From: Branchiostoma floridae
Taxonomy: Eukaryota; Chordata; Leptocardii; Amphioxiformes; Branchiostomatidae
DNA: 64,000 nucleotides
Assembly: GCF_000003815.2 (NCBI RefSeq)
Contig: NC_049992.1
Coordinates: 21,028,698-21,092,697, forward strand
Reading direction: 5' to 3'
In this document: positions 1 through 64,000 of the stretch, one piece after another
Layout of the letters: each line of letters begins with the position of its first letter
How positions within the stretch are numbered: position 1 is the first letter of the stretch
Translations under genes and position numbers: made by a program
The notes under the pieces: generated by a model
Told to the model about the DNA's origin: nothing
Seen by the model: the letters and a program-made list of their open reading frames with translations, nothing else
The model's database searches: none

Positions 1-423
1 ACCTGGTACCTCCACATTCCCCAATGTCGTCACGAAGAAATTCACGCCTAGCCAATGTTTTATTCTGTTAAAAAATAAAACATGTTGTAATGGCCAATAT
101 ATCATAGCGGTTCATCTAAGTAAAGTAAAAATGGTTAAAAGGAATGAGCCAAGTCTGCAATGATTTTGCCAACTCAAACCTCAATCATCATCTCGGTATA
201 AGATTGTTGCATTAACATATAGTCAGGCTAACCAATAGATGTTACTTCCTTAATGCAGACTGATCTTTTCACCTGTTATTTAGCCAGCGTTCCGTAAAGG
301 TTGACGTAAAATCGGTATTAGCAACAAAGGACCTGAAGTTGACAGACGCATCGGAAGTATATTCAGCGGAAACGTCTCTTTTTGTCAATAGGCCTGCCAC
401 CAAGGTAGTTCCATTTTTCACTC
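1..423 (-). CDS. Exons 71-72: last segments in the window, still open
   Basis: Exon 71 (273-423, 151 bp, 1/2) reads VKNGTTLVAGLLTKRDVSAE, SDASVNFRSFVANTDFTSTF, then TERWLNN. Exon 72 runs from 47 past base 1 and begins REFLRDDIGECGGT after completing an arginine codon in phase 2. Neither has a stop codon, transmembrane segment or polyadenylation signal, so the 3' end of the gene is outside the window. Confidence 0.6.
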
Positions 424-3400
424 CTGCAACACAGAATTATTGCTTATGATATGCACAGAGAACGTAAAAATATGCTAGTTTTATTTCAATAGCTACGATG
501 TGAGCATGTGAACAGCTTAAAGCCAAATAATTAACAATATTCTCTAGTTTCAGAATTTTAATCAATTATAAGATGACCTTACAAACCTCTGAGTCAGTCA
601 TTGTTTAAAAGTGCTAGATAGATATTAAGATGTGGTTGTGAACACGTGTAGTTGTCAAACTACAAGTTACCAAACCTCACATTGTATACGCTTTACAATA
701 TATTACCATAATGCAATATATCAATTAAGACGCCAAAATAAAATTACCGATGTTTTTTTTACTAAGTTTTCATTCTATGTAACTGTTGATTTGCCCTATC
801 GTCTAGATAGTTAAACTAGCAATATTGTAGAAAGACTCCAAGGCTAGGATACACACTTACCGATGAATGGAATTTTACATCGAATTCGAAAGCGGGAAAA
901 TCAAATATGTCCCCAACCTTCTTTTGTCCTTATGGCGATGGTTTCAGATGTTGGCATGTTCAGCATGATTTTTGCACTTTCGCCATGACGGGAGGTTCCA
1001 GCTTGATCAGACGGTCCTGTCAGGTAAATGAAAAAAAAAAAAAAGAATTAATCCTAAGTTAATTTTGTTAGTGTAACAACCAAATAAACATATATTGTTA
1101 AATCATCATTATCACATAATTATATATTATTTGTCAGCTATTGGTTGGGACGACTTTAGTCTAGTTAGGCACACAGGGCTGCAAATTTCATTTACGATTT
1201 AACGTGGTCGAGAACCTCTTTGTACACAAGACCCTTTGTTTTGCGTCCTCTCAGAAATACGTGTGTAGCCCTAAGCTAGATGCCCTAAGCATGACTAAAA
1301 AGGTTTTCCTGGTAACCAACTATGTTGAATCAATTAAACTTTTGGCCTATTTGCCTACTATTATTGTATCAAGTTTGAAGGATGAAAGAAGTGTAATACA
1401 GAAACTTACGGATGTAGATGATTTTTTTGGCTTTGACATCTGTGCACTGGTGGGCACCGTTACACACACGGAGAGTAGGGAACAGCGTTCTAAAGGGTAA
1501 GACAGTGTGGAATGAAATGTTGCACCAGATAGACATGGAGAGGAGCTTTGTACTTGCAAGCGTAGTTTTACATTTTAAAAGTTCATTAGACTTCTTTAGA
1601 GAAATACTCAAAAGAACTAGAATATCACTTACTGTATCATTAATACGCCATTGATTTGTATAAATTCGTGTATTCAAATAGATGTATGAAGCATAGCAGT
1701 TTTCTCTAAAGTGTCTATAGATGCGTCATACCGGTAAGAATACAGGCCATAAATTCGACATATTAATTTTATCATTACAGCTTATCTATATTGATAATAA
1801 CCATACACATGTATGTATGTATGAAGTAACCATACATTAATACTATAGCATGCACGGATCAAATATCCAAAAACCATCGCCGCCTTCTTAAGTTAAACAA
1901 GATCACGTGTTACTAAGATCACGTGCGAGGTTACGTTTTGAAGTGATTGTTTATCTGTATTGATCCTAAAGAAGGCAACAGTGATTGTTGAAATTTGATG
2001 CGAACATACTTTTGTGTTGGATGACAGTTTAGCTTTGTACTGAAATTGGGCAGAGTTACTCTCACGTATGCGTACCTCCCAGGCTCCATGTGGAAGTCAC
2101 TTGAATCTGCCTCTTCCTCTGGACTATCCCGTTGCAAGTCAGAAACGTTAGAAACCTTCCCATGTGTTTGAATGGTTCCATTTACAATGATCACGGACCC
2201 AGAACCACCGCCTCCGACCCGGGTCAGTGGAAGGACGTCATTCATTCCATTAGCGTCACTGCTCAAACTGAAAACTAAGTTGAAGAAAATGCATTTTTTC
2301 GAGGAGCATATTGACATTATGCTAAGCAGATAACGTTGAACTAATGCTTCTAACATGTGACTGCTTTTACAATATAATACTACATAATGAGATGTTTTGT
2401 TTAACAATATGAGTTATACACTGTTGGTAGCCGCGTTTTTTTCAAAATTGAAGAAATTAGTAGTGTTTAAAAACACTACTAACCTTTTGTGGTCACTGGT
2501 AAAGTATGTGTATATGAATATAATATATTGTAGCCCAAAGTTCCATAGTCTGTATGCTTTTGATGTTCTCTATGTAAATAATTATGCAGAATGTTACTTT
2601 GTAGTATCCTTTTCAAATTAAAAAAAAAGTACACTTAATTCTTATAGCGATAATTACTTACAGGTTGCTGTGATGCCTTCCTCTTCCCGTGGAGTTCCCC
2701 AGGACAATCCTGCATAGCTGAGGTCAGTGATCATGACCGTGTCATCAATATGCACATCTTCTGGTAGGGGAACTTCCTCGCCAAACGGAACCGTCGTGTT
2801 TGTGTGAGCAACGTCTGGATTTCCAAAGAGGACTGTTACACCTAAAGAATCAAGGAAGAAAAGCGATTACATAAGTGATTACTATAAGACTATAAGTGCT
2901 ATATTGGCTAATAAGCTTGTACAAACGATGCATATTTTCTCAAGATGCTGACGATAAGCAAAACATTAATTAAAGTCCATTCTATCATGACAAATATCTA
3001 CAAACCTTGCACAAAGCTTGTATAGGATTTTGAATCACCTGATGTCATTACTGTAGATTGTAATCCTGCCCCGTTCACAGCCCTTAGAGTGACGTAATAT
3101 GTGGATCCGTGAAGTAGGTGTCCTTCAAGGTCAGAGTTCACTGCTAGGACCTTTAGTCCATTTGACCTAAAAGGCTGTACGTCTGTTCCCCCTGGAGACG
3201 TTCCTATTGCCCAAAAGTACTCCACCACCTGCAACAGACACAAGCTTTTAATATTTCTTATCATTAATTTGCAACCATTTTTTTCATGCCCTAAAACTTT
3301 TCGAAAGAGCACGGTTGTGTTATCAGATCACCTACCTGGCTTTCTCTATCGAAAGCCCTGTACCTAACAGCGATGGTACTGTTGCTTCCTTGGAAGTCGC

Positions 3401-6400
3401 TTATCTCCTCATCATCCCACGACATGTCCACATGGTAAATCTTCTGTATGTCCGGGGGTGTCACGTCTATGTTCACGCCATTAGAGGACGACATAACCAC
3501 ACGACCTGATCCTGTTGATTATAGAGAAACTCGATTAGCAACGTATATTTTGTTTTTACAAAATATATATAATGCACAATGCGACTAAGCATATGATGAT
3601 CATGGATCAAGAATATGTCAAACATATGAAGAAAACCCGTACAATTTATGCTTATTGGAATGATAGATGCAGTATATCTTTCTTTTTGTATATCTTATTC
3701 GAGGCAAACATATGAAAACCTAATACAGGCTGGCTTCATGAACATACCTGACACGGCTTTCACTGTGATGTAGTAGACCGCAGCACCGTCTGTAACGTTT
3801 ATATCATCCAGCTGCTTGAAGCTGACATTAGGACTGAGTGTCAGGTTGTCTATCCTGACATGGAAGGCTGAAGTGTCCATGCTCGAACAGTCCGGGTCAC
3901 AGTCGAACTTGTCACATGGCTTCAGACAAGGCACGCAAGGACGGGCGACCTGATGATAAAAGTAATGGTTTTTGATACGTCATTACTAAAATGAACGCGC
4001 TTTCTAATTCTAATTTAAGCGTGTTATGACGTACAGAATGGAATTTCAAAACAATTTTAGATCTGACTGACTTCACGAAAAGGAGCGACATCATCCTTCA
4101 GCTTCTCGGTCCCCACCCCTGCGTAGAACACGGAGACACTGTTGTCCCCGGGACGGAATGGGTCTCCATAGCGGCACAGGTTGTCTGCGCTCGGTGGTAA
4201 CCTGCGAAACATTAGTGTATTTTCTTTATCGGTACCATTGCGGAAAATTTCTAAGGCAGGGGCGCATTATGTCTGTCTTTCGATTGAAAACAAAGACAAC
4301 CTGGTTTTGTACCAAGAAATAAACTGATTTCATACATTTTAAGGCATAATTTATCAAATTAATTTTGTAATTTGTAATTTTCCTTTGTCCTTTCACTGCC
4401 CCCAATCCAATAATGGATCATCCTACGAACATGCATATAAAAGATTTTATTCAATGTTGCCCTGTATGATATAAGTACGTTTTCAAAAGACGGATTCAAA
4501 TTTCTCTAACCTCAGGTGTCTGAAAAACGCCGTAGCTTCAGGACTACTGAATACGTCTTGCACGTCAGGTACGAAGTCGTCCCGGTTCCAGACGGCCAGG
4601 GTGAGCCGGGCTTGGTCACTGAAAACTGGGATGCCGCTCATGATGGCCTGAGATCTGCCATCTATTATTAGTTCCAGGTTCCAATCCTCCTACATAGAAA
4701 AAAATGGTTTAAGGGATTATATGTAAGGTAAATATTAAAGATTGTAGCTGTCTTTACGAAACAAATTACTCACCTGGATCTCAGCGGCGCCTAAAGACTA
4801 GTTCTTAGAGCACATGAGACCTAAGTTAGCCTCGTTGGAGGTGTCGGAGCACATTGATACAAAACCTCCGGGATATTTCATCACCTTGGACAACGCACAG
4901 TTATTGAACATTTTGTGTTGAAAGACAGCTAAAAACCTCAATATATACCATCACAAATTAGCTTCCATACTAACGTACGATACATATGTAGTTAATAAAC
5001 GGTTTAAGATATATCACGGACACCTTGTTTAAAGAAAATCAGTGTATCCAAATTTGTATTTGAAAAAATGTTTACCCCCACAGCAAATGTCCTCTCTATA
5101 GTAATCTTCAACTCATAAGTGTGCCATCCGACTGTTGGGTCGAAGTCTAGAGTGATCATCTCTTCAACTGGCTCAACTGTATCGTTCTCAAATCGGCACC
5201 ACAACAAGGCATAATTCCCCTCCAAATCTCTAGTCACAACATCTACAAAGTACAAAGAGTAAGGGATGTGAAAGCTATTAAAATTAAAGATATGTGTAAA
5301 TTTAATTAGTGAATTGAAACAAAGAGTAAAAAAATGCGTGTCAACTGTAAAAGACATAAATAAACCCTGTACAAACTTATTGTAAATGTATAAAGTGAAA
5401 GATTTTTGTTACGTGGGTGAATTTGAAATCCACATCCTCTATATGGCACTTTTGTATCAGTGTGGCCACCAGAAGGTACGTTATCTTCAACAACCGACTC
5501 GTATTCCGTTGTAGTCATTGAGTGTGCAGACACAGGAGTGGCTGAACTGTCGAGTTGATATTCAGCGCAGTTGCACAGGCATCCATCTTGTCCATCAGGA
5601 GCTAATATAAAGTAAATGGTTATCATCGTTTCAACTTTGTCATTATATTTTGTCATCCTCTAAAGCCATGTTACAAAAAGAAAACAATAATTACCCTACG
5701 TATAAAGACAATATGAACATTAAACATAGAAAGGAATAGATATCACATTTGTGTATAGACTTACCTGTGGTTGAGTTTGTTAGTCCTGTGTTATTTGCTG
5801 ACCTTCCTGTGTTGTTTCTAAGACAACATGTACAATCTTCAGGTCCAGCTTCTTCCCGAGCCCACTGCTCTACTGGCGCCTCCAAGTCTCCCACCACACC
5901 TGCCGGGCCGTCCCAGAACACAACACTGGTGACGGCTTTGATGTCGCCGCTCGCAGCGATCATGTCGAACCTGTAGGAGCCGCCTCCCTGCATGTCTGCC
6001 CGGGTGGAGTACGCACCTGAGTACATCCGTGTCTGTTGTATGTCTCTAGACATGGTGATGGACAAGCCGTCTTCACCAAATGTCACCTTAGGTTTCAAAA
6101 AATGTAGAATGTCTGTTGTATGTCTCTAGACATGGTGATGGACAAGCCGTCTTCACCAAATGTCACCTTAGGTTTCAAAAAATGTAGAAAAAGAGCAATA
6201 AAGGATGGAAAAGGAACGATGAAAAAAGAACAATTCAGATCACATATGGGATGATTATTGCAGCTGACTCAGGATAGAGTATCTCTTTCGCTATCTGAAT
6301 TCCTCTCCGTTATTTTCTAATTATATGATATGCGTCTCAAAATCAACCGCACCTCATCTGGAGTGAACAATATCCTGTGGTCACTAAGTAGACCATAAAC

Positions 6401-9400
6401 AGAGTCTGAGGAGACAGAACTCCATCCAGCTTCCTCGCTCTCCATGAGGTACTGACGGGAAGGACACTTATCACCATCATGGGTGGGCAGGTAGATGAAC
6501 GTTCCTTGGGTCGAGAGGATAAAATGTATCAATACGAAACTTCATTAATGCCAATATATTGAAATAGGCACACTAATATTTTATGTTGGTATTGATATAA
6601 CAATAAAATGGAGCTGAACATATCTATACGTCATTTAATTTAAGCTTTAGACAAGATCGCACGTAAAAGACGTATTCAAAAACAGGTGTACCAATGGCAA
6701 AACACTAAATTGAATTAAGGCTTTTTTGACAAACAGAGAGAAGAAGCAAGTAGAAGTCTAGGCCTAAGGCCTCCGCTGCAGTTAAGAGCAGCATCGGGAG
6801 TTCCACAATAAACCGTCCCGGGCACATTGCTATATCTCTCCTTCACATAAACGATTTGCCAGATAAGCTCGATTCAAATGTGAGTTTATTTGGCAATAAT
6901 TTCTTGTTACAATTCAATATAAACAACCCAGAATAATGGCAAAGAAAATGGCTTACGTAAATTATAAAATCATGAATAGGAATTCTTCTTCTTTCTCACC
7001 TTCCATGGTGGTTGTTGAACTTTGATGAGTGACGTCACTGCTGAAGTCCCGCCCATCTTTAACCGTTCCACCAATCGGATCCTCCAGATCCAGCAGGACG
7101 GGTGGGGACTCCGTTATGATTGACAGACCTGCCTTGTTGAAGGTGCGCAGCCTCACAAAGCACGGAATACCGGGCTTGGTAAAAAAAATGTATAAACAGT
7201 CGTGATGCTAAGTGAGTATTTAAAACAATAAACAGCCATGAACCCATGACAGAAAACAATAAGGTAAAACCTATCTGCATATGTAAAAGCTATAGATATT
7301 GCCTACCTCAAGCGTGATGTCTGTCATCGTGTATTTTGTGTCATTGAAAATAACAGGTACAAACTCCGTTTCTTGGAACCGTTCATCAGAGTCCTCTGTA
7401 CAGGCTGTCCCTGAGAACACGGCGATCTCGTAATGACCAATGCCGCTCTCAGGATCAGAAAAGTCAGCCCAGGAAACATGCAGCTCATCCGTTCTGCTTG
7501 AGTAGGAGACAGACTGTGAAATAAGGAAAATACAAACAAATTAATCCTTTGACAGAATGGAAAATGAGGATATTTGTAAATACAGTAGTTTGCAGATCAC
7601 AACGTTTCCCCACCAACATAACATAATCGTTACAGCGAATTAGTATAATGTACAGCGTCATGCTTTGTATTCACTAGCGTTTCAACGCAACGTGTCATGC
7701 TTCCAACTATTGGGGGTAAATGTTATCTATATTACGTTTACACGTAAATGATAATTTGTATACCGACTTTCTTAGTTACCTACTTTNNNNNNNNNNNNNN
7801 NNNNNNNNNNNNNNNNNNNNNNNNNNNNNNNNNNNNNNNNNNNNNNNNNNNNNNNNNNNNNNNNNNNNNNNNNNNNNNNNNNNNNNACATTATAGATCAG
7901 ATAGATGTTTTTAACATGATAGCTATGAGTCCATGCCCATTTCATGTAAAATCCTAATGCAAAATTCAACCCTAAATCTTGTTAAACACAATAACGTTAC
8001 AAGAAAAATTGAGTTTTTAAAAGAACACCAGCTTTAATTTCATATTACTTAGAAACGAAAACAAATACATTATAAATTACGTTTTTTTTCTCTCATTGAA
8101 TGTGACAGGATAAGCGTGAATAACCTATATTTACGAAAAGTAACACTCGTCCATGTTAGACAATGTGATATAACTTTACAATGCGACCGAATTCACCAAA
8201 ATCAGTTGATAGATATTTTTTCTGATTTTTTTAAGAAGCATAAAAAAAACCTAACCAGTTTTATGCAATCCAGCTGTGTTAAATTCCCATCCAATGATCC
8301 GACTCCCCACTGGCTGTATAAGACTGGGAGGGCGAAAGCGAACCCTTCCCAGGAAAAGGAAATTTCATCGGTAGAAGGGATGAACCTGTTGATGGAAGAA
8401 ATGTCAGGAGCTTGGATTTTAGTTCGTCCATTCTGCTCTACTTACATGTACATTACGATTACAAGGGGGTAGGGCTAGGGTTAGGGTTAGGGTTATGATA
8501 GGGGGGTATGCTGAGGTGGAGATAAACTCTTACAAAGTGTCATTTTACAAAAAAAATGTCAAGTTCAAAGGCAAACAGCTGTTGATTCGAGTTGGCAAAT
8601 ATTTCTAACCTGTTGACGTTGACGTGTCCGACTGATAAGACCTNNNNNNNNNNNNNNNNNNNNNNNNNNNNNNNNNNNNNNNNNNNNNNNNNNNNNNNNN
8701 NNNNNNNNNNNNNNNNNNNNNNNNNNNNNNNNNNNNNNNNNNNGAGTCATGCCCATTTCATGTAAAATCCTAATGCAAAATTCAACCCTAAATCTTGTTA
8801 AACACAATAACGTTACAAGAAAAATTGAGTTTTTAAAAGAACACCAGCTTTAATTTCATATTACTTAGAAACGAAAACAAATACATTATAAATTACGTTT
8901 TTTTTCTCTCATTGAATGTGACAGGATAAGCGTGAATAACCTATATTTACGAAAAGTAACACTCGTCCATGTTAGACAATGTGATATAACTTTACAATGC
9001 GACCGAATTCACCAAAATCAGTTGATAGATATTTTTTCTGATTTTTTTAAGAAGCATAAAAAAAACCTAACCAGTTTTATGCAATCCAGCTGTGTTAAAT
9101 TCCCATCCAATGATCCGACTCCCCACTGGCTGTATAAGACTGGGAGGGCGAAAGCGAACCCTTCCCAGGAAAAGGAAATTTCATCGGTAGAAGGGATGAA
9201 CCTGTTGATGGAAGAAATGTCAGGAGCTTGGATTTTAGTTCGTCCATTCTGCTCTACTTACATGTACATTACGATTACAAGGGGGTAGGGCTAGGGTTAG
9301 GGTTAGGGTTATGATAGGGGGGTATGCTGAGGTGGAGATAAACTCTTACAAAGTGTCATTTTACAAAAAAAATGTCAAGTTCAAAGGCAAACAGCTGTTG

Positions 9401-12400
9401 ATTCGAGTTGGCAAATATTTCTAACCTGTTGACGTTGACGTGTCCGACTGATAAGACCTGCCCACCATACCCCACTTGTATACCGTTAGAAGTCACCTCC
9501 GCTACGGCAGTTGAAGCGCTGTGAGCTCTGACAGTGATGTAGTACGTTGCAGCTTTGGGTATAAGCTGTGAAATATAATGTTAACAACATTCGCCAATTA
9601 ATCCTCTGGTAAAAATCTTATACAAGGTGTCCTTAAGTCCTGTCTTTTCGAATTTTAATCTTTTATCTGGTACTTGTCCAAAGAATCAGACAGTGACTTT
9701 CTGACGGATTTTTCCTAATCTTACACGTTCATTGACGTGCGGAATGCGCAACACACAGTGCTGATAATAAGTAAGGGTCTTGAGTTCTGTAAAGCGACAG
9801 ATAAACGTTTCTAAATTTAAAGGGGCCGGTAAAACTATATAAAAAGAGCAGATAATATAAACTATGCCCTTCAGTATGCTACAAGCACCCATACAGTGCA
9901 CATCAGTGATGGCCTGGCTGAGAAAGTTTACCAAGTACAAGTTACTCTTCAAATCATGTTTGAAATCTAGAGACAAAAGAGAAATTAAAGTAAGACTACA
10001 CATAAAGAAGTTAGCTTGAAGAACGGTCAGCCTTTTTACCGAAAAACAGAGGAAAACACAGTTAAACACCGGAAAACACACGAAGGAGTGTATAATCTAC
10101 TGAAATACAGTATGTTTTGATGAGTAAACATGACAGGTCGCTATGTTTTGCCACAGAATAATCTACATATGCCCCTGGAATGAAGAGATCGTCAGAAAAT
10201 GCATGAGACGACGGGCCGGACCTCCGCCGCCACCCGGCGGACTGGACGTGCTGATTGTGCCAAATCATGTAACGTTGACGGCTACAAGAAGCAAGGTTTA
10301 TTAAGAAATACGGAAAACAGATTCCANNNNNNNNNNNNNNNNNNNNNNNNNNNNNNNNNNNNNNNNNNNNNNNNNNNNNNNNNNNNNNNNNNNNNNNNNN
10401 NNNNNNNNNNNNNNNNNNNNNNNNNNTATAATGTTAAGATCATTCTGTATGATTTGATAATGTTCCTATGAAAACCAGTACTTTGAACCAGTACAGTATT
10501 TGAATCTGTGACCAGTAATATGCTAATCTGTCTCTGACCATTGTTTCTAGCTGGTAGACAATCTGGGATGTTTTTGAGTTTATGTGGTTATGGGGGTCAA
10601 TCCACTATTCAAACTGCTGGACAAGTCACAGTGGGAGCACTTCCTTATTGTTCTTACCTTGGGCAAGAAATCCCCAGGTTTAAGGACAGCAATTCTACCA
10701 TGTCAAAGAGCAAAGTCCAGAATATAGAAACACAAAATCCTGGCATGGATACCTGTAAGTATTCAAACGTGTGAGTCTGGTTCAGCCCCACATTGACATA
10801 CGGATGTACGTTGTTCCTGGTTCTCGGGAAGCGGCGGTCAGTCCCAAGGGCTACTTCATAGTACTCTATGGTCTGTTCTTTGTCATCGTCAAGTTTTCCT
10901 TTAGATGAAACACATTTGAGTAAATCATGTTAACATAATCAAGAGTGTTACTAATATACCGACCATGACGTCAATAAAAGACGCCGGTAAACAGTTCTTT
11001 TTACTATGATCAGTATAAAAAAATTACATGTTAACAAAAATTTTGTCAAGCCAAAAAAAGCGAAAAATATTATAAACAATGCTTTTAAAAAAAGCTGGCA
11101 TTTTGCCAAGGTTTGCGCATATAAACTTTTTTTTTCTAGTTATTTGAATGTGCTGCAGGCTGCAAAATGCAAAAATACGCCTTTATTAATACACGTCGAT
11201 TGATATGAAGTGATTTTCGAACAGGTACACCAGATGCATATCGATGTGTACGAATCTAAAGCTAATCTGAATTTATTAGGATTCCTAATACATTTTCTAT
11301 ACGAAATCGGCGAATGGCTATTACTTTCATCACCTGTCTAGTATTAGATTTCTTCATTTCAAATACCTTTGACAGATATCCAGCTTCCTTAAAGCTTACA
11401 TGTCATTTATACATCCATGCATAGACAAGAATAGGCACAGACATCAATAAGAACTAGAAATGGTTCTCGATTCACCTTGCTGCCTTCTATCGCCAAAACT
11501 GTCCCAGTTCGCAGACAGTGTCGTGATTGATGGTTGGAAGTTGAGGTCATATCCTACAATACCTCCATCGCGAACCTGAAAATACATTTGAATTAGTTTT
11601 GGTTTTTAGTGGTGTTGGCTGTGTTTTCTTTCAGTCAATCATTCATAAAACTTCAATAATAATGTCCCTCATTAATTAAATGCACGTAAATTCAGTTTTA
11701 AATAGAGAAACCCTATATGGTATACATCTTGTCCCACGTAAGCATTTTCTGCCTCCTATTTTGTACTTTCTTTTACGTACATTGTAAACAGCAACATTTT
11801 TTCGCACTAAAAGATCCGTTCAGTTGACCAATATTTTACCGTCCATCATGTTAATATTACATTACGATGTTGGTTTTCTTCGAATGTTAATTCGTTTCAA
11901 CTGGATTTAAAAAAAGTTGTTTCTTTATCAATAAATGATTGCTATTTATGTTGTAGCTTTTGATTCATTTATCTCAAATTACAAATGCGGAGCAGGATGA
12001 CCCACCTCCCCAGGAATGAGCGGTTCCAGCATGACCGTGATGCCGTCCGACCTGACTGTGTACGTGAAGTTCATCTCGTTTGTAGCTCTTACAGCAACGA
12101 AGAACGTTTCACCGTCATGCATCTGCAGTTCATCGTTGTTGCCAGACGTTTGACCTTCGTATGAAAGCATGAAATATCGTATTACTATACATTATGACCC
12201 ATTGTTAATGATTAGTTGTTTTTCAACAATAAACATAGATGGTTTGATGATAAACTCAAAAGGTAACTTTTTACAGAATATTAGGTTACAATCATATAAC
12301 CATTTCACGTGATGAAAATTTCCAATTGTATTTGCTAAACTAATAACGTATTGCTTGATTTTATATTGACCTTACAGTTTCTAGTCAACTAACTTCAATA

Positions 12401-15400
12401 AGTAAGTTATACAAGTAAGTGTATTAACGCTGCCCTAATCAAACTAATATATATTCCTATGTTTAATTTTTTTTTCCTTATAGTGATGTTTGAGTTTGTT
12501 TAAAATGGCTATCCGTTGATGCTTAAAAAAGATTAAACGACTTTTACCCTTTATGTAATTTGATTTTCATTTAAATTTGATATTTTCTTGACCCGAAAAA
12601 ACAACAACAAAGTGTGTCTTTCATTGACTTAGCTTTGCTGTGTCCTCTGGTAGTAAAGATAAATCATTCTACCTGGAGGGACTTCAGTAAAAGGCTGCAT
12701 CACGGTACCGTCCACCTTCAGGATACTCCACTCGTACTTAGAGATGGGACACGGGTCTCCGCTGAAGTCCCAGTGGGCAGACAACTCCTCATTGTGGTCT
12801 TGATAATCCCTAAAAAATACATCCATATAAAGTTACAAGAATTCTATTTCCTTTACTCCTAAAAGATCTTTGAGAACAATGATTCGCTAAATACATTGAC
12901 ACCCTTTAATAATGAACTTAAGTGCTGTACTTACAGATCCTTAGTTGGATATTCTCCATCCCAAACCCTAGTGTCCCCCAGTGGCGGCAGTCCGGAACTC
13001 ACACGGCTGATGTAAACACCGTTTGAGGTGGAGACGGTTAATAGACCTGAGATCGTACGTAAAAAAAACGAAAAGGAATTTAGTTATCCATTATATGATA
13101 TTACCCTAATCGTTCACGTCTTCTGAAAGCACAAATGCCCATCTAATTAGAGACCTTAGAGGTAAAGCCGACGACCAAAACGTGCCTTACCCGCAGCATT
13201 TGTTCCACGTACTGTAGCAAAGACCTGTCGGACATCTGTCAGGTCCAGGCCTGATATAACGATGAAATTCTGTCCTGTTTCCACTGGTATAAAGTCTCGT
13301 AGCTGACCTCCACCGGCACTTGTACCGAGCGCTACTTCGTATCTATTTGGAGTAATTAAAAAAAAAGCCATCACACAACAAGGAATTATATCAAAAACGT
13401 TCATTTTTATCACCAATGTCACAGCATTTCCGTGCATTACTGTAAAAAGTTGCAGAAACTAAAAAAAATCTATACTGATTACCTTCTTTCACTATGATTC
13501 AGTTAGAAGTTAATAGAAGGCATAGAGCATGTTTTACTAGGTGTATTTTTAGCGAGTGACCATAGTCTTACCGTGAGATGGGACTTTCGGGGTCAGGAAA
13601 CGGTTCCCATGCCACAGCAACTTGAGTAAGAGATTTTTGACAATTCACATCAAGAGCAGCACATTCTGTTTGTGAAAACGTAAAAGGAACAAAAATGAAC
13701 TAAAAAACAAATAAATAAGTGCACAACGTTTCACAAGTGCAACGCGGGTTTTTTTCAGTTAGCAAATAGATAGCTAACTCTTTTTATAGGGCCATATAAC
13801 ATGTGGTATTCTTTACAAGAATTACTATTCAGATGACACCGCAAGCAGCTGAAGCGCATAGCCGGCTACGTCTACCCCAACTTCATCAGCAACAAAAACA
13901 TCTACAAGCAGTGCAAAACGTCTCCACTACACAACGAAGTACACCGCCGCAGATGGCACCTTTTTGGACACATTCTATGTCTGAGTCACCACCTGCCTAA
14001 AAGGCTGTCAACATCGCCTTCAGCAAGAAACTGGCAACCTGGCTGGGTAGGCCCCGCGAAGGCCTTTTAGACTGCCTGATTGACGACGTGAAACTGTATT
14101 TCAATCAGAATGTCAAGATGGCACCTTACATGCTTAAATGGCTGCGGAACCAGGCAGCAGACAAGGCACAGTGGAATGGGATGTACAGGGACATTGATGA
14201 GGACACACACTGATTTGGTGTGCCGATCAGTAAGAGCTGTACATTTGCAACTAAGACCAGTATATATTGTATCCATTAACTTGGTCTAGTTTTTTTGTCA
14301 TAAAAGTTTTAGAAATAACCAACAACCTTGTCTGGATGTGCAGGTAACCACGCGTTCTCCTTCTTTGCTAGTCCTATTGACCTCTTCAGTTCGACTCAGT
14401 TCTACAACTTGACCAGCTATTGGCGGGGTATTGTCTATTACGATTGGTCCAGAATAGGCCTTCTGGAAGTCCCCAACAGCATTGTAGCCAATAACAGTGA
14501 CGTAGTAGATCGCATCATGTATGACTGTTATACCTGAAAAATAGTAAACACTGTAAATGCCATTTTTTCCTTACCTGTAATGTACCTGGCTTGTGGAAAG
14601 ATGGTATTATATTATGAAATCAGCTATGTTATTATTAAGTATTCACCTGAGACAACATGATTTTGTATAAATTGCAATCAGAGGTCGGGTAAGATCACGC
14701 ACCCCTAGGACTATAGTGAGTTTCATGACTGGGGATCCGTGTGAAGTTAAAGATGGAGTCATCTCCCTCAGCTTCCCCAACACCAAACATGTAGTACTGG
14801 ATGGTGCTTTCCGTATCGTAGAACCCGTGCCAGTGACAGGACAGCTCACTGGAGTCTTGTATAAACTGGGGACAGAAAACCTCACCGGCAACAGGAGGCG
14901 TCTCGTCAACAGTCAAGCTGCCCGAGATAGCACGTCCCCAAAGACCAACCTGGTAAGAGGAAGAACATGTGATACAAGCGTTGAATTAACAGCCCCCCTC
15001 CCAAATGCTACATTTCACAAGGCTTCACAATACATCCCTTGTTTACTGACTCTTTCTTCGGCTCTTGTCATCTCGGGAGACGAGATCTCTGTCAGTTTCT
15101 GACTAAGACATTGGAATAAGGTGCATTCTAAATATATAATTTTGGATTTCAAAGGGGAAAAACTCCAACGGAAGTAGTAATGATATGCTTCAGTAAAGTA
15201 CTAATTCTAATAAGTTCCGATTGCCAACATTTTAAAAGTTTTTATATGTAGGTAGGATATGACTTACCACATTCATTGCAGACACCGTAAGGGTATTTGA
15301 TGCCCCGTCTCTGATAGGTTTCACCAGAGAGTTAGGTACCGACGTGTCTGTTGTATTCGTGACTGGGTAAACATCACAGGCACCGGGGTAACTTCCGTAA

Positions 15401-18400
15401 CAGAACCACGAGTAGGCCACCGCATCCTTTGATTCCATGATATGCCTGTGGGCAAACAAATAGTGTTAAAGCTTGCCAACTGGTCATCAAAGCCACGAAT
15501 TCCACATCATTAGAGTGCAATTATTTTCTTTCAGGGACAATTATTAATCATGAAAAATTACATTGGGCCTTGAATAAATTTTACCTACCAGTTTGCACTG
15601 ATAGAATCGACTGACTTCTGGTAATGAGAACGCTCCCAATCAAGCTCGAAGGAGTTGTTTCCGATCTGTACACCGACGCTGTCTATCTGTATGACCGGCG
15701 GGCTGATGTCCACAGTAAACCCGTCTGTAGAGAAGTCCAGCACGTTACCGGCACCTGTGATAGCTCGGACTGTGGCGTAGTACTGTACACCGGGGCTCAG
15801 GGGTAGGAGGGACTGGGCCTGTCCGTGGCTACTGAGACCTGCGAGATCGGTGGGCAAGCAAGTCTATATCAGCCAATATGTATCCAGGTTACTCCTTAAA
15901 TGAATAAAGATAATCTTTTTACACAACCAACGTTTCGGTGACCGTTTGTCACCTTTTTAAAGGTGATTCTGGTTGATTTTAACAGGTGTTGCTGTTCAGT
16001 TTAAATGTGGTCATAAAATATATAGTTTTATATCGTTAGCTAGAAAGTGTGGTGGAAGTAAAATCATAAGGCGCAGTACATTAGAAGCGGGTCCGTGCGG
16101 GGGTACTTGGACTTGTGAAAAAGTGTTTATCGTCGAAAAGACAGAAGAGGTTATCCCACGAAACGTCGGGTGTACCGTTTTACTCACAAATTATAATTCA
16201 TCAGAATATGACACTCGCTTCTGGAGTGGAATGGCCATTTAAGACATTACACCAATGACCATATTTCGCTACCAACGGCACGGAAATGAATTTTCACTTG
16301 AGTATAAGACGTTAATATGTGTTTCATCTAAGTATGTAAAAATCTTTGTAGCTACAGAAATATCTGTAAGTCTTTTATTTTAGATATGATAGAGGTTATA
16401 CCACACCTCCTCCAGGATTATCAGTATGGTCCGACAGCACAATCCCCGCTGCTGTGTACGGCTGCACATCGTCCAGTCTCGGCTCCGTCCCCACCGACCA
16501 CTCGTAATGGATGATGCCGTGCTGCTCACTCTCAAATCCGCTGAACTGGGAAATGAGTTCAACACTGAGTTCAATGATAGTAAAAAAAGAAATGCTTAGC
16601 TTATTACTAATCTTTGATTTTAGAACATTAGTCATTTGAAGAATTTTCTAATTCCAGCATTTATATATAAAATGGAGTTTTACCTAGACTGTGACAGTTG
16701 ACGCATTCCAGCATTTATACACAATGGAGTTTTACCTGGACTGTGACAGTTGACGCATTCCAGCATTTATACAAAATGGAGTTTTACCTGGACAGTGACA
16801 GTTGACGCATTCCGGCATTTATAGAAAATGGAGTTTTACATGGACTGTGACAGTTGACGCATTCCAGCATTTATACAAAATGGAGTTTTACCTGGACTGT
16901 GACAGTTGACGCATTCCAGCATTTATACAAAATGGAGTTTTACCTGGACTGTGACAGTAGACCACGCCTCCCAGCCGTCAGTCACTGTCCCGGCCTGGTC
17001 AGCTCGGACTACCTTTATAGGACTGAGTGTAATCATGTATACAACGTAAATCTATTGTAACGACCCGATACTGGCCGTTTACATTTGACTTGAGAAAGAA
17101 GATAACTCTTCCCCGGCAACGTGTGATGATTTTAAAAACAAGGTTGGCACAATTTTCTAACTGCGTATTTGGAGGCCAATGCAGTCAAACATTAAATGAT
17201 GCCCTTTCCTATTTGTGTATATCGCTCATCATACTTAGATGTATTACTGAAAATGGAATGGATACTTGGAGCTCTGTTGTCAATTGTGTATCTGTTGCCT
17301 AGAACTGTGATCTTTGTGCATGTCTACCTTGACGTGATGTTCCTTGAAAAGCTCCCAGCAGCGTTTTCAGCCTTCACCGTTAGATAGTAGATAGGTGAGT
17401 TGGTTGTTTTGTTTGTCAGTTGAAGACTGAGATTCCCGACGTAACCATCTGCTCCAGGGCCTAGATTCTGGTAGCCACTGACATCATTGCCACCTGAACA
17501 CCATATGGTAGATAAAAACACAAATTGACACATTTTTTCCACAAAATATGTTGATGTTGAGAAAATACTACCAGTGTACGCTGCATGAAAAAACAAATGG
17601 CACTAAGTAACTTAATTAGGAAACAAAATTGACGTTCTGACCTGGTGTCGTTCCTACAGCTACCCAATAGGACACCACCCCGCTCTGAGCGTCAGTAGCC
17701 ATCCAGGACGCCTGTATACCCTGTAGGTCTGTGTGGAGAACATAGCCGTCATTCAGCTCCTCAGGCTCTCCGGATGTCACCCCGATCCTCACATTGTCCA
17801 TCTGGAAACAGTCACATGGTAAATGCAAATACGTTAAGGTAAATCTATGTAAATCTACATTTTAAGAGCGAATGTCTGTAAGGGTCAAACAATGGTGGCA
17901 GGGGTCAAAAAATAGATTTGGCTCGTATTTTGCACAGTGATAGTACTTGGTACACAACCCCTCAAAATAGCTTTCTTTCTGCTCAGAACCTCTCGTTGCT
18001 ATGGCAACAGGCCAAAGAAGTTTATGGGCCATTTTTCCAGATTTTGGCATGTAAAAAACATAAAAATTGGCCAAATTTAGGGCATTAATACTGATCAATG
18101 CTTTAACTTACAAACAAAAGCAGAATTTCCTGATTAGAGCAATGCCTGAACTTGCATTAAATAGCAGAAAAGTTAATCTTCTGTAAAATCTATGGTCATG
18201 GGCAACCTGAATGCAATACACTGTTTTCACGTTGTGAAAAAACTGAAATTTTGCCCAACTTTGAAGCACTGAAAGTCCGTAAGTGTAAAGATTTTTCACT
18301 TGAAATTCACACCAAATAATAACCCACTAAAGAGCTATTAGATGAATGCTTGGAAAGTTTGGGTTCTTGTTTTGTTGCTACGCAATTATCCTTTAAAGTG

Positions 18401-21400
18401 GGTCAATTTTCATGATTTTGAGAAAATGTCATTTTTTGCTATCTTTGAACTACTGTAAGTTCTAAACCAAACTTGTTCTGTTATTGGAATTTATTTGGAA
18501 GATAAACCAATATATTGTCTATCAAATGCATGCTTGTAAAGTTTGCGTTCATGTTTTGTTGCTACGCAACTGTCCTTTAAAATGGGTCAATTTTCATGAT
18601 TTTGATAATATGTCATTTTTGCCATTTTTGCACAATCATAACTTCCAAACCAAACTTGTTCTGTTATTGAAACTTACATCAAATATAAAGAGCTATGTCC
18701 AGTATCAGGGTGAAGTGCACGAAGTTAGGGTGTACGAAGTTGTACGAAGTTGTACGAAGTTGTACGAAGTTACAACCGTTTCCTACTGGCTTTGAGGCTA
18801 TATCAGGAGTCACAGATGACGTCAAATCATTTATTGGATGACGTCATCTAACTTCGTACAATAGGCAGGGTAGGGTGGCATGTGTACGAAGTTGTCCGAA
18901 GTTGTGCAAAGTTACGTGGCGTCATCTAACTTCGTACAGTAGGCAGGGTAGGGTGGCATGTGTACGAAGTTGTCCGAAGTTGTGCAAAGTTACGTGACGT
19001 CATCTAACTTCGTACAGTAGGCAGGGTAGGATGGCAATTGTACGAAGTCGTCCGAAGTTGTGCAAAGTTACGTGACGCCATCTAACTTCGTACAATAGGC
19101 AGGGTAGGGTGGCATGTGTACGAAGTTGTCCGAAGTTGTGCAAAGTTACGTGACGTCATCTAACTTCGTACAGTAGGCAGGGTAGGATGGTATGTGTACG
19201 AAGTTGTCCGAAGTTGTGCTAAGTTGGGTGATGTCATTTTACCTCGGACAGTGGCTAAGGTATGTTAGCCAAGATTACAAAGTTGTCCAAAATTCTTAAT
19301 GTACATACTGTTAGTTATCGAAAGCATCAAACGTAAAATAGATATAATACACAGCATACACGCACATACACGAATGAAAAATAGATGCAAATAAACCAAT
19401 AACAATCAATGCTCATAAGTTCTAAAAAACTTCATTTATTTTCACTCCTTTAACCACATTCCCACCTAAATAAATACAAATGCATACAATGTACCTGACA
19501 GAATTCAGTGCACTTGTGCTATCACAGTGACTTTTCTTATCGTGGAGTGATAGTGTTTGCAAATGTTATCAGTTACAAATTGAAGCGCCAGTTTTCCTAA
19601 CTCTCTATTAATTACCTACTTTTTTTAATATCATGTCCTTCAATGTCCATTTCTTATTCTTATCACTTTTATAAGTCAGAAAGTAATTACCCTGCTTTTT
19701 TAAAACCAATTGCACCATGTTAAAAATGTTTGTACAGATTTCTCGACTTCTAATATTGTATAAGTAATTTCATCATTTGTTATAGTAGTAGGGTACAGTT
19801 TCTACCCGCAAGTCCACGGGTCTTAGGTCTACTACAGATGGGCCGCATAGACATACGTCCAGTGGCGTGGCATCGTTGACTATATACAATGTAGACTTCC
19901 TAGTTCCGTTGTCTTGTACAGGGCAGTGCCAGTGCGCCGCTGGTCTAGATAGCAGCTACGATGGCTGGCATATATTTTTCTATGCCTCTCACCTTTTTTT
20001 GTGTCGTAAACATAATTCCACCATCTCCGTCTGCTTCCGCGAAACAGTGTGAACAATAACAGTTATCAGGACTACTGTTGTTTCCGCCCTCAAGGACCTT
20101 CTCTAGTCTAGATAATTGTCAATCAGTGCGCGAACGTAGTCGTGGCAAGAATCTGTAATGGCCAAGCGTAGCGCCTCACCGGGGATCATTTCTCTATCCT
20201 TCTAGTCTTCTCAACAAAACTCATCCTCCTCTCAGGATATTTATATTGGATGGCCGGTGATATAAGAATACCTCTTGTAACGTGAGAAGCATTATGTTGC
20301 TTGTTGCTATGAGCAAGCGTACTTCCTTATAAATAAAAAGAACGTGACAGTTTGGTTCGAGAACCATTTTTTTTCGAATTCGAATTCAAGTTCGAACAGT
20401 CAAAGGGAAATAGACATGTAAAGCCTAATAGCCTAATATGATTTGACTGTCCCAGTTTTTGCACATTACATAAAGTTTTTAGAAGTTGCATTAATATAGC
20501 AACTTAACTAAGTAGGTATTCTTCATATTCATTGGTTATGATAGACATCAACCTCAAAGTTGATGCGCTTCTTGCAACAGAACTCTATTAACGTTATAAA
20601 GTTTATTAGGAGAACTCTGTATCAAATAAATTTGAACGTTAACCACCATCCCGAGTAAATTGTACAACTTGTAATGTCTGTAAAAAGTTTGGAGACGTCA
20701 TGGTTACGATGACGTCATAACTTTGTACAACTTCGGACAACTTCGTACACCACCCGGCTGACTGTCCAAAGTTAGGATGACGTAGTGGTTATGATGACGT
20801 CATAACTTCGGACAACTTCGGACAACTTCGTACACCACCCGGCTGACTGTCCAAAAGTTAGGATGACGTAATGGTTAGGATGACGTCATAACTTCGGACA
20901 ACTTTGGACAACTTCGGACAACTTCGTACACCACCCGGCTGACTGTCCAAAAGTTAGGATGACGTAATGGTTAGGATGACGTCATAACTTCGGACAACTT
21001 CGGACAACTTCGTACACCACCCGGCTGACTGTCCAAAGTTAGGATGACGTAGTGGTTAGGATGACGTCATAACTTCGGATAACTTCGGACAACTTCGTAC
21101 ACCACCCGGCTGACTGTCTAAGGTTAGGATGACGTAATTGTTAGGATGACGTCATAACTTCGGACAACTTTGGACAACTTCGTACACCACCCGGCTGACT
21201 GTCCAAAGTTAGGATGACGTAATGGTTAGGATGACGTTATTACTTCGGACAACTTTGGACAACTTCTGCCATCTAAATTAACTTAGGACAACTTCGTGCA
21301 TTTCACCCTGATACTGGACATGGGTGAATATAAACCAATATATTGTCTATGAAACTCATGCTTATTAAAGTTGTGTTCTTATTTCGTTGCTCCGTAACTG

Positions 21401-24400
21401 TCCTTTAAAGTAGGTCAATTTTTATAATTTTGACAAAATGTCATTTTGTGCCATATTTGAACTATTGTAAGTTCTAAACCAAACTTGTTCTGTTATTGGA
21501 ATTTATTTGAAAGATAAAGCAATATATTGTCTATTAAATGCATACTTGTAAAGTTCTTGTTTTGTTGCTATGCAATTTTGGGTCAGTTTTCATGATTCTG
21601 ATAATATGTCATTTTGTGCCATTTCTGCGCAATCATAACATCCAAACCAAACTTGTTATGTTATTGGAATTTACTTGGAATGTAAACCAATATATTGTTT
21701 ATCAAAGGCACGCATGTAAAGTTTGGGTACTTGTTTTGTTGGTACACATTTTCCCTTTGAAGTGGGCTGATTTTCATGACTTTGATGATATGTCATTTTT
21801 GCTATATTTGAACTATCATAAATTCTAAACCAAAATTGTTGTGTAATTGAAATAACCAATATATTGTTTATCAGATATATGCTTATATTTGAGTTCTTGT
21901 TTTGTTGATACACAATTGTCCTTTAAAGTAGTTCAATTTTCGTGACTTTGATAGTTATTTTGTGCTATATTTACACAGTGATAAATTCCAAACCAAACTT
22001 GTTCTGTAACGGAAATTTGCTTGAAATATAAACCAATACATTGTCTATCAACTGCATGACTATGCACAGTTGGGGTTCTTGTATTCTAGCAGAATACGTA
22101 CATGTCCCTATAAGTAGGTCGTTTTTCGCACTTATCCTAAAACTTGTTTTTGACAATGGCGATACACTAGACGTGGTAGTCTTCATTTTTATAGAATTAA
22201 TGTAACACTAACAATGTGTAACCACACTAAAGAAAAACAAACATTTGAAGGGATTCTACACAGTCATGCTCGTTGTTAAAGTCAGATGCATCTACTCTGA
22301 ACTTCTGAACATTCTACTAGATTTGCAGTTGAACCTCCTTGTCTACAGTGACTTAAGTTAAACATGCTTGCGTCCCCACAAATATTGACTCCCGAAGACT
22401 TAACTTGTGTTTTTCATCAAACTCTGTGCATCTTTCCACTTACAGTGCCATGTTCATGTGAACAATATGTACACCCTCTGCTATTTCTGTGTACTTATTT
22501 TGACCATGGACAGGAACTTATAGGTAATCTTGAAGATTGAACTGTGAGCCCTGAAATGTGAGCACTTTTATGTAGATGTGTCGTCAATAATCACTGCCGG
22601 TGTATAGTCAGCATTTGTGGAAAAACCTTAAGAGTACCCAAGTTCCTGCCATTGTTCAAAATGAATACTGGCCACAGACATTGCAGAAGTTGACCAAACG
22701 CATGTTTGTCTGATATGTATGCTACTGTGAATAGAAAGACACACTGATATTGGTGATATTTGTTCAAAGTAGAAACAAGTTAAGTCTTTGAGAGTCAATA
22801 TTGTGGGAAGCTAACATAAGACTGTAGACTGTAGTCATACACGAGTATACATAGCGTGCGTAGCTGCAGAGATATCAGAATGTTTGGAAGTTCTGAGTGG
22901 ATGCATCTGACACACCCTCCTATGTAGGGCTAATCCCGCGGCATACGCAAAAGCCTTATGGTATCAGTGAGACATTTGTTTGTGCCACTGGATTATGATT
23001 TATCCCTGCATGAAAGAGGGGATGAGGGACATTGAAGACGAGTATTACTTTGTGTAGAATCTCTACAACTTTTTTTTCTTTATGGTGATAGCGTGTTTGT
23101 TACATTGTTTCTATAAAAAACAAAGACTGTGACATGTGTATTACAGTAACTGTTTTTTTTTCAACAACAAGATTAGTGGAATACGACCTACTTCAGATAT
23201 GTGCATACTCTGCTAGAATACAAGAACCTGAAATGTGCAAGCATGCGTCTGATGGACAATATATTGGTTCAATGTGAATTTCAATTACAGAACAAGTTTG
23301 GTTTGGAAGTTATGATTGTGCAAAGATGGCACAAAATGACATATTATCAAAATCATGAAAATTAACCCACTTTAAAGGACAATTGCGTAGCAACAAAACA
23401 AGAACACAAACTTTACAAGCATGCATTTGATAGACAATATATTGGTTTATCTTTCAAATAAATTCCAATAACAGAACAAGTTTGGTTTAGAACTTACAAT
23501 AGTTCAAAGATAGCAAAAAATGACATTTTCTCAAAATCATGAAAATTGACCTACTTTAAAGGACAATTGCGTAGCAACAAAACATGAACGCAAACTTTAC
23601 AAGCATGCATTTGATAGACAATATATTGGTTTATCTTTCAAATAAATTCCAATAACAGAACAAGTTTGGTTTAGAACTTACAGTAGTTCAAAGAGAGCAA
23701 AAAATGACATTTTCTCAAAATCATGAAAATTGACCCACTTTAAAGGATAATTGCGTAGCAACAAAACATGAACCCAAACTTTGCAAGCATTCATCTAATA
23801 GCTCTTTAGTGGGTTATTATTTGGTGTGAATTGCAAGTGGAAAATCTTTACACTTACGGACTTTCAGTGCTTCAAAGTTGGGCAAAATTTCAGTTTTTTC
23901 ACAACGTGAAAACAGTGTATTGCATTCAGGTTGCCCATGACCATAGATTTTACAGAAGATTAACTCTACTGCTATTTAATGCAAGTTCAGGCATTGCCCT
24001 ATTCAGGACATTCTGCTTTTGTTTGTAAGTTAAAGCATTGATCAGTATTAGTGCCCTAAAGTTGGCAAATTTTCATGTTTTTTACATGCCAAAATCTGGA
24101 AAAATGGCCCATAAACTTCTTTGGCCTGCTACCATAGCAACGAGAGGTTCTGAGCAGAAAGAAAGCTATTTTGAGGGGTTGTGTACCAAGTACTATCACT
24201 GTGCAAAATATGAGCCAAATCTATTTTTTGACCCCTGCCACCATTGTTTGACCCTTACAGACATTCGCTCTTAAAATACGTCTGGTAATGGAGGGGTTCG
24301 TCAATTTTGTGCAGAGCTGGCTATTCTATTTACTATCTAAGATAATATCATAATGATATATTTTCCTTTTGAAATGCCAGCTTTCACTGCGATACATATG

Positions 24401-27400
24401 ATTATAATATACGCTTAACCCGATAACGTGTAACATTGCAAAATATATACATAACATATTGTCGAAACATTGCAGGGATATTTACTTGACATAACAACAT
24501 AATAAACGATACTTACATTTGGTGGACTGGTGTCCACTATCAAACCGTCAGTTTCGTGCACAGTTGAAGCCCCTGCACCGTTAACGGCGGTGACGCGCAC
24601 AAAGTAGAACGCACCATCTTTTAGACTGAGATTTGCAGGTGATGTCCATGTGTTTTGCGTTCCATCAACTTCAGCTTTCTGTTCCCTGCTAATGCATAAA
24701 GGTATGCCTCAACTTAAGTGTATGTTTATATAGATCACAATTTTATATATTAATGATATAATATTAAACAATTAATTGTTAATGCAATTTTGCTTCTATT
24801 GAAATATAGGGAAGCTTTTAGCAAATGGCATACATTACTAAAAGGTACAATAGCCCTTTAACCCTCAAGCGCCCGACCTTTTTTTGCGACTAAAATGACC
24901 GAGTGGGGTCCAGACGGACCCCAAAATGTTTTGTTCATAAAATCTCAGTACAATTTCTTATCGGCGATCATTGTATATACATGGCTTCGTCAATGTAAGA
25001 GGAAGATTTTGAGATGTTAAGGTGTTGCTAATTCCAACTCATTATCATAATTTATGCAACAGTTCAGAAGGACCACGTTTTGCACTAAACCTATTCCGAC
25101 CTGATAGGGGAATTTGAGGCCCTCAGCAACATTTATGTCGCATAACTCATGAACGGCTAGAGCTAAAGCTATGAAACTTGGTAATTGATCACAAAATATT
25201 GTTCGCAAAAGTTTTTGATCAATAAATAAATTTTATCATTTTTGGGGGTTGCCATGGCAACCATATTCTAACAGGCATATTTTTGCCAAAATTTGACAAC
25301 TGGTAAACTACACCTGTTTTCTGACAACAATTAAATTCTATGAAATTCAAAGTTATTTTCATGACTTAAAATTTATAATTTATGCTAATTTCATGACGTC
25401 ATTGGTCAAAATCCAAGATGGCCGCCCTGGTTACGTAAAATGACGTCATAATGTCGTCACATTACAAGTTGATGACACAGAAATTTTTGTGAGGATTTAG
25501 ATTTACATTCTTATTATTGTCTGAAAGTTTGGTAGTCATACTATAAGTGGTTAAGGATTTAGCGTCCAAAGTTTGTTTTAAAAACTGCACATTTTTGCTG
25601 GGGTCCGTTTGGACCCCAGAGGGACTGAACACAAATTTTCTTAATAATTTCCACATTATTATACCAATCTTTGCGAAAACTTAGGAGAAGGTATAAGACA
25701 TATTGACTGACAAAGTCACGGAAGGATTTTTTCTTCAGATCAAAAATGTTGAAATGGCACTTCAAAATGTACGCCTGGGGTCCAAATAGACCCCACTCGG
25801 GTGTTTGAGGGTTAAGGCCGTAGTAACAGTGCTTTGCTGGGCACGATATTTGGAGGCGCAGCCCAACACATTTAATCCCCAACCGAATTTTACAGTGAGA
25901 ATAGTGTGTAAACTGCCTTTCCTAAATGGCGAATGGTCGGTAACATGATCAGATTTGAGCCCAGGACCTCTTGCGAACAATACGTTGTGGTACACGACCG
26001 GTGTGAAAGGGATTTTGCCCCCCCCCCCCCCAGGGATTTGGCCCCCCCCCCCGGGGGGGGGGCGAGATCACTAGCGTTTTCGCCCCCCTTTAGCGTTTTC
26101 GCCCCCCCCCCCCCCAGAACATTACTAGTATTCCTCGGAGGGGTCTTAAGAGCAGCTGGTTACTACATATTAGGTGCGCTACCTGCTACTATACTGCACC
26201 TGTGAGTAACATAGTTGGTGTGTTACCTGGTACCTATATGGCACCTTATTACCGTAAGATGTCATACCTTGTTCGGTGCAAGCACTACATTGAAAGGACA
26301 TTTTTTTTTGCAGCTGACATGGCAGAGGTGGCATAGAAAACAATGCTATTGTGAACGTATAAATCAACACCGTCTATGGTACGGAATACGTCAGCTATAT
26401 GTTTTCAATTTGTCAAAGTATTTTCTTTCTTGTGCAGAAAGCATTTCCAAAGCACTAAGAAAAACACAATTGAATAATAGTTTCTCATTATAGACACTAT
26501 CTACGCACAAGTTCATATACCTGTTGCTAAATGCTACAAAAAACTGGTAAAGTACCAGTCTTAAAAAACACGGGTAAAACACCAGTTCCTAAATACTAGA
26601 AAAACAGTCATATTGGAGGTGAAGATATCCATAGGGTAGGTGCATATAACGTACCAGTTTCTAAATATTAGAAAAACAGTCATATTGAAGGTGAAGATAC
26701 CCCTTGGCCAGGTGCATGCACCAAAATGTGCATTATTCTAATGAATACCTTATTTGCATAATCAATAAAGACACCCCTTGGCCAGGTGCATGCACCAAAA
26801 TGTGCATTATTCTAATGAATACCTTATTTGCATAATCAATAAAGACATGGCATAGTTCTTTTGTGGTCAATTCATAATAGAGACTTCATATTGGAGATAT
26901 ATAGGTTGCTTGAGGACAGGTGAATACAATGAAATATATCTCATGTCGAGACTCAGGTACATGCAATAAAGGGAATACAAGGGACCCAACCCTCCTTGTC
27001 TGAAACAAGTTCAACTATCTTATTGCCATGTACTTACGTTAATATTGATACTATGGATGGAGTTATGTATCAATCTCGTGTACTTATATCATTCTGAAAC
27101 TGTATTGTGTGATTTATACCAATCAACTTCTAAAATATCATGTAAACACGTTTTTTGGGGGGGGCGAAATCGCTAAAGGGGGGCGAGGTAGGGGGGCGAG
27201 ATCACTAACCGGGGAGGGCGAGATCGCTAGTGATTTCGCCCCGGGGGGGGCGAGATCGCTAGTGATTTCGCCCCCGGGGGGGCGAGATCACGGGGGGCGA
27301 GAACGCTGTCACACCGGTACCCCTTATACCCCCCTCACATTACGTGTGATTTGATCGGACGACGAGTCTGCGAGCTCTAAATTATGAGGAGTCATGACCC

Positions 27401-30400
27401 TGACGGGAAGGGGGAACACTACCATTTCTTCGTCGGCATCAGGGCCATGCCTCCTCGTACATTAGAGTGCGCAGACTCGTCGTCCGATCGAATCGCGCCT
27501 TATGTGAGGGGGTATTACTAAACGGATATTAGTAACCTGAACAATTCTTTAAGCTTGAGAATTTTGGATGCAAATAGCACAAGAATCATTTTATTCTTTT
27601 TACATGTACGTTTACTGCATTTGAAATTGGCACGAGGCAGCAGCATAAAATTAAGATTTAAATTAAATAAAATATATATATATATATACTCACCTTTCTG
27701 GGTAGATTTGTCTCTTTGTCCCAGCTGATTTTCTGAAGATAGTTATTTTATACTTTTCAATCCCAGACTCGGCGTCCTCAAATATCCAGTTGGCTGATAT
27801 GCGTGAAGCATCAGCCTGTAATAGAGTAAGGTGTCTATAGTAGGTACTTATGATACTTATATAGTGGATCCAACTGCGCAAGCGCAGGTCAATGGTGAAA
27901 GCCCCAGTCTCTTATGCCTTTCTCCACTAGGACGGCGCTTTCGCCGCACGCACTCTGTGACTAGACATGTTGGCAGAGCGCTCATTTACAATCAACTGTG
28001 TAAAATCTGCTTTTTTCTCTGTTTGTTAGGCTTTATTATTTATTAGAAATGTTTTGTTTAGGATCAGGTACCTTCATCTTTAACATAGGTTTGCGCAGTT
28101 GAATCGGTGTTTTTTTCGCTTTTTTAGAACTTAAGAATAATATGTAAAAATGTGTAGAAGACTGTATTTTATCTGTCGATGGTCGTAATACTATTCGGAG
28201 AGTAAAATTTAAAAACATTTTGCAACCATTACACACCGCAATGATAAAAAAAAACGTTTTGCTGTATTTCACTGATTTGCTTTGTTTGGAACTATTCTTG
28301 GAAGGACAAGGTTTTGCTAAATAGTTCCTATTATAACTATCGTTATTCGTTGTCCGTTTTACACACAATATTAACTTTTTAAATCCTTTTTTCCTATCCA
28401 TGAGAAGCTCAGAACAGCCTGCACGCCGCTTTTCATTGAGGTCATACAGGAAGAGGGTAGGGTCAAATCAGATAAAACACAGCAGAGATAAAGATTACGT
28501 AATCATGTTGTAATAAAACTATTATCATTATTGCATTAAATGACATAACACTGGAACTTGTTGTTATGCATTCAGCAAAAATCAAACTAATGACGAAAAT
28601 ATTATTATTTGTAATCAGGTTAACTCTGGCTAGGGAAAGACAAACCCGGAGGCAACTCTCTATCTTCATGGCTACCTTGATCCCCCAACGACCTTGAGGT
28701 CAAGGTACTAGGTAGGTAGGTAGGTAAGAACTTTATAATTAAAAACAATAATCACTGATTTGAAAGTCCTACCGAAAACGCTCTGTCCTTTCCCGGCTCC
28801 GCCCCATCTCCCAGGTGAACCATCACAGGCTTGGTCAGGTCCATGATAAACCCGTCAGATGACGTCACGGTGGAACTCATCGCCTGATTGGTTGTCTCTA
28901 GCTGAACAGACACGTGATCTCCATGATGTAGGTGGAACTTGTGCCAGTTGATATGGGAGGCGTCAGGCCCTACTGACGTTTTCTCATGAATGATCTCAGA
29001 AGAATGTGTCCTGTTCTCTGATAACACAAGACACAAGTCGCTTGTCATCCGCAGTTGAAAAATGTGTATAGCCATTTATATCAATAAAAAGGTAGGGCAG
29101 AGTATGTTAAGTATGGTTATCAACTAACAAATTGCAAACGTTCTTGATGATGTTTACCATATAAACAAGTAAAGTTTGCAGTTTTGCAATGCAATTTTAT
29201 AGAAATAAGCTACAAGTAGCCGAATACACCGTTCATCAAAATTACTCCAACCACAGTTCTAAAAACAAATCAAAACGCCATATTGAAAATATTCTGCTTT
29301 GATATTATCATACAATTGCCTATCTCATACTACTAGCTATGCTATAAGCCTGTGAGATCGATCAATCAGAATGTTGTATTTGACATAACCGACCGTAATC
29401 ATTATTTTATGTTGACCATTTGTTCTGCTATGAAGGGACTTTTTCTTACATGTGTCAACTTGATAGAAGTTAATTAATGTTGATAATTAATGATGGTAAC
29501 GTTAATGGCCCAGCTCCCGTCTGTATATACAGTGTCATAAGGCTTGGTCAGTTTCGATATTTACCGTGTGAGCGGTCATATTTACTTTGCTCCCGTCGGT
29601 AGTGTTAGATGGTGATAAGGAACGACCAGGGCCTATAGCATCGCACACACCTCGGAGTGGATTATAAACGCTGTATCATTACCTCCTAAGGTATGTGTCC
29701 GTTGCACCGTGACGGCGTAGTCCCCGATCCCTGACTCCGGGTCGCTGTAGCCGGCCCAGTTGGCGGACACGGTGGAAGGTTCGGACGAGAACGCCAAGTC
29801 CGAGTCTGGCTCCAAACCGTCACGTAAGGTCCCTTCCACAGGTGGGGTTGCGTCAAACAGGACTTAAGCAAAAAAGGTGTAAATAAAAGATGAAGATGAT
29901 AGACAAACAGTATCAATATCCGATAACAGTTTCATCAGCTTGGTGGACAGGAGCCCTTTATACACAGCGCAGAAAGATACAATTGGTATCACCTCAGGAA
30001 CATGATATACATGCAGCGTCATCTAAACGTTGGCTGGATTAAAAACTTGGCTGTCAACAAAAAAAAACTTTTAAGTTGTTACATCCTATCCGTGTCAATA
30101 CATGTCGTATGGTCGCTGCAAGATAACCGTATAAAATGTCGGACTTCTAAAGATATGCATATAAAATATTGTTACGTTTAGATCATGTACCTCCATCTGA
30201 CGACTTCGAGACGTTTAAGTTGTCGTGCCCATTGTTGACTGCCACAAGAACGGAGTAGTACGTTGTGTTGTGACTAAGTTGTACGTCTGCGCATGCCTGC
30301 GATTCCGTGTGAGAGTACTCAGTCAGAGGAACCACGTCGTCTGTTCCAGGTTCTGAGCCCACTCCCCAGAAGTAATGACCTAGTCGTTCGACGATGGATA

Positions 30401-33400
30401 TCATACATCAATAAACAGCTTTTTGCGCGATGTATGTTATTATAAGTAAAAACTAATTTAGGCTTTTTAAAAGTCTCTAAGTGCCTGGGGACGCCCTAAA
30501 TGCAGGTAGGTCACAGACACTTCTCAGTCTGACACTAATTGGGTTATTGACATTGACATGTTAGCAATTATAAAGATAACTGGGAATTATGTTCTACATT
30601 GTTTACATTTGTCATTCAAGGCGTTGGTCTATAAACTTTTAAGGGCCTGGCCACTTGAAAGAATGCTAGAAGTTTGATTTAGTCAGGGTAACGTAGCATG
30701 TAGCTTACTCAGTCCGCTCTCCTCATCATGGAAGTCCTTCCAGTTGGCACATATCGTGTTGGGGTCAGAGGTGAAGTTCAGGTCATGTCCGTGAACGCTG
30801 CCGTCATACAGGGTCCCGGCTATAGGTGGGGACGTGTCAACGAGAACGGGTTGGTCCGCATGGCCAACCTCACGCAGATCCACTGTCAATAATAATGATT
30901 AGGGAATGTAACGTTTTCAAACGGAGTTTAAAAAACTATGATTTAGTATAAAGAGGCCCATATTGACGCGTGCATCTGTTAACAAAAATGCGGTTCCTGT
31001 GTCAATCATACAAATATTGCTTACAGACAACAACATGTAAATTAATGCCCACTGCAAATATTACTGGCTACCAAAGCCTTAATCAAGTTGTCTAACATTT
31101 CATGCCGTTAATTCACTTCGTGAAACGAAGTGTTTGTAGTCAGTGCTGTTTTGATGTCAGGGGGTCGTTTGTCAGCCTGATAACTAGAGAACGCGTGGAT
31201 GGATGGTTTTGATATTTGGTATGTGGGTGGGATTAGACATGACGAAAAGATGGCAGGAATTGCGTTACGGCAGGGCGCTCTAGCGGCGGGTTATGGTACT
31301 GCAGCGAAACTTCCGGTTTTGCTATTTTTTGTTTGGGACTTGTTTGGGTGATGATTTAGGTAGCTGTGTAAAAGCATAGTAAGGTGTGTAAGTTTTGGCC
31401 ACCTAGGGGTTTCGCAGGGGCATTGAAAGTATTTTTTTGTTTTAGGTTTTGAGAAGGGATAATGCAAGAAGGGGTTGATGGATGTTAATGATTGTAGGTA
31501 TGCAGACAGCTTCCGTAATGATGTACATAATTGTATGTTATGCAAATTAGGAGGTAATTTGCCTGATACAATAGGTATGTGTAGAATTCTTATATAGGGC
31601 ATGTCTGTGAACAGTCCAACTACGTAAGACCATGACAGATTGATCTGATTTTTCGTATGTGGGTAGTTCTTGAGAAGGAGAAGAAACGTACGAGGTGTTT
31701 TTTCGTCTAGTGGCTTCTGACGGTTTTGCAGGGGATGTTTGTACTTGAAAAATAGTGTTTAGTGTGCTTAGTGTGGCGATTGCGCAATATTGGTTTATAT
31801 TTAGGAATTACGTCATTCTGCGTGCAGTTGAGCTTGGGCCCCGTCCCCACAGGAAGTGACCCCAAAGGTCATAGTTGGGCAATAGAGGACAGCACGACTT
31901 ATATATACCAGACGATTACAAGACAATGGTACTATAGGGACAGTACAATATACATGATGGGGTGTAAATGTTTCCTATAAGATTTGATAATCTGTAGGTT
32001 AAGGGCAATGAATAAGGGCAATGATGATATTGTTTACAGGGGCCTATATTATACGTTTTAAAAGGGTTGTACATGTAACAGTTACTACCGGTACAATACA
32101 TTGTTGAACAAAGCAGGGTTTGTTTTTCACGTACAGTAACTTGTAGTCATTGATGAGATTGTTTATAGGGATTGTACATTAGACATATGGGATACACAAT
32201 GTAGTGGACTGCATGTTACATCATCATTGTTGCAACCATTGATACATTTGCTTCCGGCGGTGGATTTGTTATCCTACCTGCTGAAATCGGACAAATTTCC
32301 TGTTGGATAAGCATTTGGTCTCTCATCCAAGGAAGAAATTATGCATCCCGTATGTTATCCCGGACAGAAAAGGTGTCGCAATGCGTATAGTCCTATTGAC
32401 TGACAAGCCCCGTGCGGGCGGATAAAGCGTTCCCGCCACGGCAGGACTTGGGCCAGCTGGACTGAATTTACCGGGCGACGCGCGGCTTGTCATGGTCGTC
32501 AGTAGGGCTCCCATAACCTGGCTAAATGGTTGGAAATTAACCACTCTACCCGGAAAAGTCAATACTTGGACAAATACATGCGATGTACATCTCAAAGTTG
32601 AAATTTTATCAACTCACCATTTGGTTTTTATGTCAATTTGCAACGTGTTGGTGAACTTTATGTAGAATTTGTCAAAGTTATGAGACCTCTGAACATTCCT
32701 ATGTCCGAAGAAATCCGCTGAAAATTCAAAAATTGGCTTTCCTTGCGGTAATTTTTTCCCTTCGAAGATTGTCGCCTTTCCTGATCATATGTAAGGGACA
32801 CGGGATCATCTAAAAGTTCCATGAGTTGCAAGGCGCAAGCCCATATATATTATTTGTACTTTCATGTCTGGATTTCCCAGCGATTGATTAAAGGTGGGTC
32901 ACAAGTGCCAATTAGCATAATCCCGCCATTTGTACTGATATGTGGCGAGAACGTTTGGGCAAGAGACACGTGGTCATGTCAGAATTTCAATGAGTTCCAA
33001 GTCGCAAGCCCAAAATGGAAGTAATACGTTTATGTCTTGTTTTCCCAGCGATGTAATGTAGAGTATATAGGTCACAAGTGATAATTAACATAAGCGCGTC
33101 ATTTGTACTGATATGTTGCGAGAACGATTAGGTGAGAGACACGCACGGGGTCATGTCAAAAGTTCCATGAGTCACAAGTCGCAAGCCCAGATGGATAGTT
33201 ATACTTTGATGTCTTGATTTCTCTGCAATTTAATCTAGGGTAGGTCGCAAGTGCTAGTTAGCAGATTCATGTCAGTTGTACCGATAGCTTATTAAAACGA
33301 TTGGGTAAGAGACAAGGGGTCATCTGAAAAGTTCCATGAGTTCCAAGTCGCAAGCCCAAAATGGAAGTTATACTTTTATGTACCTGAGGAGCATTCCGTG

Positions 33401-36400
33401 ACGACACCAGCCATCACATTTTGGAGGTGTTCGCTGGGGATGTGAAGATCATTTATGTGGATCTCACCAATGACGGCGTTGATGTGGTCAACGTTATTGT
33501 TTTATGTGTTATCTTATTGATATTTTGATGCAACAGTCGATTTTAGCCCATTCAATATAAGTCTTTATCTTTAACTGAAGACCATGAAAGATATTTTCTT
33601 TGTCCATGGAAATGAATGGACAGGGACAGTTTGTGTCATGTGCACAGACAAGAAAGGATGGATGATAGAATACTTTTAAAATACAGCCTACTGTCTAAAT
33701 CCTTTTTTTCGGCGCACCTCACCAAACACATCAAAATCCATGTATAATTCCAACAACATATACACTGTTAAGCTAGCCAATGACACGTCTACAAATAAAC
33801 CCTGCACCATCGCTCCATCAAACAATTCACGAAGGTTGAGTTCTGCGAACGCTTGTTGAGATTTGTTTTATTAGGGGAATGATTGAAACAACAGGTGACT
33901 ATCACCTTTTCATCAAGATGTTAACCTTGACTATCACCAAGATGTTAACCTGGAGACCAAACTAGTATAGGTTCGATCCGTTCACACTGGGAAGGATCCC
34001 AACTGTTTAGATAAGTGTGTCGGGGTTTTTAACGTGAACGAGGTCTGGCTGTCATCAAACGCAGGACCTACATTTTGTGCCAATTTGGTGCAAAATTAGG
34101 TATTCATTTTCACATAAGTAAAGTGAGGAAAGACGTGTAATGTGCATGCACAGGGGCACAGAATCGGGTTCTGGGCCAAGCGCCCTGCCGTTACACCACA
34201 GGACCCGACAAAAGTCACCTTAAAAATCATAGGGTAATTATGAGAACTCGGGGTAATTATAAAAAAGTCATACCGTTGTTAATCGCCCGAACTTTGACCC
34301 ATGCCGGTACCCCATCAGGTATGTGGAAGTTGACAGATGTGTGTGTTGTGTTGCCATGGCGATACCAGTCCATCATGTGTACGTCACGTTTGCTCCGCCC
34401 TAGTCCAAAGTCAATCTCCCGGATGTTGGAAAGAGGATCACTAGTGACATAGAAGTACATACAAGGATCAAGAGATTATGCAAAGTCTATTACAGAATCT
34501 TTAACAGTTATTCCGAACCTTGGAAAACAACAACACATATTTCAGCTTTATTCTATACAGGTATGCAAGAGGCAGTCCGCCACTTTTATTTTCTATGTTA
34601 TTTCAACAAATTTTTACTGCTGCAATGCAATGGCCTCAGAAACACGTGCAGCGCCCTCTCGTGGTTTTAACCAGAATCTCGTTTGTTATTTTCTAAACAA
34701 ATTCTGTTTTAAAGTCTAAATCTATCTTTGAATACTAAGCTATTTTACCTGACGTTATACTCCGCTGTAATGCTGAAGTCAGTTTCGTCATACTCCACAC
34801 TGTGAACGTGATGCACGAATGGAGGGGTGTTGTCGATGACGTAAGGCGTGGTGTGACACACAGTCGTTGCCATGGCACCGCCAAACTCCACGTTGTTAAT
34901 GGCTCGAACTGTGATATGATATTCGCCGTCTACATGGGAGATATGAGACATGTATCAACAAAGCATTCTGTAGATGGTACTGTCTGACTATTCACGATGG
35001 TTAACTGCGGGGCTCAAAATACTTTAGGTATCAGGGTGCTCAATGAGCCAAAAGCTAGGTTGCCAATCACAATTTCATACTGTCCCTTTTTTTCAAAGCC
35101 ATAATCTGTTCACATGATTGTGGACATGATCATAACCAACCAGTTACATGTAATAAGCAAGATTTTGCATGATGCACGTTTGGCACCTAAACTAGCCTAA
35201 AGTCCTTCATATTCTACTTCCGATTCTCACAAAATATGTCAAATAATGGTCTTCACTAATAATCTTTTTTTCTGGTGTATTTTTATCGACAACCTCCCTC
35301 CCAATAAAAAAAAGCAACCAACCAGACGCATTAACCGACTTTGACAGTGGATTAGTTCTTAATTGGCCACGTCTTTTCAAGCTTGTCTTAGCGCAAACCG
35401 TTACCTCACATTCAAACAAGAAATTGATATTTAAAATTTTGCGTTGGAATAAATCACGAGTAACCAGTATTGAATATTCTTATTGAAAGTAAAATAGCAT
35501 ACGTTCGTAACTATGGTCTCATTCCTCATTATCATTCAGATGTGCATAAGTTACTACTTCCTTCCTAATGCAATCTTTACCCCCTAAGTTTCAAATATGT
35601 TAAGCCGGACACAAGTTGGTTACATCGCGCAACTGAGCAAACCTGTATTTCGTAAAAAAACTAAATGATTGTCAAATGCATAGGCTGATGATGAATGGAA
35701 ATGAACGGACCTTTGGAAACAAAATCGTTATAGTAGTATGCATTTTTATTGTAATAAAAACTATTGCAATATATAAAACAAATGATTCTAAAAGGCCTTT
35801 TACCTTCAAGATTTAGAGGGCTTGCAATCCCATCGTGCGTCCACTCCGACACGCTGAACAGGTGCGCATGCGGGTCTATGTGAGGATGGACTTCCTGTCC
35901 GCATGGGGCTCTTCCTGAGGTCCAGGAGTAACCATGGAGACCGGTTTCGTTGTCATGGAAACCATCCCAATTCGCTATAAATGAAACATAGAAATACATA
36001 TGTGCTTCTAACGAACATCAAAGTGATTGTACAACATCTTAGGTACCCCATTAGTACTTGTACATGTGCTCAATAATGTTTGCAAATTATAGGAATGCAT
36101 TCTTTATGAAAGTCAAAGACATAGCTCGTCTCCAGTCTAAAATGCATCACAGTTAGATACAAAAAACGAGAGCCACAAAAAAGTTAGATATTATAGTGAA
36201 AATATACTAGTAGCTTCAATACCCGACAACGATAGTCCCCATGTTATACTAACCTGACACATATCTGTTAGCGCGTGTGTACCACATGTCAACCAGTGGC
36301 TCGTGCCCATTAAACACAGTGCGGGAACCTTCTCCGTCTACTATCCACCTGGAATAATGTATTCACCATACAGATAGAAGTTAGGAATCTCAGATGAGCA

Positions 36401-36600
36401 CATTGTATATGTCTTAAAACGAATGCGGGGAAATTCGGAGCATTAAGTCAGTCCTTATAACTGTAACTTTATTGTAGGCTTAAATTGATTGTACATTTCA
36501 TGAATATTGGGGATGTGATGGAGTCATTAATTATGAATAATTGCCTTAGGAATGTGTTCATGTTATTGACCGAAGGAATAACATGACAAGGAATAACAAG

Positions 36601-36682
<82 letters not shown>

Positions 36683-39600
36683 GTGGCGCCCTTTAGTGCA
36701 TCAGGGTGCAGGCATTGCTGAGAAACGCAGAACTGCCCTGGCAATCAGCAGGCGGGAGACACGCAAGGAAAGCAGATCCTCTCACACAACCGCCACCTGG
36801 TCTTCAGTGCAACGTCTGCGACCGGTGCTTCCGTGCAAGGATCGGACTGATAAGTCACGCCCGGTCCCACAAGGGCGACTGAACTGAACTGGACTGAAGT
36901 CAAGGTCCTCATCGACTTCCGATGGACGAAAATTATCATATATATATATATATATATATATATTCTGGCAACCAGAAAAAAGCTCTTTGTATAATAGAGA
37001 TGGGCAAGAAAATGGATTTTCCTGTGCTATACGTGCTTATAAGTGTTTAAACTATGCAAAAACTTTAAAATTTGAAAAAAAACTTCAAAAATTCACAATT
37101 TTCTCAGGAAAAATATCTTTAAAAATCAGATGTTTTTTTTTCAGAATAAGGGTACAAAAAGTGCACGTGACTGTATTAATTCAACTCTCCCCTTGGCGAT
37201 GGGTATAAGGAACTTATAACTTACAGAGGATGGGGGAGTTATTCAGCTATATACCTATGGTTCGGTAATGGCGTCTGTTCTCCACATTTGAACTGTTCCC
37301 AGTGATCCAGGACAAAGTCCCCACAGTCCTCAGTCATCAGTACGTCCATGATGACGTTCTCCAGCGGGCCTGGGCTCGGAGGGGTGAAGTCAGCAAGAAC
37401 ACCGGGGGACGTCAGGATGTTAACGTAACCTGTTTGAAGTAAAAAAAAAAAAAATGTGGAAATGACCAACTGTTTTAAGAAGTAAAAATTTTGACCGACC
37501 TAAAATGGAACATTTCAGGAAATCAGAAATCCGCAAAAACTAATACGTTACGCCCTTTTAGTTATAGAGATATGTCTAATGAAGTATTGCCCTTACCTAG
37601 CGCATTGTTCAGGTAGAAGTTGAAGTAGTATAGGGAGTCATGACTCAGCTGCAAGTCTTCATGTCTGAACTCCACAGCATGACCAACACCGAGCCGCTCA
37701 AAATTGTGGAAGTGACCGACCTGAAAATACAAAACAGCTTCATTAGATCAGATAACGTTTGACGCAATAAGAGCTTCATATATTTTAGTTAGTTCCGATA
37801 ACTTTTTGTTCTTTAATAATAATCAACCACAACCATTTTGCACACGTCAAAAAGACTATACCACCTGGTCATATGTTCTTCAATTAGAGACAGCAACATC
37901 AATATGACGGCAACGGATAATTGACCACAATCACCAGTGTTCAGAAAAGTTTCATTTAATACTTACGACGTTGAAGAAACTCATCCGATTTTTTTCTCCA
38001 GAAACATATAGACTTTTACGGAATTCAATCGAGTTTTCATGTATTGCATTGTGTGCAATCTCAATAATTAAATGTATAAAGAAAACCCCGCCCTTCCTAA
38101 ATATTGCGTGTGTTAGATAATCATAAATTCTCTACGCAAACGTAGGCAGTCCGAATTCTGACTATCTACACACAACCAAGTTTGGGTATAGAGTTACGCT
38201 CAACTATTTAGCATTTCCATTTCTATACTTTTTATACAGCATATTGAACACCCCGCGTTAGGGGTGGGTGCCAGTGCATAGTGCCGGTGAAAAATTATTT
38301 CTTACTAAGACCATGGTACCAGTCCGAGGAAACGGATTTAAAAAAATAATAATTTACTGGTCCTGATTTTGGACCGATTAGAAAATGTGTACATTATATC
38401 GTAAGGCGTTCATGCGTTTCGGGGGTTACACGTTTTGGTCCAAGAAAATAACAAGCATGATGCAGATAAGCTACGTAGATCTTATAGCCATTTCTTCCAA
38501 GTATTTTACAGTCAACGGTACAGAGGCAGTTAGCGTTGTTTATATACGTTGTTTATATACATCATCAGGTACCTTTTCATTAGCCAAAAAACAATTGTCA
38601 AACAAAGCGCGCAAAGCCATGCACAGCTTCAAATGTCTAACCCGTTCATCAGTCTCACCCGATAGCCTACTAAGAATATTCGATTCCTGTGTTAAACCCA
38701 TTCTGTTATATGGCTGTGAAATTTGGGGTACCGAGAAATTAAATGATACATCTCCGATCGAAATTACACACAACCAATTCTGCAAGAACATTCTTGGAGT
38801 CTCTAGAAATAGTAGTAATTTAGCATGTAGGTCCGAATTAGGTAGATTTCCACTAGACATAGATATTTCCGTACGACTTGTAAAATATTGGTTGTGTTTA
38901 ACACAAATGGATTATACTAAGCATCCATTACAAGTAAATGCACCCTTGGAACAGCATAACTCCGTCGTAAACGGCCGGAGAAGATCATTGTTGCAGCGTG
39001 TTAAAGAAATACTTGATTATAGTGGATATTCTTATCTCTGGTACTCTGACAACTCACTCTATGACCCTGTATATGTATGTAATATGATAAGGAACAGAAT
39101 TACCAATATGTATATCCAGACGTCTCTACATAATATAAGTATAGATACCGGTAAGCTGAGATTCTACAAAACTTGTAAATCTGTATACGCTAGAGAGAAG
39201 TACTTAGAACTAGTTGATTTCGAGCTGCGCTCCGCAATAAGCAAAGTCAGAATTAGCGCTCATCCTCTAGAAGTGGAAAGAGGGAGATACAAGAGATTAC
39301 CAATGTGTGAAAGGATTTGTAAATATTGTACATCTAAAGCAGTGGGAGACGAAACACATTTCATTTCCAAATGTTCATTCAACGAAACCGAAAGAATCAC
39401 CCTGTTTAGAGAAGTCACAAAGACTTATCCCAACTTCCCCACTTTGACAGACAAACAGAAGGCCACTTTTCTCTTGAAATCGCAGAACCCACAAATTTTA
39501 GAAAATGTGGGGCTTTTCGTCTCCCTCTGCTTCCAAAAAAGAAGTCAAACCCAACCTGCTTAGAAATAGCCAACACTAGTATTAGATTAGAACATTGTTT

Positions 39601-42600
39601 ATGACTGTCCATTGTCACTATGTGTATACCATGTACTTGCAATTAGCCCTCGGGCACGAACTTGCAAATAAACTTCTTATATAAAGATATGATTTAAACA
39701 AAGAAACTAGTAAGAGTTGTATGCTCCAGCAGACAGATTCGTTTTAGCAAAATGTACCGTCGTTTTCAGTATCACCAATTTGCAAGTTTTCATAGAGAAT
39801 TAAGACCAGGTTCAGATTCCGGGTCTGGATTTGGACCCGTTCCTATGGACCTGGACCTGACCCTTACCTGAATATTCTGTACCCACTACTACCCTACATA
39901 CCTCATGCATCTCCACACCGTGTCCCTCTATCTCCTCCAATAGTTCGCAGGTTTCATGTCCGTAGTCATAGTTGAAACTGAGACACTTGGTAGGTGGATG
40001 ATCCAAGCACTCCATGGCGCACTGCTGAGGCGTGTCCATCTTCAAACTTGCAATTGGAGCGGATATCACTCTTCCAGTTCGTCCACCTTAAACAAACAAA
40101 CAAACAAACAAACAAACAGATTTATTCATAAACGAGATTTCAATTACACGTAGCAAGAATGATAAAATCAGAAAATCATAACTCGGCTTAACTCGGGGAG
40201 CCTTTCATTTGCCGTTTGCCTTGCTTGTGTACCTGTGAATCTCTGTAAAGCGGGCCTTGAGGCTGTCACAGCCGTGTTCGCGGTTGTTCTGACGTCATGC
40301 CATGGGACGACCTGGTCTCCGTAGACTTTCCTACCATAGCCAACACCTTCCTGAATAAATACACAATAAACATTATAAAGGTTATTAAACGGTAGAGTGG
40401 TTTGAATTCTTACAAGGTTGGTTCTGACTATATAAAGGGTCTAGGCCTCTATCTTTTCAACGGTCAGATATGTTCAAATTCAATGGAATAAGCCTATAAT
40501 GATTATTCTTACCCGTTTGAGACGGATGACGGAATCATCGTGAGCCACAGCTGACGCGCGGAGGATGCTGGGATGGCTTGTGGTGAGGAAGTCCGGAGTG
40601 ACACGCCCTCCTGGTAAGGTGACGTCATACGTGGGTAGTTCACATGTGACCTTGGCGTTTCCTCCGCCAGAGTTGGTTCCCGTGACGGTAAAATAGAGTG
40701 GAACTCCTCCTTTCATTTTCTGGGTAAGGTCAAAGTTTATATTTCTATCAATGAAACAATCTTGCAAGATAATATATATCACTAAAGCTTCGTTTAGAGA
40801 AGCATTGAAGAATATACTAGCCATCAATATCAATTTGATGATTTTACGCTCATTTTAAGCAGCTTTTCTATGCATGTGCATACCAAATTCAAATGAGCTC
40901 AACGTAGGTGACATTGTAGCGCTCAAATACCAAAATGGCGTCTTGACATTAAGAAATGGAACGTAAAGAACTGTACCTTAAAAACGACGTTTGATGGTCC
41001 TCCCAGGCCTTCATTGCTCACCACGTCACTTCCACCTTTGTACGTCCCTACGTCATAAGTCAGCTTCACTTGGCTGACGTCATCTTCCGCTGCCACTTCT
41101 AGCTGAAAAGCAGGTTCTACAAAGTCACGGCCTGCGACTTGCTCCACATCGCAATGTGTTGTGATAGCAGCTCTCTTCCCGACGTTGGTCGTCCTTGATG
41201 TCTGTCAAAGTTAAAATACAGGAAATATTTTAATACATGTATACATTTGCAAGCAAGTTGCTTCAGATGATTTTTTTCAGTTCAGATCTTAATGTTATGA
41301 CTACAGCATTGCACAATCGGAAACAACTGTACTTTCTTATTATAATTAATATATACAGTATAAGTGCGACATTTTTGATTATATGTAATCGCTGTCTTAT
41401 TTAAGAAAAAAAAATCTGAAACACAGAGTGTCTATTGCTTTTTCTGAAATGACAAATTTATATCAAAAGAGAAGTCTTACCTTGACTTTGAATTTCCTAA
41501 AAGTAGGTGGAGTGAAGTCTGGCTCCGGTATGCCTGTGTTGAAAATGTTCTTTATAACAGGAGGTGTCTCCCAATCCCACAGCAGGAAGTCGAGTAACGT
41601 TACTTCCCATCCAAAAAGATTAGATTTTAGCATACTACGGAGCTCCAGTCGTAACGGAATCATGACCATATCCATGCGAGCCCTGCAAATGTAAAAATTG
41701 GTGTGAGGTATAAAATCGGTAATATCGACAAATCATTGGTTATAATATTGGTTATGATATGATTTCATGAAAGCAGTACGAACAGCTTAACCACAGGCAT
41801 ATATCACCAATTTAATACAAATAGCTGTCCTTATAAGTTGACAACCATATAAGGTCTTTGCTCTTGATCAAAATGTTATTATAAACTAGTAACATTCATT
41901 GGTAAAAAATATTATTTCATTCTAAAAGCATAGCACCATGCTATTTGTTACCCTGTGACTGGAGGGTAACCTCCAGCAACAGAGTCTTGTAATCACTTTG
42001 TGCGTTGGGTGTTCGCACCTATATCTCTATGTTCCGTATGCCGCAATCGCATGTGGATTGGCATGTCGTCTTGGTATTGTGGTAATTAGAAACCGTCAAG
42101 CAGATGTTGTTCTTATCGGAATATGCCATGTCGTTCGGGCTTTGCGTTTCCAATATTGAGGTTGGTTTGACATAGCATACTGTTAACATTTTGAGCGGTT
42201 GATAGTCAAATGTATTTTATGGTTAGAACGTGTTTGATCCTTGGGATCTTTTTTCGTGGTAGCTGTTTTCAATATCGATGTAATAATTTGAGAAATCACC
42301 CCTATTTCCCTGGTATTGTGGAACAGCTGGCCTGTAGACGAAGGGGTTTGGCAATTACTTATATCCAAGCCAAGAAAAGTTTTTACAGAGAACAAAAACA
42401 TTTCTTACCCGATATTTAGTGGGAACTTGCTGAATTGGATCTCTGCCCTTGTTGGGAAGTCGGTTGTCAGGACATATCCTTTTAACTGTAGCTCTGCACT
42501 CAGGATCAGCAAACTTATCCCGAGGCTTGCATAAACAGTGGCACCGACTTGAGGCGTTACTTGACCCTGTAAAATATTTGAATACCAACGTGAAAGCCAT

Positions 42601-44728
42601 GACGTTTTCCCAATCATTCGTTTTAGGTAAATAATTGAAAACAACAACAACAAGAATAAATAGAATTATATGTAAACTGCACCGTGAACAGTTCCGATTA
42701 GTTTGGCTTTTTACCTTTACACACTTACACTCAGCACAAAAAGTTTGGAATATCAACTTCGGTTGATCATTTTTTTGCTGTTTCTGCATCAATTTCAATA
42801 TATTATATATCAATAGAAAGCTTGTATGATTTCTTTCCAATGGTATGAAACTCATTATCATTGTTAACTCACGGAACATACACTAGGCCTGCTAACGTGA
42901 TCATGAGTGGGTCACGAAAAAAAAGTGCCCAAATCCCCCCGTTTTTGTTCAAAACTGTATCGTCCGGTTGTTATGGCCGCGGGTGACAATGATTCAATCA
43001 ATCCCTTTTTAACCTAACGTTTGGTATACAGAACATCCAAGTTTCTTTTTAGCATATCTGAAGAGAGTATCTTATGAGTGTAAATTCATGGAACGAGCAC
43101 CAGGCCCGCTTACGTACAGGGGGTCCTAAAGATAAAGTGCCAAAATTACCCTACTAAAGGCAATCACTACATTCTGCTCATTTTCTTCCGTCGGTATTGA
43201 CTTGTGAATGAAGGCAAGTTGAATAAACAGGACATGTCAATCAAAGCTACTGATACTCTTTATTCAAGCAAAAAAATCTGAACCATGGCAAGAGGTGATC
43301 AATCGAGTGCTAGCCATAAGCCGTAGGAAGGCTATTCCCTAAGACTGTACTCCAGAATCCAATGGTCCTTTCTCTGTGTGGACTGGTGTTGTAATCTTGA
43401 AGAATGGCATTTGGTCCAATATTGAAGAGGTAGAATGTTGCTACTGGATGGAGGATGGTGTCCCTATATGTCACCACATTAATTTGCCTGGAATGATGAC
43501 GAGTCTTGTTTATCCTATGGTGGTTATACCGCCCCACACCATGACGCTGCCTCCACCACCAAATGCCGAAAGTTACTCTTGTCGTGTCAGCGTGCGGTTC
43601 TCCTTGCCGCATCCGCGCTTTGATGTTCATCCGACTATCGAAAGGGATATACTCTACTCTAAGTGTGCTAAAACCTTGTATGTTCCGGATACCAAATGTG
43701 AGGTGAAAAAAGGATTGATTGAACCAGTGACACACGGACCAATATCAACAGGGCGATACAGTGTTGAACAGAAGCAGAGGAACTTGGGCACTTTTTTTGT
43801 CGTGACCCACTCATGTAAGCAGGTCTTGTACTCGTTTCATGTGTTTACAATCAAGATAAGTTTGATACCATAGGAAAGAAAATCACACAAGCTTTCTATT
43901 GATATATAATACATTGAAATTGATGCATAAATAACGGAAATATGACATACCAAAGTTGATATTCCAAACTTTTTGTGCCGAGTGTATATACTTCTACACA
44001 AGAAAACTGATCTCTATGTATTCATAACTGGCCATTTCCATGTCAGTGTTGTGACAATACCTATCTCGGTGAATTTCTAAAAAACGCTTTTAAATACGAA
44101 ATTGGTCAGTAATACTTACATAGGCTGTCATTTTCATCAGAGAAACTCCTGCTTCCAATTTGACGCCAATAAACCCACCAGCTCCAAAGCCTTAGAGAAA
44201 AAGAAAGTGAATATTAGTAGTTTTATGCAGGTTATGGTTTGACGTATCTTTCTGGTAGAGGTTAACTCAGTATTCATGAACAGTTAAGTTGAACGTTCAT
44301 CTGCACCTGTTAAAGACAAATCCAACACTGTCCAAACTCCAAAAGAATAAGACTTACTTACCCAGGTACATAGGAATCGGTCCAACCATGAACTGAACCT
44401 TGACATCGAAGAATCTTGTCTCCCACGGTCCCATAGGAAAGGTTCCCGTCAAGTAACTGTCTTTCATACCCAGCTCTATCCCCAGGTCCTGCATGTCATT
44501 TTGGATAGTGTCTATCCACTAAGGAAACAAGTTGTTTCAAAAGAATGAAATACGAGTATTGCATGCCTGAATTTTATGATGATATGTTTAGTCTTTGATA
44601 GTCATAAACATTTGGTATTAAGCATTGACATTGTATTACTATACTATCTGTCTGAACCTCTTCTCTCTATCTATCTATCTCTCCTCTCTCTCTCTATGTC
44701 TCTCTCTCTCTCTCTCTATCTCTATTTA

Positions 44729-44797
<69 letters not shown>

Positions 44798-47700
44798 CTC
44801 TCTCTATATATATATATTTATAAAACAGATCATACATTATGGAGCGTATTCATTAACCCTTAATTAGAATGATGTTCATATAAGATTATATCAAGTGTTA
44901 AAGTATGTACAAATCAATAAGTTTATTAGTTTGTAGGAAACAATAAGTTACCTCTCGTTTCATGGCTTCTCTTAGTTCTTTGATGATATCCGAAAATTGT
45001 TTTGATAGTTCGCTTAAACCAGAAAGGTCCAGACCAGGCATATCAATATCGGAGCTGTCAGGGCGGAAGAAGAACAGTTCTTTCTCCAGGTCTGCCAAGG
45101 TCATATCCATCAAGCTCACTGTAAACACAAAGTGCGCCAACTGTAAATATCTATGTCCATTAGGTGGCTGGCTTTTGAGAAATCTCATGTAGTATAGTTT
45201 CTGTACGGTTCGAACTAAAACCCCCGACTTTTCCTAAAATGTTTTACGTTGTCACCGTATACGGTTTTTGAAATGGTACTTGACAATGTTAACCAAATGT
45301 GTCAATTTTAGTCAATTCCAAAAATTACAAGGCCTACTAATGACACTGGCTTGAATGTAACAGTGGATTTTTTTACAATGTAAATGATATTTCAATCAAC
45401 AGTGGTAAGTAAAATAAATGTTTATAAGACAATATTCAATACAACTAAAGCCTTTGTGGTTCAAAAATGGCATGGGTTTCCTGTTCTAAGAAAGACGGTG
45501 TATATAGTACATTGAATATTCCTTTTGACTTATTTTAATTCTAAACCCGCATTATGAGTTACCTCCATTAGCAGACGACACAAGGGATCCACTGGAGCAG
45601 GGAGGGGTTTGGATTCGAATCCCTTTTAGTATTTCTTTAGGCGGAAGGCAAATATCCTTGGCACAGACTTTCACTGCAAGGTATATCTGTGAAAAAGTTT
45701 TGAAAGAGGTTTTGGTAGCCTGATACTGCATACAAACGTGCCATGTTGAATTAACATTGCAACGCTACTGAAATACTGACTGGACTATACCATATGTATA
45801 ACATATCACACAAAAAATCCTCTCTTTACCTCTAAAAATGTTAGGTTTGAAATGGTATTTCTTTATACATGGTATTTTTGTCAGTAATAGCCTTAGTTTA
45901 ATTATTTATTGTATAAAGGTTAATTCACTTTCATATACCAAGCACATAGCAACAATGATGTATTGTGTACTTTTAAAAACAGATATACATTAAGGTTAAC
46001 ATTACTAACATTACAAATAAGCTTAACATTACTCAAACTAATCTTCAAATAGTTCTTTCATTAATGTATTTCCCTTTCAGTCTACTATTGTAAGTTACAA
46101 CAGTATGATAATAAACATCATTTGCTTACAGATACAGAATGAAATAAAAGAAGAAGACACCAATCACTAATCTATAACCAAAACTACGAGAAACAGGTTA
46201 GTGGTCATCTACTGCAGGGGTACCGAGGGACGCGTGGACTGCGTGGGACCGTGTGGCGCAAGGCCAGCGTGTTTAGCTCAGGACCGAGAAGTCTCGGGTT
46301 TGAATCCTGCCGTGTCACCGATCTTGTGCCCTTGGGAAAGGCACTTTACACGGCTTTCCTCACTTTACACCTCATTTGCAAATGAGTACCTAGCTTCGGC
46401 AAGGGCCGTCCCTCACATTGGACGTTAAATTGAGGTCCCGTGTATGGGGAGAGACACACCCCACGCACGTTAAAGAACCCCCACACGAGCGGTGGTGCGA
46501 TGTGCGATGGTGCAATTTCTTTTGTCTGGAGTTGGTGATTCACTTCAAATCACCCGGTTGGAGGCCTGGCGAACCTCTGTCTCGTATCAGCCACATGGCG
46601 ACTTACATAATTCACCCTGACGGGAGACCTGGCGCATCCCCGTCTTGTTATTAGCCAGCGAAAGGGTATGTCATACCGTAAGGGGCGGTATAACCCCGTC
46701 GTGTGTAAGCATTTGACCGATGATGATGATGATGATGCAGAGGTACTCCAAGATTAGACAGGGTTCAAGGATAGACATATTGATCAACATGTCTGAAAAG
46801 GTGAATTGGCCAAACAAAGCAGCTTCTTAAAAACCATTGATAAATTAACAGATAAATCAACTTTGATCTATTTTGACGCCACATACGTTTCAGGTAGGTA
46901 AATATGGTCACTATTAGCTCAGACATGCCTACAGAACAGTGGAATATTGGCGGATATAACCTGTTCTCTAGACCACGACAAGGCGGGAAAGTCGGGGGGG
47001 TGGGTGTGCAGTCTACGTCCGGGACAATATCTACGCCAGAGCCCCCGATGTTACGATCCCAGAAGAACTAGAATGTTTGTGGCTGAAGATCCGTCCAACT
47101 CGTCTCCCGCGGGAAGTACCCAGCATAGTCGCATATGCTGTTTATAACCCAGCGAACTCACCGCACAGCAGAGTTCCGACCGGACACCTCTGTACGGTAA
47201 TCGACCAAATAAGCGCGGAGTCCCCCAACGCGGGCGTATGTATCGCAGGAGACTTCAACAGAACCGATGTTATGGACCTTTGCCGAGGTAATCAGCTGCG
47301 GCAAATTGTGGATTTGCCTACACGATTAGACGCCACATTGGACCTTGTCGTAACCAACCTCGGCAACATGTACCACAAGCCTACTTTATCGTCGCCGTTG
47401 GGCTCCAGCGATCACCGGACAGTACTTCTCAAACCAGCTTCCTGCTCTACCACATGCAAAGCAAGGTCAAAACTGGTAAGACCTATGCCTGATTCCAAAA
47501 TCAGAGCATTCGGCCAATGGTTGGGAGCCCACGACTGGCTTGACGTCTTGTCAGCAGACAGTACACAAGCCAAAACCGACGCGTTCTATCAGACGATGAA
47601 CACAAAAATCAAGCAACATTTCCCTGGTGAAGACCATCAAAACTCACACAATCGACAAACCATGGATTAGTCATAGAATAAAGAACCTTATACATCGGAG

Positions 47701-50700
47701 ACAATGTGCTTTCAATACAGGTGAAAACGAAATATGGAGATCACTGCGCAACAGGGTACAATACGAGATCAAGAAAACCAGAAAGTCATTTCATAAGAAC
47801 AAAGTCAAAACCCTTCGGACAGAAGATCCTTCAAAGTGGTAAACATGATTAAAATTATGGCAAATACCGCAAACAAAGATCTAACACTGAACATCGAAGG
47901 AACTCCTCCTGAGGATCACAGAGGCACTCTGATGCCATAAACAAGGCCCTATCTACAGTGACATGCTCATTGGAACCTCTTGACCTGACCAAACTACCCG
48001 CGTTCCTCCCGGCGAGACCTGTGGAAGAACACCTACCGTGGCAGGTGTACGACAGACTGCGACAAATACAAGTAAAGAGCGCTGCCGGACCAGACGGACT
48101 ACCAAACAAAATCATAAAGGAGTTCGCCTACGAGATCTCCACCCCACTAACGTCGATACTGAACGCGTCTTTGTCGGAGGGGTATGTTCCTGTCCAATGG
48201 CGCCAGGCTAACATTGTGCCCTTACCAAATGCCTCACCGCACAGCAATGGGTGAGGATTGAATCCATCCAGAAACGGGCCTGCCATACAATCCTCGGTGC
48301 CGACTATACTTCCTACACTTTGGCCTGTCAGACATTTGAACTGCCAACCCTCGACGACCGTCGCCGCGAGTTGTGCCTCAAATTCGCTAATCACCTGTTG
48401 TCGTCTGAAAAGTTCAGAAACTGGCTCCCACCTCACCGTGGAGAGGTGAGCGGACCAGGGCTTCACACCTGCTAGACCTTATCTATGCAAGAACTGACAG
48501 ATATAAGAAAAGTACGATTCCGTACATGGTACAGCTACTAAACCCTTAAATATTATGGACTATGTACTATCGGTCAGTCGAACTACTACACTACTATTGT
48601 GTGCCACTCTATCAGGCAATTTCGTTTTATTTTGTTAATAAGTTGAGTTTCAAACTAATTCTGTAATCACGAACGACTTTTAAATCATGTTTTATGCAAA
48701 TTGTAAATGAGATTACTGTATGTTAGATAAGCACAAGCATAATTCAGGTAACTGGTTGCCTGCGAGCCTTGTACATAGTGTATGTATGTGTTTCTGAATA
48801 AACCAATCATTATCATTATTATTTTTATCTTATCCCCCCTCCCAAGAAAACACCGAGTTATGACTACAGTCCAACTTTTGAATCGCCAGCACCTAGAAGA
48901 AGTAAAAATAGACCTTACTTCAACATATGAACTTGTTTTCTTGATCCTGAAGCTTCTGAGAAGTTTCACGGAGTCAAAAAGAGTCCAGGACTTGTCAAAG
49001 GTGTAGTCGTCCTCCTCCGCTGATAAAAGACATATAGCAAACATAAAACACATCAGTAGTAGTAAAATACATTATTCACTATACTGTGCAAATGGCTACG
49101 TACATGTACCTATACATGGCAAAGAAATACTGCAAGACAAAATCCGAATTCAAAAGAATTATTTTCGCATTAATTGTCTAGTTAATTATTAGTAAACATA
49201 CCAAATCCTTGCGGAGCCAGGTTTTTCTCTTCCTTCATCTTCCCAAGTTCCATTGTCAGTTTCATGGTGCATGGATCAAAGTTTACAGAAGCTTTGACAG
49301 TGAAGATGTTAAATGGTGGTACAGGGAGGGACAGACAGCAGCTTAGGCCAAGACAATTGTCCTGCATGCGGCAGTGCATGAAGTCAAGCTTGTTGAGATG
49401 CTCGAAAATGTCGGGACATCCTGCAATTGAAAAATCAAAACATCGAAGAGATATATTCCTTAACGATGATACTTAAAAACCTTATTTTGTAGATAAGTTG
49501 AACAATTGACCCAACGATCATTGCAGAGTATTTTTTACAAGTACAAGCTCGTTCCTGTTAGTTCTCACAAAGGAATAATAAAACCAAAAATACAGTAGTG
49601 GCGAAATTTTGGACATTCTGAAACATGGGGCATTTCAGAAACTTACAAAAAACTTACAAACCAACGGGATATCGATTTAAATACATCCTGATTGTGTTTT
49701 CATAACAGGCTATCTGAAGTGGCTACGAGTAAAATCTACACATTCATGTCTCCCTTGGGAATTTCAGTACAGAGGACTGACAGGTTGCCCCGTGTCTTTC
49801 AGTTCGGGCTGCCATTTATTTTTACTAAATCTTACATTACGGAAGTGGTCAATTAGGACCAGTTTCTGCTGGCGGGCTGGGGCCAGTTGCCTGTCCGCTA
49901 TCTCCGGCTGCGATTTTTTCCAGAAACCTTACATTACAGAAGTCGGGTCAATTAGGATTAGCGCCGCTACGTGCGGTACGCAAAATCCAAACACTCAGGG
50001 CCTCAACGAAAACACGAACACGACACTTAAGATTTCGCACAACAGTCATTGCTATATCGAAACAGTCTACATAAAGACACAAAAATATGAAAAGCTGGAG
50101 CGTTTAATAATACCAGTCCTATGATCTTCTAAACCGAACGTTTTTAGACCGGGCCAAAACGGGTCCCTTTATATAGGGTACAACGAGAGTGCGGCAAAAC
50201 TGGAAGCGAGAGTTCCACGTGAAATTCACACACAATGTACAAAAAATGTAGCAATGACTAACTAGTAAGTTATCCGGTTTAAGCTATGGATAGTTTTATA
50301 GATTTGTAAACAAAAACGGCATTACGTAAATTGAACTTCGAGTGTAGAAGTCCACTGTTTGTTTGTGACGAATTTAGTGCCTAAAAACTTTTGGTCAACC
50401 CAAAAAATCTACGTACGATGTACCAAAACATATTTCTGTGTGATTCTTTTACTTCATGTTTACCAAAATCGTGGGAGATAGCCCCAGTGTTACAGGCACT
50501 CGGAATGACCGGCAGCATGCACGCCTGGCCTGGCACGTGTTGAGCAAATGTGCTTCCACCGTGTAAACTCGAAGGTCATACTACACATTTTACCAGAGAA
50601 ACATTTTTAGATTATTACCTCCATGAAATGTCATGGAATGGAGGTTATATTTTCTGTTATGTGTCTCTGTCTGTGTAGATGATTACTCAAGAACGGCTGG

Positions 50701-53700
50701 ATGGATTGGTTTCATACTTGTTGTGTTGGTGGGTTGTGATGAAAGCTCGAATCGATAAGATTTTGGGAGCCATATCTGTCGTTATAATGGATGTAATAAT
50801 ATCAGAAATCACCCCTATATTTGAGATATATTGGTACAGGCATCGTGCTTTATGTGTTTGTTAATGGGCTTATCTCCAAGCAGATGGTGAGGTGACAGCT
50901 GTTTGGGGAACCCCGAGTTTTTTTTAATATGATAATTAGTTTTATTTATGTCTGCTTAGGATATCATGGAGATGTGAAGCGTAAGTATAATTGTAAGAAG
51001 TTGAGGTACATTTAACAATAATGCTTAACAGGTATGGATGTCTCACATGCTGTACTGCTGATTTGAGTGACGTGGTGATTAAAATACCATTAGGTCCTCT
51101 CATCTGGGTTGGATGTCAGAAGTTTTATGGGTGATACAGATGTTCTGATTTTGTTACGATAAGGGACAGTTGTTAGTTGTCTCTTTCGTAGCCAATGGTA
51201 CTTGTTTTTCAGCAGACGGGGTTGGCGCCAAGTATTCATCTTACAGTTGGTGTAGGGCTGTCAGAGGAAAGTGTGCATCTCGTTTTTGTACCGTGTGAAC
51301 AGCTGATGTTATGACATATTGGTGGAAAATCAAATCACCATCTGACTAAAGTTGGCCACATCCCTTCATCTTTCTGAGTTTCCCAACTTCCTCCCACCAC
51401 ACAGCTCTGAGGCACATAGTCAAACCTCAATAATGCTGACAACCTTAGACATTTTAAATGCCAAACATCAAGCTTAAGGAACACCACGCTACCATATGCC
51501 GTCGACCTCTTAAACGCACATTACACAATTAGGTGTCACATTTTGATAATTACTAATCCGATGGACATCCTCTGTGTCATTAAATAAATACACCACTACT
51601 TTCCCATAACATTTATATTATATAACCATTACTCTCAAATACAACCGACTATAGACATACATACCATCCACAAAAAAGCAATAAATATTTGATGGAGGTA
51701 TGAGGTCCCCGAACTCTAGTATTTAAGTGTTTTAGATTATGTTATATGTAATATTATTTTTCTTGTTTGTGAACTTCGCTTAACAGAGGCTCGGTGACAG
51801 CTTGTGTACTGATGACTGCTAAATTCTCCCAACAGCCGGATTTTTCCAGCTGTGGGCCCCTTTACAGCGTTCTATCTGATCCCATCATATATGGGTTGCT
51901 TCCAAATAAGGCTGAGATGCAAATCAGGCTGACGCAACGCCATGCCCGCAGACCGCTTGAACACGTGAACGCGGAAGTGACTTTCCCAGCTCGCGAGGCA
52001 TGTTTTCGAAGGCCATATCTAAACAATCTTTTACCCCCTTTTTTACCCCTTTTTTTTTACATTGGCACGGCCCCTATACTACATACTACAATTCTGGTAA
52101 GTTTGAAGTTCTAGGCCTTCCTAGATTTTACACGGCGATCGATTGAAAATCGAAAAACTCGTACCTGAAAACACCGACGCCGCACCCATGTGCTCTGCAT
52201 TTGGAAACCCTACAGTAATTGACCACCTCCGCAATGTACGGTTTGTGGAAAAATCGCAGCCCGAGATAGCGGACAGGCAACGGGCCCCAGCAGGACCTGG
52301 ACTTAATTGACCACTTCCGTAATGTAAGGTTTGTGGAAAAAAATCGCAACTCGAGATAGCGGACAGGCAAAGGGCCCCAGCTGGACCGGGTCCTAATTGA
52401 CCACTTCCGTAATGTAAGGTTTGGTATAAAAATCGGGAGCCCGAACTAATTGAAAGACAGGCACAAGCACAGGACCTGGTCCTGACAATGACCGTAACAT
52501 AAGGATTGGTGGAAAAACTTGGTTGCGTGTGTCTTGTTAGAAGGACCACATGTGCTAATGCCGTCATGTAAGGTTTGCTTGAAGACTCTGTCCCTTGTTA
52601 GGCTGTGTAAGGTTTTGGAAGAAGGGTTAATGGAAAATGTGTATACTGTCCCAGCCCAGGTAAAATATCATTCTATGTTAGGTTTTCTGTTAGGTTTGGA
52701 AATGCCCCATGTTCCACAATGTCCAATTTCTTGCCATGTATACAAAAATACACACAGCTACAATTCGTAGCTTGGAAAGCTTTCAGAATGCCCTCTATCC
52801 CCTTATCAACCATGTGGATCTTGTATTGGAGTTATCTTGTCAAGTGACGACTAATAGACATTGTAACGTAACAAGAAACAGTCATAAACTGTCCCTGTTT
52901 AAGATGCTGTTTTGTCCGCCTTTCTTTCAGTTTTTGGCACAATGTAGGATTGTAATATTTTAATATCAATTACCAGTGTCGGAGGTAGTATATCTGCGAA
53001 GAAGGGCGTCGCGTGGCCCGGAAGTCTCTTTTCCGGATCTTTTTAGTTCCCATCGCAATTGCTCATCCGTCATGCTGTTAGGTAACTTACAGCCACCCAG
53101 GAACATCTGGATCAAAAAAAAAGTTTAAGCATTATATCTCGTCCCTTCCAATGAATGGATAGCTAGTAAATGATGCAAAACATAGTAGTAAAAGAAGGAT
53201 TCAAAACATTTCTAATGAATCACTTTTTGCAAAATTGTCATTTCTTCCGCCGTAACATGGTCGTAACATGGACTGCAAACGAGGTAGAATGAAGAAACTG
53301 TGCAAATTTTATGTGAAGAAGTAGCTCAAAGAACAAGACCTCTAAGATATTGATTATATGTCGTAGTCCGTCTCCGAGTCCTATCAGATCCAGGGTGCCG
53401 ACAATTGTTGACACTTTGATGTCTTGAAGCTTTATAGAGAACTTCTCTGATTCGTCTGGTTCATCGTCAACTCCAAGCGTTCCAAGAACATCTGTAAAAT
53501 GACATAATTTTAATACATTATTGTGCCTATTATGGGACAGAGAAGCTAACTACGATGCTTGTTTTAATGGCAGTTTAAATATCATTTATGTCTAACGTCA
53601 CATGTATAAGTTATGTACAACGTTTTCAAGTACACCTTCACGTAAATTTTTTTTTTACTATTTTCTTCCGTCTACTCCTTACGAATGATGTTAATGACTT

Positions 53701-56700
53701 TGACCAGACGACGGTCACCATAGCCACTACATGTGTAATAAACATTATGTGGTGTTAGCTTACATTAAGTAGCATTGTAGGCTCTCTTATATGTTTATTA
53801 GTGGCAGGGCTCAGCTGGAGGGATGCTATTTATGTGCATGCGTTTAACTAAAACAGACAGACCAGTAATTTGCTACGCTGGACTATGTAAATGTAACATG
53901 TGCACTAGTTTTCTATTTCCTCTCTTAAGTATTCTTCTCTCTTCTCCTATTTCCTCTCTTAAGTATACTTTTTTAGTACATGACAGGCTACACATATACA
54001 TCTGTGATATGAAATCTTTGAAAAAAGTTATACCTGTATTGCCTCTGAGGGATCGTATAATACCTCTTGTGACACGTCGTTGACCAGATGTTCCATTCAC
54101 ATTTGAAGACAGTGTCAGCCTTCTATTTGTGGATAACAATAAATCGTCATAATTTGTTAGATCCTACCTATTATTTATTTAGGAAATATGTTAAGCAAAA
54201 TAAACAAAAGTTTTTATACTTTTAATACAGAATGAATTATTTTTAAAATCAACAATATGTTTTTCTTTTTATCAATGGGATTTTTCTAAGACAATACAAT
54301 GTGCGTATCGCTCTAAGACTACACCATATAACATCATGTATCACCTGGCTTTTTTGCTTGAACCAGCGTCAGGAGCATCCGGGGTTTCATCGGTCTCCTG
54401 TGCACCTCCTGCAAGCTGTCCGCTTCCAATTGATTTGTCCTGTTGTTTTGAAAAATGACCAAATGAGAGATTGCAAGTGTGAAAACATTTTCATGACCTG
54501 AAGGAACTAGTCTTAATACATGAAATAACAAGAGTTCCATGAGCACTGTAATATGTATAAATAATAGCGTTGACACGTGTTAATCGCTCAAACTAGCCTT
54601 ATATAGATAACCTAGTAATATTTACTTGTATCTTAGACTGATATCACAGATCGTACGACTGCTAGTCAAGCTGTAAACACGGATCGCCTCTGTCGTCAAA
54701 GTTACCTGTATCGTATATTGTAGATTATCATATAGCCAGGCGCCGCGGACCAATCAGAAGGCCCCGTTCCACGTTAGTTATGACGCAGTAACATATAGAT
54801 TCCGGCCAGGCCGGCGTGTTCGCTCCTTCTGATTGGTCAGAATAAATCGACACCGGCACCGGAATACACCTCATAAAACCACCTCGTTCGCTTCGCTCAC
54901 TCGGTGGTTTCATTCGGTGGTTATAGCAAAGGACCAGGCGTTATGACACCATATACACCTCGGGGCGGGTCATTAACCCTTAATTGTATATTGCATTGTT
55001 ACCAGGGCCATCCTTTGATGATAGCCTCTGGCTAGTTGTAGCCTGGCTGTATTTCTCATGAATATACAGCAGAATAAATCAAATCAACACATTACTTCGC
55101 CAAAATAATTATGCTTTTATTTAAGACTTTAAGGTCTTATTCATGCATTACTAAAGAGCACCTACCCCGATAGCAAACTACTGCTAAACGTGTGTTTCTA
55201 GCGGTTGGAATTCCATTTTATCCATCCTAACTAACCTCCAGTTATGTTATCCACAAGCACACACACACATATTCATAGACCACTGCGCAGTACCGTAGAA
55301 AATGGCTGGTAAACCATATTAGAACTTGATTTTCCTTTCACAACAGACACTTCTCAAATCCACATCTTTTTAGGTTATGCCTTTGACATACATAGCCGCT
55401 GCACCATGTCTCAACCGAAAACATAACCATCTTGTTAAAAGTGAAAAAAGAAAAGAGGATGAAATGAAATGGACAGAAAAAAAATTAACCTAGCATTTTG
55501 AAAAAAATTGAACTTTAAAACTCTGCTGCAGAACCACAACTCGTCGTTAGGCATATTTCCGAACTTTGCCTTCCTCTTTGCCACCCCAACCTATCTAACA
55601 AACATTATCCAAGTCCATTTACAACATCGCGAGTTAGGTCGTCCACAGACAAACGTAATTACATACAAAGCTCGCTGCAGACCCGAAGGAAAACGCTAGG
55701 TAAACAATTTTCTAACTTGAACTTCCTTCCACAATCGCTACTTTCCTAGCAAATATCACCTATATGCCTCCGCAACTTCCCGAGTTATGCTGCTTACGTT
55801 CAAAAATACACAGCCCACTGCAGTACCTCATGAAAACGCCAGGGAAACTATTTTCAAAGATGACCTTCCATTTCACAACCAATACACACCTATCATATAT
55901 CACTTATATTATACTTCTTGAGTTTTGTTGTGTACAAACATTCAAAAATACAAAGCTCTTTGCCAGGCAAATCATTTTCAAACTTGAATTTCCTTTCCAT
56001 AACCACTACATATCACCAATAGGTCAACCCGCAACTTTCCGAGTGATGTTATCTACAAGGTCCATTAAACACCCCCACCTAACTCCTTCAGCTTTTCCCC
56101 TACCCGTTCACCTTTTCCCCCAGACTTCCCCTTGACCCCCGCTGTACTTCATCTGTGCCCCCGTCCTTCATCTTTACCCCCGGTGTAATTCCGCTGTTCC
56201 CCCGCAATTTCTCTTTGCCCCCAATGGCCGCTGTCAACCCCAATTGCGCGTAGTCGACACGAAAATCGTTCAGAAAGGACAATAACGGCTGCGCCACGGA
56301 ACATGAAATACTCTATTCTCTAGGACACATTCTGGGCCACCTCTCTGTCATGTGGCGTTTCACAACTCCTTCCCAGTCTGAACTGAAAAGCCACGAGCCG
56401 TCAGCAGCACGTCGTTTGTGGCGCTCCACCGCTACATAGCTTCCTGCATGCTGGTCCGCTTGAGGTCGGACCGGCCGGCGTGCTGTGCTATGGCGATCGG
56501 GCGACTCGCTAAGTTCCGCATCGATATGGTTACCCCGAGAGCCCAGAACACACCGGCTCAGGTTGGAAAATACTAGGTAAAAGTCCCCGTTTCGATCCGA
56601 GTAGCGGGACCGCGCTCGTGAATAAGCACTGCTTCGACCCGACCAACATTTCGGTAATGTAGATAAAGATACAGTACATACTCAATATGTGTCTGTTTAC

Positions 56701-59700
56701 GGTACCTTGGTACCAAGTGACAGCCAAACGATATCATGAGCACTAGTTATACATTTCTTGTTACTTCTAAGTGTATCATGCACGCCCTGCTGCATTTCGA
56801 CTGTGTTCGTGCACGTTCTGCATGCCATATATCAAAGATCAAAGATCCAGCCACACTTCCCTGAGTCACACTGTACACATACACAACAGACACACGTTAC
56901 CCGAAACCACAGCATACGTGACGTGACGTAATAAAAACGCCGCAGCCGACATTTTACGTGCAAATAAAGATCTGTTACATCAAGAGAAAACTTGAAATAC
57001 TGCATGCACGGAACGTCTCCAACTCTTAGTGTACTCATTCTCTGTCTTTGTATTGGTTCATTTCCATACTACATTGATACCATCAATTCACCATTGCATT
57101 TACAAGAAACTTGGTATATTTCCCCACCCATAAAAGCTTGACTACGGCTGTATACTTAGTATTCAAGACAAATACTTGCCACACTAGTGCTGTAAAAAAA
57201 GAAGTCTTTAATGCTTTCAAGTAGTGCCGAACCAGCCCCCCCCCCCATAATTAAAAGCCAGCCAGTCTGCGAAGGAGGCTAAAAATACACATTTCTGATA
57301 ACATACTACTATGAAATGTTTATATACTCCCTACCTGATATCATCGAATTATACGTTCTTTGATTTATACCTCCTGAAAAATGAGTAGTAAACACGGGGC
57401 AGATTCTTAATTTGTAGCCAAGTCTAATAGTTTTCTGGAACGCCACAAAACACCGGCCTCAAGCGGTCCGCCACCCAGCCTGCAGGAAGCTCGGACTATG
57501 TAGCGGTGGAGCGCCTCAAACGACGTGCTGCTGACGGCTCGTGGCTTTTCAGTTCAGACTGGGAAGGAGTTGTGAAACGCCACATGACAGAGAGGTGGCC
57601 CAGAATCATGTTACGTGGCGCAGCCGTTATTGTCCTTTCCGAACGATTTTCGTGTCGACTACGCGCAATTCGGGTTAACGGCGGCCATTAGGGGTAAAGA
57701 GGAAGGTCGGGGGAACAGATGAAGTTCAGCGGGGGTTAAGGGGAAGTCCGTGGGAAAGGTGAACGGGTAGGGGGAAAAGCTGAAGCAGTTATGTGGGGGT
57801 GTTAAAACTCCTCAAGTTATATGTTGTAGATCTTATATCACATACTGCCACTTATTGCGAAGCATTATTTGAAGTTGCCTGTTCAGTATGAGCAAAAACC
57901 TCACCATAAACGTTAGCCAGTATCTGTCACATTCCTGAATCCATCCTGGTTGTTCGTCTTCTTTCATTATTCCTGGAGGAGGCACGTATTTGGTGGGATC
58001 CACATAGTTGATTGTTCCATTTTCCCTGATCGCAAAGTGGATGGTATTGTTTACGCAACCTGTAGAGCCTGCTGTACCAATGGCATCTCCTTTATGAACC
58101 TGTATGATGAAACAAGAAATACCTGTATAGCAAAGGTCTTTCTTCTCAACCACGTTTTTTCAAGAGCCGACCATTGTCGTCTTCTTTCCCTTCTTTACGA
58201 AAATGACTGGTTCACTTTTATTATTTGTCAATGTCAAACAATGTCTATGGGATATTTAAGCGATTAGAACCGCGATAAATCATTGTTGCTCAATGTCAGG
58301 ATACTGATTCACAGCTCAGCAGTCAATACTGGATGAGAATCGATTTTTGTTCGTAAGCTACATACAAAAGCACAATGTCATATCGAATCCCTTTAATCTA
58401 GACTCCACCTTTCTCAACCAAATGACCTAATCTTATCGCTTTTATGAATCTATAGGCCGGCTCAAGTCGGTGACANNNNNNNNNNNNNNNNNNNNNNNNN
58501 NNNNNNNNNNNNNNNNNNNNNNNNNNNNNNNNNNNNNNNNNNNNNNNNNNNNNNNNNNNNNNNNNNNNNNNNNNNACATGTCAATTCTTTCCGATGGGAA
58601 CTATTTGTTCCAATTATTTATTATTGTTATAGAACTATTTTTACAACAATAACTCCTAACTGCAGTGCAAATTGAACAAGTCATTATCATAAAAGCTCAT
58701 CTGTGTTGATATTACTCGTAGTACAACGCTGACTTTCTTCCAACACAAATGTTGCGTAATTTCAAGGAATTCTAAACGTTTTAATTGTAATAAAGTAGTA
58801 CCCTTTGTCCAATTTTGATGGTATCTTTAACGTCGATGCCCTCTACTACTGCCTCCATGCCGTTTATCTCTTCTGTAAGGATAGAGATGCTCTGTTGTTC
58901 GACAGAGGTAATCTTCCCCGCAAACGGTGCAACAACCTTTGAAATATAGATAAAGGTAAACATTTAAAACTATATATATATATAGAGAGAGAGAGAGGGG
59001 GGAGGGAGGGAGGAAAAGAGAGAGAGAAGTGTGCACATTGATAGTAAAATTGAAACATGCAGATTTTATATACAAGTATACACCCATCTTGCACCCATCC
59101 TTCATCTTAGCTTTCATATATGCATGGGATACAAACAAATACTCGTAACATTACCAGGGAAATAGATACCTTACCTCCTCATCTTTAGCTAGTATCAGGT
59201 CGATGCCTTGACTGGCGTATCTTGTTTGGCCGACTGCTCTACTGGGATACAGGCCGCCTCCGCATGTTTCAGGATCCAGCTTCTGCTTGGGGAATTTCAT
59301 TGACGCCTTTGGTCCAAAGATTTTTTGTATGAGTCCTCGTGCAGTTTCGTACCTAAAATAACATTTAAGTATCACACGTTACCATATTAATGTTAGGCTC
59401 AATAGGAGTGAGCCTGTCGCATAAAACACCTTTCAATTCTGTAGTCACTATCTGGAATATGGTACAAAAACAGCATCGACAACACTAACCAAACTACACA
59501 ACGAGAAACATATATAACCAAGAACAAAGAATTATGAGTCTCATTATTAGAAAAAAAGACGATGCTTTTACATCAGAAAATTTTATTGTACTTGCTACAC
59601 TCAGAAAACTGTATCCAAGATGTAATTGATTTAAATTGTCTACATACCCTTTTTTCAATGACTCAAAACATTTCTGTATAGACTTGATAGTGCCGACTGT

Positions 59701-60937
59701 TGACTCGTAGGCATCCAGGAAAGGTCCAACTAGCTTTCCGATTTTCTCTAGAGGCTCCTGTAGTACCCCTAAAGCTTCATTCACCACGCGGACTACTTCG
59801 TTTCTGGATGATTTCTAAACAAATCATTGACAGCAAAAATTAGTTATTTGAAGCTTGCTTAACATTTGAATGAAATTTTCACCTTAAATTACACCAAACA
59901 ACATGTTACTTAAGTAACTGGATCAGATTTTGCTGGATGTTTAACCTTAGTTGAGTTAACCTCATATTAACATTAATACCAAACGTACAGATTGTGTTTT
60001 TCCCCTTTTTGTATTTGTTTTGCTTGCATCAGATTATAGAAGTGCTATTGATAGATTTTTTTCTTATTTTGATGCAAGTCTAACATACCATGTTGCCAAA
60101 AGCGTCTTCCAACACTCCGTCCGTATGTTCTCCAAACCCTTCTATCCATTCCGGAGCCTCTTTTTGAAACAGATTCCACACTCGCATGAAGTCGTCAAAC
60201 AACTCCTGTATTTCGTCACCGACCTTTAACAGGAAAGGCTGCATTCCTGTTGTGAAATGATAAAAACAATGAAAACGTACAAAATTTAGTTGAATACAAA
60301 AAATGACATGATAACGATGCAGCAAATGGGATTTATGTTAGACAGACGAAGACCAAACAATTAACCCCTTGCATCATCTACATAATTAATGGAATTTTTT
60401 TCTATTCTGTATCTGTTAGACGCAAGTAGTTTTACTATAAATCAAAACGTGTGTCTGCCCATGCAGATAAATGCAATTCCCTCCTCAAACAACTAATCCC
60501 GATGGGTGAGGTCTTATGGGAGACGGCGTTTGTTTTGTTCAAAGAGTTTAACAAACCTTCCGTAAACGAGAAGACGTCATTGGTAAGATCCTTGACGTCA
60601 ATCAGAGCCATTACCGCCTTGTAGATACTGGAATAACAAAAGACGGAACGTCAAACCATGTTTAATTTTTGTTTGAACCTTTGTTTACTTATGAAAGCCC
60701 AAACCGGCATGCATGCCGTTTTTCATTGAGGTCATGATGTAAGTGGCAAGGGTAATACGACTGTAAAAAATATACATCATGCCTTATTAATGGGGGCGAT
60801 ATCAATAAACTCACACCTTACTCTTTTATCAATTAGTACATTGATTGATGTTTTATTAACCACACCTTAATAGTGTATCTTCTTTTTATCACTGTGTGTG
60901 CGAAAACGTGTGTACTATGTATGCATACTCGTATGTG

Positions 60938-60987
<50 letters not shown>

Positions 60988-63900
60988 CGTATGTCTGAGA
61001 ATATGTCTGATTTTTGTGTGTATGTATGTGTGTGTGTGTCTTAGGAGCAAGCGGTAGCAAGTGCAAGAGAGCATATGCTTGAGCAATTTGTGTTTTAAAG
61101 TGTCTCATCTTTTTAATATATTTATATGTGACAGGTATCATACTTATTTACACACTAAAGCCAAAATGATTAGGTTGTTGTGTTGCCATGTTTGATTCTA
61201 GTTAAACATCATACTCCGATAATAATGGATGAGACATACTTGTACACTGCCTTTACAATGTTAGCAATAGCCGTCTGTGGAGACTTGATGAGTTTAGGAA
61301 CCTCCTGAAATATTGTCTCCAAGCCCTGCCAGATCTGCTCGACTGCCCAAGGGATGACCACGATGGCAGAGTCTTGAATGCCCTGCAAAAGACGCATTGA
61401 TAACTACTCCTCCTTTCTTCTACAAAGTTTGCACTAAGAACATTTGAAAGACTGTTTTCTATAAAATAAAGTAAAACTGCACATGAAATTTCAAACGAGG
61501 TGACTTTAACTATGAATAAAATTGACACAATATTATAACACCAGACATGTATTCCCTGCTTCTATTACAATATTTAAGATAGTTTGCGATCAGAATATTA
61601 GTTGTGTACTCATTTTTTTGTTTAGTCAACATAGGCAATATAAGAGATTCATTTAAAATGAACATTTTCGCATTACGTATATACGACAATAAAAGAATAT
61701 AATATTGTTAAAAATAACTTACACTGAAAAGATTCTTGGCATCATTCTTCACTTCAGTGAACACTGCGTTCACTCTAAGCATGACCTGCCTTGTCTCTTC
61801 GATAAAACTTGGCAAGTTGTCATATGCGGCGACTTTTTCCCAGGTCTCACTCGCCTGTCTGTTAAAAAGAATATACATTTTATCTTGTAGTAAATGGCTT
61901 GACCGTTTATAAGACATGAACGTAATTCATGACTCAATGAGAAATGCATACGTACCTTGCCATGCCTTGTATTATGTCAGGAAGGTTTTGTACTGAATCA
62001 ATGATGCTTTGGAAAAGTTCCTGCGGCGTAGTTTCGGACAGAGTATCAAAAAGACGCTGAAATGTTTTCACTGTGTCTATGATGTCACTTATCACCCCTG
62101 GCACGTCTTTAAACCATATGTTGATCAGCTCCAGCAGTTCATCAAACGAGAAATCCTGTAAAGTAACCAACAGATCTTCATTCAGCCATGCCTTCTTGCA
62201 AAACTAGTATTATCATATAGCCGGGCGCGGCGGACTAATTAGAAGGTCATAACGCCTGGTCCTTTCCTATAACCACAGAATAAAACGACAGAGTGAGCGA
62301 AGCGAAGGCGTTATGACACCATATACACCTCGGGGCAGGTTATCAACCCTAAACTATACACTCGTTTATACTTTTATGCTTTACAAGATGATAATATCAC
62401 TTCAATAGGATACTAGTGAGTTTATTGCCAATCAAAACCAATGTATCGTATTATTTTTTTAAATCATGCCATAATTAGCACGCAGTGTATTCACGATTTC
62501 ATCAAATATAAATTCAACTGACATTGAAACTGGTTGGACAGACTATGTTGGAAAAATACAACTCGACAAGGCGGGTCTCTACAGTATACTCGATTTTAAT
62601 AATGTGTACCGGTCATTTCATTAGTTTTGACTTTCGGGCAGTTTGGCTTATGTCTCTTTTGAGTCGCAATGCCAGTGAACCCTTGCCTTGGCAAGGGGTA
62701 TGTTCGGTTTAGCAAAGCTAAGGCAGCGTCCAAAAAACAAAGTACACATGCAGATTTACAAAGTAGCTTCTAAATAGTTTTTGTTGTAAAGATACCCTGC
62801 ACTTGCCTGTAGGATGTTGATCTCGTACTTGATGCCACCTCTGAAGCAGATTCCAGCATCAATGAAGTCAAAATCTTCCCNNNNNNNNNNNNNNNNNNNN
62901 NNNNNNNNNNNNNNNNNNNNNNNNNNNNNNNNNNNNNNNNNNNNNNNNNNNNNNNNNNNNNNNNNNNNNNNNNNNNNNNNAGTCAGTAAGATAAAAAAAT
63001 ATCAACGGCCGTTTGCTGCCTTTTCTACACACACTCATTAGGAAAGGCTGATTACCAGAACATCATCATGCATGCATCTCCATTAGGACATGCGTAGGTA
63101 CCTGTAATTGTCACAGTTTTATGGTATACATTGCTTTTTTAACATTACTTGCGATTAAATGGCGGTTAATAGGCCTAGGGAGGCAACATAATGTTTTAAC
63201 AGTAATATGTGTTTCTAAGTATAAGACATTGGGTAGGACTCTAAACAAAGTGAGGCAGTCAGGAAACTATAGGTTTGTCAATCTCAACATATGCTCAACA
63301 TATGGTTCGAAATTATCACAATAAAGAGGTTGCGAATCTTACCAAAAAAATGATTTGTCTTCCTTTTAAAATTAAGACCGCTGCGGTGCCATCACGAAAC
63401 AATAGTAATATTCCATAAATCACTTATTCAATCATTCCATAAATGCATAACGTTTATATCATTATATCAAGATCACAGTCACGACGCATCTCAAAAACTT
63501 ACCTATGTTAAAGTCAAAAATGTTTCTAACAACGAGGCCAAATTCTGCTCCGATATCATTTGTTCCAATCTTCTTCTGCCAGTCTATTCCTGGCAAATTC
63601 AGGCACAACTCGATTGGCTGAAAAACAACAATGCATATAACCAAAGTATGTATAACCGTAACCTCTCTTTAAAGAAAAAGACACATTGAAAGATGTCTCG
63701 AATTGCATTGCTCAACTAAGTTACTTGTATATATCACAGGATTGATAACAAACTTGTCCCAAAACCGCCCTGAATGGAAAAGGCTTGCTTCCCAATGTGT
63801 CACTAGAGAAGCGAGTCGATTTAGGTATTAGTAACCTTATGAGAATACCAAGAGAGTGCTGTAATATTGTGGGATATGGAAATGTTGATATATATATATA

Positions 63901-64000
63901 TACATATATGTATAGATGTATACATTTCTTAATCAATCAATCATTCAATCAATCAATCAATCCATATTTCACTTTCATATATTTATTATCCTCTACCAGG
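1..64000 (-). CDS. Giant multi-exon gene for a LECT2/M23-like, PAN and FN3-repeat protein (internal part, 72 exons seen)
   Basis: Coding segments across the whole window lie on the minus strand, are bounded by AG acceptors and GT donors, and join in matching phase at nearly every junction. This supports a single transcription unit that reads from 64000 down to 1. The first recognised exon (63503-63617) is internal and the last (to 47, open at base 1) is still open, so both gene ends are outside. Exons are 47-322 bp. Introns are mostly 0.2-1 kb, with seven or so of 3-7 kb that hold transposons. The recognisable order is helical region, LECT2/M23-like domain, SAP-like helices, unknown beta-rich region, PAN domain, about 13 FN3-like repeats, ConA/GH16-like region, then more FN3-like units. 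Many N-x-S/T sites and cysteines suggest an extracellular protein. Two adjacent genes are possible, but no terminal exon, stop or poly(A) context was found between exons. Confidence 0.72.
861..1016 (-). CDS. Exon 70: FN3-like unit, reading frame interrupted by TGA
   Basis: A 156-bp segment with a good acceptor (CTGACAG|GACC) and donor (TCG|GTAAGT). Both phases (1 in, 1 out) fit the neighbours. The entry frame reads PSDQAGTSRHGESAKIMLNM, PTSETIAIRTKEGWGHI, then TGA at 901-903. After a shift of one base the downstream part reads VGDIFDFPAFEFDVKFHSS, which looks coding. So there is either one extra base around 906-918 (a G/T-rich run) with another change downstream, or a true stop. Outside this point the exon is ordinary. 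Confidence 0.5.
1410..2258 (-). CDS. Exons 68-69: FN3-like unit with a glycine-rich stretch
   Basis: Exons are 2076-2258 (183 bp, start needs phase 2, ends phase 2) and 1410-1489 (80 bp, 2/1). They read NGMNDVLPLTRVGGGGSGSV, IIVNGTIQTHGKVSNVSD, SSDFHMEPGRTLFPTLRVCN, GAHQCTDVKAKKIIYI. PGRTLxxTxRVCNxAxxCT matches the YxTVRAxNxAG strand with two added cysteines. Exon 67 leaves phase 1 but every plausible acceptor of exon 68 needs phase 2, so a microexon or a one-base sequence error between 2262 and 2661 must be assumed. Confidence 0.6.
2662..3505 (-). CDS. Exons 65-67: FN3-like repeats
   Basis: Exons are 3336-3505 (170 bp, 1/0), 3006-3228 (223 bp, 0/1) and 2662-2841 (180 bp, 1/1). They read NGVNIDVTPPDIQKIYHVDM, STIAVRYRAFDRESQ, VVEYFWAIGTSPGGTDVQPF, STYYVTLRAVNGAGLQSTV, then PDVAHTNTTVPFGEEVPLPE and ITDLSYAGLSWGTPREEEG. 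Exons 65-66 hold a very clear copy of the loop motif GTSPGGTDVQPF and strand YYVTLRAVNGAG. Exon 66 could also end earlier at CATCAG|GTGATT with the same phase, dropping 11 residues. Confidence 0.78.
3748..4201 (-). CDS. Exons 63-64: cysteine-rich linker into an FN3-like unit
   Basis: Exons are 4072-4201 (130 bp, 2/0) and 3748-3949 (202 bp, 0/1). They read LPPSADNLCRYGDPFRPGDN, VFYAGVGTEKLKDDVAPFRE, ARPCVPCLKPCDKFDCDPDC, then HVRIDNLTLSPNVSFKQLDD and AAVYYITVKAVSG. The C-V-P-C-L-K-P-C and D-C-D-P-D-C motifs give six cysteines in about 20 residues, an EGF-like or knottin-like spacer. GDNSVSVFYAGVGTE recalls the GxGTxP strand and YYITVKAVSG is the standard FN3-like strand. Exon 63's donor GAA|GTCAGT was chosen to give phase 0. 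Confidence 0.74.
4511..5601 (-). CDS. Exons 60-62: rest of the ConA/GH16-like region
   Basis: Exons are 5413-5601 (189 bp, 1/1), 5076-5242 (167 bp, 1/0) and 4511-4689 (179 bp, 0/2). They read APDGQDGCLCNCAEYQLDSS, VPYRGCGFQIHPHVVTRDLE, NYALLWCRFENDTVEPVEEM, DPTVGWHTYELKITIERTFA, then EDWNLELIIDGRSQAIMSGI and DQARLTLAVWNRDDFV. WHTYELKIT and LELIIDGR are the paired strands expected in this fold. An optional in-phase segment with a TAG (4774-4884) lies between exons 61 and 62. Confidence 0.73.
4774..4884 (-). pseudogene. In-phase exon candidate with an internal TAG (poison-exon-like or decayed)
   Basis: Between exons 61 and 62 there is a 111-bp segment with a good acceptor (GTCCAAG|GTG), a strong donor (CAG|GTGAGT) and phase 0 at both ends. 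It would therefore insert exactly 37 codons without shifting the frame. It reads VMKYPGGFVSMCSDTSNEA, NLGLMCSKN, then TAG at 4798-4800, then SLGAAEIQ. The coding-like composition on both sides of the stop suggests a real exon that carries a premature stop. Options are a regulated poison exon, an old exon now skipped, a stop polymorphism, or a base error. Confidence 0.45.
5765..6504 (-). CDS. Exons 58-59: beta-sandwich region (ConA/GH16-like?) with a cysteine cluster
   Basis: Exons are 6353-6504 (152 bp, 1/0) and 5765-6086 (322 bp, 0/1, the longest exon seen). They read GTFIYLPTHDGDKCPSRQYL, YGLLSDHRILFTPDE, VTFGEDGLSITMSRDIQQTR, MYSGAYSTRADMQGGGSYRF, MIAASGDIKAVTSVVFWDGP, then EDCTCCLRNNTGRS and NNTGLTNSTTG. 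The order DGLSITMS, SGAYSTR, GSYRFDM, AVTSVVFW and, in later exons, WHTYEL resembles GH16/concanavalin-type sandwiches, but no catalytic E-x-D-x-x-E is visible. It is therefore a lectin-like guess only. The 5' edge of exon 59, with its acceptor, is tandemly duplicated (6031-6190). Confidence 0.72.
6031..6190. repeat. Exact 80-bp tandem duplication across the acceptor of exon 59
   Basis: Bases 6031-6110 and 6111-6190 are identical. The unit contains the 3' splice site and the first 56 coding bases of exon 59. Use of the outer acceptor would read through into a stop (ends FYIF then TGA), so only the inner acceptor keeps the frame. Confidence 0.92.
7000..7513 (-). CDS. Exons 56-57: last FN3-like repeat of the main array
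   Basis: Exons are 7307-7513 (207 bp) and 7000-7174 (175 bp, 0/1). They read SRTDELHVSWADFSDPESGI, GHYEIAVFSGTACTEDSDE, TKYTMTDITLEPGIPCFVRL, RTFNKAGLSIITESPPVLLD and DPIGGTVKDGRDFSS. The HVSWADFSDPESGIGHYEIAVF stretch is among the best matches to the repeat consensus. The join from exon 55 is out of phase by one base with the strongest splice sites (see exon 55). Confidence 0.75.
7787..7886. other. Assembly gap
   Basis: A run of 100 N, a standard placeholder for unknown gap size, in the intron between exons 55 and 56. Confidence 0.99.
8467..8496 (+). repeat. Short interstitial telomere-like repeat (second copy at 9283-9312)
   Basis: About three TTAGGG units with one variant, within the duplicated block. 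It is too short to suggest a telomere fusion and is probably a chance or repair-derived insertion. Confidence 0.6.
8644..8743. other. Assembly gap inside a copied exon fragment
   Basis: A run of 100 N. It interrupts the first copy of the duplicated block, just inside its partial copy of exon 55. Confidence 0.99.
9426..9565 (-). CDS. Exon 55: FN3-like repeat, YYITVRA half, uncertain 3' boundary
   Basis: A 140-bp exon starting in phase 0: LIPKAATYYITVRAHSASTA, then VTSNGIQVGYGGQVLSVGH. The donor AACAG|GTTAGA (start at 9426) leaves phase 2. An inner donor CAG|GTCTTA (start near 9459) would leave phase 0, which fits exon 56 read from its first AG. Alternatively exon 56 may use a later AG. The first 34 bp of this exon are also present at 8610-8643 next to an assembly gap, as part of an identical duplicated block. 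Confidence 0.65.
10327..10426. other. Assembly gap
   Basis: A run of 100 N in the intron between exons 54 and 55. Confidence 0.99.
10753..12154 (-). CDS. Exons 52-54: FN3-like repeats
   Basis: Exons are 12006-12154 (149 bp, 1/0), 11476-11575 (100 bp, 0/1) and 10753-10898 (146 bp, 1/0). They read ELQMHDGETFFVAVRATNEM, RSDGITVMLEPLIPGEVRDG, LNFQPSITTLSANWDSFGD, then TIEYYEVALGTDRRFPRTRN and NQTHTFEYLQ. These give the strand pattern FFVAVRATN, SDGI, LSANWxxF and YYEVALGT. Assembly gap 10327-10426 lies in the intron on the left. Confidence 0.8.
12673..13665 (-). CDS. Exons 48-51: two FN3-like repeats
   Basis: Exons are 13572-13665 (94 bp, 1/2), 13191-13342 (152 bp, 2/1), 12935-13046 (112 bp, 1/2) and 12673-12809 (137 bp, 2/1). 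They read NCQKSLTQVAVAWEPFPDPE, RYEVALGTSAGGGQLRDFIP, TDVRQVFATVRGTNAAG, LLTVSTSNGVYISRVSSGLP, EELSAHWDFSGDPCPISKY and EWSILKVDGTVMQPFTEV. The first unit is a clear copy. The second lacks the DTTPP motif (YISRVSSGLPPLGD) but keeps the SAHW and EWSI strands. Confidence 0.79.
13835..14240 (+). mobile_element. LINE remnant, C-terminal end of a reverse transcriptase ORF
   Basis: On the plus strand, one frame reads LKRIAGYVYPNFISNKNIYK, then SPLHNEVHRRRWHLFGHILC and LSHHLP. This is the end typical of many animal non-LTR elements (LRRIxGxxYPxxISNxxLYxxC, then RRWxLFGHxLRL). Downstream it is broken by stops, so it is a 5'-truncated, decayed copy, antisense to the host gene. Confidence 0.7.
14327..14949 (-). 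CDS. Exons 46-47: FN3-like repeat
   Basis: Exons are 14703-14949 (247 bp, 0/1) and 14327-14533 (207 bp, 1/1). They read SLTVDETPPVAGEVFCPQF, SSELSCHWHGFYDTESTIQY, then FTRIPSHETHYSPRG, DAIYYVTVIGYNAVGDFQK and PIVIDNTPPIAGQVVEL. Two cysteines (VFCPQF and LSCHW) could form a disulphide bond within the sandwich. An antisense LINE remnant ends about 85 bp from exon 47. Confidence 0.8.
15268..15838 (-). CDS. Exons 44-45: FN3-like repeat with a cysteine pair
   Basis: Exons are 15590-15838 (249 bp, 1/2) and 15268-15445 (178 bp, 2/0). They read LPLSPGVQYYATVRAITGAG, FSTDGFTVDISPPVIQIDS, KSVDSISANW, then SKDAVAYSWFCYGSYPGACD, VYPVTNTTDTSV and LTVSAMNV. In exon 44 a donor one step downstream (TAG|GTAAAA) would include a stop codon, so CTG|GTAGGT is used and the tryptophan codon is split. 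The loop carries FCYGSYPGACDV in place of the usual GTxPGGxDV. Confidence 0.8.
16407..17801 (-). CDS. Exons 40-43: two FN3-like repeats
   Basis: Exons are 17642-17801 (160 bp, 0/1), 17328-17493 (166 bp, 1/2), 16944-17022 (79 bp, 2/0) and 16407-16545 (139 bp, 0/1). They read QGIQASWMATDAQSGVVSYW, VAVGTTPGGNDVSGYQNL, NSPIYYLTVKAENAAGSF, then SPIKVVRADQAGTVTDGWE, STVTVQFSGFESEQHGIIHY and EWSVGTEPRLDDVQPY. The third exon's acceptor (CTCAG|TCC) is set by phase, since the alternative AAAG|GTAG gives an immediate stop. The 3' edge of exon 42, with its GTAAAA donor, has been amplified as a 52-bp minisatellite in the intron. Confidence 0.8.
16651..16958. repeat. 52-bp minisatellite (six units) that includes a splice donor
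   Basis: Six units of about 52 bp, with few differences, at 16651-16958. The last unit overlaps the 3' end of exon 42. On the minus strand each unit contains the exon-end sequence GTCACAGTCCAG followed by GTAAAAC, so the donor site is repeated down the intron. One unit (near 16837) has CCAT in place of CCAG before GT. Confidence 0.92.
18851..19250. repeat. 77-bp satellite array, left arm of the inner foldback
   Basis: Five units of 77-78 bp built from CGAAGTTGTCCGAAGTTGTG, TGACGTCATCTAACTTCGTA and AGGCAGGGTAGG. Four exact TGACGTCA palindromes lie in or just before the array (18817, 18839, 18995, 19151). The motif is related, in reverse orientation, to the right-arm array. Confidence 0.9.
20700..21290. 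repeat. About 86-94-bp satellite array, right arm of the inner foldback
   Basis: Six units marked by CACCCGGCTGACTGTCC, GGATGACGTCATAACTTCGG and ACAACTTCGTACACC. Unit length varies with the number of GGACAACTTC blocks. Exact TGACGTCA occurs at 20710, 20795, 20881, 20977, 21062 and 21147. Confidence 0.9.
24517..24685 (-). CDS. Exon 39: FN3-like repeat, TVRAxNGAG and DTSPP half
   Basis: A 169-bp exon, phases 2/0: EQKAEVDGTQNTWTSPANLS, LKDGAFYFVRVTAVNGAGAS, then VHETDGLIVDTSPPN. It is a textbook copy of the second half of the repeat (YFVRVTAVNGAG, ETDG, VDTSPP). The next intron is 6.7 kb long and almost all of it is the nested inverted-repeat element at 17.9-24.3 kb. Confidence 0.83.
24862..25811. 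mobile_element. piggyBac-like MITE (950 bp) flanked by TTAA
   Basis: TTAA at 24858-24861 and 25812-25815 flank ends that begin CCCTCAAGCGCCCG and, on the other strand, CCCTCAAACACCCGAGTGGG. Both ends carry sub-terminal GGGGTCC...GGACCCC palindromes. TTAA target duplication plus a CCCT start is the piggyBac signature. There is no transposase, so it is a non-autonomous copy. Confidence 0.85.
25996..27325. mobile_element. Foldback-type element ending in long C and G runs
   Basis: ACCGGTGTGA near 26000 and its reverse complement near 27314 are followed inward by poly-C (26018-26115) and poly-G (27154-27297) blocks with repeats of CGAGATCGCTAGTGATTTCG. The inner part holds duplicated AT-rich blocks. 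I see no transposase and no clear target duplication. The G runs could form quadruplexes. Homopolymer lengths in such runs are unreliable. Confidence 0.6.
26700..26847. repeat. 74-bp tandem duplication
   Basis: Two identical consecutive units beginning CCCCTTGGCCAGGTGCATGC inside the G/C-run foldback. Confidence 0.9.
27327..27516. repeat. 190-bp near-perfect hairpin, MITE-like
   Basis: The left arm contains GATCGGACGACGAGTCTGCG and the right arm its complement, with ends CCCCCTCACATTA and TTATGTGAGGGGG. The loop is about 25 bp. It abuts the G-run foldback and may be a separate small element. Confidence 0.75.
27694..27815 (-). CDS. Exon 38: FN3-like repeat, SANW half
   Basis: A 122-bp exon, phases 0/2: ADASRISANWIFEDAESGIE, then KYKITIFRKSAGTKRQIYPE. 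It gives the ISANWxFxDxESGIxxY strand pair of the repeat. The donor is GTGAGT, and a short (TA)n tract lies just downstream in the intron. The intron to exon 39 is 3 kb and holds a piggyBac-like MITE and G/C-run foldbacks. Confidence 0.8.
28773..29862 (-). CDS. Exons 36-37: FN3-like repeat
   Basis: Exon 36 is 29683-29862 (180 bp, 1/1) and exon 37 is 28773-29017 (245 bp, 1/0). They read VLFDATPPVEGTLRDGLEPD, STVSANWAGYSDPESGIGD, then ENRTHSSEIIHEKTS, VSVQLETTNQAMSSTVTSSD and GFIMDLTKPVMVHLGDG. I chose the donor at 29682 (GGAG|GTAATG), not the one at 29650, because only it gives the phase 1 that exon 37 needs. The usual YxWAxGTxPG loop is replaced by an AVTVQRTHTLGENRTHS stretch with two N-glycosylation sequons nearby. 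Confidence 0.78.
30191..30882 (-). CDS. Exons 34-35: FN3-like repeat
   Basis: Exons are 30709-30882 (174 bp, 1/1) and 30191-30379 (189 bp, 1/1). They read VLVDTSPPIAGTLYDGSVHG, TICANWKDFHDEESGL, then HYFWGVGSEPGTDDVVPLTE and NTTYYSVLVAVNNG, SKSSDG. This is one of the clearest copies of the repeat: DTSPPxAGTxxDG, xxANWxxFxDEESGL, YxWGxGxxPGTDDVxP, YYxVxVAxNN, SSDG. The 3.4-kb intron to the right carries a SINE, a 170-bp tandem repeat and an orphan coding-like stretch. Confidence 0.83.
31112..31130. repeat. Short perfect hairpin
   Basis: CACTTCGT, a three-base loop, then ACGAAGTG. It is probably the tip of an old dispersed repeat that covers about 31.1-31.6 kb. No other role is visible. Confidence 0.5.
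32790..33385. repeat. About 170-bp tandem repeat, four diverged copies
   Basis: Units start near 32819, 32988, 33166 and 33338 with ATGAGTTSCAAGKCGCAAGCCC-type sequence and share TTTCCCAGCGAT and GCGAGAACG blocks. It is in the intron between exons 33 and 34. Confidence 0.8.
33384..33490 (-). other. Orphan coding-like stretch with a donor site, no acceptor found
   Basis: On the minus strand it reads NVDHINAVIGEIHINDLHIP, SEHLQNVMAGVVTECSS, then CAG|GTACAT. The phase-1 end would fit exon 34. No AG acceptor with a matching phase is visible upstream, and the composition differs from the FN3-like repeats. It may be an optional exon or a piece of another gene carried in by a repeat. Confidence 0.3.
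33886..34210 (-). mobile_element. tRNA-derived SINE
   Basis: On the minus strand it begins GTGTAACGGCAGGGCGCTTG and continues with the deuterostome SINE features CTTTCCTCACTTTAC and CGTTAAAAACCCC. It ends near the AACCTGGAGACC block. It lies in the intron between exons 33 and 34. Confidence 0.7.
34274..35974 (-). CDS. Exons 31-33: two FN3-like repeats
   Basis: Exons are 35804-35974 (171 bp, 1/1), 34749-34929 (181 bp, 1/2) and 34274-34440 (167 bp, 2/1). They read ANWDGFHDNETGLHGYSW, then DGEYHITVRAINNVEFGG, VIDNTPPFVHHVHS, SDPLSNIREIDFGLG and VKVRAINN. These match the recurring pattern: (S/A)xW-x-G-F-x-D-x-E-x-G, then a GxxPG-type loop, Y-xxTV-R-A-x-N, and D-x-TPP. The second unit is degenerate at the Trp. 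Exon 33 ends just after the AINN motif in phase 1, the commonest intron position in this repeat array. Confidence 0.78.
36254..37429 (-). CDS. Exons 29-30: FN3-like unit with a TPP strand and a cysteine pair
   Basis: Exon 29 (37255-37429, 175 bp, 1/2) reads YVNILTSPGVLADFTPPSPG, then TEDCGDFVLDHWEQFKCGE. Exon 30 (36254-36348, 95 bp, 2/1) reads WIVDGEGSRTVFNGHEPLV, then MWYTRANRY. The DFTPPSPGPL segment is the xDxTPPxxGxV strand that opens each repeat. An extra cysteine pair is inserted here. A (TA)n tract and a LINE 3' fragment sit in the intron between them. Confidence 0.7.
36606..36674. repeat. (TA)n microsatellite; second tract at 36937-36962
   Basis: About 35 TA units with one interruption. 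The two tracts flank the LINE fragment and the second looks like its 3' tail. Confidence 0.95.
36676..36936 (+). mobile_element. LINE 3'-end fragment with a terminal zinc-finger-like motif
   Basis: One plus-strand frame ends QCNVCDRCFRARIGLISHAR, SHKGD, stop at 36880-36882. This C-x-x-C...H-x-x-x-H ending with RIGLxSHxR is common at the C-terminus of animal non-LTR reverse transcriptase ORFs. A short 3' UTR and a (TA)n tail follow. Only the last part of the element is present. Confidence 0.75.
37597..37720 (-). CDS. Exon 28: C-terminal strand of the PAN domain and start of the next FN3-like unit
   Basis: A 124-bp exon, phases 0/1. It begins VGHFHNFERLGVGHA, the usual PAN ending (a phenylalanine/histidine-rich FHxxERLG strand), and continues with EDLQLSHDSLYYFNFYLNNA, the YYxxxxAxNxAG-type strand of an FN3-like repeat. 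The exon therefore crosses a domain boundary with no intron at the border. Confidence 0.76.
38560..39690 (+). mobile_element. 5'-truncated LINE with an intact C-terminal ORF
   Basis: The open frame 38385-39563 (392 codons) is LINE-derived from about 38568 on: ARKAMHSFKCLTRSSVSPDS, LLRIFDSCVKPILLYGCEIW, FCKNILGVSRNSSNLACRSE. It then has the tail CERICKYCTSKAVGDETHF and FISKCSFNETERI. The F-x-x-x-V-x-P-x-L-x-Y-G-x-E-x-W motif is the thumb/connection region after the reverse transcriptase core. The absence of stops and the presence of a 3' UTR suggest a fairly recent copy. It is inserted antisense in the intron that splits the PAN domain. Confidence 0.8.
39902..40350 (-). CDS. Exons 26-27: connector and N-terminal part of a PAN/apple domain
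   Basis: Exon 26 (40233-40350, 118 bp, 0/1) reads GYGRKVYGDQVVPWHDVRTT. Exon 27 (39902-40086, 185 bp, 1/0) reads VISAPIASLKMDTPQQCAME, then CLDHPPTKCLSFNYDYGHE and TCELLEEIEGHG. The spacing of four cysteines with C-x-S-F-x-Y and CELL is the PAN/apple signature. The domain ends in exon 28 with FHNFERLG. PAN domains are disulphide-bonded modules that bind protein or sugar in secreted proteins. A 5'-truncated LINE lies in the intron that splits the domain. Confidence 0.82.
40513..41201 (-). CDS. Exons 24-25: first FN3-like unit, before the PAN domain
   Basis: Exons are 40977-41201 (225 bp) and 40513-40719 (207 bp), both phase 0/0. Exon 24 reads AITTHCDVEQVAGRDFVEP, then VKLTYDVGTYKGGSDVV, which recalls the GTxPGGxDV motif of later repeats. 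Exon 25 reads GGVPLYFTVTGTNSGGGNAK, matching the strand pattern YYxTVxAxNxAG, then VTLPGGRVTPDFLTT. This is an FN3-like unit with the usual WSGFxDxESGI half replaced. I infer an Ig-type beta sandwich. Confidence 0.7.
41481..41682 (-). CDS. Exon 23: end of the unknown beta-rich region
   Basis: A 202-bp exon, phases 2/0, that completes a split glycine codon from exon 22. It reads ARMDMVMIPLRLELRSMLKS, then LLDFLLWDWETPPVIKNIF, then TGIPEPDFTPPTFRKFKVK. The Trp-Asp-Trp-Glu-Thr-Pro-Pro stretch and the final FTPP are followed at once by exons with FN3-like character, so this exon probably marks the end of one domain and a linker into the repeats. Confidence 0.73.
42409..44518 (-). CDS. Exons 20-22: Gly/aliphatic beta-rich region
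   Basis: Exons are 44362-44518 (157 bp, phases 0/1), 44120-44190 (71 bp, 1/0) and 42409-42566 (158 bp, 0/2). They read WIDTIQNDMQDLGIELGMKD, FDVKVQFMVGPIPMYLGFGA, GGFIGVKLEAGVSLMKMTAY, GQVTPQVGATVYASLGISLL and LKGYVLTTDFPTRAEI. Repeated alternation of small and hydrophobic residues with glycines suggests long beta strands, like large lipid-binding or barrel-type sheets, but this is only a pattern impression. The intron between exons 21 and 22 carries a decayed Tc1-like transposon. Joins are in phase. Confidence 0.7.
42728..43984 (-). mobile_element. Tc1/mariner-type transposon with a decayed transposase
   Basis: Terminal repeats start CACTCAGCACAAAAAGTTTG (left) and, inverted, CACTCGGCACAAAAAGTTTG (right). 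TA dinucleotides at 42726-42727 and 43985-43986 fit a TA target duplication. The repeats extend inward about 140 bp. On the minus strand a transposase relic reads VTYRDTILHPVATFYLF, then NAILQDYNTSPHRER, the second catalytic-Asp region of Tc1-like enzymes. Frameshifts disrupt the rest. Confidence 0.88.
44655..44816. repeat. (CT)n / (CTAT)n microsatellite
   Basis: About 160 bp of CT and CTAT repeats ending in a short TA tract, in the intron between exons 19 and 20. Confidence 0.95.
44952..45686 (-). CDS. Exons 18-19: cysteine-containing strand segment plus acidic helical segment
   Basis: Exon 18 (45563-45686, 124 bp, phases 0/1) reads IYLAVKVCAKDICLPPKEIL, then TPPCSSGSLVSSANG. Exon 19 (44952-45118, 167 bp, phases 1/0) reads VSLMDMTLADLEKELFFFRP, then DIDMPGLDLSGLSELSKQF and IIKELREAMKRE, an amphipathic helix with several acidic residues. 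Both have clear splice sites. The V-C-x-x-D-I-C-L-P-P motif resembles the CLGLSCCLSLPVPP motif of exon 16. No known family is recognised. Confidence 0.72.
46200..46740 (+). mobile_element. tRNA-derived SINE with a (GAT)n tail
   Basis: Box A-like TAGCTCAGGACC and box B GGTTTGAATCC (near 46298) are followed by GGGAAAGGCACTTTACACGG, ACGTTAAAGAACCC and a TGATGATGATGATG tail ending at about 46738. The order is that of deuterostome tRNA SINEs. Confidence 0.85.
46940..48810 (+). mobile_element. LINE with endonuclease and RT start, internally deleted
   Basis: The endonuclease part has NAGVCIAGDFNRTDVMDL and GSSDHRTVLL, the GDFN and SDH motifs of the EEP family. It continues through WISHRIKNLIHRRQCAF to an RT start, AAGPDGLPNKIIKEFAY and EGYVPVQWRQANIVPLPN. 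At about 48245 it jumps straight to the C-terminal ESIQKRACHTILGADYTSYT and LPTLDDRRRELCLKFANHL, so the whole RT core is missing. There are several frameshifts (near 47000 and 47640). The 3' end is an AT-rich TTATCATTATTATT tail. Confidence 0.85.
48919..49420 (-). CDS. Exons 16-17: cysteine-rich beta segment of unknown family
   Basis: Exons are 49202-49420 (219 bp, phases 1/1) and 48919-49019 (101 bp, phases 1/0). Exon 16 is unusually rich in cysteine: GCPDIFEHLNKLDFMHC, RMQDNCLGLSCCLSLPVPP, then NFDPCTMKLTMELGK. The CxxLxCCL stretch followed by alternating hydrophobic strands recalls exons 1-2 and 18, which suggests a repeated disulphide-bonded beta domain. Exon 17 is acidic then basic (AEEDDYTFDKSWTLFDSVK, LLRSFRIKKTSSYVE). 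A LINE and a SINE sit in the intron on its left. Function is unknown. Confidence 0.72.
49785..52570. mobile_element. 2.8-kb foldback element with tandem units in its arms
   Basis: The left arm (49785-49965) contains CTTACATTACGGAAGTGGTC and CTGTCCGCTATCTCCGG. The right arm (52205-52570) carries three to four about 100-bp tandem units in the opposite sense. The core (50-52.1 kb) is AT-rich and non-coding as far as I can see. It is in the intron between exons 15 and 16. Confidence 0.72.
52974..54439 (-). CDS. Exons 12-15: polar linker followed by a SAP-like helix pair
   Basis: Exons are 54345-54439 (95 bp), 54034-54122 (89 bp), 53340-53491 (152 bp) and 52974-53106 (133 bp), with phases 0/2, 2/1, 1/0 and 0/1. 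The first two are a Ser/Gly/Asp/Thr then Arg-rich linker (GAQETDETPDAPDAGSS, then RRVTRGIIRSLRG). Exon 14 is acidic, then beta-like (VSTIVGTLDLIGLGDGL). Exon 15 reads LPNSMTDEQLRWELKRSG followed by ETSGPRDALLRRY. That matches the SAP pattern of helix, LxxELxxxG, turn, LxxRL. SAP motifs are best known from DNA-binding proteins, so in a seemingly extracellular protein this may be convergent. The exon 14 donor (GAG|GTCTTG) is weak but keeps phase. Confidence 0.66.
54730..54985. repeat. Dispersed short repeat, copy 1 (copy 2 at 62213-62350)
   Basis: Both copies begin TATCATATAGCC(A/G)GGCGC and end GCGTTATGACACCATATACA, CCTCGGGGC. Copy 1 has about 110 bp of extra sequence inside, including a TTCGCTTCGCTCACTCGGTGG block that is also partly in copy 2. 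It is a short non-autonomous element of unknown class. Confidence 0.75.
56070..57803. mobile_element. 1.7-kb element with about 380-bp terminal inverted repeats
   Basis: The ends AACACCCCCACCTAACTCC (left) and, inverted, AACACCCCCACATAACTGC (right) lead into long arms that mirror each other to about 56470 and 57450, for example GTGGCGTTTCACAACTCCTT. The arm read on the plus strand at 57506 has a 61-codon open frame that looks incidental. The core has no transposase. It is in the intron between exons 11 and 12. Confidence 0.85.
57905..59352 (-). CDS. Exons 9-11: LECT2-like M23 metallopeptidase-fold domain, probably not catalytic
   Basis: Exons are 59175-59352 (178 bp), 58802-58936 (135 bp) and 57905-58099 (195 bp), all joined in phase 0 within the domain. 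The sequence runs CGGGLYPSRAVGQTRYASQG, IDLILAKDEE, VVAPFAGKITSV, then KGDAIGTAGSTGC, NNTIHFAIRENGTINYVDP and TKYVPPPG. This is the LECT2/M23 layout: Cys-Gly-x-Gly-x-Tyr start, H-x-x-x-D metal motif, VxAPFxGxI strand, K-G-D turn, H-x-H motif, DPTxYL end. Two key residues differ: the HQGVD-type motif reads SQGID (His to Ser, Asp kept), and the H-x-H motif reads TIH (first His lost, second kept). M23 enzymes cut peptidoglycan, whereas vertebrate LECT2 keeps the fold as a secreted signalling protein without known peptidase action. A binding rather than cutting role is inferred here. The assembly gap at 58476-58575 lies in the intron between exons 10 and 11. Confidence 0.82.
58476..58575. other. 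Assembly gap
   Basis: A run of 100 N in the intron between exons 10 and 11 of the LECT2-like domain. Confidence 0.99.
58970..59030. repeat. (TA)n / (GA)n microsatellite
   Basis: TA repeats followed by GA- and GGGA-rich sequence in the intron next to exon 10. Confidence 0.9.
59648..60627 (-). CDS. Exons 6-8: rest of the helical region
   Basis: Exons are 60557-60627 (71 bp), 60089-60246 (158 bp) and 59648-59814 (167 bp). Phases run 2/1, 1/0 and 0/2. The translation continues the helical pattern (NIYKAVMALIDVKDLTNDVF, VGDEIQELFDDFMRVWNLF, NEALGVLQEPLEKIGKLVG), with one cysteine near the end (SIQKCFESLKK). Exon 8 joins directly to the LECT2/M23-like exon 9 through a split glycine codon, so the helices sit immediately N-terminal to that domain. 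Donor sites are GTTTGT, GTATGT and GTATGT. Confidence 0.75.
60939..60984. repeat. (GT)n microsatellite
   Basis: About 23 GT units in the intron between exons 5 and 6. Further short GT runs lie just downstream. Confidence 0.95.
61240..62155 (-). CDS. Exons 3-5: amphipathic helical region
   Basis: Exons are 61956-62155 (200 bp), 61723-61858 (136 bp) and 61240-61382 (143 bp), with phases 0/2, 2/0 and 0/2 that match at each join. They encode about 160 residues with almost no cysteine or proline and a heptad-like spacing of I/L/V/F, for example DFSFDELLELINIWFKDVPG, and later ETWEKVAAYDNLPSFIEE and IPWAVEQIWQGLETIFQEV. I infer a bundle of amphipathic helices or a coiled coil, perhaps a stalk or oligomerisation segment. 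The first join fixes the acceptor of exon 4 at 61858, because the alternative AG three bases on would still keep frame but drop a codon. No family is recognised. Confidence 0.75.
62807..63617 (-). CDS. Exons 1-2: Cys/Gly beta-type segment, most N-terminal part seen
   Basis: Exon 1 is 63503-63617 (115 bp, 38 codons, begins PIELCLNLPGIDW, ends in phase 1). Exon 2 runs from 62807 to at least 62880, where the assembly gap 62881-62980 cuts it. It reads EDFDFIDAGICFRGGIKYEI and ends in phase 0. Exon 2 uses a GC donor (CAG|GCAAGT), the common non-GT variant. The pattern of a cysteine, short hydrophobic strands and glycines resembles the segments at 49.2-49.4 and 45.6 kb (CLGLSCCLSLPVPP, VCAKDICLPP), so this may be an earlier copy of the same unknown domain. 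I do not recognise the family. No initiator methionine or signal peptide is present, so earlier exons lie beyond the right edge. Confidence 0.68.
62881..62980. other. Assembly gap that cuts exon 2
   Basis: A run of 100 N. It hides the 5' part and acceptor of exon 2. Confidence 0.99.

Follow-up and report, generated by a model that had tools for sequence, protein, structure and literature searches.

The minus strand of the 64,000-base lancelet window (the whole stretch of DNA that was analysed) probably carries one very large gene for a modular adhesion or recognition protein, secreted or anchored at the surface, which would include a pseudo-M23 domain and be something other than an enzyme. 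The supported domain order runs from amphipathic helices through a Peptidase_M23 domain, a sub-threshold SAP motif and a PAN domain to 14 FN3-like units. The final exon chain comprises 72 exons with 11,205 coding bases, or 3,735 codons, and holds 0 in-frame stops, against 200 and 222 in the other two frames. GC content at third positions is 0.525 vs. 0.376 in introns, and introns of phase 0, 1 and 2 number 26, 29 and 16.

10..63617, minus strand: modelled gene of 72 exons (3,735 codons), with neither start nor stop found
63531-63617, 61956-62155, 61723-61858, 61240-61382, 60557-60627, 60089-60246, 59648-59757, 59175-59352, 58802-58936, 57905-58099, 54364-54439, 53340-53491, minus strand: exons 1-12 of the curated chain
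52974-53106, 49202-49420, 48919-49019, 45563-45686, 44952-45118, 44362-44518, 44120-44190, 42409-42566, 41481-41682, 40977-41201, 40513-40719, 40233-40350, minus strand: exons 13-24 of the curated chain
39902-40086, 37597-37720, 37255-37429, 36797-36883, 36254-36348, 35804-35974, 34749-34929, 34274-34440, 30709-30882, 30191-30379, 29683-29862, 28773-29017, minus strand: exons 25-36 of the curated chain
27694-27815, 24517-24685, 17642-17801, 17328-17493, 16944-17022, 16407-16545, 15589-15838, 15268-15445, 14703-14949, 14327-14533, 13572-13665, 13191-13342, minus strand: exons 37-48 of the curated chain
12935-13046, 12673-12809, 12006-12154, 11476-11575, 10753-10898, 9426-9565, 9072-9201, 7307-7513, 7000-7174, 6353-6504, 5765-6086, 5434-5601, minus strand: exons 49-60 of the curated chain
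5076-5242, 4511-4689, 4072-4201, 3748-3949, 3336-3511, 3039-3228, 2662-2841, 2076-2274, 1410-1489, 918-1016, 273-423, 10-64, minus strand: exons 61-72 of the curated chain

Exons were called with a semi-Markov model that used generic codon and splice tables, was self-trained on the window sequence and allowed a gene to start or end anywhere; its output on the minus strand was 92 exons. Manual curation took out nineteen of these, judged to derive from repeats or to be antisense to a LINE, and left 73 exons with a single phase break. In six of the seven removed groups the remaining neighbours kept their phase, and the seventh left that sole break, between 48919-49019 and 44952-45118. Adding the hand-picked exon 45563-45686 and dropping two exons that lie in an assembly duplicate gave the final 72. 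The main point of the earlier note, an in-phase chain of minus-strand exons, was thus borne out; that the count equals the 72 reported there may be partly coincidence, the two lists having been compared by number only.

The exons removed as antisense to the LINE or around it were 48132-48394, 47990-48056, 47416-47585, 47181-47317, 46677-46792, 46460-46525 and 46213-46330. Exon 45563-45673, in another phase (4 of 14 parameter settings), was replaced by 45563-45686. Those discarded because they lay in or beside repeats or were unlike their neighbours were 57176-57266, 56364-56572, 56112-56288, 52165-52296, 50464-50529, 32618-32717, 32472-32521, 27330-27399, 25999-26144, 19993-20097 and 10222-10281. 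Several of the removed exons were often picked by the model (56112-56288 in 13 of 14 settings, 52165-52296 and 27330-27399 in 11, 46677-46792 and 46213-46330 in 10), so the exon list is a matter of judgement.

The retained exons were mostly stable: 54 of 72 were picked in every one of the 14 settings, and the other 18 in part of them or, for 45563-45686, in none. The weakest besides this one were 63531-63617 and 57905-58099 (6 of 14 each; a variant of the latter ending at 57900 was picked in the other 8) and 10-64 (8 of 14). No initial or terminal exon was picked on the minus strand of the 64-kb window in any of the 14 settings. The modelled gene is open at both window edges, and the window holds much of the gene and neither end. 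Both ends of the chain are uncertain, as 63531-63617, 1410-1489, 918-1016, 273-423 and 10-64 were picked in 6 to 11 of 14 settings.

The alternative that deserves most attention, which we nevertheless regard as unlikely, is that the model joined two same-strand neighbour genes, an upstream one with the helices and the M23, SAP-like and Cys-rich parts, and a downstream one with the beta-rich part, PAN and the FN3-like repeats. The sole phase break left by curation sits at this 49.0-45.1 kb join, which the automatic chain had bridged with LINE-antisense exons, and a LINE fragment lies within the interval. Chimeric gene models are also documented in lancelets, including a Lectin_C/fn2 case (PMC4967905, in the part of that paper available to us). 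The exon that restores the phase is the following.

45563-45686, minus strand: candidate exon, phase 0 to 1, score 11.3, hand-picked, 0 of 14 settings

This candidate has the required phase of 0 to 1 and joins openly, which speaks against two genes. It reads IYLAVKVCAKDICLPP..., is Cys-rich as are its neighbours, and closes the phase break; the Cys-rich region appears to cross the join. Candidates antisense to the LINE in the same interval outscore it, and its choice is therefore a judgement. The best alternative start at the join, MDMTLADLEKELFFF, was judged unlike a signal peptide. We also ran a split test with free gene ends, trying splits at up to three positions per intron of the 73-exon list. 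None of these raised the score. The smallest penalty, 3.4, was for a split within an FN3-like unit; splitting at the weak 3' end cost 3.5 and at the join 4.3. The cost of splitting at the join is thus small, but a split inside a clear FN3-like unit is cheaper still, and 4.3 is no evidence for a boundary. One large gene rather than two is the most likely arrangement, and the exon model alone is insufficient to decide at 49.0-45.1 kb.

Upstream of the join, the single-gene model encodes three recognisable elements.

59292..62155, minus strand: N-terminal helical region, aa 30-322, with strong amphipathicity (100 degrees per residue)
57974..59264, minus strand: Peptidase_M23/LECT2-like domain (aa 332-448, hand-set; Pfam stretch aa 349-435), PF01551 E 1.7e-10
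52984..53073, minus strand: SAP-like motif (aa 559-588), PF02037 E 0.00076, 19.5 bits

The mean helical moment of aa 30-322 is 0.431 vs. 0.208 in 200 shuffles (z 10.4), compared with z 0.2 for the FN3 stretch; Pfam and NCBIfam scans returned no family above cut-off for this region. The PF01551 match reaches 41.4 bits against a cut-off of 28.7 and covers profile positions 3-92 of 96, which places the next domain in the M23 fold. The fold half of the former "LECT2/M23-like" label therefore stands, for a domain that is catalytically incomplete. The SAP-like motif at aa 559-588 has 19.5 bits, which fall below the Pfam cut-off of 23.9, short of membership in the SAP family. SAP domains are usually nuclear, an odd fit in a secreted protein.

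Active M23 enzymes carry the motifs Hx3D and HxH, and LECT2, which lacks the catalytic His, is termed a degenerate fold; such folds have roles other than catalysis (all from the part of PMC9662197 available to us). In the present domain the two motifs are replaced by SQGID and TIH: the first zinc His has become Ser and the catalytic His Thr, with the Asp and the last His kept. Only two His occur in the whole domain, 408 and 427; neither is positioned four residues ahead of the GID Asp, and neither comes first in HxH. A still active peptidase, carried by a large secreted protein, is very improbable given these residues, although the family match is strong and M23 peptidases, from E 0.00043, are its best PDB chains: by the motifs given in the same part of PMC9662197, both the first zinc-binding His and the catalytic His are missing. 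LECT2 chains 9non and 5b0h were found at E 0.81 and 0.85, aligned to residues 17-89 of the 121-residue query. LECT2 ranked behind several M23 chains and some unrelated ones in this search, and in a second PDB search it was at E 1.5 with unrelated chains above it. The domain is probably a binding module rather than a cutter, as in LECT2.

Between the SAP-like motif and the FN3-like row lie two regions without a family and a PAN domain.

45588..49418, minus strand: Cys-rich region (aa 593-731), exons 49202-49420, 48919-49019 and 45563-45686, no Pfam family at E 0.1
41559..44410, minus strand: Gly-rich, possibly beta-rich region (aa 832-965), no Pfam or NCBIfam family
40264-40611, minus strand: pre-PAN stretch resembling an earlier part of an FN3-like unit, profile 47-76, E 0.091, weak
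39902..40084, minus strand: PAN domain (aa 1176-1236, hand-set), PF00024 E 8.3e-7 and 2.2e-8
37377..37720, minus strand: post-PAN stretch resembling the second part of an FN3-like unit, profile 78-112, E 0.081, weak

The Cys-rich and Gly/beta-rich stretches up to aa 965 had no match in Pfam or NCBIfam, in keeping with their previous description as an unknown Cys/Gly beta region; the beta character of aa 832-965 is a reading, and a possible one. The PAN domain proposed for this locus was confirmed at 29.2 and 34.3 bits, above the curated PAN_1 cut-off of 21.4.

The rest of the chain is dominated by FN3-like units.

34883..36320, minus strand: FN3-like unit (aa 1375-1469), E 2.3e-14 with a profile untrained on the unit
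30872..34834, minus strand: FN3-like unit (aa 1486-1573), E 1.9e-6 with a profile untrained on the unit
9479..30838, minus strand: ten consecutive FN3-like units (aa 1585-2730), by profile
9111-9439, minus strand: truncated FN3-like unit (aa 2744-2778), E 0.0011
7106..9101, minus strand: FN3-like unit (aa 2782-2883), E 4.7e-13 with a profile untrained on the unit
4198..7000, minus strand: region between FN3-like units (aa 2919-3249), called ConA/GH16-like in the earlier note, without profile support
2834..3467, minus strand: FN3-like unit (aa 3374-3483), by profile

Eleven units were cut by hand on motifs, and each was left out in turn and scored with a profile of the other ten. The left-out units scored 16.8 to 77.9 bits, and all 11 exceeded every one of their 100 shuffles, none of which went beyond 6.4. 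Three more units were then found with a profile not trained on them, at the E values given above, for a total of 14. By profile, FN3-like units number 14 or more in the predicted protein, with ten of them consecutive. Against the roughly 15 repeats claimed before, 14 are supported, and six further places are weak or partial: aa 1137-1166 (E 0.091), 1254-1288 (0.081), 2744-2778 (0.0011), 2889-2918 (0.024), 3337-3371 (8.3e-6) and 3576-3626 (0.0018). The stretch aa 979-1102, FN3-like by eye, was unsupported by the profile (one place, E 0.81).

Pfam fn3 matched one segment at E 2.6e-11 with 44 bits against a cut-off of 25, over three stretches, and a second segment at 20.4 bits, below the cut-off; Pfam and our own profile thus both find repeated FN3 units. 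Taken singly, 3 of 11 units match PF00041 at E up to 1. Searched against PDB, the FN3-like profile found 101 sequences at E ≤ 0.1; among the best 60 were Dscam, fibronectin, contactin and many engineered monobodies. Searches of PDB sequences with the remainder of the protein gave chance-level hits only.

The row of FN3-like units is indeed interrupted, by aa 2919-3249, but the ConA/GH16-like label for the intervening region did not hold: neither Pfam nor PDB sequences (E up to 1) gave a GH16 or concanavalin-like match over it. The idea that this region and PAN are each nested inside an FN3-like unit was tested by joining their flanks. The flanks match complementary parts of the profile, with 7.3 + 8.1 bits around PAN and 11.2 + 19.9 bits around aa 2919-3249. 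The joined flanks, at 7.3 and 17.6, did no better than the stronger half alone; 200 doubly shuffled joins reached at most 2.2 and 2.4, and joins with only the first half shuffled reached 11.3 and 17.7. As the true joins are no better than the half-shuffled ones, insertion of PAN and of aa 2919-3249 within FN3-like units stays a suggestion.

The window contains five gaps of 100 N and one near-perfect duplication.

7927..8643, no strand: duplicate block, 99.86% identical to 8744-9459 over 717 aligned bases

The two copies flank the N gap 8644-8743, and the first starts 40 bases after the gap 7787-7886. The block is probably an assembly duplicate, either an unmerged haplotype or a misassembly; being taken as such, its exons 8256-8385 and 8610-8641 were omitted. 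The FN3-like unit at aa 2744-2778 is cut short and the next unit lacks its beginning, with two N gaps and the duplicate between their exons (7514-9071). From this, one exon is probably missing from the assembly between 7514 and 9071.

The window is rich in repeated DNA. On the plus strand, 46972-48445 is a disrupted retroelement of non-LTR-like type that includes an endonuclease part (PF03372, E 1.5e-5), located in the interval of the phase break; one stretch of it resembles a reverse transcriptase, the piece scanned having no Pfam match. An intronless 392-codon ORF inside an intron (38385-39563, plus strand) has no Pfam family above cut-off and presumably belongs to a retroelement protein. 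At 17859-24277 lies a unit of 6.4 kb whose inverted ends are 762 nt long and 97% complementary. It contains tandem arrays (periods e.g. 78, 85, 168 and 184) and occupies the greater part of the intron that separates exons 24517-24685 and 17642-17801. The unit at 42726-43986 has 107-nt inverted ends, starts with TACACTC and finishes with GAGTGTA; these ends, with TA on both sides, resemble those of a Tc1/mariner-type element, and its minus-strand ORF 43313-43735 had no Pfam match at E 0.1. An intronic unit of ~1.6 kb (56158-57754) has inverted ends of 149 nt at 85% and 111 nt at 99%. Smaller repeats touch exons: an exact 80-base tandem copy (6030-6189) lies over the acceptor of exon 5765-6086, and since 80 is not a multiple of three, the copied acceptor, if used, would shift the frame; six copies of a 52-base tandem repeat (16651-16962) overlap exon 16944-17022. 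The window had no tRNA under a bacterial setting and no Rfam family at gathering score.

The chain was compared with chance by running the same self-training pipeline on both strands and on 12 Markov-generated windows. The minus strand scored 670 with 80 exons and the plus strand 258 with 35, against scores of 0 to 30.2 and 0 to 8 exons in the generated windows; we attribute the plus-strand score to antisense shadow together with retroelement. Since phase is imposed by the exon model, the analysis was rerun with phase ignored and generic untrained tables. Across six exon costs, 56/98, 51/79, 43/69, 36/63, 32/58 and 26/42 neighbour pairs were then in phase (range 0.55 to 0.65). At the best of the six costs, −11, the 51/79 pairs compare with 107/334 in 40 Markov windows (p = 3e-9), and at −9 the 56/98 pairs compare with 89/278 in 10 Markov windows (p = 3e-7); at −7, 242/676 pairs were in phase in 10 Markov windows. 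The plus strand, with phase likewise ignored, gave 24/63 at cost −9 and 6/30 at −12. With tables trained on its own chain it reached 48/91, so trained tables are no fair test and the untrained ones were relied on.

A modelling artefact or a decayed pseudogene is hardly credible as the origin of the chain, even though a model can force exon chains, the present one was curated by hand, and five N gaps, one duplicated block and much repeated DNA lie in the window, since the generated windows fall far short of 670, neighbours agree in phase even when it is not imposed, domain hits and repeat units cross exon joins, and 3,735 codons are free of stops (openness and splice dinucleotides being partly there by construction).

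We return to one large gene and its product. The 3,735-residue chain contains 34 N-glycosylation sequons, 32 of them after residue 760, and 55 Cys. Its most hydrophobic 19-residue stretch is 1.54 on the Kyte-Doolittle scale, and hence the part in the window has no clear membrane span. The FN3-like and PAN modules, the sequons, the Cys and the lack of a strong membrane span would fit a secreted or distally anchored protein; together with the open in-phase chain, they favour the large secreted or surface-type protein that had been suggested. Signal peptide, anchor and both gene ends lie outside the window. In such a protein the FN3-like units may form a long glycosylated stalk, and the dead M23 and PAN domains could serve as ligand-binding modules, as degenerate M23 folds do in LECT2, EnvC and NlpD. 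The amphipathic helices might self-associate or bind lipid or protein, and the whole would be a long molecule for extracellular adhesion or recognition, not an enzyme.

As far as Pfam, NCBIfam, PDB and the literature tell, the combination of modules appears to be new, the modules themselves being known. The earlier note knew of no named family with this order, which is consistent with the searches of Pfam, NCBIfam (two stretches), PDB and the literature; among the papers found, most judged by title and the start of the abstract, none was recognised as describing it. No relative was found in viral contigs, prokaryote genomes or phage records, non-animal collections that are uninformative on animals. 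Unnamed large predicted proteins of several invertebrate phyla presumably carry similar stretches in a like order; if they are truly similar, the architecture would be old and not a lancelet novelty. Tentatively, the gene may represent an unnamed animal family conserved well beyond the species, in which a degenerate M23 domain (a fold of bacterial cell-wall peptidases) kept for binding, a helical head and an FN3-like stalk with PAN and another domain inserted make up a very large pattern-recognition or adhesion molecule.

In the parts of these papers available to us, PMC4967905 cautions that errors in gene models may lie behind novel architectures in lancelets and shows one chimera, and PMC4284660 argues for rapid domain recombination in lancelets, with M23, fibronectin and PAN absent from its main text; the main text of PMC9552553 is likewise without fibronectin or M23. 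For large lancelet proteins, predicted architectures have been doubted as products of faulty gene models (PMC4967905, same part), and the exon chain with its pseudo-M23 domain offers a concrete case. With it one can ask if animals have, beyond LECT2, recruited a peptidoglycan-hydrolase fold for recognition, and if the domain order is old and conserved.

Compared with known systems, the present domain resembles LECT2 in having an M23 fold whose catalytic His is missing. LECT2 is a small protein, with chains of 133-135 residues, whereas the domain here is a single module in a chain of >3,700 residues and has lost the first zinc His as well; several bacterial-type M23 chains score above LECT2 against it. 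As in PAN/Apple-domain recognition proteins, one PAN_1 domain is above cut-off, but the Pfam scans gave no serine protease or kringle domain here. Dscam, contactins and other FN3 adhesion receptors are close by profile, the best PDB match of the FN3-like profile being Dscam 7y8s (E 4.7e-10); in contrast to Dscam and contactins, no Ig domain is above the Pfam cut-off here, two Ig-like families lying below it. Tenascins are marked by EGF-like repeats and a C-terminal fibrinogen globe. Neither was found by Pfam in the part of the protein in the window, the true ends lying outside it. To our knowledge, M23, SAP, PAN and the helical part do not occur in tenascins or fibronectin, which are large FN3-repeat matrix proteins, and the present units are divergent, 3 of 11 matching PF00041 singly at E up to 1. 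What is common to both is the row of FN3-like units itself, and the profile built from it matches fibronectin chains.
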